A DNA stretch of 64,000 nucleotides, from contig NZ_LN831776.1 in assembly GCF_000981585.1 (NCBI RefSeq), positions 5,439,187 to 5,503,186 on the forward strand, read 5' to 3'. This document shows, piece by piece, positions 1-64,000 of this stretch. This DNA is from Paenibacillus riograndensis SBR5 (GTDB taxonomy: Bacteria; Bacillota; Bacilli; Paenibacillales; Paenibacillaceae). Below the pieces are notes generated by a model. It did no database searches. It had not been told where the DNA came from and saw only the letters and a list, made by a program, of their open reading frames with translations. Position numbers and translations under genes: made by a program. The stretch's first letter is position 1. Each line of letters begins with the position of its first letter.

Positions 1-76
1 CCTTCCGGGCTTAAGGGTCACTTCGTATGAATGGATTACATTACTTTTAATTCAACCTTCCACTCTTCCGTTCACT

Positions 77-880
77 TTACGCTGGCAGCCCTTTTTTGCC
101 AATCAGGGTTAAGGCCAGCAGCGCAATCAGCAGCAGAACAATTGTGGCGCCAGGGGCCAGATTCCATATTCCTGCCACCACCAGCCCGCCGACCACCGCA
201 ATCTCTGCAATGATGACGGACAGCATCACCGAAGACTTGAAGCTGCGCGACAGCAGCAGACTGATTGCCACGGGAATAGTCAGCAGCGCCGACACCAGCA
301 GCGAGCCGACGATCTTGATCGCCGTGCTGATCACAAGCGCCGTCAGCACCGTTATCAGCATATTCAGCAGCTTCACGGGCAGCCCGCTCACGCTGGCTGC
401 ATCCTCCTCAAAGCTGAGCAGAAAAAATTCTTTGAAAAACAGAGTTACCACGACCACCACCGCCAGGGTGACGATCCCCACGACGATGAGATCCGTGTTG
501 TCGAGCGTATAAATGCTGCCGAACAAGTAGCTCATCACATCCGCATTATACCCTTTGCCCAAGGTAAAAAAAAGCGAGGCCAGCGCCACGCCGCCCGACA
601 TAATGATGGCGATCGACAGCTCGGCATAGCTTTTGTATGCCTTGCGCAGCTTCTCGATCGCGAAGGACGCCACGACCGCAAAGATCAGCCCCGCTCCCAG
701 CGGATAAAAGCCGGTCAAAAAGCCGAGCGCTACCCCGGCAATCGTCACATGCGCCAGCGTATCGCCGATCATGGACAGGCGGCGCAGGACCAGAAACACG
801 CCGATGAGCGGCGCAGTAATCCCGATCATCAGTCCGCCCGCAAGCGCCCGCTGAAAAAAATCACTGAATAGAATTTCCAA
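77..880 (-). CDS. znuB: Zinc ABC transporter permease (ZnuB-like)
   Basis: Inner-membrane permease of the metal-chelate ABC-3 family (ZnuB/AdcB/MntB), predicted to carry Zn2+ released by the ZnuA lipoprotein. The 267-residue protein is the usual family length and consists almost entirely of hydrophobic helices (about 8). The N-terminal stretch ending in APLIGVFLVLRRLSMIGDTL is characteristic of the family. The start is probably TTG at 880, about 10 bases behind AGAGGAG; no better ATG exists. It lies downstream of znuA and znuC on the same strand, but 746 bp of noncoding repeat DNA separates it from znuC, so it may need its own promoter or depend on long readthrough. I saw no Zur palindrome just upstream. 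Zinc rather than manganese is inferred from the Zur boxes at znuA. Confidence 0.88.
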   Translation of the reverse strand: MEILFSDFFQRALAGGLMIGITAPLIGVFLVLRRLSMIGDTLAHVTIAGVALGFLTGFYPLGAGLIFAVVASFAIEKLRKAYKSYAELSIAIIMSGGVALASLFFTLGKGYNADVMSYLFGSIYTLDNTDLIVVGIVTLAVVVVVTLFFKEFFLLSFEEDAASVSGLPVKLLNMLITVLTALVISTAIKIVGSLLVSALLTIPVAISLLLSRSFKSSVMLSVIIAEIAVVGGLVVAGIWNLAPGATIVLLLIALLALTLIGKKGLPA

Positions 881-1105
881 AATTTCAATCTCCTCTGAGT
901 ATCAAATACTTAGCGAAACTTCAAAAAGCGAATTTCAAAAATCTTTTCCAAAACCTTTTCGATCCCTCCCAAACCCTCCCTTCCAAGGGAGGGCCCCTAG
1001 GGCTCCGCCCTCTGGACACCCGGCAAGGGCAACTTGCGTGAGAGAATCGGTAGATGGTGCTTAGAGACGGGGATGAAGGATCGCTTTCCGTCCCTTCGGG
1101 ACACG

Positions 1106-1205
1106 CTTAACGGATGCGGGATCTAGATACTGATATCACAAACCCAAACCGGGCTCTGACCAGCCCACCATACGCCTTAACGGATGTGGGATTTAGGTAC
1201 TGATA
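1106..1205. repeat. Direct repeat, two copies of about 30 bp
   Basis: Copies at 1106-1135 and 1176-1205 share CTTAACGGATG, then GGGAT and TACTGATA, matching at 27 of 30 positions. The centres are 70 bp apart. Function unknown. Confidence 0.75.
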
Positions 1206-1360
1206 CTTAAGAACCCCTGTCTTTATCGTATGACCAATCACAACTCGTATTTACGTCTTTTAAACATTACGTTTTTGCGTAAACATCTTTTCGCATCAAA
1301 TGTTATAACTGTATTTGCTGCAACTATTTGATATATAAAATGTTGTTTGGAGGTTTTAAA

Positions 1361-1435
1361 TGTACTTCGTACACTTAGAAGCGGGCTAACCCGGCGTTTG
1401 ATCAACATTCCGCATATATAAGTGTACGAAGTGCA
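1361..1435. repeat. Imperfect inverted repeat
   Basis: TGTACTTCGTACACTT at 1361-1376 pairs with AAGTGTACGAAGTGCA at 1420-1435 at 15 of 16 positions, with 43 bases between. The left arm is itself nearly palindromic (GTACTTCGTAC). No T-run follows, so it is not an obvious terminator. Confidence 0.6.
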
Positions 1436-1543
1436 ATTAGCTCCTTATGCGCACGAAAAAGTTAGTTTTTAACTGCACAAAGTACAACTAAACTAACCTT
1501 AGCATGCAATTATTAATCCCCTGCGCAAATTAACTATATAGAG

Positions 1544-1609
1544 TGAACTTAAGTGACGCCCCTGTCAACACAGGGATTCCTCGGGGCGCATACCTGATTC
1601 TTAAGTTCA
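1544..1609. repeat. Nested palindrome after znuC
   Basis: Outer arms TGAACTTAAG (1544-1553) and CTTAAGTTCA (1600-1609) are perfect. Inside, CGCCCC (1557-1562) can pair with GGGGCG (1583-1588), and CCCTG with CAGGG. No T-run follows on either strand, so it is more likely an mRNA-stabilising or repeat-derived structure than a Rho-independent terminator. It sits 17 bases downstream of the znuC stop. Confidence 0.6.
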
Positions 1610-1626
1610 GCTTATACAGAGTCAGA

Positions 1627-2376
1627 TTATGAGATTGTATGCTGCAGGTTATCTACGGCGCAATCCTGGGCGTCATGGGAATGGCGGCAGTAAAAATTGA
1701 TTTTGCCGTTCTTTTGCACCGGCTCCTCGCCCAGATAGTTCTTGATCATGTCAATGTCATGCGACACCATCAGGAACGTCATGTGGTGATGCGCATGCAT
1801 ATGCATAATCAATTCGAAGAACCCTGCCTGCGTCTCGGCATCAATGCCGACCGTAGGTTCGTCCAAAATCAGCAGATCGGGATGATTGATCAGCGCCCGG
1901 GCCAGAAAAACGCGCTGCTGCTGGCCGCCGGACAGCTGGCCGACTCTTTTATCCGCTATATCCTGTATCCGCATCACTTCCAGCGCATCGTCGCATTTCT
2001 GCTGCTGTGCTTTGGATACTCTGCGGATCAGATTTTTGTTATTGTATAATCCGGACATCACGACCTCGCGCACAGTTGCCGGAAACAATGGGTTAAAAGC
2101 GTTTTTCTGCGGCACATAGCCGATCCGCTCCCAGTCCTTGAACTTTTTGACCGATTGTCCGAACAGCTTGATTTCGCCGCTGGTTGCGGGGAGCAAACCG
2201 ACGATCATTTTCAGAAGAGTGGTTTTGCCGGCCCCGTTGGAGCCGATAATGCCGAGGAAATCCCGTTCCTTCACCGTATAGCTGAGGTCCGTTATTACCT
2301 TCTGTTCGCCGTAGGAGAAGGATAGGTCCTGTATTTCGATTATATGCTGATGGCAGTCCAGGGATACCGGTTGCAT
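1627..2376 (-). CDS. znuC: Zinc ABC transporter ATPase (ZnuC-like)
   Basis: Cytoplasmic ATPase that powers ZnuB. Walker A GSNGAGKTT lies near residues 45-53, the signature LSGGQQQRV follows, and Walker B LLILDEPTVGID is intact with the switch histidine in MVSHD. The length of 249 residues is typical. I place the start at ATG 2376 because AAAGGCGG sits 7 bases upstream; an in-frame GTG at 2394 would add six residues with no good ribosome binding site. The C-terminus is histidine- and cysteine-containing (CRHSHD), as is common in zinc transporter ATPases. It lies 45 bp behind znuA, presumably in one transcript. A short tandem of AAAGTATAAGT-like units occupies the gap. Confidence 0.93.
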   Translation of the reverse strand: MQPVSLDCHQHIIEIQDLSFSYGEQKVITDLSYTVKERDFLGIIGSNGAGKTTLLKMIVGLLPATSGEIKLFGQSVKKFKDWERIGYVPQKNAFNPLFPATVREVVMSGLYNNKNLIRRVSKAQQQKCDDALEVMRIQDIADKRVGQLSGGQQQRVFLARALINHPDLLILDEPTVGIDAETQAGFFELIMHMHAHHHMTFLMVSHDIDMIKNYLGEEPVQKNGKINFYCRHSHDAQDCAVDNLQHTIS

Positions 2377-2421
2377 GTAAGTACCGCCTTTCACTTATAC
2401 TTTCTACTTATACTTTCTTTA

Positions 2422-3402
2422 TTATTGTAAGGCCAGAATCAGATTTTGCAAATTTTTCTCCATCAGGGTGAAATAATTGTCCCCATTCTTCTCCTGTGCT
2501 TCCGTCAGCCCTTCTACCGGATTAAGCACCATGGTGGATACCCCGGCTTCAGCCGCAAGAGTTTTGGCCAGCTTGTCCGACACCAGCTCTTCGAAGAAAA
2601 TATAGCGGATGCCTTCCTTCTTCACCAGATCAGCAAGCTTCAGCAGGTCCTGGCTGCGCGGTTCCGCATCGGCGGACAGTCCCATAATGGCATGCTGGGT
2701 CAATCCGTAATCACGGGCCAAATAAGCAAAAGCCTGGTGGGATACCACAATCTCATGATTAGGCAGCTTGGCAAGTTCTGTTGCAAATTTACTGTCCAGC
2801 GCCTTCAGACGCTCCGCAAGCTTGTTGTAACGCTCTTCGTAGCCATCCTTATGCGCAGGGTCAACAGACTGCAGGCTTTCTTTTATATTCTCCGCCATAA
2901 TAAGCGCTGATCTGGGGCTTACCCACGTGTGGGGGTCGGTATGCAGAGTGTCTGTGTGGCCTTCTGCTTCTGCCTCTGCTTCCCCTTCTCCACCATGATC
3001 ATGCCCGTCTTCCTCGTCAGTCATGATATAATCAACGCCTTTGCTGACCTCCACCGCTTTGGCTTCACTGTCCGCATCCAGGCTCTTCAGGAAATTCGGC
3101 ACCCAGCCTTCCAGCCCCGCTCCATTGTACAGGAACAGCTGAGCTTTGGAGGTATTGATAATATCCTGGCTGCGCGGTGTCCAATCATGCGGCTCTACAC
3201 CTACCGGCAGCAGATTGATGGCATGGATATCCTCCCCGCCAATCTCGCTGGCAAATTCATATATAGGATAAAAAGTAGTAATTACGTTGATTTTACCTTC
3301 CACGATACTTCCGCTGCTCTTCGGACCACAGGCTGCAAGCAGCAAAAATACCAGCAAAGTCAGCGTAAGCAGCACGCCCCTGTGCAGGCTCTTGGTTAAC
3401 AT
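2422..3402 (-). CDS. znuA: Zinc-binding lipoprotein (ZnuA/AdcA-like)
   Basis: Extracytoplasmic metal-binding lipoprotein of the cluster A-I family, 326 residues. A signal peptide ends in lipobox LLAAC. A His/Asp/Glu-rich loop (HDHGGEGEAEAEAEGHTD, roughly residues 130-150) is the acidic histidine loop typical of zinc-specific members. Likely metal ligands are the histidines in VEPHDW, TDPHTW and SHQAF, and the acidic residue in the late EELVSD segment. ATG at 3402 is preceded by GAGGAGT. It is the first gene of the znuA-znuC unit and has a strong promoter carrying two Zur-box-like palindromes, which supports zinc over manganese as substrate. Confidence 0.92.
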   Translation of the reverse strand: MLTKSLHRGVLLTLTLLVFLLLAACGPKSSGSIVEGKINVITTFYPIYEFASEIGGEDIHAINLLPVGVEPHDWTPRSQDIINTSKAQLFLYNGAGLEGWVPNFLKSLDADSEAKAVEVSKGVDYIMTDEEDGHDHGGEGEAEAEAEGHTDTLHTDPHTWVSPRSALIMAENIKESLQSVDPAHKDGYEERYNKLAERLKALDSKFATELAKLPNHEIVVSHQAFAYLARDYGLTQHAIMGLSADAEPRSQDLLKLADLVKKEGIRYIFFEELVSDKLAKTLAAEAGVSTMVLNPVEGLTEAQEKNGDNYFTLMEKNLQNLILALQ

Positions 3403-3423
3403 TGGATTGATCGACTCCTCAAA

Positions 3424-3438
3424 TCGTAAATTTTACTA
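3424..3438. promoter_or_regulatory. Putative Zur box 2 (znuA)
   Basis: TCGTAAATTTTACTA matches the Bacillus Zur consensus TCGTAATNATTACGA at most positions and is palindromic. It lies between the -10 element and the znuA ribosome binding site. Confidence 0.65.
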
Positions 3439-3443
3439 TTTGA

Positions 3444-3473
3444 ATTATAATAGTAATAGTTACGATAAGTCAA
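3444..3473 (-). promoter_or_regulatory. znuA promoter
   Basis: On the minus strand, -35 TTGACT (3473-3468) and -10 TATAAT (3449-3444) are 18 bases apart. Zur box 1 fills the spacer, so bound Zur would occlude RNA polymerase. Confidence 0.8.
3451..3465. promoter_or_regulatory. Putative Zur box 1 (znuA)
   Basis: TAGTAATAGTTACGA matches TCGTAATNATTACGA at all but two fixed positions and lies wholly between the -35 and -10 elements of the znuA promoter. Confidence 0.75.
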
Positions 3474-3495
3474 CAAGCCCACTACAACCTATCCA

Positions 3496-3539
3496 TAAAA
3501 AAAGGGACAACTGCGCCATATCCCGCAGGTTGTCCCTTT
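3496..3539 (-). terminator. metG terminator
   Basis: Perfect 11-bp stem AAAGGGACAAC / GTTGTCCCTTT (3501-3511 with 3529-3539), followed on the minus strand by a T-run. It isolates metG from znuA. Confidence 0.9.
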
Positions 3540-3567
3540 CTCTAAGCCAAGGCCGGATCAGCCCGGC

Positions 3568-5890
<2,323 letters not shown>

Positions 5891-5939
5891 TTTGGAAATC
5901 ATCGTATTATTCAAAATATACCCATGTGCAGGCTTCATG

Positions 5940-6203
5940 TCAAGTTGGCTTGACTGATTTATCCCCGGATAACCGTTCATCCCGCGGCGGCACCGGATCA
6001 AGCCCTCCGGGATGGAAGGGATGGCATCTGGCGATCCGCTTGGCGGCAAGCCACGAGCCCTTCACCGGACCATGGACCTCGATCGCCTCCAGAGCATAAG
6101 CTGAGCACGTGGGATAGAAGCGGCAGGTTGCCGGTTTGATGGGAGAGATATACTTGCGGTATACACGGATTGGCGCCTGAATGGCTCTGCGTCCCGCACT
6201 CAT
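5940..6203 (-). CDS. yidD: Membrane protein insertion efficiency factor YidD
   Basis: Small peripheral membrane protein that assists YidC/Sec insertion of membrane proteins. The 87-residue product contains the family hallmark [20 protein letters not shown] with its cysteines, followed by [13 protein letters not shown]. The start at ATG 6203 lies one base after the zur stop codon (TGA-C-ATG), suggesting translational coupling; the frame stays open for 20 more codons inside zur, but those do not resemble the family. The C-terminal tail ([14 protein letters not shown]) is hydrophilic. It probably shares a transcript with zur. Confidence 0.93.
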
Positions 6204-6204
6204 G

Positions 6205-6666
6205 TCAGTGGCCTTCTCTGCCGTGTGCGGCCATAGCTGTCTCTTCTTCACGGTGCTGTTCACATTCCTTGCAGTAGCCGAACACCTCGAATTTATGCTT
6301 AACCACCCGGAACTGATCGGGCGTATCCGTCAGATTCATCGGGCAGAAATGAATCGGGTAAGTCTTCATGCATTGAAGACAAATCATATGGTGATGGTGA
6401 TGATCCTGATTACAGCTGCCTTTGAACTTCACCCCGTCCTCAAACACCACCTGCTCCAAAACCCCCAGCTCCTCCATCACCCGCAGATTGCGGTATACGG
6501 TATCGAAGCTGAGTCCGCTGTATTTGCGGCCCATATGCTCATATACATCCTTGGCGGATAAATATCCCGTATTCTCGCCGAATAGCTTGGCAAGCGTTTT
6601 GCGCTGATCGGTGATTCGCAGTCCCTGCCCCGACATGGCTTCCAGTATTTGATCTGTCGACAGCAT
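6205..6666 (-). CDS. zur: Fur-family regulator, probably Zur
   Basis: Metal-sensing repressor of the Fur family, 153 residues. A winged-helix domain ([15 protein letters not shown]..., [20 protein letters not shown]) is followed by a dimerisation domain with metal sites: a His-rich stretch [15 protein letters not shown] and a second CKEC pair. The two CxxC pairs form the structural zinc site of Fur/Zur/PerR. I chose ATG 6666 because GGGAGA lies 8-9 bases upstream; an ATG at 6681 and a longer open frame lack ribosome binding sites. Zur rather than Fur or PerR is inferred from Zur-box-like operators at znuA 3 kb away; sequence alone does not settle this. Confidence 0.85.
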
Positions 6667-6760
6667 TCGCTCATCTCCCATAACATGGTCTTTGTGTTGC
6701 ACTCTCTTTATAATGCCCCAAAACCAAAGCCCCGTCAATGAAGCCGCGCTTTCGGGCAGC

Positions 6761-6805
6761 AAAAGGCCCGCCAGCCATTCCCTTATAGGAAGTGCTGACG
6801 GGCCT
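6761..6805 (-). terminator. Terminator of the secreted PKD protein gene
   Basis: Stem AGGCCCGCCAGC (6764-6775) pairs with GCTGACGGGCCT (6794-6805), followed by TTTT on the minus strand. It lies 18 bases beyond the stop codon at 6824. Confidence 0.85.
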
Positions 6806-6823
6806 GCTAGTGAAGCCGCCGGC

Positions 6824-9121
6824 TTATTTAGGAGCCGGAATCGGTGTAAAGACAAGGTTCACCGGAAGATTGCTGCCGGAAGCAACCGAGAATACGATAT
6901 CCACCGGACCTTCGTAGTTCCCCGAGCGGTAGACCACTGCATTCATATCGGAGCTGGCCAAGTTTCCTTTGTTCGGCAGGTTGACAATCGTACCGTTCAC
7001 CATGAGCGAGCCCAAATAATTGCCTCCTCGCGGATTGAACGTAATCAGCGTATTCTTAGCGACACTCTCCAGTCTGATTTTGTAGAGCACACCGAAGTTA
7101 CCAGCGTTCGAAGCTTCTGTTCCGCTCATCGGATCAGTACCAACCAGATTCTTGTCTTTGTCGTTGTCGCCAAGCACCAGCTTGGATTGTGTGGCCCCAA
7201 CCTGATCGAACACACTGATGATGCGGGTCGAATCCGGGTAAGTTCCCCGGTTGTGCACTCCATCCCGGTCCAGCAGTGGAAGCGTTGGCAGCAGCGCTAC
7301 CGGATCTTTACTCTGCTCAACCATCACTACATCATACTGCACAGCTAAATCACTGAACAGATCCGCGCTCAGCGAGAGCACTTCACCGGGCTTCATAGCG
7401 ATTTTGCTCACGTCAGTCATAATAGGAATACTTTGTCCCGGCTGAAGCGTAATGGTTCCATAGCTGGAGTTGGTGAGCATGGAATTAAAATACTTCTGGA
7501 TCGAAATTTTGCCTGTATATTCCGGCGATACGGCCGGACCGGCAATCCCCACATACTGGGTTGTAATTGTCGTTGGATACAGATTGCGGTTCGTTGCAAT
7601 AACATACAGCTTCTGTCTGGTAGACATATTGTTCATGTGATGGACCAGAAAACGGGTGGAGCCAAGTGCAGTTTCGCGGTACAGCACGCCCTCGGCGTTG
7701 ACCGTTTCCGGACTGTTGCTGCGAATCAGCATATAAGGCTCGGAAGATAAATTATATGACAGGTTAGGCAGTCCCGGAATCATTCCGCCGTCCATAGAGA
7801 TAATGTCTCCCGGAACAGTGAACAGCTTCGCTACCTCATCCTGGGTATACAATTGTTCACTTGTAATATTGATGGTTTTTTCGAACGTACTGCTCAGTCC
7901 GTGTTTGTCTGTCACTTTGAGCTGAATCGAAACAGGTCCCGGATTAAAATAAGCCAGTGCGCGGTTCGTCCATTCAACCGTCAGCTCTTCTCCTTCAGGG
8001 TCCGTACTAAGGTCGGTAAGGGTAACCGGCTCACCCATTTTGTATTCATCTTTATCCGTTGAGAAATTCGCCACTGGCGGCTGGTTCGGCTGCAGCACTT
8101 GAATGGTCGCGGAATACGGATCACTCCATAGTCCGGCTGCATCCTGGACCGAATAAGTAATTGTATAAAAGCCCGGCTGATCGTACATGTCTTTTTTATT
8201 TTCATTCCAAAGCTCTTGTACAATGGCAGTGCCGTTTGGCGATGAGCTTTGGGTTACAAAAGTCACCGGTGTTACTCCGGCGTAGATTTCTGCAGGCTGT
8301 ACCGTAAAGGAAGCCGTTGGCTTCGTGTTCAGCTCAAGAATGACACGTTTCCCCACATTATCTACAGAATATTTTAAGGATAATGCTTTGGTAATCGAGG
8401 TCAAAGGAATCATGAACGTGCCCTTGAACTGGTATGCAGGCCCTTTCATGGTCTCCTTGCTGCCATTTACCGTATAAATCTTGCTGTCCGTCTTAAAGCG
8501 CATGATGCTGTCGCCCTTGGTTACAATAACTTCCTTTGTTTTGTAATCATAGGTATATTTCACCTTAACCATATCCACCATGGCACGGATCGAAACATAG
8601 GACACCCCATTTTTGACGGCCATTGGCTGGTTGGCCAAATACTCTTTGCCGTTCATGTACATTTTGTTGCTGTTCATCATGAGGATGAGCTGGTTTGCTC
8701 CTGCTGCAGGGATATTCTGTCCTCCGGTGGCAAGCGGTGCAACCAGGCCAGGAGCTTCAGTAGGCAGCGCTGACGCTCCTGGGAGCGGAGTCATTGCCGG
8801 ATCCGGGGTTGCAGCCGGCAGTGCAGAACTAGTCGGCACCGGTGTCGCATTAGGTAAAGAAGTAGTTACCGGTGCCGTTGTTGGTATAGATGTTGGTACC
8901 GGAGTAGGCGTAGGCGTTGCACTGCCCGGTGACACCAGCGGGGGCAACGGATCAGTTGATTCAGGCATTAGGGTCGCCGCAGGCGTCGGGGTAGCCTCAG
9001 CCGCTTGAACTACTGTACCTGTTATAGTTGTAGTGCTTACAGGGGCGGCAAAAGCCGGCACTGCCGCTGCAACCTGCGATACAGCCAGGATTGCAACTAA
9101 AGATAGTTTTTTCAAATTCAT
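6824..9121 (-). CDS. Secreted copper-amine-oxidase-N / PKD surface protein
   Basis: Large exported protein of unknown role, 765 residues. A signal peptide (MNLKKLSLVAILAVSQVAAA, cleaved near AFA) is followed by a Pro/Thr/Ser-rich low-complexity linker (about residues 40-140). A copper amine oxidase N-terminal-like domain (about 145-265: NGKEYLANQP...SYVSIRAM...GTFMIPL) comes next, then two PKD-like beta domains (about 275-350 and 355-430, the second starting PPVANFSTDKDEY). The C-terminal 330 residues have no recognised family. The copper-amine-oxidase-N module is a common surface module in Paenibacillus and does not imply oxidase activity. ATG 9121 follows AAGGAG; the frame stays open 29 codons further without support. 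It is monocistronic, with an ECF-like promoter about 140 bp upstream. Confidence 0.85.
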   Translation of the reverse strand: MNLKKLSLVAILAVSQVAAAVPAFAAPVSTTTITGTVVQAAEATPTPAATLMPESTDPLPPLVSPGSATPTPTPVPTSIPTTAPVTTSLPNATPVPTSSALPAATPDPAMTPLPGASALPTEAPGLVAPLATGGQNIPAAGANQLILMMNSNKMYMNGKEYLANQPMAVKNGVSYVSIRAMVDMVKVKYTYDYKTKEVIVTKGDSIMRFKTDSKIYTVNGSKETMKGPAYQFKGTFMIPLTSITKALSLKYSVDNVGKRVILELNTKPTASFTVQPAEIYAGVTPVTFVTQSSSPNGTAIVQELWNENKKDMYDQPGFYTITYSVQDAAGLWSDPYSATIQVLQPNQPPVANFSTDKDEYKMGEPVTLTDLSTDPEGEELTVEWTNRALAYFNPGPVSIQLKVTDKHGLSSTFEKTINITSEQLYTQDEVAKLFTVPGDIISMDGGMIPGLPNLSYNLSSEPYMLIRSNSPETVNAEGVLYRETALGSTRFLVHHMNNMSTRQKLYVIATNRNLYPTTITTQYVGIAGPAVSPEYTGKISIQKYFNSMLTNSSYGTITLQPGQSIPIMTDVSKIAMKPGEVLSLSADLFSDLAVQYDVVMVEQSKDPVALLPTLPLLDRDGVHNRGTYPDSTRIISVFDQVGATQSKLVLGDNDKDKNLVGTDPMSGTEASNAGNFGVLYKIRLESVAKNTLITFNPRGGNYLGSLMVNGTIVNLPNKGNLASSDMNAVVYRSGNYEGPVDIVFSVASGSNLPVNLVFTPIPAPK

Positions 9122-9435
9122 GGTATAACTCCTTCTGCTCCCATTTGTATTATATAAGGAAATAAAGACTTTCTGTGCACGCCTTATATTCCCGCAAAAA
9201 CACAGCATCCAAACGGATCAGCCGCTGCGGTTTTTGCCACGTTCATTTTACAAAACATAGTATTAGACGCATGACACCCCAAAAAGTTTCATTAAATATT
9301 AAGAAAAGATCAAAATCACAGCCCCTTTTTTAACATTCCCCGGGCTTCCTTCCCATACGTTCACTTTTGAGCTCTGCTGCTTATTATCGCCGGATTGCCT
9401 ATTTCATTCTCACGGTTTTCTTTTTTTCTCCATAC
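9122..9435. other. Intergenic region between surface protein and MFS transporter
   Basis: It holds the ECF-like promoter (9263-9291) and the leader of the surface-protein gene. From about 9300 to 9435 I see only AT-rich sequence with no gene. Confidence 0.6.
9263..9291 (-). promoter_or_regulatory. ECF-sigma-like promoter
   Basis: On the minus strand TGAAAC (9291-9286) and CGTCTAA (9269-9263) are separated by 16 bases. This fits the GAAAC / CGTC pattern of SigM/SigW-type envelope-stress sigma factors. It implies a leader of about 135 bases before ATG 9121. Confidence 0.6.
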
Positions 9436-9478
9436 AAAAGAGACGCTTACCATTAGGAACAAGGTAAGCGCCTCTTTT
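9436..9478. terminator. MFS transporter terminator
   Basis: Stem AAAAGAGACGCTTACC (9436-9451) pairs with GGTAAGCGCCTCTTTT (9463-9478), with one mismatch. T-rich tails occur on both strands, so it may work in both directions. Confidence 0.88.
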
Positions 9479-9516
9479 CGTGCATTTCCTGTATATTTGC
9501 ATAGCTTATATGGCGA

Positions 9517-10935
9517 TTAGTTATGGACTTCAGACCCTTTCCCCGTCCACATAGCCTCCATTTGCTCAAGCGATCTGCCCTTCGTTTCAGGAACGGCCCG
9601 CCAAATAAACAGAAGAGAGAACAAAGAGGCAATCCCGAAAATCCAGAAGGTATTAGCAGGACCCGCCGAACTCAGCAATGGCGGGAAAAGCTGGGATACC
9701 AGATAATCGCCGGCCCATAGGGCCATCGAAGCGATTGCGACCGCTTTGCCCCGGATGCGGTTCGGAAAAATCTCCGACAGCATCACCCATACAACCGGCC
9801 CAAGCGATATGGCGAAAGAGGCGACATAAATCAGAATCACGATCAACACGAGCGGCCCCGTAGTCAAGTCCATTTGAAAAGCAGCTCCGATAATCGCCAG
9901 ACAGAGGGTCATTAATGAGGTTCCGGTCAGAAGCAGCGCTTTCCTGCCCACCTTGTCAATGAGCCATACTGAAATAATGGTGAACAGCACATTGATCAGT
10001 CCAATCCAGATGGTCTGTGTCAGAGAAGCATCCGTACCAAGTCCCATTCCTTTGAATATTTCGGGGGCATAGTACAAAATGGCGTTGATGCCGGTAATAT
10101 GCTGCATTACGGCGAGCATGACACCGATGAAGAGTGCACTCCGGATGCCGGGAGTGAACAATTGCTTGAACGAATCGTTTTCATTATTGAACGACTCCTT
10201 GATATCGAGAACTTCCTGCTTAGCGGCTTCTTCCCCATGGATTTTCACCAGAATCGGCAGCGCTTCATAGGGCCGGTTCCGTTTGATGAGCCATCTGGGA
10301 CTCTCAGGTATGAACAGCATCAGGATCATGAACAGCAGCCCCGGAACGGCCCCCACTCCGAACATCCAGCGCCAAGCGGTAGAAGCATCCCAAGCTTCGT
10401 CTCCCATGCCGACAATCCACAGATTCAAAAAGTAAACCAGGAATATGCCCGAGACGATAGCCAACTGGTTCAGAGCAACCAGACGTCCCCGGTATTTGGC
10501 AGGGGCGATTTCCGCATTATAGACAGGGCAGATGGTGGAAGTAATCCCAATGCCGATGCCGCCGATCATGCGGGCGATAATATACCCTGTAAAAGTATCC
10601 TGTAGCGCCGAGCCCACCGAACCGACAATGAACAGAATGGCTGCGGCTAACAGCACCTTCTTTCTTCCAAATCGTTCACTCATATACCCTGAGAGCGCAG
10701 CACCTGTTACACTTCCCACAATCAAGCTGGATACCGCCCATCCCACTTGAAATTCGCTGAGTGCAAAATGCTGCTGCAGCAGACCGACCGCCCCCGAGAC
10801 GACCGCAATATCAAAGCCAAACAAGATGCCTCCTAGCGCCGCAACAATCGATACCAGCGTAACAAAAAGCATATTGGGCTTCTCATTTTTAAGCGCTTTC
10901 GTCTGAGATATCTCTTTATTAATAACAATAGCCAT
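9517..10935 (-). CDS. MFS sugar transporter (sugar porter family)
   Basis: Sugar/proton symporter of the Major Facilitator Superfamily, sugar porter family (AraE/XylE/IolT group), 472 residues with 12 predicted helices. Family motifs are visible: GFDIAVVSGA in helix 1, SERFGRKKVLL in the 2-3 loop, PESPRWLI before the central loop, HITGINAILYYAP in helix 7 and PETKGRSLEQ at the C-terminus. ATG 10935 follows GGGAG by about 10 bases. The substrate cannot be read from sequence; the next genes form a sugar-sensing three-component system on the same strand, so the transporter may be its target. A cre-like sequence covers the first codons (10888-10901). Confidence 0.92.
   Translation of the reverse strand: MAIVINKEISQTKALKNEKPNMLFVTLVSIVAALGGILFGFDIAVVSGAVGLLQQHFALSEFQVGWAVSSLIVGSVTGAALSGYMSERFGRKKVLLAAAILFIVGSVGSALQDTFTGYIIARMIGGIGIGITSTICPVYNAEIAPAKYRGRLVALNQLAIVSGIFLVYFLNLWIVGMGDEAWDASTAWRWMFGVGAVPGLLFMILMLFIPESPRWLIKRNRPYEALPILVKIHGEEAAKQEVLDIKESFNNENDSFKQLFTPGIRSALFIGVMLAVMQHITGINAILYYAPEIFKGMGLGTDASLTQTIWIGLINVLFTIISVWLIDKVGRKALLLTGTSLMTLCLAIIGAAFQMDLTTGPLVLIVILIYVASFAISLGPVVWVMLSEIFPNRIRGKAVAIASMALWAGDYLVSQLFPPLLSSAGPANTFWIFGIASLFSLLFIWRAVPETKGRSLEQMEAMWTGKGSEVHN
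10888..10901. promoter_or_regulatory. cre-like site in the MFS gene
   Basis: Minus-strand CGAAAGCGCTTAAA matches the CcpA operator consensus TGWAANCGNTNWCA at 12 of 14 positions and lies in codons 12-16 of the transporter, a position where cre sites can act as roadblocks. Confidence 0.4.
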
Positions 10936-10975
10936 TTCCGTTAGTCTCCCTTCCATGTATCTATCTCTAACCCTT

Positions 10976-11068
10976 CAAGATAGTTCCTGTGAAGAAGTAT
11001 AGCACGCGTTTTGCCTGCGGAAGCCGGCTATCGTCTTCACTAAATGGGCGATTATAAGCACTATCTTG
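10976..11068. repeat. Distant inverted repeat upstream of the MFS gene
   Basis: CAAGATAGT (10976-10984) and ACTATCTTG (11060-11068) are perfect inverted 9-mers flanking a 75-bp stretch that includes a TATAAT-like element on the minus strand (11056-11051). They could be two half-sites of a looping operator. Confidence 0.4.
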
Positions 11069-11129
11069 ACCTTGAGCCGGGAACGGAAGAGGGCTGTGAG
11101 GAGACTAGCATTTTTTTGACTGTATACCT

Positions 11130-11160
11130 CAAAAAAATCCATGCCGGGGATCCGGCATGG
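11130..11160 (-). terminator. Terminator of the three-component operon
   Basis: Perfect 9-bp stem CCATGCCGG / CCGGCATGG (11139-11147 with 11152-11160), followed by seven T on the minus strand, 13 bases beyond the yesN stop. Confidence 0.92.
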
Positions 11161-11172
11161 AACTTCAAAGGA

Positions 11173-12501
11173 CTATTGCTGCTTCCCCCGGAACTCGGTG
11201 GGCGAAACGCCGGTTATCTTTTTGAAGACGCGGCTAAAATAATTGGGGTCCTTGTAACCCGCTTCAAAGCTGACCTCCTTCAGGCTCAGCCGGCCTTCGC
11301 CAATAAGCGAGATGGCTTTGTCAATCCGCAGCCGGGTTACGAAATCTATGAACGTTTCTCCGTACTCCTGTTTAAATATTTTACTGAAGTAGTGGGGATT
11401 CAAATGGACGTAATCGGCGACCTCCTCCAGCGAAAGATCGTCCGTGTAACGCTCCCCGATATATTTTTTGGCCCTGCCCAGCACCGTCAAAGTCTGCTCC
11501 TCCCGCTGCTCGCGAATCCGATGAAGTGCCGAAATGACGTAGGACTGCTGGGGAGCGGTGCTTATAGGCCCAGGGTCATGCGGTGAGCCTATCCGCTTCA
11601 GCTCTTCAAAGTGACTATAAGCTTCTCCGTGTTCCTGCAGCGTTGAAGCAAATACCGCTTCGAAATATGACTCGCGGAACCCCTCCTCTCCTCTTCGCAG
11701 CGATCCAATCCCGACGGCAGCCTGAATTCCCGTCTGCTGGGAGGCAAGCTCGAAAAGCTGCCTGGCAATCTCTTTATTCCTTTCACGCCAGTCGTTCTCA
11801 CCCATGGAGAGAGGCTTCCGTACAAAAATGACGAGGTGATGGTCGATCAAGGAGCTTACAATACTGGCAGAGCTATGGATTTTGACAAAGCTGCGGAAAT
11901 GGTCGTAAATCTTCTTCTTCTCCTGCAAGGAGGGGTGCCCCTCGAAGGCCACAACGATGGCGCTTCCCTGATCAAGCGGGAAATCGAGCCACTCCGACAG
12001 CTGGGATGCGGTGGAATCCGCCGTCTGGTCAACCATTAATATCAATGCCAGTTCATTTTCAACGAGAGGCAGCAATTGGGACATTTTGTGGCGGAGCTCC
12101 AGCTCCTCAGCACGCAGCTGCTTCTCCCGCTCGATCTCGGAGATCAATCTTTTCAGCGTGCCGATAATCTGTTCACGTTTGGCAGGCTTCAAAATATATT
12201 CCTTCGCCCCCAGAGAGAGCGCCTCCTGGGCATAAGCAAAATAATCATAGGCGGTAACAAGCACGAACCGGGTATCCGGCAGCCGCTCCTTCAGCTCGCG
12301 AAGCGCCTCCAGTCCGCCGATTCCAGGCATATTGATGTCCAGAATGACGATGTGGGGACGATGCTCCTCCGCGCATTCGATTGCCTTGCGTCCGTTGCCG
12401 GCATGAATGAAGCGGAATATCCCCGGCATGGACCGCTCCACGGTTAATTCCAGCCCCTCTCTTTCCAAGGGCTCATCATCCGCGATCAGAAGCCTGTACA
12501 T
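11173..12501 (-). CDS. AraC-type response regulator (YesN-like), three-component operon
   Basis: Transcription factor with an N-terminal receiver domain and a C-terminal AraC/XylS DNA-binding domain, 442 residues. The receiver has acidic pocket DDEPLER and phospho-acceptor Asp in IVILDINMPG, with Lys in YILKPAKREQ. A central region of about 200 residues is typical of long YesN proteins. The AraC domain ends in two helix-turn-helix units (LSLEEVADYVHLNPHYFSKI and SLKEVSFEAGYKDPNYFSRV). Translation starts at ATG 12501, five bases after the kinase stop. It is predicted to activate a sugar transport gene when phosphorylated by the adjacent kinase; the MFS transporter just downstream is the best local candidate. 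Confidence 0.93.
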   Translation of the reverse strand: MYRLLIADDEPLEREGLELTVERSMPGIFRFIHAGNGRKAIECAEEHRPHIVILDINMPGIGGLEALRELKERLPDTRFVLVTAYDYFAYAQEALSLGAKEYILKPAKREQIIGTLKRLISEIEREKQLRAEELELRHKMSQLLPLVENELALILMVDQTADSTASQLSEWLDFPLDQGSAIVVAFEGHPSLQEKKKIYDHFRSFVKIHSSASIVSSLIDHHLVIFVRKPLSMGENDWRERNKEIARQLFELASQQTGIQAAVGIGSLRRGEEGFRESYFEAVFASTLQEHGEAYSHFEELKRIGSPHDPGPISTAPQQSYVISALHRIREQREEQTLTVLGRAKKYIGERYTDDLSLEEVADYVHLNPHYFSKIFKQEYGETFIDFVTRLRIDKAISLIGEGRLSLKEVSFEAGYKDPNYFSRVFKKITGVSPTEFRGKQQ

Positions 12502-12506
12502 AAATG

Positions 12507-13922
12507 TTACTCACCTCCCTTTCCTGCAGGAATTCTAATGGTTATCGTTGTTCCTTGACCAAGCCTGCTGTGGATTCGGACCAAATCCTCCTCTCCAAAG
12601 AACAGTTGAAGCCGTTTCAATACATTCCGCGTACCGAGTCCGGTGGACTTGCCGCTCTCAGCTCCGGCTTCCAGCCGCAAGATGGACTGCAAAGTCTCTT
12701 CAGGCATCCCGACCCCGTTGTCCGAAATCTCTATCCACACCTCGCCGCCGGTTCTCCGAAGCACCAGGCTGATAACAGCTCCACTCTCCATATTGGCTAC
12801 ACCGTGCAGAAAAGCATTCTCGACAATTGGCTGAAGCGTCAGAGCCGGTATCTCCTCCTGCAATACAGACGGATCGAAATCCATTTCAAACCGGATGCGT
12901 TCCCGAAAGCGCGCCTGCTGGATCGCGGCATATTCCTGGATATGGGCAATTTCGTCCTGCAGCGTAACAGGCTTGTCCAGCTTCTGCAGGCTGTATCTGA
13001 GCAGATTCGACATTGAGACGATCAAATCGCTTGTCCTATCGGCTCCTTCCAGCAGTGCCAGTCTGGAAAGAACATTAAGAGTGTTGAACAAAAAATGGGG
13101 ATTGATTTGGCTCTGGAGAGCCTGAAGCTCCAGTTCCTTCACAAGACGCTGCATTTCCAGGCTCTTTTTGTCCCGTTCAATGAGAACGCTAAGGTCAGCC
13201 GACATTTGCTGGATAGCATTCGAGAGGATGCCGAGTTCGTCATCCCTGCTTGGCTGGGGGCCGATGTCCAGATTTCCTGTAGCGATTCGCTTGGCCAGAC
13301 CGACCAATCTGCCGACAGGCCCCGTAATGCTGCGCGAGGCCCAGACCGCGAGCAGCACCCCCATAAGCGCATTCATCCCGAATAACGCCGCACCCAGCCG
13401 GTTCATCCGATCGTTCTCCTCCCGGATATTCTGGATGATCGGTCGGTAAAACGCCAGCTCTGCATCGACCAGCTGCTGACCTTCCTCACGGATATAACCG
13501 ACGATCTTCTCAGCTTCCACATAATGCTCAAAGGCGATCTGAGGGTCTTCCGAGGCGGAAGCTTGGATGGCAGCCTGCTTCTGTTCAAGAAAGCTGGCGG
13601 TCATACTGATGTAATCCTCCATTGTGAACGAAACGTCAGTCTGCCCGCCTTCCTGTTTGATTTCGCCACTCAACCGCTCCAACTGGCCACCTGCAGATTT
13701 CATCTCCGCTTGATCTATTCGCGGATCAAGCAGAAAGGCATACAGAAGCTTTAGATTAGTATCCGCCCATTCGGTGCTCTGCTCGATAAGAAGAATCCGG
13801 CCCAGCATTTCATCGTAACTCCGCTGAACAACCTTTCCACTTTGGAACACAAAAAATGCAATGGTGTTGGCCAGTACCACAAGGAGGGGGATACCAATCA
13901 GCAGCTTGGCTCGAATCGTCAT
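12507..13922 (-). CDS. Sensor histidine kinase (YesM/LytS type), three-component operon
   Basis: Membrane histidine kinase of the HisKA_7TM/His_kinase (YesM) class, 471 residues. There is an N-terminal helix (LLIGIPLLVVLANTIAFFVF), an extracytoplasmic helical sensor of about 150 residues, a second membrane helix (LFGMNALMGVLLAVWA), a HAMP domain, and a His_kinase domain with phospho-acceptor His in QINPHFLFNTLN. The ATPase domain carries N-box LQPIVENAFLHG and G-box DNGVGM. The start overlaps the preceding sensor gene by four bases (ATGA). The genetic coupling suggests that the anchored binding protein presents ligand to this kinase. Confidence 0.93.
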   Translation of the reverse strand: MTIRAKLLIGIPLLVVLANTIAFFVFQSGKVVQRSYDEMLGRILLIEQSTEWADTNLKLLYAFLLDPRIDQAEMKSAGGQLERLSGEIKQEGGQTDVSFTMEDYISMTASFLEQKQAAIQASASEDPQIAFEHYVEAEKIVGYIREEGQQLVDAELAFYRPIIQNIREENDRMNRLGAALFGMNALMGVLLAVWASRSITGPVGRLVGLAKRIATGNLDIGPQPSRDDELGILSNAIQQMSADLSVLIERDKKSLEMQRLVKELELQALQSQINPHFLFNTLNVLSRLALLEGADRTSDLIVSMSNLLRYSLQKLDKPVTLQDEIAHIQEYAAIQQARFRERIRFEMDFDPSVLQEEIPALTLQPIVENAFLHGVANMESGAVISLVLRRTGGEVWIEISDNGVGMPEETLQSILRLEAGAESGKSTGLGTRNVLKRLQLFFGEEDLVRIHSRLGQGTTITIRIPAGKGGE

Positions 13923-14917
13923 TCCGTACCTCCTCCATCATCCGGGTTCAGAGACTCCTTTGTGATTACATAGGTTTTGGTATACATCAAGGTGGGAGGG
14001 GGGCTTCCGCTGAAATAATCATGGAGCTGTTCAATGGCCTGCTCCCCCATCTCAACGGGCTGCTGCACAACAGCTGATTCGATCTTCGATTGGCGGATGG
14101 CATCCACCGTTTCTTCCATATCGTCAAATGCAAAAATATGCAGTCCGGTTGCACCAAGCCGCTCTTTGGCCTCCAGGAATCCCAGGCCGTCCATGGAACT
14201 GAACCCGACCATGAAACGGATATTCGGACTCTGGATAAGCATCTTCTGCGCCTGCTGCGCAGCCTGAAGCCGCGAAATGTCTGAAGATCTGATTTCCACG
14301 ATTTGAAGTCCGGGATAGCGTCCGATAACAGAGCGGAATCCGGCTAGTCTAAGCCGCTGGTTCTCGGCCTGCTCATTGCTGATCAGCACTCCGATGTCGC
14401 CCCGCTCACCGGAGGCCTGCACCACAAGCTCTCCCATTTGTCTCCCGGCCCGCTCGTTATCCGTTCCGACGTAAGCCACTCTTTCGGATTCCGGTTCATC
14501 CGTATCCACCGTGATGACAGGGATGCCAAGACCCGTCGCCTTGTCGATCAGCCGGCGGTAATCCGGATTGTTAAGGCCCTGAATCAGAATGGCGTCGGGT
14601 TTGCTTGCAATTGTCTTGTCCAACAGCTTGATCTGCTCGGCCGGATTGATGCGGTCCGGGCCGATATAATCCAGCCGCATGGCGTAGGAGGCGGCAGCTT
14701 TGCGGGCGCCCTGTTCAATAGACCGCCAGAAATAATTGTCCAGCTCCTGGGAAATCAGCACAACCTTTGGACCGGATCCTGCGGCACTCGGCGAAGCCGC
14801 CTTCAGCGGCTCGACCAATCGATGAATCTGGAGAAAGGACAGGGTGAATTGAGCCAGCAGCCAGGCGAACAGCAGAAAGAGTGGGATAAGAGCAAAGATC
14901 CATTTACGGTTTGACAT
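13919..14917 (-). CDS. Membrane-anchored sugar-binding sensor protein (RbsB-like)
   Basis: Type I periplasmic-binding-fold protein (RbsB/XylF family), 332 residues, anchored by an uncleaved N-terminal helix (WIFALIPLFLLFAWLLAQFTL) rather than a lipobox. The two lobes are recognisable: VVLISQELDNYFWRSIEQG starts lobe 1, AILIQGLNNP and IPVITVDTDEPE mark the ligand cleft, and RFMVGFSSMDGLG lies in lobe 2. No permease or ATPase gene accompanies it; it heads an operon with YesM and YesN. This is the gene order of three-component sugar sensors such as XylFII-LytS-YesN. I infer that it binds a pentose or hexose outside the cell and regulates the kinase directly. Confidence 0.85.
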   Translation of the reverse strand: MSNRKWIFALIPLFLLFAWLLAQFTLSFLQIHRLVEPLKAASPSAAGSGPKVVLISQELDNYFWRSIEQGARKAAASYAMRLDYIGPDRINPAEQIKLLDKTIASKPDAILIQGLNNPDYRRLIDKATGLGIPVITVDTDEPESERVAYVGTDNERAGRQMGELVVQASGERGDIGVLISNEQAENQRLRLAGFRSVIGRYPGLQIVEIRSSDISRLQAAQQAQKMLIQSPNIRFMVGFSSMDGLGFLEAKERLGATGLHIFAFDDMEETVDAIRQSKIESAVVQQPVEMGEQAIEQLHDYFSGSPPPTLMYTKTYVITKESLNPDDGGGTE

Positions 14918-15007
14918 GCCTGCGCTCCTTTTATCCGGTTATTATAAGATTGGTATAACTCATTATACACGAAGATATCCATTGGTTAACGAATCATAGG
15001 GGCGCAA

Positions 15008-15057
15008 GAAGAAGCCACCACCTCAAAGGAGCTATGCCCTTATAAGTGATGGCTTGT
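15008..15057 (-). terminator. Terminator-like hairpin after yesN (second YesMN set)
   Basis: GAAGCCACCAC (15011-15021) pairs with GTGATGGCTT (15047-15056) with one mismatch around a long loop; a T-rich tail follows on the minus strand. Confidence 0.6.
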
Positions 15058-15088
15058 TTAGTTATATACGTGTCGCACTGCGTCATAC

Positions 15089-15880
15089 TCACCGTATTTC
15101 CGGTACCTTATGAAGATCCCTGTATTCTTTGGGAGTCATTCCCGTCTGCTTCTGGAACACTTTTGTAAAATACCGGCGCTCCTGATAACCCACACCCGTG
15201 CTGATTGCCGCTATGCTCTTGTCGCTGCTGGCCAGCATGAACTTCGCTGCCTCCATCCGCTGGAGGGTTACATACTCCACAAAGGTCATGGCAAACCGGT
15301 TCTTGAACAGCAGGCAAAAATAACTGCTGCTGATCCCGATCTTATGTGCCACTTCCTCAATCCCGAGATCAAAACTCAGCCGCTCCGAAATATATTGGGC
15401 CGCCTGGTTCATCAGCTGATCCGGCGTTTTTTTGGCTGAGTCCTCTGCCGGGGTAAGTTCCTGAAACAGGGGAATACTGTTATAGAGCTTATCCTTATAC
15501 TGTTTGCTGCGGATGCGTGTGCCGATTTCCCGCACCTTGTTGCCCAGCTCCTCATAATGAATCGGTTTGCAGATATATTCCTTCACACCCAGCCGGATGG
15601 CTTCCCGCGCGTAATCGAATTCCTGATAGCCGCTGAGCAGCAGAACCTCGCTGTCCAGCCCCATCTCGCGCAGCTTGCCGACGAAGGTTAACCCGTCCAT
15701 GACAGGCATGCGGATATCGCACAGCACAAGGTCCGGGGCCTGTTCCTCGGCAATGCGCAGTGCCTCCATGCCGCTGCGGGCCATGCCGTATATCTCCATC
15801 CCCATTTCCTGCCATGGCAGCACGCGCCGCAGATTGCCCAGAATCGGGGCTTCATCGTCAACCAATAATACTTTTAGCAT
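15089..15880 (-). CDS. AraC-type response regulator (short YesN), CUT1 operon B
   Basis: Response regulator of 263 residues: receiver domain (LLVDDEAPILGN, phospho-acceptor Asp in LVLCDIRMPVMDG, Lys in YICKPIHYEE) followed closely by an AraC DNA-binding domain (LGIEEVAHKIGISSSYFCLL; IAAISTGVGYQERRYFTKVF). It lacks the long central region found in the other two YesN proteins here. ATG 15880 follows GGGGGAAGATC; the frame extends further upstream only within yesM. The gene overlaps the kinase by 23 bp, indicating coupling. It presumably controls the ABC transporter genes transcribed ahead of it. Confidence 0.93.
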   Translation of the reverse strand: MLKVLLVDDEAPILGNLRRVLPWQEMGMEIYGMARSGMEALRIAEEQAPDLVLCDIRMPVMDGLTFVGKLREMGLDSEVLLLSGYQEFDYAREAIRLGVKEYICKPIHYEELGNKVREIGTRIRSKQYKDKLYNSIPLFQELTPAEDSAKKTPDQLMNQAAQYISERLSFDLGIEEVAHKIGISSSYFCLLFKNRFAMTFVEYVTLQRMEAAKFMLASSDKSIAAISTGVGYQERRYFTKVFQKQTGMTPKEYRDLHKVPEIR

Positions 15881-17720
15881 AATGATCTTCCCCCTGCCCG
15901 TATTTAGGGATGACGCATTGGATGATAGTGCCTTCCCCTGGACTTGCGCAGATAAAAATCCCATATCTGTCGCCATATTCAATCCGGATACGGTCAGCTA
16001 CGCTGCGGACGCCGAGCCCGCGCCGTTCCAGATGAATGCCGTGCCCTGTTATATCCCCGGAGTTCCGTTCGGCTGACTCCCCGGATTCACCCACCATGTA
16101 CTGGAACATCCCGAGCTGGGCTGAAGTCATCCCGATTCCATTATCCTGGATTTGCAGAATCAGATTTCCGCGGTTCTCCCAGCCTTTTACCCGAACCAGA
16201 CCCTTGTAGTCAATGCCTTCAAAACCATGCTGGATACTGTTCTCGACGAGCGGCTGGAGAGTCAGCTTAAGGATTCCGCAGCCCATCAGCTCCTGGGGAA
16301 TCTCAATTTCATAATCGAATACATCCTCGAAGCGGAATTTCTGGATATCCAGATAATTGCGCAGATGTGTGACTTCCTCTTCCAGCGTAATTTCATCCCT
16401 GTCCTGAATGCTGATCCGCAGAATACTGGCTAATCTGTAGACCATCTCACTAACCTTGCGCCCTTCATTCTGCACCGCGAGCACATTGATCGACTCTAAC
16501 GTGTTGAACAGAAAATGCGGTTTGATCTGCGCCTGCAGCACCCGCATTTCAGCCTGATTTTTGCGCCGCTGCTCCACATGGACCCGATTGAACAAACTGT
16601 TGATTTTGTCCATCAGATCATTGAAGCCTTTGGCAAGCAGGGTCATTTCGTCGCTGCCCTTCTCTTCCACGCGCGTAGTGAGATCTCCATCCTCAACCCG
16701 GCGCATAAACCGGACAATCACAGCAATGCCGCCTGTAATCCGGTTCATAAAAAACAGGTTAAAAATCACTGCGCCCAGCAGGCACAGGAAAATCACCACC
16801 ACGAACCAGCGGGCAAACACAGTCACCTCACGGGACAACGAATCCCACGAAGTCACAGAGACCAGGCTCCAGGGATAGTCCTTAAGATGATAGACCGACA
16901 GAATGCTCTTCTCCCCGGCGAATTCGGTTTTGAAGCTTTGGAATCCTTTTTGAAAGGCGAACTTCTTATTCGTAAATGAACGGAAGTCCTGTCCGTCCAG
17001 CTTGCGGTCAGGGTCGAACAGAATCATTCCGTCATCATTGACCAGCATAAAGGAAACCTTCTGGCCGCTGTCCCCGATTTTCAGATTGCGGAAGATCGAT
17101 TCGAACTCCCAGTTCTTGATCTGCACCACCAGAATGCCGATATTCTGAAAAAAACTGAGCTCCTTCACCAGACGGATCTGTGTAAATACAGGCTCCGTTC
17201 CCGTCAGTTCGGGATATTCATGCGGTGCGAGCCATTTGGGCACACCATTAAGCTCCATAACCTCTTGGTACAGCTCACTTCCCTTGAATTTGTCATAGGG
17301 CAGCGTCCGGAAATTCTCCTTATTGAACACCGAGACGATCTCCGAGCTGCCTTTTCCATTGAAATTGTAGAGAAAAGCGTAGCTGATCGAAGGATGATTG
17401 TACAGCAAACTGCGGAAATTGCGCTGGCTGGCGTTCAGGCTGAGCTGCTCGGCATCCGTTAAATCCTGTTTGGACGGGTCCTCTGCGCTAAGGGCCATAT
17501 GAAACACAGAGGTGGCAATTCCGTTGTCTGTGACATTGTCCATGTCCTTGAAGACGCTGGAAATGCTGTAGCTGATCGCTTTCAGCGAATATTCGGATTG
17601 CTGGCTGTACTTCTTTTCAATAGAATTATAAGTCACAAAAAACATAATCATGCCAAGAATAAACAGAGGAATGATAATGAGGCCCAGAAACGCCGTAAAC
17701 AACTTGTAGCGCAAATTCAT
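15858..17720 (-). CDS. Sensor histidine kinase (YesM), CUT1 operon B
   Basis: YesM-type kinase of 620 residues. N-terminal helix (FLGLIIIPLFILGMIMFFV), a dCache-like extracellular sensor of about 270 residues, a second helix near residue 300 (FVVVIFLCLLGAVIFNLFFM), HAMP, and a His_kinase domain with phospho-acceptor His in QIKPHFLFNTLE. The ATPase domain has N-box LQPLVENSIQHG and G-box DNGIGM. It lies 28 bp after the permease gene and overlaps yesN. The operon layout (binding protein, two permeases, kinase, regulator) is the reverse of the set at 27.6-34.2 kb. Confidence 0.93.
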   Translation of the reverse strand: MNLRYKLFTAFLGLIIIPLFILGMIMFFVTYNSIEKKYSQQSEYSLKAISYSISSVFKDMDNVTDNGIATSVFHMALSAEDPSKQDLTDAEQLSLNASQRNFRSLLYNHPSISYAFLYNFNGKGSSEIVSVFNKENFRTLPYDKFKGSELYQEVMELNGVPKWLAPHEYPELTGTEPVFTQIRLVKELSFFQNIGILVVQIKNWEFESIFRNLKIGDSGQKVSFMLVNDDGMILFDPDRKLDGQDFRSFTNKKFAFQKGFQSFKTEFAGEKSILSVYHLKDYPWSLVSVTSWDSLSREVTVFARWFVVVIFLCLLGAVIFNLFFMNRITGGIAVIVRFMRRVEDGDLTTRVEEKGSDEMTLLAKGFNDLMDKINSLFNRVHVEQRRKNQAEMRVLQAQIKPHFLFNTLESINVLAVQNEGRKVSEMVYRLASILRISIQDRDEITLEEEVTHLRNYLDIQKFRFEDVFDYEIEIPQELMGCGILKLTLQPLVENSIQHGFEGIDYKGLVRVKGWENRGNLILQIQDNGIGMTSAQLGMFQYMVGESGESAERNSGDITGHGIHLERRGLGVRSVADRIRIEYGDRYGIFICASPGEGTIIQCVIPKYGQGEDHYAKSIIG

Positions 17721-17748
17721 CGGCTAATGCCCCTGACTGTGAATAGGA

Positions 17749-18579
17749 TTATCCTTTTACGCTGCCCGCTGTAACCCCTTCAATAATCTTCTCCTGCAAA
17801 ATGGCGTAAATAATCACGACCGGAAGCACACTGTAGACAATGCCTGCGGACATCTGCGCATAATTCATCTGATACTGATCACGGAATTGGACCATTCCCA
17901 CCGGAAGCGTGCGCAGCTCGTCATTCGAAAGAAAATAATTGGCCAGCAAAAACTCATTCCAATTTCCCAGGAAATTAACAATGAATACTGTAACCATGGC
18001 GGGAACCGTCAAAGGTACAATAATTCTAGCAAAGATACCCGGTGCCTTCAAGCCATCCACAACCGCCGCTTCCTCAATTTCACTGGGCAAAGAACGCATA
18101 AACGCCGCCAAAATAATGATCGTAAACGGAATGGCATTGGCAATATAAGGGATGATCAGCGCCCAGTGCGTATTCAGGATATGCAGCTTGCGCACAATCG
18201 TATAAATCGGAAGCATCAACGCATTGTTCGGGATCAGCATTCCTATCAGAACCAGCGAAAAAAGAATTTTATTCCATTTGCCCTGACGCATCCGCGTAAC
18301 TGCAAAGGCAAACATCGAAGCCAGCAGAATGGATACCACCGAAGATAATATTGAAATGTATAAGCTGTTAAAAAAGTACGTGCTGATCTTGGCATTTACC
18401 CAGGCTTCAACATAATTGTTAAACACAAATTCCTTTGGGATGCCGAACGGGTTCAGCGCAATCGCATTATTGTCCTTCTTAACGGAAGAGAATAAAACAA
18501 ACAGGAACGGAAACAGCACAACTACGAGATAACCCAGCAATGCGGCATGAGGAATGCCTTTTTTCAATGAGCGCACCAT
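17749..18579 (-). CDS. CUT1 sugar ABC permease (MalG/AraQ-like), operon B
   Basis: Inner-membrane permease of 276 residues with six predicted helices and the EAA motif region (SEIEEAAVVDGLKAPGIFARI) that contacts the ATPase. The C-terminal GSVKG tail is typical of CUT1 MalG-type subunits. Its start codon overlaps the stop of the MalF-type gene by one base. It pairs with that permease to form the channel for the sugar delivered by the binding protein encoded at 19560-20969. No ATPase gene is present, so an MsmX-type shared ATPase encoded elsewhere is expected. Confidence 0.93.
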   Translation of the reverse strand: MVRSLKKGIPHAALLGYLVVVLFPFLFVLFSSVKKDNNAIALNPFGIPKEFVFNNYVEAWVNAKISTYFFNSLYISILSSVVSILLASMFAFAVTRMRQGKWNKILFSLVLIGMLIPNNALMLPIYTIVRKLHILNTHWALIIPYIANAIPFTIIILAAFMRSLPSEIEEAAVVDGLKAPGIFARIIVPLTVPAMVTVFIVNFLGNWNEFLLANYFLSNDELRTLPVGMVQFRDQYQMNYAQMSAGIVYSVLPVVIIYAILQEKIIEGVTAGSVKG

Positions 18580-19463
18580 TAGTATTCAATCCTTTCATTA
18601 CGCCGGGCGAACAGCAGCTGGTACAGCACCGTGACCACAAGCGTGAATATAAAGATCAGAACGGCTATGGCGTTCCCGTATCCGTATTTGAAGTTGGTAA
18701 TTGCGTATTTAATCATATAGGTGGCCATTACCTCTGTTGAGCCTGCCGGTCCGCCTTTCGTCATAACAATCACGATATCCGCGGCCTTCATGGCACCGGC
18801 GATGGACAGCATAATCACAACGGAAATGATCGGTACGATGAGCGGCAAAGTGATGCGTGTAGCCCGCTGGAAGCGCGAAGCGCCGTCAATCGCTGCAGCC
18901 TCATCCAGTTCTCCGGGGATGGACAGAATCGCTGCCAGCACCATTACAATATAGAATCCGGTCCACTGCCACGCATTGGTGATCAGAATGGACAGCATAG
19001 CGAACCTTTCATCTGACAGCCAATATACCGGTTCGATTCCCACGATCCCCAGCACTTTATTGAACAATCCGATATTGGGCTCATAGATGAATCCCCACAG
19101 AATGCCAATAACCGCTGTAGACATAATGGAAGGCATGAACACTGCTGTTTTATAGAGTCCCTTCAGCTTTTTGACATTCGCAATCAGCAGCGAGAACAGC
19201 ACAATCAGGGGAACCTGAATGAATACAGAGAATAAAATAAACCAGCCGTTATTTTTGACTGAAACCCAGAAACGGTCATCGCCAAAGGCTTTTTCAAAGT
19301 TGCTCAGCCCTGTAAATTTAACGGTGTCTGATACACCGTTCCAGCTGGTCAGGCTGTAGTAAAGCGAGCTGAAAATCGGATAAATAAAAAATATTAAAAA
19401 CAGGAGTAATGCAGGCAATATAAACAAAGTGAACACCAGTGGATTTCTGAGTGATTTGTTCAT
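18579..19463 (-). CDS. CUT1 sugar ABC permease (MalF/UgpA-like), operon B
   Basis: Permease of 294 residues with six helices. The EAA loop is visible as GELDEAAAIDGASRFQRATRI, and the first periplasmic segment carries the usual YYSLTSWNG motif. It is the second gene of the transport operon, 96 bp after the binding protein gene; a stem-loop in that gap probably sets the expression ratio. It forms a heterodimer with the downstream MalG-type subunit. The substrate is an unknown mono- or oligosaccharide. Confidence 0.93.
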   Translation of the reverse strand: MNKSLRNPLVFTLFILPALLLFLIFFIYPIFSSLYYSLTSWNGVSDTVKFTGLSNFEKAFGDDRFWVSVKNNGWFILFSVFIQVPLIVLFSLLIANVKKLKGLYKTAVFMPSIMSTAVIGILWGFIYEPNIGLFNKVLGIVGIEPVYWLSDERFAMLSILITNAWQWTGFYIVMVLAAILSIPGELDEAAAIDGASRFQRATRITLPLIVPIISVVIMLSIAGAMKAADIVIVMTKGGPAGSTEVMATYMIKYAITNFKYGYGNAIAVLIFIFTLVVTVLYQLLFARRNERIEY

Positions 19464-19515
19464 GTCTTTCCTCCGATTGCTTGAGAATCAGGGTGCTGGT
19501 TAGATCTGATAAAAA

Positions 19516-19543
19516 TGTACCCTGGAGCAAGCACCAGGGTACA
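19516..19543 (-). terminator. Intercistronic stem-loop after the binding protein gene
   Basis: TGTACCCTGG (19516-19525) and CCAGGGTACA (19534-19543) form a perfect 10-bp stem followed by TTTTTATC on the minus strand. It is likely a leaky terminator or mRNA stabiliser favouring expression of the binding protein over the permeases. Confidence 0.75.
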
Positions 19544-19559
19544 TTCCGTGTACCGTTCC

Positions 19560-20969
19560 TTATTCCACTGCCGCGTTGGCTTCTTCTTGGACTTTTTGCA
19601 GAGCCTCGCCCATTTTTTCAGGGGTCGTCTGTCCGCCGATCAGCTTCTGAATCTGGATATTGCTGATTTCAGTAGTCACATCCGCCTGTACCAGCGAGTC
19701 GAAGGCCGGGAATGAAGATTCGGAGTTGTTCAGCACAGCCACAATTTCACTCATCAAATCGTCGGTAATATTTTTATTCAGTACAGCCTGATCAATCTTC
19801 ATGGCCGGCAGCACGCCATCTTCAACCAATCCGCGAATCTGCATTTCCTCATTGTACATATTCTTAATGAAAGACTTCACTGCCGCAAGCTGGCGTTCAT
19901 CCTCACCTGCAGAAGCCGAGAAGCCATATCCATTGTTCACGTCGCGCATCAAGGCTGTCTGATCGCCAACCCCTCCGTCCACCGGCGGGATGTTGAAGAA
20001 GCCAACCTTGCCGATCAGGCCTTCGCCGGATTGGCCTGCCTTGAATACGGAGGACTTCCAGGTGCCGTCATACATTAGAATCGCTTCGCCGCTGGTGAAC
20101 TGGGTAGTGTACTCAGCATATTCGAAGCCAAGCTCGCCTTTTTTGAAGTAGCCTTTGTCTTCCCATTCCTTATACTTGGCAAAACCTTTCACCACATTCG
20201 GGTCACTCCATTTGGCTTCTCCGGTGGCGAATTTTGCCGTCACATCCGGTCCGGCATAACGCGACCAGAGATGGTTAGCCAGCATCAAAGGCACCCAGCC
20301 TGCTTTGGAGGCTCCGGCCAGCGGCACTTTGCCGTCAGCTTTGATATCTGCAAGCTGCTTTTCTAATTCCGCAAAGGTTGTAGGTGCCTTCCAGCCTTTG
20401 CTGGTGTAGTATTCTTTATTATAGAAGAAACCCTCACCGGAGCCGCCGATCGGCAGTCCGTAGATCTTACCTTCGTACGTAAACGGATCAAGATTAGAGA
20501 ACTTGTCTTTGATGCCCAGTTCCTCCAGAATCGGTGTCAGATCAAGCAATTTGCCTTCCTTGGCGTATATTTTGGAGTCAGGGCTGCCGAAGAGGTCAAA
20601 AATCTCCGGAGGGTTGCCGGCCGCCATTTCACCGCGCAGCTTCTCCTTACGGTTGACATCCGAGTCCACACCGTCCAGCTTAAAAGTGAGTCCAGGGACT
20701 TCGGCCTGCACTTTCCCTACAACATCCTCCAGGATCGCGAGCCGCTTCTGTTTGTCGGCCCCCACCTGCGTATGACGGATGGTCATTTCAAAAGGCTCGC
20801 TGCTGGCCGGCTCCTCCGTAGCAGGTGCATTCGTAGCATTCCCGGCGTTAGCCCCCTTCGTTGCGGCTGCCTCACCGTTATTGTCTTTGGAATTGCTGCC
20901 GCCGCAGCCAGCCAAAACTGCAGAGCTTACGAACAGCAGGGACAAGAGCAATGTTACACTTTTCTTCAT
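19560..20969 (-). CDS. Sugar ABC transporter substrate-binding lipoprotein, operon B
   Basis: CUT1-family solute-binding lipoprotein, 469 residues. A signal peptide ends in lipobox VLAGC, followed by a Gly/Ser/Asn/Ala-rich linker (about residues 27-55) and then the binding fold (MTIRHTQVGADKQKRLAILEDVV...). Features of the family include GNPPEIFDLFGSPD, YGLPIGGSGEGFFYNKEYY and GEAILMYDGTWKSSVF. ATG 20969 has GGGAGG about 12 bases upstream; 28 extra in-frame codons upstream are unsupported. It heads the operon with two permeases and a YesMN pair; substrate unknown. Confidence 0.92.
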   Translation of the reverse strand: MKKSVTLLLSLLFVSSAVLAGCGGSNSKDNNGEAAATKGANAGNATNAPATEEPASSEPFEMTIRHTQVGADKQKRLAILEDVVGKVQAEVPGLTFKLDGVDSDVNRKEKLRGEMAAGNPPEIFDLFGSPDSKIYAKEGKLLDLTPILEELGIKDKFSNLDPFTYEGKIYGLPIGGSGEGFFYNKEYYTSKGWKAPTTFAELEKQLADIKADGKVPLAGASKAGWVPLMLANHLWSRYAGPDVTAKFATGEAKWSDPNVVKGFAKYKEWEDKGYFKKGELGFEYAEYTTQFTSGEAILMYDGTWKSSVFKAGQSGEGLIGKVGFFNIPPVDGGVGDQTALMRDVNNGYGFSASAGEDERQLAAVKSFIKNMYNEEMQIRGLVEDGVLPAMKIDQAVLNKNITDDLMSEIVAVLNNSESSFPAFDSLVQADVTTEISNIQIQKLIGGQTTPEKMGEALQKVQEEANAAVE

Positions 20970-21141
20970 TGGGGTGACCCTCCCTATATGTTGATTTCCC
21001 TTACATCTCTTATTATAGAAAACAAGGTTTGTTACCGTAAGGTTAAGATTCATCCACAGCAGGGATAAAAACCTCTAATGTAAGCGGCACCATATAGATT
21101 GTCTATCTCCCCATGTTATATAACCTAACTCCTTATTACTG

Positions 21142-21180
21142 CAAAAAACCGTCCCAACAGTTGTTTCACTATTGGAACGG
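21142..21180 (-). terminator. pflBA terminator
   Basis: CCGTCCCAACAG (21149-21160) pairs with CTATTGGAACGG (21169-21180) with minor mismatches, followed by six T on the minus strand. Confidence 0.88.
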
Positions 21181-21199
21181 CTTGGATAAGGCAAGCAGC

Positions 21200-21937
21200 T
21201 TAGACCAATGCAGTTTGCTTGCGGCCTTCTTCAATCAGCCGGTAGGCGCGCTGCACTTCTTCTTCGGTTGGGGAAGGGACACCCTCAAGTTCATAAGGTC
21301 TTCCGAGCACTTCCCATTTATAGATACCCATTTGATGATAAGGAAGGATTTCGAACTTTTCCACGCCATTCAGTGTGCCAATGAAGCGTCCCAGGTTCAG
21401 CAGGTCCTCTTCACGGTTATGAATGCCGGGCACATATACATGGCGAATCCACATCTTGCGGTTATGATCAGACAGCCACCGGGCCAGCTTCAGCGTACGC
21501 TCATTGGATTTACCGGTAAGCTTGATATGCGCTTCATCATCAATGTGCTTCAGATCAAGCAGCACCAGATCTGTCAGTTCAAGCAGATCATTGATTTTAT
21601 CGCCTTCATTATAACCATTGGTGTCAAGTGTAGTATGCAGGTTCCAGCGTTTCTTCACTTCGGTAAACAGCTGTTTTACAAAATGCGCCTGTAGGGTTGG
21701 TTCACCGCCTGAAACCGTCAGACCGCCACCGGACGTACGGTAATAATTCAGATACGGCTCAATTTCAGCAAGGACATCTTCAATACTCATTTCTCTGCCT
21801 TCATTCAACCCCCAGGTATCGGGATTATGGCAGTATTGGCATTTCAAGAGGCAGCCCTGCATGAACAAAACAAAACGAATACCTGGTCCGTCAACGGTTC
21901 CAAAGGTTTCTAAGGAATGTATATGTCCGTTAGCCAT
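21200..21937 (-). CDS. pflA: Pyruvate formate-lyase activating enzyme
   Basis: Radical SAM enzyme that installs the glycyl radical in PflB, 245 residues. The [4Fe-4S]/SAM motif CxxxCxxC is present as CLLKCQYC, followed by HNPDTW; TSGGGLTVSGGEP is the GGE motif that binds SAM. The length equals that of typical PflA. It follows pflB in the same orientation; a perfect hairpin occupies the 131-bp gap, so the catalytic enzyme can be made in excess of its activase. Expression is expected under anaerobic conditions from the pflB promoter. Confidence 0.97.
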   Translation of the reverse strand: MANGHIHSLETFGTVDGPGIRFVLFMQGCLLKCQYCHNPDTWGLNEGREMSIEDVLAEIEPYLNYYRTSGGGLTVSGGEPTLQAHFVKQLFTEVKKRWNLHTTLDTNGYNEGDKINDLLELTDLVLLDLKHIDDEAHIKLTGKSNERTLKLARWLSDHNRKMWIRHVYVPGIHNREEDLLNLGRFIGTLNGVEKFEILPYHQMGIYKWEVLGRPYELEGVPSPTEEEVQRAYRLIEEGRKQTALV

Positions 21938-21990
21938 ATGAGGTCATCCTTTCGGAAACTTAAAATTTTAATCAATTTTAAACAAGATAT

Positions 21991-22015
21991 TACCGCCCTT
22001 GACTCAAGGGCGGTA
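21991..22015 (-). repeat. Perfect hairpin between pflB and pflA
   Basis: TACCGCCCTTGA and TCAAGGGCGGTA form a perfect 12-bp stem with a one-base centre. No strong T-run follows, so it probably acts as a processing or stability element rather than a terminator. Confidence 0.8.
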
Positions 22016-22068
22016 TCACCTTGCAGCTATTTCACTGTATACCTAGAACCCAAGCTACCGCTTGTGTA

Positions 22069-24330
22069 TTACATTGCACCGTGGAATGTACGGTTGATAA
22101 CATCCATTTGTTGTTCACGAGTCAGCTTGATGAAGTTAACAGCATAACCGGAAACGCGGATGGTCAATTGTGGATAGTTCTCTGGGTGTTCCATAGCATC
22201 CAGCAATTGTTCGCGGGCAAATACGTTAACATTCAGGTGGTGACCTTTGCTAGCGAAGTATCCGTCAAGCATCGATACCAGGTTAGATTTACGTCCTTCT
22301 TCTTCTTTACCCAGAGCTTTTGGCACGATGGAGAAGGTGTTGGAGATACCATCCAAGCTATCTTCGTACGGCAGTTTGGCAACGGAGCTCAGGGAAGCCA
22401 AAGCGCCTTTCTTGTCGCGTCCGTGCATTGGGTTCGCACCTGGAGCGAATGGTTCGCCTTTTTTACGTCCATCAGGAGTAGTACCAGTTTTCTTACCATA
22501 TACTACGTTGGAAGTAATGGTCAGGATCGATTGAGTCGGCAGCGCATCACGGTAAGCGTGGTGCTTGCGGATCATCGTCATGAACGATTCAACCAGTTCT
22601 ACTGCAATGCTGTCGACAGCATCGTCATTGTTACCATAGCAAGGGAATTCGCCTTCAGTTTCGAAGTCTACCGCGATGCCTTGTTCGTTGCGGATTACTT
22701 TTACCTTAGCGTGTTTGATGGCGCTCAGGGAGTCAGCTGCCACAGACAGACCGGCAATACCGCAAGCCATAGTCCGCAGAATATCGCGGTCATGCAGAGC
22801 CATTTCGATACGTTCGTAAGAATATTTATCGTGCATGTAGTGGATAACATTCAGCGTGTTCATGTAAGTCTTAGCCAGCCACTCCATCATCGGTTTGAAG
22901 CGTTTCATTACTTCATCATAGTCGAGATATTCGGAAGTGATGGCCGGATACTCAGGACCTACCTGCACGCCGGATTTTTCATCCACACCGCCGTTGATTG
23001 CATACAGCAGAGCTTTGGCCAGGTTGGCGCGTGCTCCGAAGAATTGCATTTGTTTACCGATGCGCATTGCGGATACGCAGCATGCAATACCATAGTCGTC
23101 ACCGTAGATCGGACGCATCAAATCGTCATTTTCATATTGAATCGAGCTGGTTTCGATGGAAACCTTAGCACAGTATTTTTTGAAGCCTTCAGGCAATTTT
23201 TCCGACCACAGTACAGTCAGGTTTGGCTCTGGAGCTGGTCCCAGATTGTACAGGGTGTGAAGGAAACGGAAGCTGTTCTTGGTAACGCGTGTTGTTCCGT
23301 CTACAGACATACCGCCGATGGATTCAGTAACCCATGTAGGGTCTCCACTGAACAATTCGTTATAGTCAGGAGTACGCAGGAACTTGACGATACGCAGTTT
23401 CATGATGAAGTGGTCAGCCAGTTCTTGTGCTTGTTCTTCAGTCAAAGTACCTTCTGCAAGGTCACGTTCTACATAGATATCAAGGAAAGAGGATACACGT
23501 CCAAGGGACATTGCCGCACCGTTCTGTTCCTTAATAGCTGCGAGGTAACCGAAGTATACCCACTGGAAAGCTTCCTTAGCGTTGTTAGCAGGCTTGGAGA
23601 TATCCATTCCATGCATTTGAGCCATTTGTTTCAGTTCGCCGAGTGCACGAATCTGTTCGGAAAGTTCTTCACGAAGACGGATAACGCTATCGGTCATGGA
23701 ATCCACTTCAAGATTCGCAAGATCTTGTTTCTTTTCTTGGATCAGGAAGTCAACGCCGTAAAGAGCTACGCGACGGTAGTCACCGATGATACGGCCGCGG
23801 CCATAAGCATCTGGAAGACCTGTGATGATACCGGCTTTACGGACAGCTCTCATTTCAGAAGTATATGCATCAAATACGCCTTGGTTATGCGTTTTGCGGA
23901 TGTTCGTGAACATGTCAACAATGCCTTGCGGAAGTTCGAAGCCATAAGCTTTAGTGGCATCGATCATCATCTTGATTCCGCCAAACGGTTGAATGGAACG
24001 TTTGAAAGGCGCATCAGTCTGAACGCCGACAATTTGTTCCTTGTCTTTGTCAATGTAGCCAGGTTGGTGGGATACGATCGTGGATACTGTGTTAACATCC
24101 ACATCCAGTACACCGCCATTAGCAATTTCCTGCTTGGTCATTTCGGAAATAATCTTCCAAAGTTCAGTAGTGTTTTTAGTAGGACCTGCAAGGAAGTCTT
24201 CCTTGCCAAGATAAGGTTTGATGTTCTTTTCGATAAAATCATTCACATTTACTTTTCTGGACCATTTTCCTTTTACAAAACCGCGCCATCCAGCCTTAAC
24301 TTCTTGTACATCTTTTTCAATCACCGACAT
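22069..24330 (-). CDS. pflB: Formate acetyltransferase (pyruvate formate-lyase)
   Basis: Anaerobic glycyl radical enzyme that converts pyruvate and CoA to formate and acetyl-CoA, 753 residues. The adjacent catalytic cysteines lie in [15 protein letters not shown], and the C-terminal glycyl radical loop is [12 protein letters not shown] 24330 follows GGAGGGA; an upstream in-frame start at 24345 overlaps that ribosome binding site. Codon choice is very biased and the coding sequence lacks rare codons, as expected for an abundant enzyme. Two TGTGA-N6-TCAC sites lie about 180-210 bp upstream, predicting Fnr-type anaerobic activation. Confidence 0.98.
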
Positions 24331-24421
24331 GCTAAATCCCTCCATTTATATTTATTATATTTGTAGAGATCGCGGGCTTGAAGGTTAATCCCGTGTCTCG
24401 TGATCCCATAAAAGATCTCAT

Positions 24422-24437
24422 TGTTATAAAATTCACA
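24422..24437. promoter_or_regulatory. Degenerate Fnr/Rex-like site (pflB leader)
   Basis: Minus-strand TGTGAATTTTATAACA matches TGTGA-N6-TCACA with one mismatch in the second half-site. Confidence 0.35.
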
Positions 24438-24502
24438 ATTATATCTTCAAATCCGGGACCGTTGTTTATATAAACATTTTAGTTTATTTTCTGAAAAAGA
24501 AC

Positions 24503-24518
24503 TGTGACAAATATCACT
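24503..24518. promoter_or_regulatory. Fnr/Crp-type site 1 upstream of pflB
   Basis: TGTGACAAATATCACT fits TGTGA-N6-TCACA apart from the last base. Its centre is 21 bp from site 2, two helical turns. Confidence 0.75.
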
Positions 24519-24523
24519 ATTTC

Positions 24524-24539
24524 GGTGATATTTGTCACT
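24524..24539. promoter_or_regulatory. Fnr/Crp-type site 2 upstream of pflB
   Basis: GGTGATATTTGTCACT fits the same palindrome with one mismatch in each outer position. Together with site 1 it forms a perfect inverted repeat with 14-base arms (24504-24517 and 24525-24538). Confidence 0.75.
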
Positions 24540-24593
24540 TCCATCCAGTCCCATATTAACCTTTAACCATACTTTTTCCCATACAACCGTTAA

Positions 24594-27215
24594 TTAGTTG
24601 TCGAATCTGCCGTAGAAAGCATTGCGGTATACATCAGCAAGTTCGGAAACCAGCGGGAGTTTAGGGTTGGCAGTTGTACATTGGTCTTCAAATGCACGGT
24701 CAGCCAGATAATCTACACGGGATTCGAAATCCTTAGGATCGAAACCAAGTGCCTGGAACGACTCTTCGATGCCGAGTTTTTTGTTCATGTCGCGGATAGC
24801 GTTGATCAGGCTTGTTACGCCTTCTTCAGTGGTGCGGGCAGGCAATCCCAGAATGCGGGCGATTTCGGCATAACGTTCGTCAGCTACAAAGTGCGAATAT
24901 TTAGGGAACGAAGCGAACTTCGTAGGTTTCTTAGCGTTGTAGCGGATGACATGCGGCATCAGAATGGCATTGGTACGGCCATGGGCAGTGTGGTACTGTC
25001 CGCCCCATTTGTGCGCCAAGCTGTGGTTGATGCCCAGGAATGCGTTGGCAAAAGCCATACCAGCCAGCGTAGATGCGTTGTGCATTTTTTCGCGGGCAAG
25101 CTTGTCGCCTTGCAGTGCCGATTTTTCAAGGTATTGGAATACCAGTTGGATAGCTTTGATAGCCAGACCATCCGTATAGTCGCTTGCCATAACCGAAACG
25201 TAAGCTTCGATGGCATGTGTCAGAACGTCCATACCTGTATCGGCAACAGCTGTTTTTGGCAGGCTGTATACAAACTCAGGATCGATGATCGCTACGTCTG
25301 GAGTCAGCTCGTAGTCAGCCAATGGGTATTTCGTATTGTTGGCAGTAGTTTTATCAGTAATAACCGCGAAAGATGTTACTTCAGAACCGGTACCCGAAGT
25401 AGTTGGAATCGCTACGAATTTCGCTTTGTTTCCAAGCTTAGGGAATTTGTATACACGTTTGCGGATATCCATGAACTTCTGTTTCAGACCGTTAAAGTCA
25501 GCGTCCGGATGTTCGTAGAACAGCCACATGCCTTTGGCAGCATCCATTGGGGAACCGCCGCCGAGTGCGATGATGCAGTCCGGCTGGAATCTGTTCATCA
25601 TAGCTGTACCTTTTTCTACAGTTGTGGTCGACGGGTCCGGTTCAACTTCCGAGAACACTTCGATCGCTACTGGAGTCTGGCGTTGACGCAGGTAGTGCTC
25701 AACTCTTTCTACATAACCCAGTTTAACCATCATTGGGTCAGTGATAATAGCTACGCGTGTGATATCAGGCATTTTGGCCAGGTACTGAGTGGCACCTTTT
25801 TCGAAGTAGATCTTGTCAGGTACTTTAAACCATTGCATATTCACGGTACGACGGTTCACCCTTTTCACGTTGATCAGATTGACAGCAGTTACGTTCTGCG
25901 ATACAGAGTTGCGGCCGTAAGATCCGCAGCCCAGAGTCAGTGAAGGGATATTCGTATTGTAGATATCGCCGATTGCGCCATGTGTGGAAGGCGAGTTGAC
26001 GAGAATACGTCCGGTCTGCAGACGGTTCGAGAACTTCATGATCACTTCTTCGTTATGGGAGTGGATGGCCGAGCTGTGGCCCATACCGCCAAATTCAACA
26101 ACCTGTGCCGCACGTTCGATACCCTGGTCAGCATTTTTAACTTTGTAGCAAGCCAGAACCGGGCTCAATTTTTCTGCGGACAGCGGATATTTGGTGCCTA
26201 CGCCTTCAAGCTCTGCTACCAGAATCTTAGTGCCGGCAGGAACCTGAATTCCGCACATTTCAGCGATTTTCACTGCGGATTGACCTACAATTGCAGGGTT
26301 TACTGCGCATTTTTCCACGTTCATTGCGCCGCTTGTCAGTTTGGCAGCTTCTTCTTTATTTACAAAGTAGCAGCCGTTGGCAATCATTTTCTTCTTCACT
26401 TGGTCGAAGATCGCTTCTTCAATGATAACTGCCTGCTCGGAAGCGCAGATCATACCATTGTCGAATGTTTTGGAAAGGATGATGTCCGTTACGGCCTGAT
26501 CGATATCGGCGCTCTTCTCAATGAAGGCAGGCACGTTACCAGGGCCTACGCCAAGAGCCGGTTTACCGCAGCTGTAAGCTGCCTTAACCATTGCCGAACC
26601 GCCTGTTGCCAGGATCAGCGCAACGTCCGGGTTGTTCATAAGCGCGTTTGTTTTGTCCATCGTAGGCAGCTCGATCCACTGGATGCAGTTCTCAGGAGCG
26701 CCGGCTTTTACGGCTGCGTCATGGAGAATTTTGGCTGCTGCGGCACTACACTCTTGCGCAGATGGATGGAAACCGAATATAATAGGATTACGTGTCTTAG
26801 CGGCGATCAGTGCCTTAAACATCGTGGTGGATGTTGGATTGGTTACCGGTGTGATACCCATTACGATTCCGACCGGTTCGGCAATTTTTTGGAAACTGTC
26901 ATATTGATTGTCTTCTACTACGCCTACTGTCTTGTCATACTTAATGCCGTGCCAGATATATTCTGTTGCGAAGATGTTCTTCGTGATTTTGTCTTCATAA
27001 ACGCCGCGGCCTGTTTCTTCTACGGCGAGCTTTGCCAGGTACATGTGCTTGTCGAGTCCTGCCAGAGCCATTGCATGAACGATTGTGTTAACCTGCTCTT
27101 GATCCAGCTGCATGTAAGCTTCTTGAGCTTTCTTTGCTTTATCCACCAAAGTCTGAATATACTCTTCAGCAGTGGTTTGTTTCACTTGGGCGGCGACTTC
27201 GTTCTTAACTGCCAT
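24594..27215 (-). CDS. adhE: Bifunctional acetaldehyde-CoA/alcohol dehydrogenase
   Basis: Converts acetyl-CoA to acetaldehyde and then to ethanol, regenerating NAD+ in fermentation. At 873 residues it has the full two-domain structure: N-terminal CoA-acylating aldehyde dehydrogenase with catalytic Cys in NGMICASEQAVI, and C-terminal iron-dependent alcohol dehydrogenase with NAD motif ALGGGSPMDAAKGMW and metal histidines in INHSLAHKWGGQYHTAHG. Family proteins assemble into spirosomes. ATG 27215 follows GAGGACGAGGGAG. It has its own upstream region with two GTGA-N6-TCAC palindromes and a cre-like site, predicting redox and carbon catabolite control. It lies beside pflB, whose acetyl-CoA it consumes. 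Confidence 0.98.
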   Translation of the reverse strand: MAVKNEVAAQVKQTTAEEYIQTLVDKAKKAQEAYMQLDQEQVNTIVHAMALAGLDKHMYLAKLAVEETGRGVYEDKITKNIFATEYIWHGIKYDKTVGVVEDNQYDSFQKIAEPVGIVMGITPVTNPTSTTMFKALIAAKTRNPIIFGFHPSAQECSAAAAKILHDAAVKAGAPENCIQWIELPTMDKTNALMNNPDVALILATGGSAMVKAAYSCGKPALGVGPGNVPAFIEKSADIDQAVTDIILSKTFDNGMICASEQAVIIEEAIFDQVKKKMIANGCYFVNKEEAAKLTSGAMNVEKCAVNPAIVGQSAVKIAEMCGIQVPAGTKILVAELEGVGTKYPLSAEKLSPVLACYKVKNADQGIERAAQVVEFGGMGHSSAIHSHNEEVIMKFSNRLQTGRILVNSPSTHGAIGDIYNTNIPSLTLGCGSYGRNSVSQNVTAVNLINVKRVNRRTVNMQWFKVPDKIYFEKGATQYLAKMPDITRVAIITDPMMVKLGYVERVEHYLRQRQTPVAIEVFSEVEPDPSTTTVEKGTAMMNRFQPDCIIALGGGSPMDAAKGMWLFYEHPDADFNGLKQKFMDIRKRVYKFPKLGNKAKFVAIPTTSGTGSEVTSFAVITDKTTANNTKYPLADYELTPDVAIIDPEFVYSLPKTAVADTGMDVLTHAIEAYVSVMASDYTDGLAIKAIQLVFQYLEKSALQGDKLAREKMHNASTLAGMAFANAFLGINHSLAHKWGGQYHTAHGRTNAILMPHVIRYNAKKPTKFASFPKYSHFVADERYAEIARILGLPARTTEEGVTSLINAIRDMNKKLGIEESFQALGFDPKDFESRVDYLADRAFEDQCTTANPKLPLVSELADVYRNAFYGRFDN

Positions 27216-27291
27216 CTCCCTCGTCCTCCTGTCAATTTTTAGGTTGTTTTTCTCTACACATTCATCTTATCACATCGCATCAGGGTTGTAT

Positions 27292-27307
27292 AGTGAAATC
27301 TTTCACA
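27292..27307. promoter_or_regulatory. Fnr/Rex-like site 1 upstream of adhE
   Basis: AGTGAAATCTTTCACA fits TGTGA-N6-TCACA with one mismatch and also fits the Rex form GTGAA-N4-TTCAC. The centre is about 42 bp upstream of the start predicted from the -10-like TAAGAT. Confidence 0.65.
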
Positions 27308-27334
27308 AAGTATAAAGTTTTTTTTGATTTGTTT

Positions 27335-27348
27335 TCAAAGCGCTTTCA
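27335..27348. promoter_or_regulatory. cre-like site upstream of adhE
   Basis: Minus-strand TGAAAGCGCTTTGA matches the CcpA consensus TGWAANCGNTNWCA at 13 of 14 positions, including the AAGCGCTT core. Confidence 0.6.
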
Positions 27349-27418
27349 TTCGCTCTTAATCAGGATTATGTTCCATTTTATGTATGTTTTCTCCGTTATT
27401 TTTGTCTTTTTTGCAAAC

Positions 27419-27432
27419 GTGAATTTTTTCAC
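27419..27432. promoter_or_regulatory. Fnr/Rex-like site 2 upstream of adhE
   Basis: GTGAATTTTTTCAC is a perfect GTGA-N6-TCAC palindrome and equally a GTGAA-N4-TTCAC Rex-type palindrome, about 126 bp from site 1. Confidence 0.5.
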
Positions 27433-27512
27433 TTGACATATTTCCCCTTCAAATAGCTTTTTCGTCTTTGAATACACGCCCACTGCGATGTCCCCGAATC
27501 CCTGTCTAAAAT

Positions 27513-27541
27513 GGAAAAAGACCGGAAATTTCCCCGGCCTT
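27513..27541 (-). terminator. Terminator of the CUT1/YesMN set C
   Basis: AGACCGG (27519-27525) pairs with CCGGCCT (27534-27540) with one mismatch, followed by TTTTTCC on the minus strand. Confidence 0.7.
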
Positions 27542-27586
27542 CTTCTCAACTATTTGGTTATCTTCACGGACTGCTCTTTCTCCGCA

Positions 27587-29050
27587 CTACTCAACCTTAA
27601 TCGTATCAAAGAACTTTTCCTGTACGGTTTTAGCTGCGGCGTCAAGCTGGGCTTTGGAGTCCGTGCCTTTTTTGGAGAAAAGCTCCTGAATCACATTGGA
27701 CATCGTTGCATAGTAATCCTGTGTGTTGTATTGCGCCTCCGGCTTGCCATCCAGCAGCCCCATAATATCCGGGTTGTATTGATAGACAATATCGTACTTG
27801 TCATAAATAGCTTTGGTTTTCTTGCCAAAATCAGAATCGGCGGCATAGTAGTCCAGAAGCGGCGGGATGAAGTATTTGCCGTCCGCTTTGCGCTGCTGCA
27901 GAATCGCATCCAATGCTTCCAGCCCTTTGTCGGAGAAGTAGTCAAAAGTGATATAGCGGAAAGCCATCTCCTGCTCGTCCGGGGTGGCATTCGGGTTGAT
28001 GACCAGATAGTCGCCGCCGAGTACGCCCGTGTGCTTGCCGCCCTTTTCCGCAGCGGGCATTGGATAAGTGAGCACATCCTCCGGTTTCAAGCCGCCCTGG
28101 TTCAGGGCTTGCTCGATCACACCGTCGGAACCGGCCATGACCATCGCTGTGCGTCCTTGCTGGAACGCGCCTACAGCGTCGCCCCAGCCCAGTGCCCAGT
28201 CCTGAGGAATGGCATTGGCTTCCCATCTCAGCTTCTTATAGAAATCCAGCGCCTTCACACCTGCCTCGGAGTTAAAGGTTGCTACCACTTTGCCGCCGTC
28301 AACCTTCTGGATCTCCCCGCCGGCTTCGAACAGGAAGTTGGTCCAGTTCCAGCCCGCTTCATTGCCTTTGCCCATCGGGGCGATACCGGAGATGCCTTTT
28401 TTGGCGTCAGCCGCTCCTTTGGCGGTGTTCAGCATATCCTCCCAGGTCCAGTCCATGGGCGGAACAGCTACACCTTTGTCATCCAGCATTTTTTTATTAA
28501 GCATCGTTGTGGTGACATAACCTTTTTGGGTGATGCCATACACCTTGCCGTCAATGATGAACTGGTTTTGCAGGACGGGATTGATCTGGTCCTTGTACTC
28601 ATATTTGTTCCACAGACCGGTGATGTCCGCCACCCAGCCCTTTTCGACGAGGAATTTCGCTTCCGTGGCATACGTATTGAAGAAGGTCGGGGCTTCATTG
28701 GCAGCCATTTTCACACCGATTTCACTAACGTTGTACTGCCAGTCGTCTTTGACAATCTCCACATTCGGGTACTCTGCCTGGAAACGCTTGATCTTATCAT
28801 CTTCCTGCGCCCGCACTTCCGTCAGGTCCGGTGTAGGATAATGGATCTTAATGGTGACCTTGCGGTCTTTAATATCATCTGCCGGCGCATTGGTGGCTGC
28901 ACTGTTGTCTGCCGCTTTGTCCGTGGCGGCCGGTGATGCTTCTCCCCCCTCTGTTCCCTTGGCGCTATTGTTGTTATTGTTGCCGCTGCACGCGGATAAC
29001 AACGATCCTGTCACCAGGAGACAGGCTAGGACGCTGGAAAATTTACGCAT
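27587..29050 (-). CDS. Sugar ABC transporter substrate-binding lipoprotein, set C
   Basis: CUT1 solute-binding lipoprotein of 487 residues. A signal peptide with lipobox LLSAC is followed by an Asn/Ala/Asp-rich linker and the binding fold (VTIKIHYPTPDLTEVRAQEDD...). Family landmarks are MAANEAPTFFNTYATEAKFLV, YGITQKGYVTTTMLNKKML and GRTAMVMAGSDGVI. It is the last gene of a unit ordered yesM, yesN, permease, permease, binding protein. The neighbouring phosphorylase, esterase and phosphoglucomutase genes suggest an alpha-linked glucose oligosaccharide or a modified one as ligand; this is inferred from context only. Confidence 0.92.
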   Translation of the reverse strand: MRKFSSVLACLLVTGSLLSACSGNNNNNSAKGTEGGEASPAATDKAADNSAATNAPADDIKDRKVTIKIHYPTPDLTEVRAQEDDKIKRFQAEYPNVEIVKDDWQYNVSEIGVKMAANEAPTFFNTYATEAKFLVEKGWVADITGLWNKYEYKDQINPVLQNQFIIDGKVYGITQKGYVTTTMLNKKMLDDKGVAVPPMDWTWEDMLNTAKGAADAKKGISGIAPMGKGNEAGWNWTNFLFEAGGEIQKVDGGKVVATFNSEAGVKALDFYKKLRWEANAIPQDWALGWGDAVGAFQQGRTAMVMAGSDGVIEQALNQGGLKPEDVLTYPMPAAEKGGKHTGVLGGDYLVINPNATPDEQEMAFRYITFDYFSDKGLEALDAILQQRKADGKYFIPPLLDYYAADSDFGKKTKAIYDKYDIVYQYNPDIMGLLDGKPEAQYNTQDYYATMSNVIQELFSKKGTDSKAQLDAAAKTVQEKFFDTIKVE

Positions 29051-29181
29051 TGAAACTCCCCTTTTCCATTCATAGTTAGCTTACAGATTTATCTTAAGAG
29101 AGAACCCGTGTCCGCACGAGGTGCATTTATATTCCTTTCATGTGCAGGTTTACGGTCTGTGGTTCAAACGCACACCCCGTG

Positions 29182-30054
29182 TTACCCCTTCACTGCCGAC
29201 AAAGCCACACCGCGCATAATAAATTTCTGGAACAGCAGGAACACCAGAATCGGCGGCAGAGAAACCAGAAAGAGAATGGCAAATTTGATATTGGTGTTGA
29301 GCGCCTTAACGGCGATTACATATTTATAGATCGCTGTGGCGAGAGTGTATTTATCCTCACTGTGCATAACAAGGGACGGCCAGAACCAGTCATTCCAGGC
29401 AGTTGAGAAAATAAAGATCGCCAGTGTGGCAAAAATGGGAATGGACAGCGGCACAGCTATCGAGAAAAAACTGCGCGGCTCCGAGGCCCCGTCAATCCGT
29501 GCGGCTTCAAAAATCTCCGGATGGATTCCGTCAAAAAAGTTCTTCAAAAGCAGGAAGTAAAACGTATTCGCTCCCGCCGGCAGCCAGAATGCCGCATACT
29601 GGTTCAGCAGTCCAAGCTCCTTCAGATTGACGAAGTTCGGAATCATATAACTGGTCGCCGGGATAAACAAAGTCATCAGGAAGAAAAAATAAAACACCTT
29701 GCGGTAAGGCACGTTCATCCGGGAAATGCTGAAGGAAGCAAGGCCAAGTACAATAAGAGTCACAGCCATATTCCCCACGAAAATATAGAGTGTGTTTCTG
29801 AGGAACACCAGCAGATCGATATAGTTCAGCGCATCCTTCAAATTGCCGAAATGCCACTCCTGCGGAAAAAAATGCGGCGGAAAGGAATTGACCTCCGTGT
29901 TGGATTTGAGACCGTTGAACATCGTCATCAGGATCGGATAGAGCATGGTAAAGACCATGACCAGGATGAAAAACACCATAATCCCGTAAACGATTTTGTT
30001 GCTTGTTTTTTTCAGATCATGTTCGGAAAGAATGCCTCTGTCTGCGCTCTTCAT
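29182..30054 (-). CDS. CUT1 sugar ABC permease (MalG-like), set C
   Basis: Permease of 290 residues with six helices; the EAA loop reads PEIFEAARIDGASEPRSFFSI and the protein ends in the usual VKG tail. It begins one base after the MalF-type gene, so the two are translationally coupled. It forms the membrane channel with that subunit. No ATPase is encoded locally. Confidence 0.93.
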   Translation of the reverse strand: MKSADRGILSEHDLKKTSNKIVYGIMVFFILVMVFTMLYPILMTMFNGLKSNTEVNSFPPHFFPQEWHFGNLKDALNYIDLLVFLRNTLYIFVGNMAVTLIVLGLASFSISRMNVPYRKVFYFFFLMTLFIPATSYMIPNFVNLKELGLLNQYAAFWLPAGANTFYFLLLKNFFDGIHPEIFEAARIDGASEPRSFFSIAVPLSIPIFATLAIFIFSTAWNDWFWPSLVMHSEDKYTLATAIYKYVIAVKALNTNIKFAILFLVSLPPILVFLLFQKFIMRGVALSAVKG

Positions 30055-30055
30055 G

Positions 30056-30979
30056 TTAGTTGTCCTCCTTGTTCAGCTTGAACTGCACAATGCCCAAACC
30101 GCCGAGAACAATGAACATCAGCATGCCAAGCGCCGTCGCCGTTCCGTAATCCAGCCGGGTAAAAGCATACTTTACAATCAGCAGCGCGTAGGTCAGCGTG
30201 GTATTATTCGGGCCTCCATCCAGCAAAGCAAGCTGTGACTGGTAACCCTGGGAGGTGGCAATAATCTGCAGAATCAGCATCAGGACAATCAGATTGCGCA
30301 AAGAGGGCAGTGTGATATGGCGGATACGGGCCCACACCCCGGCACCGTCAATTTCAGCAGCTTCGTACCAATCGCGGGGAATACTGAGCACAGCCGCCAG
30401 ATAAATGAGCATCCCCGAGCCAAACTGCTGCCAGGTTTCCATAAAAACTAACGAGATCATCGACCACCTGCTGTCCGTCAGAAAAGAGATTTGATCCGCC
30501 CCCATTGTCCCGAGCAGCGCATTGATGGGTCCGACCGGATCGTACAGCCATCTCCACAAGCCATACAGCACGACAGCCGGCAGTACAAACGGCAGATAAG
30601 CCGCCACACGGACAAAGCCGCCGAATTTCCGCAGCTCGGAAATGGCGATGGCAAAGGCAATCGGCACCCAGAAGCCGATCACCAGGCAGAGCACCATGTA
30701 ATACAGGGTATTTTTTACAGCAATCAATACATCCGGGTCCGTAAGCGCTCTGGCATAATTATCGAGGCCGGCAAAGGTATTGCCCTTTACGAAGTCCACG
30801 GTATAGAAGCTGTACATAAACCCTTTAAAAATTGGAACCCACATAAACAATACAAAAATAATAATGGCGGGTAAGAGAAACATATATCCCCAAAAGTTTT
30901 TTTTCCAGCGGTTCTGTTTGTGCGGTTTGCGCTCAAGCTTCGCCGGCATTGTCTCGTGGATTGAAGCGGTTTGGTTCAT
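30056..30979 (-). CDS. CUT1 sugar ABC permease (MalF-like), set C
   Basis: Permease of 307 residues with six helices preceded by a basic N-terminal tail (KLERKPHKQNRWKKNFWGY). The EAA loop reads RDWYEAAEIDGAGVWARIRHI. It follows the regulator gene by about 115 bp, leaving room for a separate promoter controlled by the YesN protein encoded just upstream. It pairs with the MalG-type subunit. Confidence 0.93.
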   Translation of the reverse strand: MNQTASIHETMPAKLERKPHKQNRWKKNFWGYMFLLPAIIIFVLFMWVPIFKGFMYSFYTVDFVKGNTFAGLDNYARALTDPDVLIAVKNTLYYMVLCLVIGFWVPIAFAIAISELRKFGGFVRVAAYLPFVLPAVVLYGLWRWLYDPVGPINALLGTMGADQISFLTDSRWSMISLVFMETWQQFGSGMLIYLAAVLSIPRDWYEAAEIDGAGVWARIRHITLPSLRNLIVLMLILQIIATSQGYQSQLALLDGGPNNTTLTYALLIVKYAFTRLDYGTATALGMLMFIVLGGLGIVQFKLNKEDN

Positions 30980-31094
30980 CTGGCTCCCTCATTCCTTTTG
31001 TCTTTCAGCACTTGCACCAAGCGCTGCCTGCATTAATTGTAGAAAAGGAGCCGAAGCCTGAACATGTCTATATCTACCGCAATCGTAAGCGTTC

Positions 31095-32423
31095 TTACTT
31101 CTTCAGTTCGCTGGGGCTGATGCCGTAATATTTTTTGAAAATCTTGCTGAAATGCTCCGGGGACTCATAGCCCACCCGCTCCGCAATCTCGTAACGGCGC
31201 AGGTCAGTATGCAGAAGCATCTCGCGGCTGTCCTCCATCCGCAGCTTGATGACATATTCCCACAGGTTGTGGCCTGTATTTTTTTTGAACAGATAGCTCA
31301 GGTAGTTGGGGCTGACGTGATTTTTTTTGGCCACCTCATGGATCGTCAAGCCCTTCTGGGCATAGTTCTCGTCGATATACTCCTTGGCCTTCTGCACAAT
31401 CAGGTTGCTGTGCGTATGCAGCTCCTCGGCTGAAGGATCGGCGGCATAGCTGCTCCAGTTGAAATCACCGTAGTAGAACACATAGTAATCGGAGTGCTCC
31501 TTGTTCCACTGAATGGCCTTTGAGGCTTGGCGGTTCAGCACATCCATAAAGGACAAGCCCTTAAGGATCTGGCTGATGCCAATTACGGCATTCAAATGCA
31601 GGTACTTATGGATATTTAAATGCAGAGTGCGGCCCAGCACATCCAGCCGGTTGATCTGACCCGCAGCCGATTCCTCATAGGTCTTCTCATCCCACTGGAT
31701 CACAACGGTGATCTCCTCCTCCGGAGAATAAAAAGCCACCGTACTCCACTCCTGGTCCAGCAGCTCTTTGGCAATGTTAAGCGCGGCATAACGCAGCAGC
31801 TCCCGGTCGCGGAAGGTGTATTTTTTCTCCCCGTCTTCTTCCGGCAGCGGCAGTTTGATCTTGATTACGGAGAAAAAAGGCCCCTGCAGCTTCAGCTCAT
31901 CCAGCTTCCGCAGCTTCTGCTCATCGCCCAGCACAGAGGCAGGCTCTTCAATGAGCGCGTTCAGCAGCCTGCTGTATTCGGGCAGCGGCTCCTCCAGGCG
32001 GAAGCTCTCGCCAATCCCGGCCATGAAGGTGGCCAGCTCCGGGGAGGGTTTGTCCATTTTGAGCAGCACATTCCGTACCGAATCGAGAAAATGCTCGCTG
32101 TTCAGCGGCTTGATCAGATAATCCTTCGCCCCCAGCCGGACGGCCATCTGGGCATATTGGAACGTCTCATGAGCGGAGATGATAATGGTCTGCACCCATG
32201 GTTTGGCCAGCTTGGCGTGCTGCATCAGCTCAATGCCGCTCATGGCCCCCATCTGGATATCCGTCACCAGCAGATCAACCTCCTCCATGCGGATAACATC
32301 CAAGGCTTCAAAGCCGCTGTTTGCGGTATAAATATGGCCGATCTCCAGTCCCGAGGAAGCCAGCAGGCTGCCCAGCCCTTTGCAAATCAGCGGCTCATCG
32401 TCTACAACCAGTACATTAAACAT
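31095..32423 (-). CDS. AraC-type response regulator (YesN), set C
   Basis: Response regulator of 442 residues. Receiver: VVDDEPLICKG, phospho-acceptor Asp in LLVTDIQMGAMSG, Lys in YLIKPLNSEH. A long central region follows, then an AraC domain with two helix-turn-helix units (LTIHEVAKKNHVSPNYLSYL; YEIAERVGYESPEHFSKIF). It starts 16 bp after yesM and is followed by the permease genes, the likely target of activation. Confidence 0.94.
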   Translation of the reverse strand: MFNVLVVDDEPLICKGLGSLLASSGLEIGHIYTANSGFEALDVIRMEEVDLLVTDIQMGAMSGIELMQHAKLAKPWVQTIIISAHETFQYAQMAVRLGAKDYLIKPLNSEHFLDSVRNVLLKMDKPSPELATFMAGIGESFRLEEPLPEYSRLLNALIEEPASVLGDEQKLRKLDELKLQGPFFSVIKIKLPLPEEDGEKKYTFRDRELLRYAALNIAKELLDQEWSTVAFYSPEEEITVVIQWDEKTYEESAAGQINRLDVLGRTLHLNIHKYLHLNAVIGISQILKGLSFMDVLNRQASKAIQWNKEHSDYYVFYYGDFNWSSYAADPSAEELHTHSNLIVQKAKEYIDENYAQKGLTIHEVAKKNHVSPNYLSYLFKKNTGHNLWEYVIKLRMEDSREMLLHTDLRRYEIAERVGYESPEHFSKIFKKYYGISPSELKK

Positions 32424-32439
32424 CTAAGAGGCCACCTTT

Positions 32440-34233
32440 CTATTGTTGATTCTCCGACTTGGGAAGTTTAACCGTGACGACTGTCCCTCCACCCTGGCGG
32501 GGTGCGTAGCTGATTCCATATTGGGAGCCAAAATGCAAGTGGACCCGCTGATTGATATTGCGGATGCCGTAGCCGCCGGCCGGACTCGTGCTCTCATCAT
32601 TTAAGATCTGCTCAATGGCCCTGCAATCCACCGGCTTGTAGCCGTTATCCGCTATGGTAATCAGAATTGTGTCCTCCTGAAGAACCGAAGTGATCAGGAT
32701 TTCCCCGTCCTCAGCCATATTTTTGACACCATGGATGATGGCATTTTCGATCAGGGGCTGGAGGGTGATCTTGGGAATGAGATTCGTTTTGGTCTCCGGG
32801 GCAATGTTCCAGATGACCGTGAATACGTAGTCATACCGGTGCTGCTGCAGCTTGATATAGGCACTGGCATGCTCCAGCTCCTCCTCCAGCGTAATCAGCT
32901 CCCGGCCCCGGCTTAAGCTGATCTTCATCAGCTTCGATAGTTCCTTGATCATTTCCGCGGATTCGACATTGCCTTCCAGCGAGCTTTTCCAATAAATGCT
33001 CTCCAGCGTGTTATAGAGCAGATGCGGATTGATCTGCTGATAAAGCAGCTGCAGCTGGGATTCCTTCTGCTTCAGCTCCATCTGGTATTTATACATGATA
33101 AGACTATTCAGCCTGCGGGCCATATCGTAAGTAGAAGCGATCAGTACACTGACTTCATCATTGGTCCCTCTCTGCGGGGTCTCGGGAACACGGTTGCCCG
33201 GCTCATATTTGCGCACAAAAAAAGCCAGCTTCTGCAGTGGAGTCATGAGCGAACGCCAGAAATAAGTAATAATAATCAGCCCGAAGAGCGCGTAAGCAAC
33301 CGTTATGTATTGAATCACCCGCTTCATTTCCTTCTGCTGCTGGAGCAGCGCTTTGACCGGGACCTTGTAGACCAGCTTCTGGGCAAACGCATGGTTGTTG
33401 TTCACAACATAGATGAAGTCATCCGTGATAATGTCCTCGGTTCCTTCGGGATCACCGGTCTCAGCCCCCTCCGGCAGTTCAATAACCTCTCCAGTCGCAT
33501 TGGTGGTCGAAGCCAGCACCTGGTTGTTCATATCGGTCAAATAGATCTCGCCTTCCGGCAGGGAAATGGATTTCAGCGACTCGCCGATTTTGGACTCCAT
33601 CTTGGTGACCACCAGCACGCCGATGGTTCCTGCCCCCCTGTAAATGCTGTTGACCGCCCGGACGTAAGTCAGTGTCTTGAGATTCTCGGCCTGCGGGCTA
33701 AGCTTCTCTGCGAACATTAAATATCCCCTCCCCTTCTGCTGCACGACCTGGTCAAACCAGTAGGGCTTCTCACCTGTGGAGAAAAAATACACGCCCGCCT
33801 TCTTCACCTGCGGAAAATTGGGAGCAAAAAAATAATAATTGTCCGGGTCGTACACATACAGCGAGTAATAAATCCCGTCGCCCCGTCCGGCACCCTGCGA
33901 GTAGCTGCCCAGCAGTTTTTCTATGGTTTCATAACGTTCCACCCGCTCCATCACAGGCTCGCTGCCGCTGACATGCAGCTGCTGCAGAACCGGATTCTGA
34001 ATCACGGTGGTGGTAATCTTGTTCACTGTATCAATGTCTCGATTGATAATCGCAAAGTTCTGCTTGTTCAACTCCACATAGGCATTGGTGACATGGCGCT
34101 TCAGAATTTCCTCCGCTTTGTAGTTGCCATAGCTGTTCAGGATCAGTATGGGCGAGATCATTATCAGAAACAGCAGAATCAGCTGCTGCTTGACGCTCAG
34201 TCTGACGATGGGCTTGATAAAAGCAGACAACAT
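32440..34233 (-). CDS. Sensor histidine kinase (YesM), set C
   Basis: YesM-type kinase of 597 residues: N-terminal helix (LILLFLIMISPILILNSYG), extracellular Cache-like domain of about 260 residues, second helix (ITVAYALFGLIIITYFW), HAMP, and a kinase domain with His in QINPHLLYNTLE, N-box LQPLIENAIIHG and a DNGYKPVD segment replacing the usual DNGxGM G-box. The altered G-box lacks the second glycine, but the later GGYGIRNINQR G2 box is intact. It is the first gene of this unit; a cre-like site lies about 37 bp upstream. Confidence 0.92.
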   Translation of the reverse strand: MLSAFIKPIVRLSVKQQLILLFLIMISPILILNSYGNYKAEEILKRHVTNAYVELNKQNFAIINRDIDTVNKITTTVIQNPVLQQLHVSGSEPVMERVERYETIEKLLGSYSQGAGRGDGIYYSLYVYDPDNYYFFAPNFPQVKKAGVYFFSTGEKPYWFDQVVQQKGRGYLMFAEKLSPQAENLKTLTYVRAVNSIYRGAGTIGVLVVTKMESKIGESLKSISLPEGEIYLTDMNNQVLASTTNATGEVIELPEGAETGDPEGTEDIITDDFIYVVNNNHAFAQKLVYKVPVKALLQQQKEMKRVIQYITVAYALFGLIIITYFWRSLMTPLQKLAFFVRKYEPGNRVPETPQRGTNDEVSVLIASTYDMARRLNSLIMYKYQMELKQKESQLQLLYQQINPHLLYNTLESIYWKSSLEGNVESAEMIKELSKLMKISLSRGRELITLEEELEHASAYIKLQQHRYDYVFTVIWNIAPETKTNLIPKITLQPLIENAIIHGVKNMAEDGEILITSVLQEDTILITIADNGYKPVDCRAIEQILNDESTSPAGGYGIRNINQRVHLHFGSQYGISYAPRQGGGTVVTVKLPKSENQQ

Positions 34234-34454
34234 CTGGATACACCTCCAGTTTTAATAATATAGCAAACGGATAAGCGCTTACATAGGTTTATTTTAATGG
34301 AAATGATGTTCAATTATATGTATTTTTCAGTTAGCAGCGGATTGGAGAGGCAAGGGGGAGTCACTAGTTGCTATTTCAAGTCCGCTTTATATAGCACTGC
34401 TCAGCTACTTCTTCAACAGGCGCTACTTGGAAAAAAACTATTAAATTCCACTGA
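34234..34454. other. Upstream region of yesM set C
   Basis: It holds a cre-like palindrome (34270-34283) and AT-rich sequence. From 34330 it resembles the lineage-specific intergenic repeat type also seen at 53.5 kb (TACTTGGAAAAA, AATTCCAC). No gene is seen. Confidence 0.5.
34270..34283. promoter_or_regulatory. cre-like site upstream of yesM set C
   Basis: GATAAGCGCTTACA matches the CcpA consensus at 12 of 14 positions and is palindromic around GCGC. Confidence 0.5.
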
Positions 34455-34487
34455 CAAAAAAAGGAACTGTCATTAGACAGTTCCTTT
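34455..34487 (-). terminator. Terminator of the GH65/PGM/esterase operon
   Basis: Perfect 12-bp stem AAAGGAACTGTC / GACAGTTCCTTT (34460-34471 with 34476-34487) followed by T-run on the minus strand. Confidence 0.92.
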
Positions 34488-34542
34488 GCATGATCATCTA
34501 GGAACGATGATGTTTCGAATATTCTTTAGAAAAGACTTTTAC

Positions 34543-35340
34543 CTACTTCGTGTAGCCGTTCAACGCCAGCCAGGAAGCGCAGGCCTCAGTCCAGCTCCGG
34601 GTGTGCGGCTCCCCGTCGGCCAGGCCAAGCCCATGCTGGCCATGAGCATACACGTGAAGATCAAACGGAATGCGGTGACGGCTTAACGCAGCAGCAAATT
34701 GCAGGCTGTTCTCCACAGGCACCGCTCCGTCATCCGAAGTATGCCACAGGAAGGCAGGCGGGGTAGCTGCCGTAACCTGAAGCTCGCTGCTGAGACGCTT
34801 CACCAGCTCCGGATCGGGGTCTGTCCCCAGCTGATTCTCCTTGGAACCCTGATGGGTCACTCCTTCAGCCATGGATATTACCGGATAACATAGAATCAAC
34901 AAATCCGGACGTGAGGACTTCCGTTCCAAAGGCTCTGAAGCTTCTTCATCACCCGCATCGAACAGAACACCGGCAGCAGAAGCTAAATGTCCGCCTGCCG
35001 AAAATCCCAGGATTCCCAGTCTGTCAGGATCTATCCCATACTCTTCAGCGCGGTAACGGATCGTGCGGAGCGCACGCTGAGCATCCCGCAGCGCATGGGG
35101 GTATCCATAAGGCGCTACGCGGTATCGCAGCACAAAAGCCGAGATTCCCAGTGTATTCAGCCATTCAGCCACCGGTCCTCCTTCGTGGTCTGCACGCATG
35201 CCATACCCGCCGCCCGGACAGACAAGCACAGCGGCGTTCTTGTCACCTTCCACCAGATAAGGCGTAATCGCCGGGCAATCCTCATCGCTTGTTCCCAGTG
35301 CGCCAGGCGCCCCTTCCGGCCATAACAACATTGTCTTCAT
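34543..35340 (-). CDS. Alpha/beta hydrolase, acetyl-esterase-like
   Basis: Cytoplasmic esterase of the BD-FAE/acetyl xylan esterase type, 265 residues, no signal peptide. The oxyanion region GGGYGMRADHEG, nucleophile Ser in GFSAGGHLAS, acid Asp in WHTSDDGAVPVENS and catalytic His in HGQHGLGLA form a full triad. It is expected to remove acetyl or other acyl groups from a sugar. ATG 35340 has GAGGG six bases upstream; an ATG two codons earlier is too close to that site. It is the last gene of an operon with beta-phosphoglucomutase and two GH65 enzymes, suggesting that the imported alpha-glucoside may be acylated. Substrate not known. Confidence 0.88.
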   Translation of the reverse strand: MKTMLLWPEGAPGALGTSDEDCPAITPYLVEGDKNAAVLVCPGGGYGMRADHEGGPVAEWLNTLGISAFVLRYRVAPYGYPHALRDAQRALRTIRYRAEEYGIDPDRLGILGFSAGGHLASAAGVLFDAGDEEASEPLERKSSRPDLLILCYPVISMAEGVTHQGSKENQLGTDPDPELVKRLSSELQVTAATPPAFLWHTSDDGAVPVENSLQFAAALSRHRIPFDLHVYAHGQHGLGLADGEPHTRSWTEACASWLALNGYTK

Positions 35341-35426
35341 GTTCATCCCTCAAGCTTTCTTCCATTGGATAGAATTATTTCATACAGGAAATCGCTTTCT
35401 TTCCCTGCAATAAGTCTACCAAGGTC

Positions 35427-36056
35427 CTACAATTCATGCAATCCGGTTATGACGACGTCGGCTGCCGCCAGCTTTTCCCGCTTGCCGATGCCAACCACCC
35501 GCATCCCTGCCGCTTTGGCGGCGGTAACCCCCGCTTCCGCATCCTCAAAAACCACACAATCCGTTGGCTGCAGCCCGAGTCTGCGGCAGGCGGTCTGAAA
35601 GACCTCGGGGTCCGGTTTGGCGCGGGATACGGTGTTGCCGTCAACAACCGCATCGAACAGCCCGGTTATCTTCAGCTTATCCAGGATGAATACGGCGTTT
35701 TTGCTGGCAGAGCCCAGAGCAATGCCTATCCCCCGCTCCTTAAGCCTGCCGAGATATTCGCGGACACCCGGCAGCAGCTCCGAATCATCCAAGCGCGAGA
35801 TATAGTCTACATATCGCCGATTCTTACGTTCGGCCATTGCCGCCTTCTCCGCTTCATCGAATTCCAGGCCGCCGATCTCCAGCAGAATATCAAGTGATCG
35901 CATACGGCTGACCCCTTTCAGCCTTTCGTTATGCGCCTCCGTGAATTCGAACCCAAGGTCTGCGGCAAGCGAGCGCCAGGCCAGATAATGATATTTGGCC
36001 GTGTCTACAATCACACCGTCCAAATCAAAGATTGCACCCTTCATATGCTCCAGCAT
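35427..36056 (-). CDS. pgmB: Beta-phosphoglucomutase
   Basis: HAD-superfamily mutase that converts beta-D-glucose 1-phosphate to glucose 6-phosphate, 209 residues. The nucleophile and acid/base Asp pair sit in AIFDLDGVIVDTA, the cap domain includes the RLKGVSRMRSLDILL segment typical of beta-PGM, then GSASKNA (motif II), KPDPEVF (motif III Lys) and VVFEDAEAGV (Mg2+ acids). ATG 36056 has GGAGAGG about 11 bases upstream; ATG 36044 is the alternative. It follows two GH65 genes, whose inverting phosphorolysis yields exactly this substrate. Confidence 0.95.
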   Translation of the reverse strand: MLEHMKGAIFDLDGVIVDTAKYHYLAWRSLAADLGFEFTEAHNERLKGVSRMRSLDILLEIGGLEFDEAEKAAMAERKNRRYVDYISRLDDSELLPGVREYLGRLKERGIGIALGSASKNAVFILDKLKITGLFDAVVDGNTVSRAKPDPEVFQTACRRLGLQPTDCVVFEDAEAGVTAAKAAGMRVVGIGKREKLAAADVVITGLHEL

Positions 36057-36099
36057 GTATATTCTGTCCTCTCCATTTAGATAAACTTTCTGGCTTTTA

Positions 36100-38397
36100 T
36101 CAATTTTCTGCCGCTGCCGACTCCGCCATGCGCAGCCGCAGCTCTGCACCCGGTCCGCACAGCTCAGCCGGGCCGCCGAATCCGGCAAAAGCCAAAGCCT
36201 CACGGTTGCCCGCTGCCGCTGTAATCACGATTTCATCACGAGTGACACGCAGCCTGTACTGACCTCCGCGCAGCGTAATCGGCAGTTCGACCGACTGCCA
36301 ATGCTTGGGCAGCGCCGGCTTCAGGCAGACGGCAGCTCCGTCGAACTGCACCCCCGCGAAGCCAAGCACCGCGGCCATCCACGCCCCGCCATTCGCTGCC
36401 GGATGCGTGCCTCCGATATAGAGATCCCCCACATATTGCTTCGATTCACCGGTAAGATCAACTGTAGCCGTCCGCATAAAATATGGATAACCCCAATCCG
36501 GCGAGCCGATCTCAGCCGCCACCAGCGCGTAGATGCATGGGCTAAGGCTGGAGCCATGCTCGGTGCGCGGTTCATAGAACTCCCAGTTCGCCTGCTTCAC
36601 TTCCTTAGTAAAAGCTGATTTGAACAGGTTCAGCATCAGCACAACATCCGCCTGCTTCAGGATTCTGGTGGTGGTGGCGAGCCCGTTGCCGCCGCCCCAA
36701 TATTCGTTTTTGTTAATCACCCGTGACCTCAGCTCCGGCAAAGTGACCTCTTCGAGCTGGAAATAACGGTCAAATTGTTCAATCAGGAGCGTATCCGGGT
36801 CCGGCCGGGGAAGATACAGCCCCTCCAGCAGCGTCTGGAATTCTGTCAGGAACGGGCCACCTGTAAATTCCCTATGCAATTCGCGGTAAGCTTCCGGGTA
36901 CCTGCTCTCCAGCAATTCTGCACTGCGCAGGGCAATTTCCAGGGTTTCTTTCACCAAGGCATTGGTAAAAGCGTTATTGTTCACGCGCTCGTGATATTCA
37001 TCCGGACCGGTAACATCCAGAATCTCATAGCGCTCTTTTACCGGATTATAATAGGCATAGGAATAGAAGAACCGCGCACATTCCCAAATAACCTCGGCCC
37101 CGCCGTCCAGCAGCAGGCTGTCGTCACCTGTAAACTGAATGTACTGCCAAATTCCATGCACCACATCCGCACTGATATGGACCTGCTTATCACGGAAATA
37201 CGTCCGCATAGGGCGGCCCGTAAAGACATCATTCACATTGAAAAGAGTGCAGGCATCATCGCCCGAATCCTGACTCTCCCAGGCATAGAACGCCCCAAGA
37301 TATCCGTATTCAGCCGCTTTGCGCCGCGCGCCATCCAGCGTGTGAATCCGGTACATCATCAGATTGCGGGCAACTCCGGGATCGCTGTGCAGAAAAAAAG
37401 GCAGCATGAACATTTCTGTATCCCAGAATACCGCGCCTTTGTAGACCTGGCCGGATAAGCCCCGTGCCGGGATGGATACCTTCTCCGACGCCGTAGGCGC
37501 GATAATCATCAGCTGATACATGCTGTATCTGAGCGCTAACTGTGCGGCAGCGTCACCTTCAATGAGGCAATCGCAGCGGGACCAGCGTTCCTCCCACACT
37601 CTGCGGTGAGCCTGCAGCAGTTCCCGGTATCCTTTCTCTGCCGCTGCCTGAACCGCTTGCTCTGCCAATTCCTCTGGAGCACCTTCCATGTCCAGACCGG
37701 TATATACAGCTGCATATTTGAACCATTCATAGATCTCTCCAGCCTTGGCATCAAAAGTAACCTTCCGCAGGGCTCCCGCCTTGGAGAGCTTCAGCCCGCC
37801 AAATCCGAACACTGACAGTTCAGCTACAGCAACCGGGAGCTGCAGCTCCCCCGTGACCGCAGAAGTCAGCAGCACCCCATTCTTGAATATTTCCTGCTTA
37901 TCCTGCAGATGGGGGCCGTTAATATCCCACACTTCACTGTCGATGCCCGTCTCAATCGTGATCCGGCAGTCCGCTGTACACTTCACAGTCTGCCTGCTGG
38001 CCAGCACATGCAGCTCAGCCATACTGGCAAAACGTTCAGCCGTGTAGATCAGCTCGCCGCCCTCCGGGATGCGGTAAACCGTCTCTCTCCGGTGAACCGC
38101 ACTGCGAATATCAAGCTCCTGCTTGTGATCCAGTGGTTCAGTCTCCAGAACACTGAGGCGCTGCCCGTTGCAGACCAATGCCGTGTACAACCCGTTAGGA
38201 GCATTAACCGGCTCCCGCCACCGCTCTCCGGCCTGATCGTACACCCCCGCGAGCGTCACCGCAGCCAGTTGATTCCTGCCGAACTCCTCCAGGGTGCCGC
38301 GATAGCCCATATAGCCATTTCCCGTCATGTATTTGTTGCCGTTGGTTATGATCCGGGCCTTGTCAAAACTTGAATCGCGAACGGTCCAGCTCATCAT
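36100..38397 (-). CDS. GH65 glycoside phosphorylase (kojibiose/trehalose-phosphorylase-like)
   Basis: Cytoplasmic inverting phosphorylase of glycoside hydrolase family 65, 765 residues: N-terminal beta-sandwich, (alpha/alpha)6 barrel and C-terminal beta domain. The catalytic acid Glu lies in VTGPDEYHERVNNN, and the phosphate-loop region reads HGSSLSPCIYAL. The reaction is alpha-glucoside + Pi to beta-glucose 1-phosphate + sugar. The GPDEYHE form is seen in kojibiose-, trehalose- and related phosphorylases, but linkage cannot be fixed from sequence. The start overlaps the upstream GH65 stop (ATGATGA). It differs clearly from its neighbour, so the pair is not a recent duplication and may split different linkages. 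Confidence 0.88.
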   Translation of the reverse strand: MMSWTVRDSSFDKARIITNGNKYMTGNGYMGYRGTLEEFGRNQLAAVTLAGVYDQAGERWREPVNAPNGLYTALVCNGQRLSVLETEPLDHKQELDIRSAVHRRETVYRIPEGGELIYTAERFASMAELHVLASRQTVKCTADCRITIETGIDSEVWDINGPHLQDKQEIFKNGVLLTSAVTGELQLPVAVAELSVFGFGGLKLSKAGALRKVTFDAKAGEIYEWFKYAAVYTGLDMEGAPEELAEQAVQAAAEKGYRELLQAHRRVWEERWSRCDCLIEGDAAAQLALRYSMYQLMIIAPTASEKVSIPARGLSGQVYKGAVFWDTEMFMLPFFLHSDPGVARNLMMYRIHTLDGARRKAAEYGYLGAFYAWESQDSGDDACTLFNVNDVFTGRPMRTYFRDKQVHISADVVHGIWQYIQFTGDDSLLLDGGAEVIWECARFFYSYAYYNPVKERYEILDVTGPDEYHERVNNNAFTNALVKETLEIALRSAELLESRYPEAYRELHREFTGGPFLTEFQTLLEGLYLPRPDPDTLLIEQFDRYFQLEEVTLPELRSRVINKNEYWGGGNGLATTTRILKQADVVLMLNLFKSAFTKEVKQANWEFYEPRTEHGSSLSPCIYALVAAEIGSPDWGYPYFMRTATVDLTGESKQYVGDLYIGGTHPAANGGAWMAAVLGFAGVQFDGAAVCLKPALPKHWQSVELPITLRGGQYRLRVTRDEIVITAAAGNREALAFAGFGGPAELCGPGAELRLRMAESAAAEN

Positions 38398-40697
38398 GCC
38401 AGCATCCCTTCGCCCAGCGGAAGCACTGTGCCTGCGGCATCCACCATAATCTGCTGTCCATATACCAGAATGCTGGCTGTTCCGCCTCGTAGAGCTTTGA
38501 ACCTTACACGCTCACTGTCCACTGTAATGCCCAGCAGCACCCCTTCATACATCACCTGGAAGCTGTAAGAGGTCCAGCGCTGCGGCAGCGTCGGACGGAA
38601 GGAGAGACGTTCGCCGTCTGAACGCATGCCTCCGAAGCCGTACACAATATTCATCCAGGCCGCAGCAATCGATGTGGTATGCAGGCCTTCGCGGGTGTTC
38701 CGGTTGTAATTGTCCAGATCAAGCCGGGTCGCGAACTCGAAAAATTGATAAGCCTCCTCTTCTTTGCCGATCTCACAGGCCAGAATAGAGTGGATCGACG
38801 GTGAAAGCGAGGATTCATGAATGCATCTCGGCTCGTAATATTCGTAATTGGCCCGTTTGGCTTCCCTGGAGAATTCTCCATTATATAAGAACATAAACAT
38901 CAGCACATCGGGCTGCTTGATCATGTCATAGCGGTACAGCCGGTCGTAGGACCAGTTGGAATACAGCGGGAAATCCGTCACAGGTATGGAATGAATATCG
39001 ATGTGCGGCAGCTCAAAATAACCGTCATGCTCCTCGTACACCCCGCTGTCCGGGTCAAGCGGTATCCGCATATGCTCCGCCTTGCTGCTCCAATCGGTTA
39101 ATTCTTCTGCCCGGAGCCCTGTCTTCCTGATAAGTTCAGCGTAGGCATCCGGCACCTGTACCTCCATCCCGGCAAGCGTCTCCAGCGTAAACTCGAACAT
39201 CTTCTTCGCCATAAAATTAATGTAGCAGTTATTATTCACCATCAGCTGGAATTCGTCAGGACCCATCACGCCAAAATAACCATATTCCCCGCTGCGCTGC
39301 CCCCACTGTCCGCGGGTGGCGTAGAAACGGCTGATCTGAATCAGCATCTCAGCACCTTTGCTGTACAGGAAATCCCTGTCGCCTGTGTTCTTCACATAGT
39401 GCCAGATGCCGTAGGAGACCGCCGTGCCGACATGAAGCTGGAGGTTGGAGTGCTGCCACAGGTCGCAGCTTTCGGTTCCGTCTATCGTGGCAATCGGGTA
39501 GCAAGCCCCCTCGCAGTCCACCTCCTTCGCGCGGTCCACCGCCTCCGGCAGCGTTTTGTAGCGGAATTCCAGCAGGTTTTTAGCCGCTTTGGGGTTGTTG
39601 AACATATAGAACGGCAGACAATATGATTCCGTGTCCCAGAAAGCCAGCCCCCGGTAGGCTTCACCTGTCAGCCCTTTGGCTCCGATATTATAGCCGGGAT
39701 GATCGCCATGATATGTCTGATAGAGCTGAAAAATACAGAAACGGATGCCCTGCTGATTCTCGGGATCACCTTCAATACGGATGTCGCTCGTCTCCCATAT
39801 TCCGCTCCAATAGGCGGATTGATCCGCGAACACCTCAGCATCATTGCGTTTGGAGGCAGCTGCCGCCAGCTCCAGCCCTTTAGTCCAGAGCGCATCCTCA
39901 TGAAGGGGAGCCTCATGATCCCGGCAATGGACAGCAAGCTTTGTATAAGAATCTTTTGTGCCTTGGGTTAATTGCAGCCTAAAGGCCTGCCCGATAAAAC
40001 GGTCGCGTTCTACCTTTGCGGGCTGCAGCTCCTGGGAGGATTGCAGAACAAAACCGGAAAACAGCTTATTGCCTGTGTTCAAGGTGCTCGCCATAATGGC
40101 GGTAACACCGCCTTGTACGCCGCTGCGCAGACTTCTCCACATGCTCTGTCCGCGTTCCTCATGGATGCTGCCAAAATCAAGTCCGGTGCATACCTCCACA
40201 GCTCCTGAGAAATTCAGCGGCTCGAACACAACCTGCTGCAGGCCCAGATGGGAATCCGTCATGCTGACCAGCCGTGTAAACGTGAGCTTCAGCTTCTTGC
40301 CGCTCCCCAGCAGCCAAATGAATTGGCGGCTATAGGTGCCTGTGCGGAAATCCAGCCTGCGGCTGTAATCCGATATCCGGCTGTGGGCCAGATCCAGCTG
40401 CTCCCCCTCTACCGTAAGGCGCGTATGCAGCCAGTCCACCGCATTTACCATGTAGCGCAGCGAACGGATCATTCCCTTGTAATGATTGCCGATCTCCAAC
40501 TGCTCATGAAGGCCATTGAAGTAGCTGCCCGGCAGGGAATCACCGCTGTAGCCCTCCTCGGCATAGCCGCGCACTCCCATATACTCGTTGCCTACCGAAA
40601 AAATCGACTCCGAGGTCCGGTTCCGCAATGGATCGAAGCCTTCCTCGATAACCGCCCAGGGATCAACCTTCAGATATTTGTCTGCTACTTTTGCCAT
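38394..40697 (-). CDS. GH65 glycoside phosphorylase (maltose-phosphorylase-like)
   Basis: Second GH65 enzyme, 767 residues, first gene of the operon. The catalytic Glu is in VMGPDEFQLMVNNNCY and the phosphate-loop region is HESSLSPSIHSILA. The MGPDEF form and length resemble the maltose phosphorylase branch, but the residue after DEF is Gln where other members usually have His, so the acceptor or linkage may differ. ATG 40697 follows GGAGAAGGAGCG; an ORF extension to 40739 is unsupported. Product beta-glucose 1-phosphate would go to PgmB. With the downstream GH65, PGM and esterase it forms a phosphorolytic alpha-glucoside pathway without ATP cost at the cleavage step. Confidence 0.88.
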   Translation of the reverse strand: MAKVADKYLKVDPWAVIEEGFDPLRNRTSESIFSVGNEYMGVRGYAEEGYSGDSLPGSYFNGLHEQLEIGNHYKGMIRSLRYMVNAVDWLHTRLTVEGEQLDLAHSRISDYSRRLDFRTGTYSRQFIWLLGSGKKLKLTFTRLVSMTDSHLGLQQVVFEPLNFSGAVEVCTGLDFGSIHEERGQSMWRSLRSGVQGGVTAIMASTLNTGNKLFSGFVLQSSQELQPAKVERDRFIGQAFRLQLTQGTKDSYTKLAVHCRDHEAPLHEDALWTKGLELAAAASKRNDAEVFADQSAYWSGIWETSDIRIEGDPENQQGIRFCIFQLYQTYHGDHPGYNIGAKGLTGEAYRGLAFWDTESYCLPFYMFNNPKAAKNLLEFRYKTLPEAVDRAKEVDCEGACYPIATIDGTESCDLWQHSNLQLHVGTAVSYGIWHYVKNTGDRDFLYSKGAEMLIQISRFYATRGQWGQRSGEYGYFGVMGPDEFQLMVNNNCYINFMAKKMFEFTLETLAGMEVQVPDAYAELIRKTGLRAEELTDWSSKAEHMRIPLDPDSGVYEEHDGYFELPHIDIHSIPVTDFPLYSNWSYDRLYRYDMIKQPDVLMFMFLYNGEFSREAKRANYEYYEPRCIHESSLSPSIHSILACEIGKEEEAYQFFEFATRLDLDNYNRNTREGLHTTSIAAAWMNIVYGFGGMRSDGERLSFRPTLPQRWTSYSFQVMYEGVLLGITVDSERVRFKALRGGTASILVYGQQIMVDAAGTVLPLGEGMLA

Positions 40698-41041
40698 GAA
40701 TGAACGCTCCTTCTCCCGAGTTGTGTCCTCCGGCTTCATGAATTAGAAACCGTAGGACGCTCACTTCCAGCGTAGCTCTCAGAAGAAAGAAGGCCAATGT
40801 CAGCCGATAACAGAGTTATGTGCATTTTTACGGAGTTGAAAGAAATCAACAGATTGCGTTATGCTAGAAAAGACTTTGTCCCCGATTAAGGCCAAAATCA
40901 TATTAAATCTCACACCTTTGAAGTGAAAATTATCACAATGTTAAAAATTCGACACTTTTTCGGGAAAATATTCACCCATAAAGAGGAATTTCAATGTATA
41001 ATTAATTTAAAATTTACTGAAAAACTGAGGGAATAAAGGGG
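40698..41041. other. Divergent region between GH65 operon and fnr
   Basis: It carries an Fnr-type palindrome (40923-40936) and a TATAAT element (40997-41002) for fnr. The promoter of the GH65 operon must also lie here, but I could not assign it. No gene is seen. Confidence 0.6.
40922..40937. promoter_or_regulatory. Fnr-type site upstream of fnr
   Basis: AGTGAAAATTATCACA fits TGTGA-N6-TCACA with one mismatch. It lies about 105 bp upstream of the fnr start codon and suggests autoregulation or a shared effect on the divergent GH65 operon. Confidence 0.6.
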
Positions 41042-41770
41042 ATGTCGATTATGATAAAGGAACATTATAATGTTATCGAAGCCCACGGAAATACAAACTG
41101 TTTCTCCGAACAGAACTTTAACCGGCTTCTGGTCACAATGAAAGAGCGTATGGTGCCGGAGGGCTCTCACCTGTTTTGGGAGGGCGACTACTCGGATAAA
41201 TTGTTTTATATCAAACGTGGACGTGTGAAATTAACCAAATCTACCGACGAAGGCAAGGAACTCATTCTGTATATGTATCAGGCAGGCGACATGGTAGGTC
41301 AGGCAGACCCGTTCTTCAGCACCAAGCACAGCTTTACCGCCGAAGTGATTGAGGAAAGTGAAGTTGGCGTTATCGAGCAGAAGGATCTGGAGATTCTGAT
41401 CTGCCAGCATTGTGATTTTGCGATAGACTTTATGAAATGGATGGGTATCCATCACCGTCTCACCCAGACCAAATTCCGTGATCTGATGATGTACGGCAAG
41501 CCAGGCGCACTCTGCTCCACGCTGATCCGGCTGGGCAATACCTATGGGGAGAAGTCCGGGGACAGCATTCTGATCAACAAAAAAATTACGCATACGGATC
41601 TCTCCAACATGATCGGTGCTACCCGTGAGAGCGTCAACCGGATGCTGAGCGATCTGCGTAAAAAAGATGCTGTGGAATATGAGAACGGCATGATCGTCAT
41701 CAAGGATCTTTCGATGCTTCAGGACATCTGCCACTGTGAATTATGTCCGAACGAAATTTGCCGCATTTAA
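41042..41770 (+). CDS. fnr: Fnr-type anaerobic regulator
   Basis: Crp/Fnr-family transcription activator of 242 residues: cyclic-nucleotide-binding fold, dimerisation helix and winged HTH. The C-terminus CHCELCPNEICRI has Cys at 230, 232, 235 and 240. C232, C235 and C240 reproduce the C-x2-C-x4-C spacing that binds [4Fe-4S] in Bacillus subtilis Fnr (C227, C230, C235). Asp147 in FRDLMM is a candidate fourth ligand, by analogy with B. subtilis Asp141. The recognition helix has TRESVNR (R195, E196, R200), the Crp pattern for TGTGA half-sites, which matches palindromes at pflB, adhE and nirB. It is monocistronic with its own terminator. Confidence 0.96.
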   Translation: MSIMIKEHYNVIEAHGNTNCFSEQNFNRLLVTMKERMVPEGSHLFWEGDYSDKLFYIKRGRVKLTKSTDEGKELILYMYQAGDMVGQADPFFSTKHSFTAEVIEESEVGVIEQKDLEILICQHCDFAIDFMKWMGIHHRLTQTKFRDLMMYGKPGALCSTLIRLGNTYGEKSGDSILINKKITHTDLSNMIGATRESVNRMLSDLRKKDAVEYENGMIVIKDLSMLQDICHCELCPNEICRI

Positions 41771-41850
41771 TTTCCTAATACTAATACCCTCTATTCTCCT
41801 CAATGAATCATATATGACCCGGAATTATTGCATAAACTAATAGAGTGGTC

Positions 41851-41879
41851 AAAGGCGCCTTGTCCGGCGTCTTTTTTTA
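41851..41879 (+). terminator. fnr terminator
   Basis: AAAGGCGCC (41851-41859) pairs with GGCGTCTTT (41866-41874) with one wobble, followed by a T-run on the plus strand. Confidence 0.85.
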
Positions 41880-41947
41880 TGTAATTACCACGGAGCTGCC
41901 CCTGTCCTTCATTCAGTGACTGGACAAGTTTTCAACAGCGCTCATAC

Positions 41948-41981
41948 CAAAAAAGCCCTGCGGTCATTCGACCACAGGGCT
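41948..41981 (-). terminator. nirBDC terminator
   Basis: GCCCTGCGGT (41955-41964) pairs with ACCACAGGGC (41971-41980) with one mismatch, followed by six T on the minus strand. Confidence 0.9.
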
Positions 41982-41992
41982 CTGCTAAAGTG

Positions 41993-42811
41993 CTAGCTTA
42001 CTTGTTTTTTGGTCCCGCTGACAACGCCTGGCCGTGCGGCCCGCACCGGGGAAATCAGCCAATAGGCCATGCCGACAAATACGCCGCCGCCAACAATATT
42101 GCCTAAGGTCACAGGAATCATATTATGAAACCATCCGGCCAGGCTGACCGTTTCCGGGTGGTTAGGCAGCAGCACCGCTACGCTCAGCAGCGTCATATTG
42201 GCCACACTGTGCTCATAGCCGCTCGCGATGAAGGCGAACAGACACCACCAGATCAGCACCAGCTTAGCGGTTTCACTTTTGGCGCGCGAGGCCATCCATA
42301 GTGCCAGGCAGACCAGCCAGTTACAGAGAATACCGCGGAAGAACAGCTCAGAGAAGGGCAGACTCATTTTTTTGGCGGCTGCGGTGAAGATCAGATGTTC
42401 TGCCGGAGCAGCGCTGAACAATCCTGTGCCCCGGATCAGCAGAGCCAGAACCACAGCACCGGCTACATTCCCGATAAAGACGATGATCCAGTTCTTCACT
42501 GTATCCCACACGCTGGTCCGGCCGGCAAGGGTGCTTACGGTGAAAAACATATTGTTCCCGGTGAACAGCTCCGAGCCGGCGAAGACCACCAGCGTCAGGG
42601 CAATCCCGAAGGACGTCCCCATAATCAGCGGCTGAAAAGGCGATTTGACCGCCGCCAGCGGTGCTCCCAGCGAAAAAATCAGAATAATACCAATACCTAC
42701 ATATGCTCCGGCCAACAATGCGGCAAGAAAATATTTCGGCAGACTTTCATTCATTTTGTCACGTTTGGCTGCTGCCGTCTCTACGATATTTTCCACACTT
42801 TGCGTAAACAC
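41993..42811 (-). CDS. nirC: Formate/nitrite channel (FNT family, NirC-like)
   Basis: Pentameric channel of the FNT family for nitrite or formate, 272 residues with six helices. Family signatures include SELFTGNNMFF (P-x-G-E-x-F/L-F-T-G type motif) and the FxxSGYEHSVANM segment with the pore histidine. The start is GTG 42811 behind GGGGTGG. It is the third gene of nirB-nirD-nirC, so nitrite is the probable substrate, although formate produced by PflB is a reasonable alternative given the nearby pfl genes. Confidence 0.92.
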   Translation of the reverse strand: MFTQSVENIVETAAAKRDKMNESLPKYFLAALLAGAYVGIGIILIFSLGAPLAAVKSPFQPLIMGTSFGIALTLVVFAGSELFTGNNMFFTVSTLAGRTSVWDTVKNWIIVFIGNVAGAVVLALLIRGTGLFSAAPAEHLIFTAAAKKMSLPFSELFFRGILCNWLVCLALWMASRAKSETAKLVLIWWCLFAFIASGYEHSVANMTLLSVAVLLPNHPETVSLAGWFHNMIPVTLGNIVGGGVFVGMAYWLISPVRAARPGVVSGTKKQVS

Positions 42812-42853
42812 CCGTCCACCCCGCCATTCCTCATTAAAATAGTTGATGCCAGC

Positions 42854-43174
42854 CTACAAGCAGACCTTTACACGATCTCCGTCCAGCTCTACCGGGTATA
42901 CCTTCACCTTGCCGTGATCCGGGGCCTGCACTTCGCCGCTGCGCAGATCGATCTTCCAGTCATACAGCGGATCATACAGATAGCTGCCGGAGACGATACC
43001 CTCAGCCAGCGGACCGCCTTTTGGATGCGGACTGCGGTTCTCTATGGCATGAATCTCTCCGTCAGAGGTGCGGAATATTGCCAGCTCCACCCCGCCTGCA
43101 ACGACAACCCGCCCAATCTGCAGCAGGAAGTCCTGCGTCTTGCCTACAGCATATTCTTGTGTCGCAGTTTTCAT
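42854..43174 (-). CDS. nirD: Nitrite reductase small subunit with altered Rieske motif
   Basis: Small subunit of assimilatory/detoxifying NAD(P)H nitrite reductase, 106 residues, Rieske-fold. In related NasE/NirD proteins the first cluster motif reads CPH and the second CPLH. Here the corresponding segments are RSPHPKGGPL and YDPLYDWKI, so Cys to Ser, Cys to Asp and His to Tyr changes remove three of four ligands. The fold and GEI/GKVKVYPVEL strands are kept. E. coli NirD also lacks the cluster ligands, so function is still plausible. It lies 30 bp after nirB. Confidence 0.9.
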   Translation of the reverse strand: MKTATQEYAVGKTQDFLLQIGRVVVAGGVELAIFRTSDGEIHAIENRSPHPKGGPLAEGIVSGSYLYDPLYDWKIDLRSGEVQAPDHGKVKVYPVELDGDRVKVCL

Positions 43175-43204
43175 CGTGCTCTCTCCTCCTCAAGTCGGTA
43201 TAGG

Positions 43205-45631
43205 TCAGACTCTGGTCTGTTCAAACAATGCGGTACGCGTCTCTTGGTCATCCAGCATTTTTTTCCACGGATCTGAAACCTGTGCCAGGGCAAAATCAAT
43301 CCGGGCCGCCAGCTCCTTGCGGTTGTCTTCGTTGTCCAGAATCACCCGCTGGATCTGCTCAAGCCCGATGCGTTCCACCCACTCGGAGGTCCGCTCCAGA
43401 TAATTGCCGGTCTCCCGGTAATACTGCATGACTGCGGAGCAGACCTCAATCAGCTCTTCATCGGTTTTCACTTTGCAGAAGGAGTCAGCGATCCGCGGCT
43501 TGATTCCGCCGTTACCGCCAATAAAAATCTCCCAGCCGCCATCGTTGCCGACGATGCCGATATCCTTGGTGCAGGATTCCGCACAGTTGCGCGGGCAGCC
43601 GTTAACCGCCATCTTGAACTTGGCCGGAAAATCAAGACGCTCGTATTTGCGCTCAAGCAATGCCCCCATACCCATAGAATCCTGAGTGCCGAACCGGCAG
43701 AACTGGGAACCTACACAGGTTTTTACGGTACGGAGCGATTTCGCATAGGCATAACCCGATGGCATATCAAGCTCTTCCCATACTTTAGGCACATCCTCTT
43801 TTTTGACCCCAATCAGGTCCAGGCGCTGTCCGCCGGTTACCTTCACCACTTTTACATCATATTTCAAGGAGACATCGGCAATCCGCTTCAAATCCTCCGG
43901 TGTGGTAACCCCGCCGTACATGCGCGGCACAACCGTAAAGGTGCCATCCTTCTGAATATTCGCACTCATCCGTTCATTGACAAAGCGCGATTCCTTCTCA
44001 TCCTCATGCGTATCCGGGTAAAGCATACCCAGATAATAGTTCACAGCCGGACGGCATTTCGAGCAGCCCTCAGCTTGCTTCCAGCCCAGCACATTCATGA
44101 CTTCTTTGGTCGTTTTCAGGCCTTTCGCGGTGATTTCGGCCACAATTTCATCCCGGCTCAAGGTGGTGCAGCCGCAGATTCCCTGCTTGGCGCCCTGCTG
44201 GAAGCTGTCCCCAAGGACAAACTGCAGGATCTGCTCAACGACCGGCTTGCAGCCGCCGCAGGAACGGGTAGCTCCGGTGCAGGCCTTGATCTCATCCACA
44301 GTCGTGAAGCCATTCTCCGTAACGGCATCTACAATGGCCTTTTTGGTCACGCCGTTGCAGCCGCAGACAATCTCTTCATCCGCCATCGTCTCTACCGACA
44401 AGCCCTTCTTGGCTCCGCCTCCGCCGCAGCAGCCGGTGCCCATAACCTCGCTGTAAATCTCGTCGGTCATCTCTGCACCCTGCTTCACCAGCTTTTGCAG
44501 ATTTGCCGATTCCGTAACATCACCGAACAGCACTGCACCGACGATAATGTTATTTTTGAGCAAAATCTTCTTGTAGGTCCGCTTCCATTCATCCTTGGCC
44601 GAAATGACCGTATGCTCAGCGGTTTCCGTGAATTCACCGGCAGAGAAAACATCCACTCCGGAGATTTTCAGCTTGGTGGCTACAACCGATCCTTCATAAG
44701 GCTGAGTCGGTACGCCGCAGAGGTGCTTCGCAAGCACACTTCCCTGCTCGAACAGCGGTGCTACCAGACCGTAGCAGGTTCCTCTGTGTTCTGTACATTC
44801 GCCGACGGAATATACACCCGGGATCGAGGTTTGCAGATAATCATCAACGACAATCCCGCGGTTAACCGTAATGCCGCTCTCTCTGGCCAGCTGCGTATTC
44901 GGCTTAATCCCAACAGCCATAACGACAAAATCCGCTGCCAGCTCCGTTCCGTCACTGAAACGCAGTCCGTTGACACGTTCGTCCCCGGTCAGTTCAACCG
45001 TCTGTTTGCCCATGGCAAATTTCACGCCCTGGCGCGCAAGCTCCGCCTGAAGCATAGCTGAAGCATTGTGATCCAGCTGCCGTTCCATCAGATCCTCCAG
45101 CAGATGTACGACTGTAACATCCATGCCGAGGTTCACAAGCCCTTTGGCTGCTTCCAGTCCGAGCAGTCCGCCGCCGATCACTGCCGCCGTGCGGTACGTC
45201 TTGGCTGCGGCAATCATTGCATCGCAATCGGCAATATCGCGGAAGCCCACTACCCCTTCCTTGTCGCTGCCCGGTACAGGCAGAATGAACGAATTGGACC
45301 CTGTAGCAATGATGGCCTTGTCAAAAGGAACCGACATCCCGTTATCTGTGATAATCTGCCGTGCCGCTTCATCGATTCGGACCACGGTCGTTCCTGTGTG
45401 CAGCGTAATATTGTGATCCGCATACCACTGGCGGTCATTCAGCACGATTTCTTCTATGGTTTTACTTCCTTCAAGCACGTAGGACAGCATTATCCGATTG
45501 TAATTGGGATGCGGCTCGCTGCCGAATACAGTAATATCATAAGCGCCGCCAAGCTTCAAAATCTGCTCTACCGTCCCGACACCTGCCATACCGTTACCAA
45601 TGAGTACTAGCTTTTCTCTCTCCACTGTCAT
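43205..45631 (-). CDS. nirB: NAD(P)H nitrite reductase large subunit
   Basis: Cytoplasmic siroheme enzyme that reduces nitrite to ammonium, 808 residues. Domain order: FAD/NAD(P)H oxidoreductase (GNGMAGVGTVEQIL near the N-terminus, second dinucleotide motif IGGGLLGLEAA near 145), two BFD-like [2Fe-2S] domains (CGCNGVTKKAI... and CGCTTLSRDEI...), then the sulfite/nitrite reductase ferredoxin-like and siroheme domains with C-x5-C (CVGSQFC) and C-x3-C (CPRNC). ATG 45631 follows GGAGGGG; the ORF reaches a TTG at 45649 without support. It leads nirB-nirD-nirC. Two perfect TGTGA-N6-TCACA sites lie about 85-120 bp upstream. Confidence 0.97.
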   Translation of the reverse strand: MTVEREKLVLIGNGMAGVGTVEQILKLGGAYDITVFGSEPHPNYNRIMLSYVLEGSKTIEEIVLNDRQWYADHNITLHTGTTVVRIDEAARQIITDNGMSVPFDKAIIATGSNSFILPVPGSDKEGVVGFRDIADCDAMIAAAKTYRTAAVIGGGLLGLEAAKGLVNLGMDVTVVHLLEDLMERQLDHNASAMLQAELARQGVKFAMGKQTVELTGDERVNGLRFSDGTELAADFVVMAVGIKPNTQLARESGITVNRGIVVDDYLQTSIPGVYSVGECTEHRGTCYGLVAPLFEQGSVLAKHLCGVPTQPYEGSVVATKLKISGVDVFSAGEFTETAEHTVISAKDEWKRTYKKILLKNNIIVGAVLFGDVTESANLQKLVKQGAEMTDEIYSEVMGTGCCGGGGAKKGLSVETMADEEIVCGCNGVTKKAIVDAVTENGFTTVDEIKACTGATRSCGGCKPVVEQILQFVLGDSFQQGAKQGICGCTTLSRDEIVAEITAKGLKTTKEVMNVLGWKQAEGCSKCRPAVNYYLGMLYPDTHEDEKESRFVNERMSANIQKDGTFTVVPRMYGGVTTPEDLKRIADVSLKYDVKVVKVTGGQRLDLIGVKKEDVPKVWEELDMPSGYAYAKSLRTVKTCVGSQFCRFGTQDSMGMGALLERKYERLDFPAKFKMAVNGCPRNCAESCTKDIGIVGNDGGWEIFIGGNGGIKPRIADSFCKVKTDEELIEVCSAVMQYYRETGNYLERTSEWVERIGLEQIQRVILDNEDNRKELAARIDFALAQVSDPWKKMLDDQETRTALFEQTRV

Positions 45632-45686
45632 TGTTGTGCCCCTCCTCAAACCATCTGCATTTCATCACAATACATCTGATAGTGAA

Positions 45687-45692
45687 ATTATA
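45687..45692 (-). promoter_or_regulatory. -10 element of the nirB promoter
   Basis: TATAAT on the minus strand. The implied start near 45680 puts Fnr site 1 at about -42 and site 2 at about -63, a class II activator position. Confidence 0.55.
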
Positions 45693-45714
45693 CTGGTGAT
45701 TTTCGAACAGGCTT

Positions 45715-45730
45715 TGTGATTGCAATCACA
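45715..45730. promoter_or_regulatory. Fnr-type site 1 upstream of nirB
   Basis: TGTGATTGCAATCACA is a perfect TGTGA-N6-TCACA palindrome. Confidence 0.85.
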
Positions 45731-45735
45731 TTAAA

Positions 45736-45751
45736 TGTGAAGATTTTCACA
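45736..45751. promoter_or_regulatory. Fnr-type site 2 upstream of nirB
   Basis: TGTGAAGATTTTCACA is a perfect TGTGA-N6-TCACA palindrome, 21 bp centre-to-centre from site 1; it also fits the Rex pattern GTGAA-N4-TTCAC. Confidence 0.85.
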
Positions 45752-45785
45752 TAATTTCAGTGAGTTAACCATTTGCCTTTTTGGA

Positions 45786-45833
45786 CAAAAAAATACCAGA
45801 TTCCCGAGCATATAAGCAAAAGAAATCTGGTGT
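45786..45833 (-). terminator. Terminator of the DUF4430-like lipoprotein gene
   Basis: ACCAGATT (45795-45802) pairs with AATCTGGT (45824-45831), followed by ATTTTTTTG on the minus strand. Confidence 0.8.
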
Positions 45834-45845
45834 TATACTCTTCCA

Positions 45846-46547
45846 CTAACGCAGCACAAGTGCTACCTCCAAGGTATCCTGGGGCCTAAGCTTCATATCG
45901 ATTCCACTGTCCAGCAGCTGCTTGCCGTTGACCTTCAGTGTCCATGCCTCATTGCTGAGCGGCTTATAATCCATTATGCTGATCACTGTCTTATTGTCTT
46001 CGGCCAATAGAACCATACCGCTGCTCTTCAGCACACCCCGGACGGACAGATCCTCAGAATACGGCAGCACATACGAATGAGTCATTTCCGGCTGCTCGCT
46101 TCCGCCATTCACAGTAAAAATGACCGGCTGCTGCTCGGCCCCGGCTGCCTTGGGTTCTGCCGCAATAAGGATGCTGTCGCTGCGGTCAACGCTGCTGTTC
46201 CAATCCAATATTTTTTTGCCGTTCAATTGTATTCCCCAAATCCACTCGGGACTCAGAGATACTTTGTTGACTGTCAAGAGGCTGTTCCCATCTTCCGCCA
46301 ATGTGGCTACCCCACTCCTCTTGAGCAGTTCAATCAGCGGCATGCCATCCTTATAAGCCTCGCTTATCTGTCCCCCCGAGCTTCCGGCCAGCTCGCTGTC
46401 ACCGACACGCACCGAAAACGCAGGTCCTGCATTCCCGGCTCCGCCGTTGTTCCCTTCGTTCTGGGCGTCAAGCACCGAAGAGCAGCCGCCCGTTACTGCG
46501 ATTATTAATATTCCCAGCCAAATGCGCCACACCCATTTCGCGGACAT
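45846..46547 (-). CDS. Exported protein with two DUF4430/transcobalamin-C-like repeats
   Basis: Predicted exported protein of 233 residues. The N-terminal helix ends in AVTGGC, a weak lipobox, followed by a Gly/Asn-rich linker. Two similar units follow: SEAYKDGMPLIELLKRSGVA...WIWGIQLNGKKILDWNSSV and YSEDLSVRGVLKSSGMVLLA...WTLKVNGKQLLDSGIDM. The pattern of helix plus W-x-(I/V)-x-x-NG resembles the DUF4430 domain of the transcobalamin C-terminal superfamily; this assignment is tentative. ATG 46547 follows GAAGGCGG. No metabolic role can be read, and the gene stands alone between nirB and scdA. Confidence 0.7.
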   Translation of the reverse strand: MSAKWVWRIWLGILIIAVTGGCSSVLDAQNEGNNGGAGNAGPAFSVRVGDSELAGSSGGQISEAYKDGMPLIELLKRSGVATLAEDGNSLLTVNKVSLSPEWIWGIQLNGKKILDWNSSVDRSDSILIAAEPKAAGAEQQPVIFTVNGGSEQPEMTHSYVLPYSEDLSVRGVLKSSGMVLLAEDNKTVISIMDYKPLSNEAWTLKVNGKQLLDSGIDMKLRPQDTLEVALVLR

Positions 46548-46674
46548 TTCCGGCACCGCCTTCTTCCGCCCGCTCTCAGTCTCCGCTGCTGCTCAGGCAT
46601 GTCTTGATGAAATACATAGTCTTTTTAAGAATAACGTAATCGGATGCCATTCTCAATTCTTCCTGCCCCATTGC

Positions 46675-46698
46675 TAAAAAAAAGTCCCCGAAGGGACT
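46675..46698 (-). terminator. scdA terminator
   Basis: AGTCCC-CGAA-GGGACT tetraloop hairpin (46683-46698) followed by eight T on the minus strand. Confidence 0.9.
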
Positions 46699-46717
46699 CG
46701 TGAAACTGCTCAAGCTT

Positions 46718-47449
46718 CTATTGGTAACGCAGGAACAGGATATTATTCTCCAGATGGACATGCTCAAAGGTCATTCCCTCCAGCTCTTCAAGCCGGGCAT
46801 AGGTGAGACGGTAGGTTGTGCAGGCGTGCTCCGGCGGTGTGTAATCATTGGTAACTCTCCGCAGCTCGCGCAAAATATCGCCCGCCCCGTCATGCTCCGC
46901 TTCCAGCGTACGCAGAAGTCCGCGCAGCTCGGTCAAGCCGTCCTCTGTAGGATTTTTTTCATAAGCAAGCATTTTGGGAAACTCGCTTTCTTCTTCCTTG
47001 GCCGTATGCTCCAGCAATTCCTCCCGCAGCGTATGGAACAGCCGGTACACTTCCGCCAAATGCGGGGAGTCCTCGCCGTGTACCCGGAAGACCTTGGTCA
47101 CATTCTGGGCAATCAGCGGCAGCTCCTCGCGCAAATATCTGTGATGCTTATTGATAATGTAGTCGGCCAGCTCTTCTGATGAAGCTTCGTTCCAAGCCGA
47201 ATCTTCTTCCAGCACCGGATGCTCGGCCAGCAGCTTGTTCAGATCCTGGAGCACTGCTCCTGTATCAAGCCCTTTTTCTGCTGCAGCCTCTACCAGAGGT
47301 TTTGCGCCTCCGCAGCAGAAATCAATCCGCTGTGCCTTGAAATAATCCGCCGCTTTGGGGAATTGAAGGACGATATCCCTTACCATCGCTTCACCGGAAA
47401 AATGGACGGAACCTTCCGTCACTGTATTGTTCAATTGTTTGGCCGTCAT
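46718..47449 (-). CDS. scdA: Di-iron Fe-S cluster repair protein (ScdA/YtfE/RIC)
   Basis: Repairs iron-sulfur clusters damaged by nitric oxide or oxidants. 243 residues: an N-terminal DUF542 domain (VRDIVLQFPKAADYFKAQRIDFCCGG with the family Cys pair) and a C-terminal hemerythrin-like di-iron domain with ligands in INKHHRYL, LFHTLREELLEHTAKEE, LEAEHDGAG and FEHVHLEN. ATG 47449 follows GGGAGGGG. Its place next to nitrite reductase and fnr fits protection during nitrite/NO metabolism. An imperfect Fnr-like site lies about 80 bp upstream. Confidence 0.95.
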   Translation of the reverse strand: MTAKQLNNTVTEGSVHFSGEAMVRDIVLQFPKAADYFKAQRIDFCCGGAKPLVEAAAEKGLDTGAVLQDLNKLLAEHPVLEEDSAWNEASSEELADYIINKHHRYLREELPLIAQNVTKVFRVHGEDSPHLAEVYRLFHTLREELLEHTAKEEESEFPKMLAYEKNPTEDGLTELRGLLRTLEAEHDGAGDILRELRRVTNDYTPPEHACTTYRLTYARLEELEGMTFEHVHLENNILFLRYQ

Positions 47450-47524
47450 GCTGGCCCCTCCCTTACGTTGTTGGTTTAGGTTTTCTTTTACCCTCTTACC
47501 TTAACGCGGGCAGGTGTGGCGGCT

Positions 47525-47540
47525 TGTGATTGTACGCACT
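47525..47540. promoter_or_regulatory. Imperfect Fnr-like site upstream of scdA
   Basis: TGTGATTGTACGCACT has a perfect first half-site and two mismatches in the second half of TGTGA-N6-TCACA. Confidence 0.35.
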
Positions 47541-47684
47541 AAATATAAAAAATTTTAATGAACGTCAGGATCTCAAACATAGTTTAGGAAGATAAGTTCA
47601 ACGATGACCCTCTCTAACTCTGCATATGTAAAATATATTTGACATTAAGAATGATATATATTACATTTTAGACGAGGTGATGGA

Positions 47685-47900
47685 ATGGGGAAAAATTTAA
47701 GGCTGAAGGCCTCCAGAGCGGCAAAAGATATGTCGCAGAAGCAGCTGGCAGACGCTGTGGGAGTGACCAGACAGACGATTATCGCCATCGAGAACGGTGA
47801 TTACAATCCCACGATCAGGTTGTGTATTGAGATTTGCTTGACCTTAGGGAAGACGCTGGATGAACTTTTTTGGGAGGGTGATAAGCATGGGGAGAACTAA
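47685..47900 (+). CDS. XRE-family small regulator (YozG-like)
   Basis: DNA-binding protein of 71 residues that is almost entirely one Cro/C1 helix-turn-helix (LKASRAAKDMSQKQLADAVGVTRQTIIAIENGDYNPTI in short segments). ATG 47685 follows GAGGTGA. It overlaps the next gene, a small membrane protein, by 14 bp, indicating coupling. Such HTH plus multi-helix membrane protein pairs are frequent in Firmicutes; the regulator commonly represses its own operon. No operator was identified. Confidence 0.92.
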   Translation: MGKNLRLKASRAAKDMSQKQLADAVGVTRQTIIAIENGDYNPTIRLCIEICLTLGKTLDELFWEGDKHGEN

Positions 47901-48330
47901 TCTGGACGAAAGACAATTGCAAAACAAGCACAAGGCGGGGAATCAGGCGTTTATCCTGCTGGCCTTCCTGCTGCTCGCGGATATGGGTCTGCAAAATTAC
48001 GGAATTCACTGGCTTGAATATCCCATGAGCAACTACGTTATTTTTCTTATCGGTGTGGGTTCTTACCTGGTACGGATTATCTGGAACGGTTCCTATGCAG
48101 GGCCGGGCAGCGGGAATCTGACGGCTAATGGCCGAAGCATATTGGGTGCAGTTCTGGCCATTCTTGTCGCGTTATGCGTCATCACCGCCGCCTGGATGGG
48201 CTCAACCGGAAAATCCTCTCATGGCACCGGTACCGGACCGGCCATTCTGATGATTTCCACAGCTGTCGGACTGATCATCCTGGGTACGGTGTTCTGGATC
48301 AGAAGAAGAAACAACCGGGATGAAGCATAG
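47887..48330 (+). CDS. Small membrane protein paired with XRE regulator
   Basis: Membrane protein of 147 residues with a charged N-terminus (MGRTNLDERQLQNKHKAGNQ) and four predicted helices (AFILLAFLLLADMGL, YVIFLIGVGSYLVRII, ILGAVLAILVALCVITAAW, ILMISTAVGLIILGTVFWI) and a basic tail RRRNNRDEA. It resembles the DUF6773-type proteins often found beside YozG-like regulators, but that family call is from memory. Start ATG 47887 has GGGAGG upstream inside the regulator gene. Function unknown; possibly a sensor or antagonist for the regulator. Confidence 0.8.
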   Translation: MGRTNLDERQLQNKHKAGNQAFILLAFLLLADMGLQNYGIHWLEYPMSNYVIFLIGVGSYLVRIIWNGSYAGPGSGNLTANGRSILGAVLAILVALCVITAAWMGSTGKSSHGTGTGPAILMISTAVGLIILGTVFWIRRRNNRDEA

Positions 48331-48387
48331 TTTTACGATTGTGTTCCTAAACACAACAAATACACACGAGATGCATACAAGTGGAAA

Positions 48388-48414
48388 CGGCTACGCCGTC
48401 CTTTTAAAGGACGG
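48388..48414. repeat. CGGCTACGCCGTCC repeat copy 1
   Basis: The 14-mer at 48388-48401 recurs at 53381-53394. Here the sequence continues as a CGTCC-TTTTAAA-GGACG hairpin (48397-48413). It lies in the spacer after the small membrane protein. Confidence 0.6.
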
Positions 48415-48475
48415 GGGGGTTCAGCGAGAAATAGAATGATAATTTATAGCGTGAAAAATATAAATTCTTATATTT

Positions 48476-48506
48476 TCAAAAAAACACCCCTTAATCGAGG
48501 TGTTTT
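48476..48506. terminator. Bidirectional terminator between convergent genes
   Basis: AAACACC (48482-48488) pairs with GGTGTTT (48499-48505), with A/T runs on both sides. It serves the gene at 48534-49256 and possibly the convergent plus-strand operon. Confidence 0.8.
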
Positions 48507-48533
48507 TATTACGATATCCCCTTATTCATGACA

Positions 48534-49256
48534 CTATTTCACATTTGCCCGCATATACGTCCGCTTGCCCTGTGCATCCTTCAAATATGGTCCCAGCCCG
48601 GCAAAACGCGAGTGGTCGACATAGACGCCAGTCATCCAGCGGCCTTCGGTCAGGCCTCCGTTCCACTGCAGCACCAGATCGGGAGCAGCGATCCACTCCT
48701 GATATACCCGGATGTTCGATTCCTGATATTCTTTGCAGCGCTTGCCGTTTTCAGTCAGACGCTGTTTGCTCAGGTAGGTAGGTACGAAATATGTGGAAAT
48801 CGTGTCCAGATCGGCTTCATTCAGAAAAGCTTCCTCACCCAAATAGGGCTGGAAAAGCACTGTATTTTCATACATCGACCAAATCACTGCCTGCAGCACC
48901 ATGCTCTGCCGGATGCCATTATGATAGGTGAATCTGCGCTGCTGTCTGGAGGATGGAAACGCCGGACCTGCCGAAGGCTCCAGGCAATGGCGCTCACAAC
49001 CGATGCATTTCCAGCCCGCCTCGCTCTGAATCCATTTTTGAAAAACACTGCCGCTATCGTTATCGCCTTTATATAAGGAAGAGATAATCTCATAAGGTAC
49101 CCCGATCCAGTCGTTCCACAAGGAATCAGGAAGGTGGCTGTGAAGCATGAACAGCACTTTGTCATAAATTAGCTGCACCCTGATTGAAGCACTCTCCAGT
49201 TCGGCAACGTCTTTTTTTCCATAGGTTATTTCCCGGGAAAACAAGGTGGTTGTCAT
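48534..49256 (-). CDS. Hypothetical protein with Cys motif
   Basis: Soluble protein of 240 residues without signal peptide or membrane helix; I do not recognise the family. A C-x2-C-x3-C segment (WKCIGCERHC, about residues 82-91) could bind metal or a cluster. It is rich in aromatic residues (WNDWIGVPYEII, WSMYENTVLFQPYL). ATG 49256 follows AGGAGGCGAGGAAG, so translation is well supported. It is monocistronic, with convergent genes on one side and hxlR on the other, so context gives no function. Confidence 0.75.
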   Translation of the reverse strand: MTTTLFSREITYGKKDVAELESASIRVQLIYDKVLFMLHSHLPDSLWNDWIGVPYEIISSLYKGDNDSGSVFQKWIQSEAGWKCIGCERHCLEPSAGPAFPSSRQQRRFTYHNGIRQSMVLQAVIWSMYENTVLFQPYLGEEAFLNEADLDTISTYFVPTYLSKQRLTENGKRCKEYQESNIRVYQEWIAAPDLVLQWNGGLTEGRWMTGVYVDHSRFAGLGPYLKDAQGKRTYMRANVK

Positions 49257-49516
49257 CTTCCTCGCCTCCTAAAAGTTTGGTTGGCATTACTCCCTGATTT
49301 AGCTTCGTACAAAACTATTTTCGAAAGTATATGCTTAGTTTTGTTGGCTAAATTCACTTCGCCCAGTAAACATATACTTTTTCTGTTGGTGTTGCCATAT
49401 TAAACCTATACCCCATTATCACACGGCTATGTGCCATACGACAGAGTTAGGCAGCAACTTTTTTCTATTATATTATATTCTGACATGTTATGTGCATTTT
49501 TATTTTACGGCTGTTT
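49257..49516. other. Intergenic region with distant inverted repeat
   Basis: No gene is seen. AAAGTATATG (49324-49333) and CATATACTTT (49371-49380) are perfect inverted 10-mers 37 bases apart, upstream of the hypothetical gene at 48534-49256. Confidence 0.5.
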
Positions 49517-49550
49517 GCAAAAAGCCCCGCTTTCCATCCGGAAAGGGGGC
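49517..49550 (-). terminator. hxlR-family gene terminator
   Basis: GCCCCGCTTTCC (49524-49535) pairs with GGAAAGGGGGC (49540-49550) with one mismatch, followed by TTTTTGC on the minus strand. Confidence 0.85.
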
Positions 49551-49575
49551 TATCCACAGGACATTTAAGCGGGTG

Positions 49576-49893
49576 CTATTCGACCCAGCTCTCCGCCCAA
49601 GACTGAATCTGCTGCATAACCGGCTCAAGCGCACGGCCTTTGGCTGTCAGTTCATACTCGATGCGTACGGGGGTTTCCGGGTACACATGGCGTACCAGAA
49701 TTCCTTCACACTCCAGGTCCTTCATTCGTTCGGACAACATCTTATCGCTCATCGACGGGATTAGACCCGAAATATCCTTAAACCGTTTGGGTCCGCTCAT
49801 CAATGTCTGAATAATAAGTCCATTCCAACGTTTACCTAAGAAGGAGAAGGCCGATTCGAATCGAGGGCACATCGTCAATTGATGTTCTTCCAT
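49576..49893 (-). CDS. HxlR-family transcription regulator
   Basis: MarR-like winged-helix regulator of 105 residues. The family signature runs CPRFESAFSFLGKRWNGLII, with the recognition region SGLIPSMSDKMLSERMKDLE and wing RIEYELTAKG. A single Cys at position 9 lies where HypR and YodB of this family carry a redox-active Cys, so a thiol sensor for quinones, aldehydes or hypochlorite is possible. ATG 49893 has AGAGGTG six bases upstream; a GTG at 49902 overlaps it. A perfect 5-bp inverted repeat just upstream could be its operator. No obvious target oxidoreductase lies next to it. Confidence 0.92.
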   Translation of the reverse strand: MEEHQLTMCPRFESAFSFLGKRWNGLIIQTLMSGPKRFKDISGLIPSMSDKMLSERMKDLECEGILVRHVYPETPVRIEYELTAKGRALEPVMQQIQSWAESWVE

Positions 49894-49919
49894 TATTCTC
49901 ACCTCTCACTTTCGAAACT

Positions 49920-49934
49920 TACTATAAGTTAGTA
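49920..49934. promoter_or_regulatory. Possible HxlR-type operator
   Basis: TACTA-TAAGT-TAGTA is a symmetric element 27 bp upstream of the start codon, overlapping the likely promoter; the arrangement fits autorepression in this family. Confidence 0.5.
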
Positions 49935-49988
49935 TATATAATTTTAACACATTTATAACACAATGAACATCGTTTGGCAAAAAAAAGT

Positions 49989-50312
49989 TCAACCCTCTGA
50001 GTCTTGCCGCGTTTTCCTCCCCGCTATTGCCTCAGACACAACGTATGCGAGGTCATCATTGCTGTACAGGGACAATACCCCAAGCACGGTATCGTCGGAA
50101 ATAAACCCCGCTTCATCAATAGGGACAGTCAGTGACAGCGCATGGCTCAGCGCCGCATTTCCTTCCTGCTGCGGATAGGCCTCAAGATACAGCGCATGCG
50201 GGTCCAGCTTGTTGTTCACACACCACTGGGCAAAAACCAGGATCATCATTTCCTCATCCCGCTTGTAGCTCTCGATAATTTGTTCTTCCGTTGATTTGCG
50301 GTAATCATCCAT
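49989..50312 (-). CDS. Hypothetical acidic protein
   Basis: Small soluble acidic protein of 107 residues, family not recognised. Visible features are an N-terminal amphipathic helix (STEEQIIESYKRDEEMMILVFAQWCV) and a central segment on ALYLEAYPQQEGNAALSHAL. ATG 50312 follows GGAGG by seven bases, a strong site. It follows the oxidoreductase gene by 26 bp and is probably cotranscribed. Confidence 0.75.
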   Translation of the reverse strand: MDDYRKSTEEQIIESYKRDEEMMILVFAQWCVNNKLDPHALYLEAYPQQEGNAALSHALSLTVPIDEAGFISDDTVLGVLSLYSNDDLAYVVSEAIAGRKTRQDSEG

Positions 50313-50338
50313 GTTGTTTCCTCCTTTCTGCTCCTTCA

Positions 50339-51274
50339 TCAATCGGCTAATTTCGCCGCCAGCTCATGGCTGGACAGGACGGCTGAAGCGGATATGCCGC
50401 ACTGTAAAGGTGTGTCTATACTGTTCAAAAAATGATTCACCGCGCCGCTGAAGCCCCTGCGTTCAAGCACGGTATCCCAGCTCCCGAAATGCTGTATGCG
50501 CGGCAGTGAACCTGTCTCGTACAGCGTTGCCTGTTCCATATCCGCAACCTCTGCAGACCTGCCATTGCCGTGCAGCTCCAGCTTCTCCAGGTCCGCACCC
50601 GCATCCCGTACCATGCTGTACATACCGGTCGCCCCCTGGCTCCAGCCCAGCATCCCGGAAGATTGCAGCATCCGGCCTGCATCGTCAGCTTTCAGACTGC
50701 TGTGCAGCAGCTCGGCATCTTCCCCGCATAACCAGAGCAGCAGATCCAGGATATGGATCAGGTCGTCATGGACAGTCTCACGGCTGCTGCCGGATTGCAG
50801 CCTGGTCCGGTGCTTGAACGCCTGGCAGGCGCTGATGCCGCCTGTTGTGTCCAGCCAGGCTTTGGCAGCCGTATACATGGGCGCGAAGCGGCGGTTGAAG
50901 CCCACACCCAGCAGCAGCCCCTTCTCTTCAGCAAAGCCGGCCATCCGGCGGGATTCTTCCAGATCATAGGACAGCGGCTTATCCACATATACCGGTATTC
51001 CATGATTTAGACATTTCATAACAATATCATAATGTGTGGGGGTTGGGCTATGCACAAATACTGCATCCGGCCCCCAGGACAGCAGCTCCTTCAGATCTGT
51101 AGTGCCTCTGGGAAAACGGTAAGAATGGACAACCCCCTGCACAGTGGATGGCGAATGGCTGAGCACCCCCACCACCTCTACCTGATCATGGCGGGAAAGG
51201 AGCGGCAGATAAACTTTGCGGGCAATGTCGCCTAGGCCGACTATCGCCACCTTTGTGCGTCCGGTAATTTTCAT
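50339..51274 (-). CDS. Gfo/Idh/MocA-family oxidoreductase
   Basis: NAD(P)-dependent dehydrogenase fold of 311 residues. The N-terminal Rossmann motif is VAIVGLGDIARKVYLPLL; the EKP-type motif appears as VYVDKPLSYDLEE, where Lys is the usual catalytic or cofactor residue. The C-terminal alpha/beta domain is shorter than in classic sugar dehydrogenases. A DDLIHILDLLLWLCG segment supplies the Asp/His pair typical of the active site. The substrate is unknown, probably a sugar or inositol derivative. ATG 51274 is favoured by spacing from GGGAGAT over ATG 51280. Confidence 0.9.
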   Translation of the reverse strand: MKITGRTKVAIVGLGDIARKVYLPLLSRHDQVEVVGVLSHSPSTVQGVVHSYRFPRGTTDLKELLSWGPDAVFVHSPTPTHYDIVMKCLNHGIPVYVDKPLSYDLEESRRMAGFAEEKGLLLGVGFNRRFAPMYTAAKAWLDTTGGISACQAFKHRTRLQSGSSRETVHDDLIHILDLLLWLCGEDAELLHSSLKADDAGRMLQSSGMLGWSQGATGMYSMVRDAGADLEKLELHGNGRSAEVADMEQATLYETGSLPRIQHFGSWDTVLERRGFSGAVNHFLNSIDTPLQCGISASAVLSSHELAAKLAD

Positions 51275-51422
51275 TAGCATATCTCCCTTGACTGTGTGCA
51301 GTTCCTTTTCCTTTTAGACGTATTATACCGTGACAAGTCGCGGCAACAAATGATCTTTGCTTCATTAAAAGCTTTTTTTTCAGTATGATGAGATGAATGA
51401 GGGATAGAAAGGGCATAGTAGA

Positions 51423-52037
51423 ATGAGAAAATGGCTGACGGTACTGCTGTATGTTTCGGGGATTTTCCTCGCGTTTATCTACAGGTATGACATCCTGGCC
51501 TGGCTGCGCCAGGACCACAATGCGTTTCTGGGTCTCAGTGCCGCCGCTCTACTGGCGCTGTTCCCTGTGGTTCCTTACAAGCTGATCATCGGGATATACG
51601 GTTATGCCTATGGAAGTCTGACCGCTGCGCTGATCTGCTGGAGTGCCTCCACCCTGGCCGGGGCGGTTATCTATGCTGTTGTTAAATACATGTTCAAGGA
51701 AAAAGCCGGGAAGTATCTGACTTCTGTGTCTGCCCTGGGCAAATTCACTTCCGCCGTGCAGCGGAGGCCGTTTGCCGCCGTGGTGCTGGCCCGGCTGGTT
51801 CCTGTCATCCCGCAGATGGGGGTTAACATCTACGCGGGGGCTGCCGGTTTACCCTTTTGGAGCTATCTCGCCGCATCCGGACTCGGCAAAATCCCCGGCA
51901 TCGCCTTATATGCTTTTCTTGGAGGCCAGCTCTTCGACCATCCACGGAACGGGCTGATAGCGGTCCTGGTCTATGTGGTTGTGCTCGCTCTGGCTGTATT
52001 GGCGCTCCGCCCGCGGTCGCTTTGGACCAAGGAATGA
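51423..52037 (+). CDS. TVP38/TMEM64-family membrane protein
   Basis: VTT/SNARE-associated (DedA superfamily) membrane protein of 204 residues with about five helices. Characteristic segments are LFPVVPYKLIIGIYGYAYG, the reentrant ARLVPVIPQMGVNIYAGAAG with conserved Arg and Pro, and SGLGKIPGIALYAFLGG. Related proteins are implicated in lipid scrambling or membrane homeostasis; the substrate here is unknown. It is transcribed divergently from the oxidoreductase gene and followed 100 bp later by msrAB in the same direction. Confidence 0.9.
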   Translation: MRKWLTVLLYVSGIFLAFIYRYDILAWLRQDHNAFLGLSAAALLALFPVVPYKLIIGIYGYAYGSLTAALICWSASTLAGAVIYAVVKYMFKEKAGKYLTSVSALGKFTSAVQRRPFAAVVLARLVPVIPQMGVNIYAGAAGLPFWSYLAASGLGKIPGIALYAFLGGQLFDHPRNGLIAVLVYVVVLALAVLALRPRSLWTKE

Positions 52038-52138
52038 CTGAGCAGGCAGGAATGGCGGTCCGCTGGCAGGCTGTGCCTTTTTGTTTTATAATTACATTGT
52101 GATCTATTTAATTGCAATCTATGAATGGAGGGATATTC

Positions 52139-53125
52139 ATGAGTGATATTCAAGCTGACAATATAAGCGGTAAAACAGAAAAAGCCACATTTGCCGGGGG
52201 CTGCTTCTGGTGCATGGTATCTCCTTTTGAAGAACTGCCGGGGATTGTGGAGGTTGTATCCGGGTATACCGGCGGACATACCGTTAACCCGACCTATGAG
52301 GAAGTCTGCTCAGAAACTACGGGTCATGTGGAAGCGGTGCAGATCACCTTTCAACCCGATATTTTCCCATATACCAAGCTGCTGGAGCTGTTCTGGCAGC
52401 AGATTGACCCTACCGACGCCGGCGGGCAATTCTATGACCGCGGAACTTCATACGGCACCGCTATCTTTACCCACTCCGAAGAGCAGCGGCAGCAGGCGGA
52501 AGCCTCTAAGGCGGCGCTGCAGGCCAGCGGACGTTTCTCCGCTCCGATTGTGACGCCTATTCTGCCGGCCAAGCCGTTTTACCGTGCGGAAGAGTACCAC
52601 CAGGGTTACCATCACAAGAATCCCGGCCACTATAAACGCTACCGCCAAGGCTCCGGCCGGGACGCATTTATTGAGAGTCACTGGAAGCACAAAGAGGATA
52701 AAGCAAGTCTGAAGGAGCGCCTGACGCCGCTGCAATATGAAGTCACGCAAAACAATGCGACCGAATCCCCTTTCCGCAACGAATTCTGGGATCATCACGG
52801 GGAAGGCATCTATGTGGATATTGTATCCGGAGAGCCTCTGTTCAGCTCACAGGACAAATTCGATTCCGGCTGCGGCTGGCCCAGCTTCACCCGCCCGATC
52901 CGCGACTATTCGGTCAAAGAAAAAACGGATCTCAGCCATCTGATGATCCGCACCGAAGTCCGCAGCAAAACAGCCGATTCCCATCTCGGGCATGTCTTCA
53001 ACGACGGTCCCGGCCCGAACGGCCTGCGTTACTGCATTAATTCAGCGGCATTGCGTTTTGTACCAAAGGAAGATCTGGAAAAGGAAGGATACGGCGAGTA
53101 CCGCGCGCTGTTCCAGCATGCTTAA
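52139..53125 (+). CDS. msrAB: Peptide methionine sulfoxide reductase MsrAB fusion
   Basis: Reduces both S and R forms of methionine sulfoxide in proteins, 328 residues. The N-terminal MsrA domain has the catalytic motif GGCFWC (about residues 20-25) and later [17 protein letters not shown]. The C-terminal MsrB domain begins near [14 protein letters not shown] and has the catalytic Cys in [11 protein letters not shown] with upstream [10 protein letters not shown]; the two CxxC zinc pairs of some MsrB proteins are absent. No signal peptide, so cytoplasmic. ATG 52139 follows GGAGGG. A repeated terminator unit follows. Confidence 0.97.
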
Positions 53126-53140
53126 CCGGAGTGGCTGGGA

Positions 53141-53270
53141 GAAATGCCGTTGTTTCCGGGCAAACCAGCCTTCGGTGCTTTAACAACGGCATTTTTGCTT
53201 TTGTTTCCGGGCAAACCAGCCTTCGCGGTGCTTTAACAACGGCATTTTTGCCGTTGTTTCGGGGCAAAAC
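53141..53270 (+). terminator. Tandemly duplicated msrAB terminator
   Basis: Unit 1 pairs AAATGCCGTTGTT (from 53142) with AACAACGGCATTT (to about 53194), then T-run. A second copy of 51-bp period begins at 53201 (TTGTTTCCGGGCAAACCAGC repeated), and a partial third at 53254. The array can form several alternative hairpins. Confidence 0.8.
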
Positions 53271-53376
53271 GATGTTCAGGCCCACATTTGTTCTTTAGAC
53301 GAACCAAACTAAAAGCCCCATCTCTTTTACACCCCTTATCCACAACAGGAAAACTCAAAATTTCCTATTCAAGAAC

Positions 53377-53418
53377 AAACCGGCTACGCCGTCCAAAAGT
53401 GGACAGTGCAGCCGGTTT
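53377..53418 (+). terminator. Terminator-like hairpin with CGGCTACGCCGTCC repeat copy 2
   Basis: AAACCGGCT (53377-53385) pairs with AGCCGGTTT (53410-53418), with inner GTCC/GGAC pairing and a T-rich tail on the plus strand. The 14-mer at 53381-53394 recurs at 48388-48401. Confidence 0.6.
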
Positions 53419-53737
53419 TGATTTTAAGATTAGCCTCTTCCCGGTGCCCCCAAGGCCGCCCGCCCCCCCCTTTCTTTGACCCTGCGGCAAGTTCAAGTGG
53501 AAAAAGTAAACTTAATTGCCCGTCACCCCGCTTCCCCGTAAGCGTTAGTTGGAAAAAGGACCACTAATTGGGCCGATACCCGGCCTTATCGCCGAATTTG
53601 CCTGGATTAACTCTACTTTTTCCCACTAATCCCTCTTCAGTAAGCTGTTTGCGCAAATTTAAGTGTACTAATTCCAACTAGCTTATCCGGGAGGCGGTGC
53701 AGACGTACAAACTAACTGCGGGAGTTCTGCACAAAAG

Positions 53738-54880
53738 TTATTCCGGCTTCCTATCCTCAAGCTCTCCTTCAACCTGAGCAGGCTGTTCATCCGGCTTTTG
53801 CGGCAGCGGCAGCGGCTGCTTCAGCTCCCTGTTGGCCATCTGCATACGATCTGCCCTTCCGCGATCCCGCGGCTTGGCTTTTCTGCGGAACCAGAGCACA
53901 ATCAACACCACTATGGCAGCTATAATCAATACCGGGAATGCTGCCGCCAGGAATATGATGATCCACTGAAACATTACGGACAGCGCATGCAGACTGCCCT
54001 GAAGCGCCTCCGAAGCCCGGTTCATCAGCGGGCCTTGCTCTTTGGCTTTTGTAATATTCAAGCTTTCATCGGTCTGATACAAGCGAAGCTCAACCGTTGA
54101 AAAAGAGACATTCTGGTCAATATAGCGCATTCTGCCCTTGATCGTCTCAATCTCTTCCTGGATGGCGCCGAGCTGGTTGGCAAACGCTACAAGGTCGGCG
54201 GATTTGGTTGCCTTTTTCATAAACTCGATGTATTGGCTCTCCATCAGCTGCTTGGCTTTGAGGCGCGACTCCAAATCCACATATTCCTCTGAAACATCCT
54301 GACCCTGAATCTGACGCTGAAGCTTTTCGTTTTTGATTTTTTCCAGGCTGCTCAGAAAGGAAGAAAACCCGGACGCCGGCACCTTAAGAATAAATGTTCC
54401 GCCCCGCTCATAACCGGATGTGCTCTCCGAAAATTCAATAATATAGCCATTTGCAAGGGTCACCATATTCCGGACCTCTGTCTGCGCCGCAGCGTAATCC
54501 TTCACTTCCATGGTGAGATTGGCGTGATAGATCAGTTTTTTGTTCAGTCCTGCCACAACGTCGCTTCCTGTAAAACCAGCCGTTCCCTTTGACGTCTGTG
54601 CTGCGTCCGTGCTGCCGACTGCTGAATTTCCGCCCCCGGCCTTGGTCCCTTCAGCGGCAGGCGCCTCAGCTTTAGAGGCCATAGACTGCTCTGCAACGTC
54701 TGCTGATGCATTCTGCGCCGCACCGCCGTCTACGCTTGCCTCCGTACTGGCCGTATCCGCCTTCATAAGCGAATTCCCCGCAGCATCGTTGTTTCCTCCA
54801 GACCCGCACCCTGCCACAACCACAGCAAACATCAGTAACCCCAATAGATAATACAGATAATGCAGACCCCTTTTTTGCAT
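53738..54880 (-). CDS. DUF4349 lipoprotein
   Basis: Membrane lipoprotein of unknown function, 380 residues. The signal peptide ends in lipobox VVAGC; an Ala/Ser/Asp-rich linker spans about residues 30-110. The DUF4349 domain starts near KLIYHANLTMEVKDYAAAQ and includes a coiled coil (about residues 190-240, SRLKAKQLMESQYIEFMKKA). A C-terminal membrane helix (WIIIFLAAAFPVLIIAAIVV) and a basic/proline cytoplasmic tail follow. ATG 54880 sits seven bases after GGAGGAATG; ATG 54886 is too close. The protein is therefore anchored at both ends. Monocistronic. Confidence 0.9.
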   Translation of the reverse strand: MQKRGLHYLYYLLGLLMFAVVVAGCGSGGNNDAAGNSLMKADTASTEASVDGGAAQNASADVAEQSMASKAEAPAAEGTKAGGGNSAVGSTDAAQTSKGTAGFTGSDVVAGLNKKLIYHANLTMEVKDYAAAQTEVRNMVTLANGYIIEFSESTSGYERGGTFILKVPASGFSSFLSSLEKIKNEKLQRQIQGQDVSEEYVDLESRLKAKQLMESQYIEFMKKATKSADLVAFANQLGAIQEEIETIKGRMRYIDQNVSFSTVELRLYQTDESLNITKAKEQGPLMNRASEALQGSLHALSVMFQWIIIFLAAAFPVLIIAAIVVLIVLWFRRKAKPRDRGRADRMQMANRELKQPLPLPQKPDEQPAQVEGELEDRKPE

Positions 54881-54886
54881 CCTCAT

Positions 54887-55228
54887 TCCTCCAAAAGTGT
54901 AGTGGAAACTCCGCTTCTTTTGTGCAGATTGCTGACGCAGTAAGCTCTTTATCTCTAGGCTCTCCGCGTTATACTCTTTGACGTTCCAAAAGCTGGAAGG
55001 TTGCAGTCAAGCGGTAATTTTTCCAGTCCGGCAGTGCCAGTTCCCCCGTTTGCGGGCGTTTGCCTTATTTGCTAAAATGAAGGTGTCTGTGAAGACGAAA
55101 AACACCAAAAAACCCTATATCCGCAAGGAATAAGGGTTAGGTTCTGCCCGGACAAGCTCCACCTTGCCGGCCAGATCAGGCTTCAATTCGGCTGCTGCCA
55201 TTCCACAACAAGGGGAGGTGAAACCCTC
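54887..55228. other. Divergent intergenic region
   Basis: It contains the promoters of the DUF4349 and DUF1540 genes, not assignable by eye, and a hairpin ACCCTATATCC / GGAATAAGGGT (about 55120-55139) with a T-run on the minus strand. No other gene is seen. Confidence 0.5.
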
Positions 55229-55381
55229 ATGGCAAAAGACGTACAATGCGCAGTGAATTCCTGCACCTACTGGGCGGAGGAAAACAAATGCAATGCCGAA
55301 TCTATCTTTGTTGCTTACCACAGCTCAAAACAGCCTTCAAATGCTGAGGAAACAGACTGCAAAACCTTTGAAAGAAAATAA
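55229..55381 (+). CDS. DUF1540 small cysteine protein
   Basis: Peptide of 50 residues with the DUF1540 pattern: MAKDVQCAVNSCTYWAEENK, then CNAESI and a final TDCKTFERK, giving four cysteines (C7, C12, C21, C44) likely to bind a metal ion. ATG 55229 follows GGGGAGGTG, and a stem plus T-rich tail follows 10 bases after the stop. DUF1540 peptides are common in spore-forming Firmicutes; function is not established. Confidence 0.88.
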   Translation: MAKDVQCAVNSCTYWAEENKCNAESIFVAYHSSKQPSNAEETDCKTFERK

Positions 55382-55392
55382 GTCAAGGTTGG

Positions 55393-55414
55393 AAGGGACC
55401 CTCCACGGTCCCTT
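55393..55414 (+). terminator. DUF1540 gene terminator
   Basis: AAGGGACC (55393-55400) and GGTCCCTT (55407-55414) form a perfect 8-bp stem followed by a pyrimidine-rich tail. Confidence 0.7.
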
Positions 55415-55452
55415 CTTGCTTATTCCCATTCTAGCAAGATTGAGAATGATTA

Positions 55453-57741
55453 TCAAGCGTTATTCTTCCGCACATTTGCCGCCGCCAGCACCATGTTGCG
55501 CAGCGCCGCTTCCGTCTCCTCCCAGCCCCGTGTCTTCAATCCGCAGTCCGGGTTAATCCAGAATTGTCCGGCATCCAGCACACGCAGGGCGCGCTCAATA
55601 TTGTGAGTCATCTCCTCGACCTCCGGGACACGGGGGCTGTGAATATCATAGACGCCCAGACCAATGCCTTTATCATAGTCATCCTCTTCAAAAGCGGCGA
55701 TTAGCTCCCCATGGCTGCGCGAGGTTTCAATAGAGATGACATCAGCGTCCATGGCCGAAATGGCTCCGATCATATCGTTGAACTCGCTGTAGCACATATG
55801 GGTATGGACCTGCGTAGTATCCTTCACATGATTGGTAGCTACCCGGAAGGACCGCACTGCCCAATTGAGGTAATGCGCATGGTCCTCCGCCTTCAGCGGC
55901 AGCCCTTCCCGGATCGCCGGCTCATCCACCTGGATCATCTCAATGCCCGCATCCTCCAGCGCCTGCACTTCATGGCGGAGGGCAAGGGCTATTTGCTTGG
56001 CGACCTCTTCCCGGCTGAGATCATCGCGGACAAATGACCAGTTCAGAATCGTTACCGGTCCGGTCAGCATCCCTTTTACCGGAAGCCTCGTCAGCGACTG
56101 GGCATAGACGCTCTCCTTGACGGTCATGGGCTGAATAAAAGCGACATCCGCATAGATCACCGGAGGCTTCACACAGCGGGAGCCGTAGGACTGCACCCAG
56201 CCATTCTGGGTGAACAGATAACCGGCCAGCTTCTCGCCGAAGAACTCGACCATATCTGTCCGCTCGAACTCCCCGTGGACCAGCACATCCAGGCCCAGCT
56301 CCTCCTGAAGGGTAATCGCCTCCGCGATTTGGCGGCGGACGAACGTGTCATAGCGCTCTTCATTCCATACGCCTTTGCGCCATTTAAGACGCGCCTGCCG
56401 CACCTCTGCCGTCTGCGGAAAGCTGCCGATCGTTGTCGTTGGCAGCAGCGGCAGCTTCCACTTCGCCTGCTGCAGCTTCACGCGCTCTGCAAAAGGCAGG
56501 CTGCGGCTGTCCGGAAGCGCGTCCAGCCGGCGGACCTGCTCCGCTACATCCTGGCGCCCGCGTTCAGGAAGGGCGCGGAACGCGGCCAGCGCTTCACGGC
56601 TCTCCGCAAGCTGGGCCGCAGCGTTACTGTTCCCGCCGCCGGCAGCTGCGGCGAGCAGCCCAAGCTCTGCCAGCTTCTCGTCAGCGAAGGCCAGCGCCTG
56701 CTTCACGGCAGGCTTCAGCTTGCCTTCGCTCTGCACGGTTACCGGCACGTGCAGCAGACTTGAGGACGGCTGGAGAATCAGCCGGTCCAGCGGGACATGT
56801 GCCGCCAGCTTCTGGATCAGGCCGAGCTTGGCATCAGGGTCGGCGCGCCAGATGCTGCGCCCGTCGATAATGCCCGCACCCAGCAGCTTACCGGCCGGCC
56901 AGCCAAGGCGCTCAATCGCTTCCAGGTTGACGCCGCCATCGTGGACGAAGTCGAGGCCAATGGCCTGTACCGGCAGCTCCAGCAACGCTTCCAGCGGTTC
57001 AGCCGCTTCAAAGTATGTCTGCAGGATCAGCTTCAGCCCGGGCACCGCAGCGGAGATCGCGCCATATATGGTCTTCAGCAGTGCAATCTCTTCTGGAGTC
57101 AGCCCGGTAACAACCGCCGGTTCATCGATCTGCACCCAGGCAACACCTTCCTGCTCCAGCTCCTGCAGCAGCTGAATATAAACCGGCAGGAACCGCTCGG
57201 CAACTTCTCCGATTTCCGCTGCCGGGAATCCCTTAGACAGCTTCAGGAAGGTATAAAGCCCGACTATAACCGGCTTGCCTTCAATGCCGGCCTGCGTTTT
57301 GGCGAAGCGGTAGGCGGCCAGCGGTTTGTTCTCTGTAAGCTGCGGGGTAAGGCTGCCGATTTCCGGCACAATGTAGTGGTAGTTGGTGTTGAACCATTTG
57401 GTCATCTCGCAGGCCGGGGCGGATGCGTTGCCGCGGGCCATGGCGAAATACAGATCGAGCGGAACGGCCCCGCCGTTATAAGCATACCGCTGTGGAATAA
57501 TGCCGAACATTACAGCGGTGTCCAGCACATGATCGTAGAAGGTAAAATCATTCACCGGAATTAGATCAATGCCGGCCTTTTGCTGCGACTGCAGATGCTG
57601 AAGCTGAATTCCGGCCATTTGGGCAAGGAAATCCTGCTCATCTATTTTGCCGGACCAGTAGGCCTCCAGCGTTTTTTTCCACTCGCGGTTTTTACCGATT
57701 CTCGGGTACCCCAGATTGCTGGTTGTAATCTTGTTTGTCAT
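55453..57741 (-). CDS. metE: Cobalamin-independent methionine synthase
   Basis: Transfers the methyl group of 5-methyltetrahydropteroyl-triglutamate to homocysteine, 762 residues. N-terminal folate-binding half begins SNLGYPRIGKNREWKK; the catalytic half carries zinc ligands in LVHGEFERTDMVEFF (His), THMCYSEFND (Cys) and NPDCGLKTRGWEE (Cys), and homocysteine-binding SYGSRCVKPP and IGSFPQT. ATG 57741 follows GAGGAGC; 46 further in-frame codons upstream have no support. I found no SAM (S-box) or cobalamin riboswitch upstream, although a strong 11-bp stem lies about 210-260 bp upstream. Confidence 0.96.
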   Translation of the reverse strand: MTNKITTSNLGYPRIGKNREWKKTLEAYWSGKIDEQDFLAQMAGIQLQHLQSQQKAGIDLIPVNDFTFYDHVLDTAVMFGIIPQRYAYNGGAVPLDLYFAMARGNASAPACEMTKWFNTNYHYIVPEIGSLTPQLTENKPLAAYRFAKTQAGIEGKPVIVGLYTFLKLSKGFPAAEIGEVAERFLPVYIQLLQELEQEGVAWVQIDEPAVVTGLTPEEIALLKTIYGAISAAVPGLKLILQTYFEAAEPLEALLELPVQAIGLDFVHDGGVNLEAIERLGWPAGKLLGAGIIDGRSIWRADPDAKLGLIQKLAAHVPLDRLILQPSSSLLHVPVTVQSEGKLKPAVKQALAFADEKLAELGLLAAAAGGGNSNAAAQLAESREALAAFRALPERGRQDVAEQVRRLDALPDSRSLPFAERVKLQQAKWKLPLLPTTTIGSFPQTAEVRQARLKWRKGVWNEERYDTFVRRQIAEAITLQEELGLDVLVHGEFERTDMVEFFGEKLAGYLFTQNGWVQSYGSRCVKPPVIYADVAFIQPMTVKESVYAQSLTRLPVKGMLTGPVTILNWSFVRDDLSREEVAKQIALALRHEVQALEDAGIEMIQVDEPAIREGLPLKAEDHAHYLNWAVRSFRVATNHVKDTTQVHTHMCYSEFNDMIGAISAMDADVISIETSRSHGELIAAFEEDDYDKGIGLGVYDIHSPRVPEVEEMTHNIERALRVLDAGQFWINPDCGLKTRGWEETEAALRNMVLAAANVRKNNA

Positions 57742-58021
57742 GATATTCTGCTCCTCATCTATCCCTTTTTGTTCGATCCAATCCAAAGTGTGCTGTACTT
57801 CAGCCCTTAATCTGATGCCATCATACTGTACCCCTTTCGCCATCCGCAACAGATTCCGGCGTCTCGGCGTTATACACATTGGCTATAGCAAAACAGAAAA
57901 CGGCAGGAAAATGCTTTTCAACCTGGACAGATACCCGCACCAAAATCCCCCCCGCAAAGTGCTGCCTTTGCATGGATGCTGATTCAGCTACTTTGCGGGG
58001 ACCCCGTTACAGACTTATACA
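57742..58021. other. metE upstream region
   Basis: No gene is seen. Its main feature is the inverted repeat at 57950-58000. The metE promoter lies in this stretch but is not clear by eye. Confidence 0.5.
57950..58000. repeat. Inverted repeat upstream of metE
   Basis: CCCCGCAAAGT (57950-57960) and ACTTTGCGGGG (57990-58000) are perfect 11-bp arms around a 29-base loop. There is no T-run on the minus strand, so it is not a clear attenuator; it may be a repeat element or an uncharacterised leader structure. Confidence 0.65.
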
Positions 58022-58063
58022 AAAAAGGCGGCACCCTGCGATGAGGGTGCCGCCTTTTTTTGC
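58022..58063. terminator. Strong bidirectional terminator, ancestral uppP terminator
   Basis: GGCGGCACCCT (58028-58038) and AGGGTGCCGCC (58044-58054) form a perfect 11-bp stem with A/T runs on both sides. It lies 15 bases beyond the IS element and was probably the terminator of uppP before the insertion separated them. Confidence 0.9.
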
Positions 58064-58104
58064 TCTTTTCTATTCTATATAGTTTGAACTAAAGAAACGA
58101 CTGA

Positions 58105-58635
58105 CTAGAACCTGACACAGAGTCGGTCGATGATGGTCAAAGGCACTTTCATAATCTCCTCCATGAATTGCTGTACGTTGGTTCGAATTTCAGTGACCGT
58201 GTGGTAGAAGACGTTGTTAATCACGTCCGATTTAAGCCATTTCCACAAGCCTTCGACTGCATTGAATTGAGGGCTATAGGGAGGTAGGAACACCAGCTCA
58301 AGTCGTTCTTTCATCTCCGTCAGGAACGGGGTTAGTAGCTCCGCATGGTGGATTCGCGCATTGTCCAAGACCATCACGATTTTACCTGTTGGGTATTCAT
58401 CGATGACTTTTTTCAAAAAACTCAAAAAGGTTTCTGCGGTATACTGTTCATCTTCCTGCCATACGATTTTGCCTGTTCCATAATCAACGGTTGCCAGCAG
58501 TTTGACGCCGCGATGTTTACCTGTGGTTGGAATGATCCGTTGCTTACCGCGGAGAAACCACGTTTTCTGAATGGCTTGATAATCTCGAATCATGGATTCA
58601 TCTTCGAATAGCAAATGGTGAATTTCGTCCTTCAT
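58105..58635 (-). CDS. IS630 transposase, DDE catalytic part (ORF B)
   Basis: Catalytic domain of the IS630-family transposase, 176 residues from ATG 58635. The DDE triad is visible: Asp in LLFEDESMIRDY, Asp in VMVLDNARIHH and Glu in PQFNAVEGLWKWLK. It lies in the -1 frame relative to ORF A and overlaps it by four bases. A slippery A_AAA_AAA_G heptamer just before the overlap would join the two into one protein of about 346 residues, the usual size for the family. All catalytic residues are intact, so the element may be active. Confidence 0.92.
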   Translation of the reverse strand: MKDEIHHLLFEDESMIRDYQAIQKTWFLRGKQRIIPTTGKHRGVKLLATVDYGTGKIVWQEDEQYTAETFLSFLKKVIDEYPTGKIVMVLDNARIHHAELLTPFLTEMKERLELVFLPPYSPQFNAVEGLWKWLKSDVINNVFYHTVTEIRTNVQQFMEEIMKVPLTIIDRLCVRF

Positions 58636-59144
58636 ATATCTTTTTTTAAGTTGGGAAACGTGGTTTCTGTAAAAAATCTTTGTTTTTCTTCGTCCGCTGC
58701 GGCCAAGGTATACGTTGGCTTGGTGTAGCTTAGCCCCTGTCGCTGCATCATTTTGGAGATACCCCGAAGCGAATACGTGACTCCAAATTCCCGTTTGATC
58801 AAGGCTGCAATGATCTCCAGTGTCCAGTTGTGCCGCGCCGTAAAGCCAACATCATGCGGAACCGAACCCACAATGGTCTGTTTCAGCTTTTCTTGTTGTT
58901 CTTTGGTTAATCGAACAGGCGCTCCTGGAGAATGATTCATTTGAAGGCCTGAAAGCCCTCCGGTTTCATACGCCCCAATGTAACCTTTTACGGTTTTTGC
59001 ACTTCGATCGATGGTATGGGCAATTTCCTCAATTTCTGTTCCTTGTAGATACAAATACAGGGTCTGGTATCGTTCGTACATCCGACGTTTTTTGGCTTGC
59101 TTCATCGCGGTTTGGATCTCTTGAAAGGATGCTGTATGGTCCAT
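58632..59144 (-). CDS. IS630 transposase, DNA-binding part (ORF A)
   Basis: N-terminal half of the transposase, 170 residues. It contains a helix-turn-helix (TEIEEIAHTIDRSAKTVKGY), then a winged-helix region (FTARHNWTLEIIAALIKREF, SLRGISKMMQRQGLSYTKP) that recognises the terminal repeats. It ends ...NLKKDI where an A7 tract meets the stop. ATG 59144 follows GCAGGGGAA. Without frameshifting it would be a DNA-binding protein that could compete with full transposase. Confidence 0.9.
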   Translation of the reverse strand: MDHTASFQEIQTAMKQAKKRRMYERYQTLYLYLQGTEIEEIAHTIDRSAKTVKGYIGAYETGGLSGLQMNHSPGAPVRLTKEQQEKLKQTIVGSVPHDVGFTARHNWTLEIIAALIKREFGVTYSLRGISKMMQRQGLSYTKPTYTLAAADEEKQRFFTETTFPNLKKDI

Positions 59145-59231
59145 TACATTCCCCTGCCTGTCTGAAGTCGTTGTCTATATTACTTCGACATGTTGCAACG
59201 AAATCCTTACCATAGTTTTCTAATCTTTAGT

Positions 59232-60101
59232 TCAACTTATATAGAACCATACGAAGTAAACCACCGCAGCCAGAATAATCCGGTAGATGGCGAACGGCAT
59301 CAGCTTGATCCGGTTGATCAGCTTCAGGAAGAAGCGCATGGACAGCAGCGCGAACAGAAAGGCGCTGATGAACCCGGCAATGAAGAACGGCAAGTCATCC
59401 AGCGTGAAATACTGCCAGTTCTTCAGCAGTGAAATCAGGCTGGCTCCGGCCATGATCGGTACCGCCATGATAAAGGTGAAATCGGCAGCGGCCCGGTGGC
59501 TCATGCCCAGCAGAACGCCGCCGGAGATCGTTGATCCGGACCGCGAGAAGCCCGGCCAGAGCGACAAGCACTGGATCAGTCCTACCGATAGCGCCTGTCT
59601 ATATGTAATTTGATCAACACTCTCTGTTTTGATCTTTTTGGGGGCAAGCAGGTCCGCACAGATCATCAGAATAGCTCCAACAACCAGGCCGATCAGCACC
59701 GTAGATGTCGAGAATAAGTGCTCATCAATATAATCCTCGAACAGAAATCCCAGCACTCCGGCAGGAATGAGTCCTACAATGACCTGCGCCAGCTTCAGCC
59801 GGCCCGTAGTTTCCACTGCGGGCTGGCCCTCCGGCACCGCTGTCAGCTCCTTGCGGCTGAAGCGCTTCAGGCCCAGCAGATCGATGAACCGGTTGCGGAA
59901 GATCACCACCACGGCCAGAATTGAACCCAGCTGGATCACTACCTTGAACGTGTTCGCGGCGTATTTTCCGAGAAATTCCTGCGATTTCAGCCACATATCA
60001 TCGACAATAATCATATGGCCGGTGGAGGATACCGGAGCAAATTCGGTCAACCCTTCTACAATTCCGAGAATGATAGCTTTAATAATCGTTAACAGTTCCA
60101 T
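59232..60101 (-). CDS. uppP: Undecaprenyl-diphosphatase UppP (BacA)
   Basis: Membrane phosphatase that recycles undecaprenyl pyrophosphate for peptidoglycan synthesis and confers bacitracin tolerance, 289 residues. Active-site motifs are LTEFAPVSSTGHM (Glu-rich motif 1) and PGFSRSGSTISGG (motif 2 with the catalytic Arg). ATG 60101 follows AGGAGGAG. The last codons ATA AGT TGA run into the right end of the IS630 element, so the terminal Ser and the stop codon are supplied by the insertion; only one or two residues are changed, and the enzyme should be functional. The gene lost its original terminator. A Bce-type transporter lies nearby. Confidence 0.95.
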   Translation of the reverse strand: MELLTIIKAIILGIVEGLTEFAPVSSTGHMIIVDDMWLKSQEFLGKYAANTFKVVIQLGSILAVVVIFRNRFIDLLGLKRFSRKELTAVPEGQPAVETTGRLKLAQVIVGLIPAGVLGFLFEDYIDEHLFSTSTVLIGLVVGAILMICADLLAPKKIKTESVDQITYRQALSVGLIQCLSLWPGFSRSGSTISGGVLLGMSHRAAADFTFIMAVPIMAGASLISLLKNWQYFTLDDLPFFIAGFISAFLFALLSMRFFLKLINRIKLMPFAIYRIILAAVVYFVWFYIS

Positions 60102-60183
60102 GAATTCTCCTCCTAAAAGTGTGGATCTATGAAATCGCTGCGGACAAAACTCCCTTCGGAAGCATTAACTTGCCCCGTGTCTG

Positions 60184-60807
60184 CTAGCCGCGGGCTTTGC
60201 CTTCGGTATGACGTTTGCGAAGGTACAGCAGGCCCAGCACGAGGATTCCTCCGGCAAGCAGAATATATACAATACTGGAATACGTGCCGATATAACCTCC
60301 AATATCCTCCCACGACTCGCCGAGTGCCGCCCCCAGAAGGATCAGAAGCGTATTCCAGCCCAGCGTGCCGATCGTCGTAAACAGCATGAAGAGTCCGAAC
60401 TTCATTCCCGACATGCCTGCCGGAATTGAGATCAGGCTGCGCACCAGCGGCACCATCCGGCAGAACAGCACGGTCCAGTAGCCGTATTTATCAAACCAGG
60501 CATCCGCTTTGCGGATATCGCTTTTTTTGATCCGGATCCATTTGCCATAGCGGTCGACGATCCGCTCCATTCTGCTGACCTCCAGCAGCCGGCCAATCCA
60601 GTACAGGATGGCTGCACCCAGCAGCGAACCTGCCGTTGAGGCGATCAGCACACCGGGAATGGTGAGCCCGGAAGTCGTGGTCATAAATCCGCCGAACGGC
60701 AGGATGACCTCCGATGGTATCGGCGGGAAAATATTCTCCAAAGCCAGCATCAGAAAAATTCCGGCATATCCGAACTGCTCCATGATATCTGTAATCCATG
60801 TTTTCAT
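60184..60807 (-). CDS. DedA-family membrane protein
   Basis: DedA/VTT-family protein of 207 residues with about five helices. Family segments: ENIFPPIPSEVILPFGGFM near the N-terminus and the conserved FCRMVPLVRSLISIPAGMSGM with two Arg. Members of this family include undecaprenyl-phosphate flippases (UptA), which fits its position beside uppP, the enzyme producing undecaprenyl phosphate. The two genes are 82 bp apart in the same orientation, dedA upstream. The specific substrate remains inference. Confidence 0.9.
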   Translation of the reverse strand: MKTWITDIMEQFGYAGIFLMLALENIFPPIPSEVILPFGGFMTTTSGLTIPGVLIASTAGSLLGAAILYWIGRLLEVSRMERIVDRYGKWIRIKKSDIRKADAWFDKYGYWTVLFCRMVPLVRSLISIPAGMSGMKFGLFMLFTTIGTLGWNTLLILLGAALGESWEDIGGYIGTYSSIVYILLAGGILVLGLLYLRKRHTEGKARG

Positions 60808-60821
60808 TCGAGTCCCTCCGT

Positions 60822-62771
60822 CTAGATAAGATTTTTCTTGAGGTTGCGCAAATAGCGGCTGCGGATGAAGAAGAAGTACAGGGTCTGGGCAGCCAGATAA
60901 CCGGTCAGTACAGCTCCGGTCTCGGCCGCGATGGATAGATAGAACATCCGCTGCAGCGCAATAAAAGCAAACAGGCTGTGCAGAACCGCCAGCAGCACCG
61001 GAACAAAAAACATAAGTGCCAGCTGCAGCGTGGCAATGCGGTCCAGCTCCCGGTCGGTCAGGCCCATTTTGGACAGGGTTGAATACTGCAGACGGTCATG
61101 ATCCAGATCCACATAAAGACGGAAATAGAGAAAGCTGCCCGCAGCAATGAAGAACACTGTCCCGACCAGCAGCGAAGCGAACAGCATCGTGCTGTACAGC
61201 GTGCGTTGAATTTCGAACAATGTGCCGCTGATTACGACAGCATAAGAAGACTTCGCTTCATAGGGCACTTTGCCTGTGGCGGCCAGCTCCGGGGCTATCC
61301 CTGCCGTCCGGGGAAAATCCTCCATATAAAAACCGGTATACCAGTCCTGGTGCACGGGGACAATTCCGCTGTACAGGCTGTCGCTGACCACCAGTCCGCT
61401 GAAGTCCCCGCCGCCTCTGCCGTCCAGCTCCGGAAGCAGGTATTCGGCAATGGGCACATGCTGCGTATAGCCAATCTCCTGAATCCGGGTTCCCTGCTTA
61501 AGCGTGTAGGTTGCCTTGAACCGCGCTGCGGTCAGGCTGCGGTCACGCTGGGAACCAATCATCACCAGTCCTTGGTTCCCCGCAAGCGGCGGCTCATCTG
61601 AGCTGAAGCCTGCATGCCGCAGGGCAAGCTTGTAATTGCTGTATGACATCAGCGGGAGCTGTTTCGTATGGTCAGGACCGGTCTGTGAGACAATAGCCGC
61701 GTATTTGAGCGGAATCCGCAGGGTTTCGTAAGGCAGGCCCAGCCGTTCCAGCGCTGCGGTAATCCCCTGCAGGTCCCGCTTTTCCGAGGAAGCGTACCCG
61801 CCTCCCTTAGCTACATAACCGACAGCCGCAGGATAATCCAGCTTCAGCTCCCGTGACAAGGTGTGGATTGAGGCGAACACCCCGACTGAGGTGAAGGAGA
61901 CCGCAGATACAATGGTGACCATAAAAAACATCCGCCCATTGTCCTTCCAGCGGTACGACAGTCCCGCGAATGTCAGGATGTGCGTATGCTTCCAGTAGAA
62001 GCGGCGGAGCTTCCGCAGCATCCCCACAATATACAGGCTGAGCTGTGTGTAAAAAAGATAAGTGCCGCAGATAGTTATCAGCACCACCGGGAACATCATG
62101 ATCTCTATGGTAGCGGCTGTTGTTACAGCAGCTAGACCATAGCCGGCCAGCAGCAGCAGACCCGCTAATAGCGCAAGTCCGCCCGATACCTCCGGCTCTG
62201 CTTCCCCTCTGCCCCCGCCCCGGAACAAGCCGCGTGGCGATTCATTGCCGATGAAGGCAAAGGTCAGCAGGGAGATCAGCATGAACAGCAGGACAAAGCT
62301 GCAGATCGTCAGCACCGGCGCCTGCCAGGACAGGTGGAATTCCAGAGGTTCGATGCCCAGAAAGCCGGACCCGATCATCAGGAACAGCTTGCCCAGCAGC
62401 AGCCCCAGCAGCGTGCCGGTGAGGATGGCTGAACCGCCGATCATCATATTTTCCAGAAAAACCATCAGCTTCAGCTGCCGCTTGGTCATGCCGTGCATCA
62501 GCAGAATGCCGAATTCCAGCTTGCGCGATTGCAGGAAGGAGCCAACCGACACAAGGACGAACAGGGAGCAAAAGACATAAATGATCCCCTCGGCCGCCAT
62601 CATCGTATCCGCTGCAGTTCCGAGAATCATATCCCGCGAAATTGCCGGATGGTAGATAAACAGCGCACAGAGAAAAAAGACCATGACCGAAAAAGCGCTG
62701 CTGACGAAATATGCGGCATATTTCCGTTTGTTCCGTGCTACATTCCTATAAGCGAACTGCCGGAAGGTCAT
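60822..62771 (-). CDS. Bce-type ABC transporter permease
   Basis: Permease of a BceAB-type peptide-antibiotic resistance and sensing transporter, 649 residues with ten predicted helices. FtsX-like domains flank a large extracellular loop of about 200 residues between helices 7 and 8 (roughly residues 315-515), the diagnostic feature of BceB. The N-terminus [21 protein letters not shown] is typical. It overlaps the ATPase gene by 26 bp. Substrates of such systems are bacitracin, lantibiotics or other lipid II-cycle antibiotics; uppP and dedA downstream fit this theme. Confidence 0.92.
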   Translation of the reverse strand: MTFRQFAYRNVARNKRKYAAYFVSSAFSVMVFFLCALFIYHPAISRDMILGTAADTMMAAEGIIYVFCSLFVLVSVGSFLQSRKLEFGILLMHGMTKRQLKLMVFLENMMIGGSAILTGTLLGLLLGKLFLMIGSGFLGIEPLEFHLSWQAPVLTICSFVLLFMLISLLTFAFIGNESPRGLFRGGGRGEAEPEVSGGLALLAGLLLLAGYGLAAVTTAATIEIMMFPVVLITICGTYLFYTQLSLYIVGMLRKLRRFYWKHTHILTFAGLSYRWKDNGRMFFMVTIVSAVSFTSVGVFASIHTLSRELKLDYPAAVGYVAKGGGYASSEKRDLQGITAALERLGLPYETLRIPLKYAAIVSQTGPDHTKQLPLMSYSNYKLALRHAGFSSDEPPLAGNQGLVMIGSQRDRSLTAARFKATYTLKQGTRIQEIGYTQHVPIAEYLLPELDGRGGGDFSGLVVSDSLYSGIVPVHQDWYTGFYMEDFPRTAGIAPELAATGKVPYEAKSSYAVVISGTLFEIQRTLYSTMLFASLLVGTVFFIAAGSFLYFRLYVDLDHDRLQYSTLSKMGLTDRELDRIATLQLALMFFVPVLLAVLHSLFAFIALQRMFYLSIAAETGAVLTGYLAAQTLYFFFIRSRYLRNLKKNLI

Positions 62772-63516
62772 GTCCCCCGCCTCCCAGCAGCGACAGCATG
62801 TCGATGATGTTCTGGAAGAAGGCTGCCCTGCTGCTGCCCCGGTACATCTCGCTGTGAAAGCGCCCGTCTTTGATGAAAATTACCCGGTGACAAAAGCTCG
62901 CAGCTACAGCGTCATGTGTGACCATAAGCACTGTCGTCCCTTCGGTGCCGTTCACTTCTGCAAGCAGGTTCATGACTTCGCCGGCGGCCTTCGAATCTAG
63001 GCTTCCTGTAGGCTCATCCGCCAAAATCAGCGAAGGCCGGTGGATCATTGCCCGGGCGATGGCCACCCGCTGCATCTGTCCGCCGGAAATTTCGTTGGTC
63101 CGCTTATCCAAAAGAGCACGGATGCCAAGCCGGTCCGCTACCTCCCCAAGCCGATACTCCATTTCCTGCACGGTGAACCCGGCAAGCGTCAGCGGCAGCA
63201 CAACATTCTCCTCCACGGTTAATGTGTCCAGCAGGTTGAAGTGCTGGAAGACAAACCCCAGCTCTTTACGGCGGAACAGTGCCCTGTCCTTGCGCCCCAG
63301 CCCCCTCGGGTCCCGGCCATTGATCATAACTTCGCCTGAGGTCGGTTCATCGATGGTGGCGATCACGTTGAGCAGTGTCGTTTTGCCGCTGCCCGAGGGT
63401 CCCATGATGCCCACGAATTCCCCTTGCTCCACAGCAAAGCGGATATGGTTCAGGGCGTGAATCGAAACCTTGCCTTCATATATTTTGGATAAATTGTGGA
63501 CGTCTAATATGGGCAA
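62746..63516 (-). CDS. Bce-type ABC transporter ATPase
   Basis: ATPase of the MacB/BceA class, 256 residues. Walker [14 protein letters not shown]-loop [12 protein letters not shown], signature [16 protein letters not shown], Walker [13 protein letters not shown] and switch His in VMVTHD are all intact. The C-terminal extension ([20 protein letters not shown]) is longer than usual. The gene overlaps that of the permease. No BceRS two-component genes lie within the window, but a BceR-type operator lies upstream, so a remote or next-door kinase/regulator pair is expected to control it. Confidence 0.94.
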
Positions 63517-63550
63517 ATGCTTCCGCTCCTTCGTTCGCCTGGATTGCTTT

Positions 63551-63556
63551 TATTAT
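63551..63556 (-). promoter_or_regulatory. -10 element of the Bce-type operon
   Basis: TATAAT on the minus strand, 35 bp upstream of the start codon, without a recognisable -35 at 16-18 bases. That fits an activator-dependent promoter. Confidence 0.5.
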
Positions 63557-63602
63557 ATAAAACTGTAAACTGCAGCTGCCATTTCTGAAACTTACAACCA
63601 CC

Positions 63603-63616
63603 TTACAGTTTTGTAA
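63603..63616. promoter_or_regulatory. BceR-type operator
   Basis: TTACA-GTTT-TGTAA is a perfect palindrome of the TNACA-N4-TGTAA form bound by BceR-like regulators. It lies about 25-30 bp upstream of the expected -35 position of the transporter operon. Confidence 0.65.
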
Positions 63617-63659
63617 GCCGGAAATATTATAATCACATTCAAGCTGTCGAGGAAACTGG

Positions 63660-63688
63660 TTGACATCCCGCCACAAAGCGCTTATATT
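63660..63688 (+). promoter_or_regulatory. Promoter of the NamA-like gene
   Basis: TTGACA (63660-63665) and TATATT (63683-63688) are separated by 17 bases, a near-consensus SigA promoter 45 bp upstream of the start codon. Confidence 0.8.
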
Positions 63689-63732
63689 ACATGCATGAGC
63701 ATACATTTATTATTTTGGAGGAGAGATTAATC

Positions 63733-64000
63733 ATGATGAAGGACCTATTCACCCCCTATGCGCTGCAAAATTTGAAGCTGAAGAACCGTGTCGTTATGCC
63801 CCCCATGTGCCAATACTCCGTTACCGATAAGGATGGCATCGCCACGGATTGGCACTACAATCACTATGTAAGCCGCGCGGTCGGCGGTACAGGACTCATT
63901 ATTATGGAAATGACCGATGTCGATCCGGATGGCCGGATTACCGATTATGATCTTGGCATCTGGTCGGATGAGCACATTCCAGCCCTGGCTAGAATCGTTG
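63733..64000 (+). CDS. namA: NADPH dehydrogenase, old yellow enzyme (NamA/YqjM-like), 5' part
   Basis: FMN-dependent ene-reductase; the first 89 codons are in the window and the gene continues past its end. The N-terminus LFTPYALQNLKLKNRVVMPP is that of the YqjM class. Cys26 and Tyr28 in MCQYS occupy the positions of the FMN-tuning Cys26 and substrate-binding Tyr28 of Bacillus YqjM, which supports ATG 63733 over ATG 63736. GGAGGAGAG lies upstream. The family reduces activated alkenes, quinones and nitro-compounds and is often induced by electrophile or oxidative stress. Confidence 0.92.
   Translation, partial: MMKDLFTPYALQNLKLKNRVVMPPMCQYSVTDKDGIATDWHYNHYVSRAVGGTGLIIMEMTDVDPDGRITDYDLGIWSDEHIPALARIV

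Follow-up and report, generated by a model that had tools for sequence, protein, structure and literature searches.

Genes and palindromes of the locus

The window, i.e. the whole 64,000-nt stretch of DNA analysed, carries fnr (41042..41770, plus strand) together with genes of fermentation, nitrite reduction and Fe-S cluster repair, all on the minus strand. The product of fnr is a Crp/Fnr-family regulator of 242 aa with Pfam cNMP_binding and HTH_Crp_2 domains over cut-off. Pyruvate formate-lyase is encoded by pflB (22069..24330; TIGR01255, 1220.7 bits, cut-off 994.2), for which the ATG at 24330, located behind GGAGGG, is the likely start rather than 24345. A putative pflA (21200..21937; Radical_SAM, Fer4_12), named from family and position, would encode the radical SAM activating enzyme, and the same grounds suggest the name nirD (42854..43174; PF13806) for the gene of a Rieske-like small subunit. 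The bifunctional acetaldehyde/alcohol dehydrogenase is encoded by adhE (24594..27215; NF010378, 1410.3 bits), and the nitrite reductase large subunit by nirB (43205..45649; TIGR02374, 1032.5 bits). A nirC-like formate/nitrite transporter gene (41993..42811) scores over the cut-off of TIGR00790 and below that of the NirC model, and scdA/ric (46718..47449) is the gene of a di-iron Fe-S cluster repair protein.

An earlier note had listed palindromes of the TGTGA-N6-TCACA type upstream of pflB, adhE, fnr, nirB and scdA, and all of them were found where the note places them. Both nirB sites, the proximal TGTGATTGCAATCACA (45715..45730, minus strand) and the distal TGTGAAGATTTTCACA (45736..45751, minus strand), match the pattern perfectly. 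One mismatch is found in the promoter-proximal pflB site AGTGATATTTGTCACA (24503..24518, read on the minus strand), in the adhE site TTGTGAAAGATTTCACTA (27292..27307, minus strand, given with one flanking base per side), and in the fnr site AGTGAAAATTATCACA (40922..40937, no strand assigned), which is asymmetric, with AAGTGAA on the left and TCACAA on the right. Two mismatches characterize the second pflB site (24524..24539, minus strand), the far adhE site (27418..27433, minus strand; 27419-27432 in the earlier note) and the scdA site (47525..47540, minus strand).

Sites with up to two mismatches are not in excess in the window (31 compared to 22.9 expected, with 7 of 100 shuffles as high), and enrichment was for this reason not argued from such counts. 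With at most one mismatch, six sites remain, all six within five promoter regions and none at scdA; 29 other half-site letter orders gave a mean of 0.03 and a maximum of 1 in the same regions at the same threshold. A matrix-type genome scan had been proposed in the earlier note, and a genome-wide pattern scan indeed returned 194 sites vs 104 with the reversed control pattern. The idea of a compact local regulon thus holds for the presence of sites at the named promoters, but not for their confinement, since sites occur genome-wide. Perfect ones were also found upstream of a cytochrome bd gene and an NADH oxidase-like gene and, at greater distance, of a nitrogenase iron protein gene. Of the other near-perfect sites checked in the genome, most are not accompanied by a -10 box at class II distance.

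Promoter geometry and conservation

Most sites of the window are kept at orthologous promoters in dozens of relatives. The proximal pflB site, present in all 63 loci, is centred at -41.5 with respect to a start point at about 24469, predicted from the -10 box TAAAAT (24476..24481, minus strand). The second site is centred at -62.5, 21 bp further upstream, and the two together build a 14-bp perfect inverted repeat. At nirB, the proximal site is centred at -42.5 from TATAAT (45687-45692) and the distal one at -63.5. The equal 21-bp centre spacing at pflB and nirB, pointed out previously, recurs in 39/63 and 48/51 promoters, respectively. The remaining pflB pairs are spaced by 19 bp (9 loci), 30-31 bp (12; about one helical turn more) or 41 bp (1), and no pair is present in two loci. 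At nirB, the pair with at most two mismatches per site was found in 49 of the 51 loci, including one with 22-bp spacing, and was missing in two.

The adhE site is centred at -42.5 from TAAGAT (27264-27269), and in 60/65 loci the -10 score at an offset of 29-30 reaches 2.5 or more. It also abuts TATACT (27309-27314) of a second possible promoter, kept in part of the loci, with regard to which its position is repressor-like. The far adhE site, listed before as a further member of the set, is absent at up to two mismatches in all 11 close relatives examined and is therefore probably not functional. A conserved second adhE site was considered and rejected, as the other sites upstream of adhE (49/65 loci) mostly represent the fnr site seen from the opposite side; the adhE upstream region takes in the site nearest fnr in 50/61 loci.

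Start points of pflB, adhE and nirB were predicted from -10 boxes. Across orthologous loci, the mean -10 score peaks at -41.5 for pflB (n=63, z 4.7) and at -42.5 for adhE (n=57, z 4.2) and nirB (n=51, z 3.1), compared to highest values of 2.3 to 2.7 in other site sets; as the loci are related by descent, these z-scores overstate independence. The nirB peak is only slightly above the best other set (3.1 and 2.7). In class II promoters of E. coli CRP and FNR, the activator is positioned at -41.5, as it also is in B. subtilis Fnr promoters. The peaks support a class II activator position of the pflB, adhE and nirB sites. At fnr, the palindrome is located about -79.5 from TATAAT (40997-41002), and it is the nearest site in 77/78 loci, with inner bases A7 in 77/77 and T12 in 0/77. 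No -10 peak at class II distance was observed for it in orthologous loci.

In other genera and families, where some starts were placed roughly, 8/18 pflB upstream regions lack a site with at most one mismatch; the same site-to-(-10) offset was found there at several pflB and adhE promoters. Upstream regions of scdA orthologues hold a site with up to two mismatches in 12/19 cases and with at most one in only 4/19, at positions that are not all the same. The proposed link to Fe-S repair through scdA is accordingly weak, and in P. riograndensis the palindrome at 47525 probably does not serve as a strong Fnr site.

Across genomes, fnr is repeatedly found next to adhE-pflB-pflA and nirBDC. Of 62 sequences that contain adhE as well as fnr, 53 show the two genes in divergent orientation within 1000 bp, and 48 of these 53 have at least two sites in between. 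PflB and AdhE were found in 18/25 hand-picked genomes with Fnr, compared to 0/15 without it. Such co-occurrence may merely mirror an anaerobic lifestyle.

The pflB leader and a small RNA candidate

Covariation in the alignment predicts a structured RNA in the pflB 5' leader (24331..24469, minus strand). Its outer helix is formed by GGTCCC/GGGATC, the middle hairpin by a Rex-like palindrome, TTGTGAATTTTATAACAA (24421..24438, minus strand; one-mismatch site at 24422-24437), and a third hairpin precedes the ribosome site. The palindrome at 24422 marks the start of the finding in the earlier note, although its text does not mention it. It falls inside the predicted pflB transcript, and TTGTGAATTTTATAACAA is predicted to act as a DNA operator, an RNA hairpin, or both. 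RNAalifold, applied to the leader alignment with no structure supplied, missed the outer helix and recovered the other two. Folding energies of single leaders from four species gave z of -2.3, -2.3, -1.0 and -0.6, two of the four being unremarkable. No family in Rfam 15 matches the leader, and a literature search among open-licence PMC papers disclosed no report of one of this kind; a central gene of fermentation would here carry a structured leader of a new type.

This raises the question of whether the palindromes at pflB act chiefly at the RNA level, the repeat at 24503-24539 being the adhE terminator and 24421-24438 an RNA hairpin. The 14-bp perfect inverted repeat is followed by AGTTCTTTTT on the minus strand, and the leader palindrome lies within the covarying segment, both as expected of RNA elements. 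On the other hand, 24 of the 63 pflB loci do not show the 21-bp pair spacing and still have the class II site and the -10 box. In addition, TGTGA, which forms the left half of the leader palindrome, does not vary in 47/47 sequences, beyond what RNA pairing needs, and a perfect palindrome also stands shortly before pflB in two further genomes, G081 and G115. We consider a mainly RNA role of these palindromes improbable.

A small RNA candidate with an Fnr-type promoter, conserved structure and its own terminator is located elsewhere (G000:C1:6026437-6026612, minus strand) and was found in five genera. Its site lies 29 bp from the -10 box in 29/30 loci fetched with this offset imposed, and likewise in 16/16 model matches (E <=0.05) where the offset was not imposed, 15 of these 16 genomes lying outside the model. 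The site at this unrelated transcript thus speaks for Fnr activation from the same position, and the predicted RNA is about 115-120 nt long. The candidate has no family match in Rfam 15, and nothing on such an RNA was found in the open-licence PMC literature; if expressed, it would represent, for a large Gram-positive group, a regulatory RNA with anaerobic induction. A 46-aa frame with a GTG start (L012 1375-1515, minus strand) runs through this stretch; it opens at the activator site and so precedes the predicted RNA start point. A 43-aa frame is present on the opposite strand.

The conserved CCGACAU of the candidate is complementary to the invariant AUGUCGG at the pflB start. If Fnr activated both pflB and the small RNA, pairing of these segments could place pflB in a feed-forward loop that works at the level of transcription and, by way of small RNA and leader, of translation. 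We regard this loop as rather doubtful. A search for targets with the extended complement GATGTCGGCTTAG, allowing one mismatch, gave 14 matches, one of them the small RNA gene itself, against 15 in the control, and thus no target signal. Among 209 candidate start regions, pflB ranks 28th by duplex energy, and shuffled ends of the small RNA do equally well in 19% of cases. With pairing this unremarkable, pflB as a target is speculative.

Regulators of the region and comparison with known systems

The earlier note had ascribed an R-E-x3-R recognition helix to Fnr. This is confirmed as R-E-S-V-N-R, and its residues R195, E196 and R200 are invariant in 81/81 sequences, as are the cysteines C230, C232, C235 and C240 of the C-terminal C-x-C-x2-C-x4-C. 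We take such a helix to read TGTGA, as in CRP. The C-x2-C-x4-C part (C232, C235, C240) matches the spacing of the B. subtilis Fnr cluster ligands, and Fnr is predicted to carry a C-terminal Fe-S cluster. At least three more R-E-x3-R proteins are encoded in the genome (L020 RETISR, L024 REVVSR, L028 RETVNR) and could read the same half-site. Activation by one of these Crp/Fnr paralogues instead of the local Fnr is nevertheless very unlikely: C-x2-C-x4-C occurs in the local Fnr only, as judged by eye in 10 of the 18 HTH_Crp_2 matches, and it is this protein that is syntenic with the targets and whose presence tracks PflB and AdhE.

A second candidate reader of some of the palindromes is Rex, which may bind them too. 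The genome holds a single Rex gene, and TTGTGAAN4TTCACAA with up to two mismatches occurs 48 times in it, compared to 8 for the control. Three matches fall in the window: adhE (one mismatch), the pflB leader and the distal nirB site, all within one or two mismatches. Conserved inner bases are Rex-like at adhE (A7 0.95, T12 0.82) and at distal nirB (0.73, 1.00). In S. aureus, Rex is described to bind upstream regions of pflB, adhE, nirC and nir, largely the same gene set (PMC2883068). One could accordingly suppose that the sites are chiefly Rex operators, with pflB, adhE and nir repressed at low NADH as in S. aureus and only a minor role for Fnr. The Rex pattern is, however, absent at fnr, distal pflB (A7 0.02, T12 0) and proximal nirB (0.47, 0), and the small RNA promoter site also departs from it (A7 0/27, T12 4/27). 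Furthermore, a repressor needs no class II phasing of the kind observed at pflB and nirB. A chiefly Rex-based control is thus quite unlikely, and Rex as the only reader is ruled out for distal pflB and proximal nirB by inner bases and geometry.

The locus probably represents an anaerobic control region that is conserved in Paenibacillus and near kin and combines Fnr class II activation with Rex repression. At low oxygen, an Fnr dimer would bind TGTGA-N6-TCACA centred at -41.5/-42.5 and, acting as a class II activator, recruit RNA polymerase to the promoters of pflB, adhE and nirB. At pflB and nirB, a second dimer, bound 21 bp farther upstream, would face the same side of the DNA. Rex repression on or beside the same palindromes could be combined with this activation at adhE, distal nirB and the pflB leader, as these sites also fit a Rex operator. 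Binding, oxygen sensing, direction of regulation and the part of Rex we infer from what is observed directly, that is presence and conservation of the sites, their distance to predicted -10 boxes, synteny and co-occurrence. A part of Fnr at the fermentation and nitrite promoters, as initially suggested, is supported by geometry, synteny and co-occurrence. The link to scdA is weak, and one local regulator is too simple given the Rex gene, the Rex-like sites, the R-E-x3-R paralogues and the perfect sites elsewhere in the genome. For Paenibacillus, a genus with some nitrogen-fixing strains, the region provides a map, at the level of sequence, of how oxygen would control mixed-acid fermentation and the reduction of nitrite.

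In E. coli, FnrS is an FNR-activated, small, terminator-ended RNA. Class II promoters and FnrS of this species are set beside the present elements as a likeness in kind, and no homology is claimed. Resemblance to Fnr of B. subtilis and B. cereus extends to the consensus, the Crp-like helix, the C-terminal cysteines and the anaerobic target genes. Table 1 of a B. cereus study gives TGTGANNNNNNTCACA as the FNR consensus, and the same paper reports that in B. cereus the nitrite reductase gene next to ric is preceded by a potential FNR site (PMC8151001); the core of the model is therefore of a known kind. Unlike in Bacillus, fnr stands here beside adhE-pflB-pflA and nirBDC, and the small RNA candidate and the structured pflB leader come in addition. 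The S. aureus Rex regulon, as described, has the near-identical TTGTGAAW4TTCACAA before adhE, pflB, nirC, nir and srrAB (PMC2883068). Rex is a repressor there, whereas the main pflB and nirB sites presented here lack the Rex inner bases and are placed as activator sites. At ldhA of B. cereus, motifs of two redox regulators, Rex and Fnr, have been noted to overlap (PMC4162614). In the present region, too, a single palindrome may be read by two such regulators, an overlap suggested at adhE, nirB and the pflB leader by cross-species comparison.

Palindromes around fnr and their conservation

The window (G000:C1:5439187-5503186 on contig C1 of this 7.92 Mb genome, G000) carries, by profile search, pflB, adhE, fnr, a nirC-like gene, nirB and scdA. 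It also has a Rieske-like nirD, a radical SAM pflA-like gene, a sugar-binding protein gene, sugar ABC transporter permease genes and two family-65 glycoside hydrolase/phosphorylase-like genes. The stretch between adhE and fnr (~27587-40739) holds sugar ABC transporter, response regulator and glycoside phosphorylase-like genes. A T-box leader at 5641-5901 (minus) scored 83 bits, below the gathering score of 93 (E 1.8e-16).

The earlier note had placed TGTGA-N6-TCACA palindromes upstream of pflB (24503 and 24524), adhE (27292 and, farther off, 27419, here counted from 27418), fnr (40922), nirB (45715 and 45736) and scdA (47525), and each was re-found there. Up to two mismatches, the window shows no clear excess (31 sites where 22.9 would be expected; 7 in 100 shuffles reach that count). 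Up to one mismatch, each of its six sites falls in one of the five promoter regions, leaving scdA without any; in these regions, the 29 other letter orders of the half-sites gave a mean of 0.03 and at most one. The genome holds 194 sites, against 104 for the reversed pattern.

Conservation was followed in the best 80 loci of 157 Fnr relatives found, where adhE-pflB-pflA, fnr and nirBDC repeatedly occur side by side; in the closely related Paenibacillus jilunlii (locus L038), Fnr is identical. Divergent adhE and fnr within 1000 bp were seen in 53 of the 62 sequences having both starts (window counted), with two intervening sites of at most one mismatch in 44, three in 4 and one in 5. The window and the relatives nearest to it have a larger adhE-fnr distance, and kojibiose-phosphorylase-like genes adjoin fnr here and in several other loci.

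The site is present at pflB in all 63 loci, the one nearest to fnr in 77/78, and the adhE site in 60/65 when a -10 box scoring 2.5 or more is required at offset 29-30; both nirB sites, each allowed two mismatches, are found in 49/51. The far adhE site (27418) was not found in 11 close relatives. Between the two adhE sites, and also in several close relatives, lies TCAAAGCGCTTTCA (27335-27348), which resembles a CcpA cre site. The proposed 21-bp spacing of paired sites is kept in 48 of 51 nirB promoters (22 bp in one, no pair in two); at pflB it occurs in 39 of 63, the rest having 19 bp (9), 30-31 bp (12), 41 bp (1) or no pair (2). Inclusion of scdA in the regulon was not firmly reached, its site being found in 12 of 19 loci at up to two mismatches.

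Promoter geometry and the distribution of Fnr

When -10 boxes were scored at each distance from the site centre, separately for each promoter set, the peak put the site at -41.5 for pflB (n = 63, z 4.7) and at -42.5 for adhE (n = 57, z 4.2) and nirB (n = 51, z 3.1), z-scores being descriptive only because the loci share ancestry. Class II activators in the Crp/Fnr family have this geometry. The other sets had their top z at other distances (fnr 2.7, pflB leader 2.3, far adhE 2.4). Several pflB and adhE promoters of other genera or families repeat the same offset; 8 of 18 pflB upstream regions from such taxa, with some starts placed roughly, have no site at up to one mismatch.

The recognition helix and C-terminal cysteines of Fnr (41042-41770) are invariant in 81/81 sequences. 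Residues C20, C121 and C124 are likewise invariant in all 81. The reading of the pflB, adhE and nirB sites as Fnr targets is largely right. Fnr had no match at E 1e-40 in 15 of 159 genomes of the order; none of these 15 had PflB or AdhE (E 1e-15), against 18 with PflB and AdhE among 25 Fnr-bearing genomes picked for diversity, a co-occurrence that could also reflect an anaerobic lifestyle.

Elsewhere in the genome, perfect sites precede a cytochrome bd subunit gene, an NADH oxidase-like gene and, by about half a kilobase, a nitrogenase iron protein gene (locus L008, G000:C1:4549754-4552769). Most wider-genome sites tested have no -10 box at the distance expected for class II. At G000:C1:3267718 (locus L120), a Rex-like site is overlapped by the start of an Fe-only nitrogenase beta subunit frame. 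Near G000:C1:4357542 (L006 1240-1410, minus), a perfect site with TATATT at offset 30 is followed by a cysteine-rich frame of ~60 codons and a terminator-like hairpin.

A predicted structured pflB leader and a candidate small RNA

The pflB leader is one of two new leads. A structured 5' leader is predicted at 24331-24469, with an outer helix, a hairpin at a palindrome (24421-24438) and another hairpin preceding the ribosome site; the palindrome sits ~40 bases into the transcript as predicted. In 47 of 63 leaders, near-identical ones dropped, paired cells (82.1% vs 75.3% in shuffles), cells changed on both sides (89 vs 43.2) and covariation score (0.233 vs 0.144) were matched by 0/500 shuffles, the tested structure having been written from one alignment row, which favours it. 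Pairs with both-side changes (12/22 vs 10.5; 105/500) and further pair types (31 vs 29.5; 133/500) were not higher. All measures drop when partners are slid. Unaided RNAalifold did not find the outer helix. A model of the leader matches 41 of 49 same-genus genomes, at a single place each except for an extra weak match in one, and none of 31 outside the genus; Rfam gave no match. In the leader palindrome the left half-site is invariant, which points to a protein reading it as well.

The second new lead is a candidate Fnr-activated small RNA (L012 1345-1520, G000:C1:6026437-6026612, minus), downstream of a frame resembling sbcC. Beyond a perfect site at G000:C1:6026593, TATAAT stands at the class II distance (offset 29). 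The predicted RNA has ~115-120 bases, a fold z of -7.9 (124 nt given) and a terminator with a closing U run; a 46-aa GTG frame spans the stretch but begins before the RNA's predicted start. By DNA search the candidate was recovered from 33 of 37 genomes of the genus and from none of 23 outside it. Among 30 fetched loci, 29 were placed (the other lies near a contig end); every one has the site (perfect in 24, one mismatch in 5), with TATAAT (28) or TATACT (1) at offset 29, a distance built into the search. Across 27 of these loci, 96.8% of cells are paired and 12 of 30 pairs show both-side changes, neither reached in 500 shuffles. A model built without the activator site reached E ≤0.05 in 16 of 34 chosen genomes, across five genera, 15 of them absent from the model; all 16 have a site of at most one mismatch at offset 29, here not imposed. 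Weaker matches in genomes G122 and G141 lack such a site, and 16 genomes gave none. Neither Rfam nor searches of listed open-licence PMC papers yielded anything on such an RNA.

A link of this RNA to pflB by pairing seems unlikely, although its CCGACAT is invariant (27/27 aligned rows) and the pflB start reads ATGTCGG (24324-24330, minus) in 63/63 loci. Ser2 is TCG in all 63, the sole single-codon residue among 130 invariant Ser, Leu, Arg, Val, Gly, Ala, Pro and Thr. Duplex energy is unremarkable (rank 28/209; 19% of shuffled RNAs as good). Against pairing, ATGTCGG is kept in genomes G081 and G115, where no small RNA was detected, and the RNA reads CCGACAA in G080 and G082. In G141 the pflB start is ATGGCGG, with no credible small RNA match.

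Fnr, Rex and known systems

The single local regulator of the earlier note gives way to a wider picture: sites occur genome-wide, R-E-x3-R helices turned up in three more Crp/Fnr paralogues among the 10 matches read out of 18, and the genome has one Rex gene and 48 Rex-type motifs (8 in the control). Rex-likeness was judged by how often, across loci, the 18-mer has A at position 7 and T at position 12. Sites at adhE (0.95, 0.82) and nirB distal (0.73, 1.00) are Rex-like, the pflB leader is intermediate (0.89, 0.24), and pflB distal (0.02, 0), nirB proximal (0.47, 0) and the small RNA promoter (0/27, 4/27) are not. The fnr site is asymmetric (A7 77/77, T12 0/77, T2 0/77).

Published work describes Rex bound upstream of adhE, of nirC and of the pflB, nir and srrAB operons in S. 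aureus (PMC2883068) and, at ldhA of B. cereus, overlap of a Rex motif with those of Fnr and ResD (PMC4162614). Because of these precedents and the Rex-like inner bases, some sites are likely common to Fnr and Rex. The proposed Fnr control at pflB, adhE and nirB is of an already known kind, and probably uses its sites jointly with Rex.
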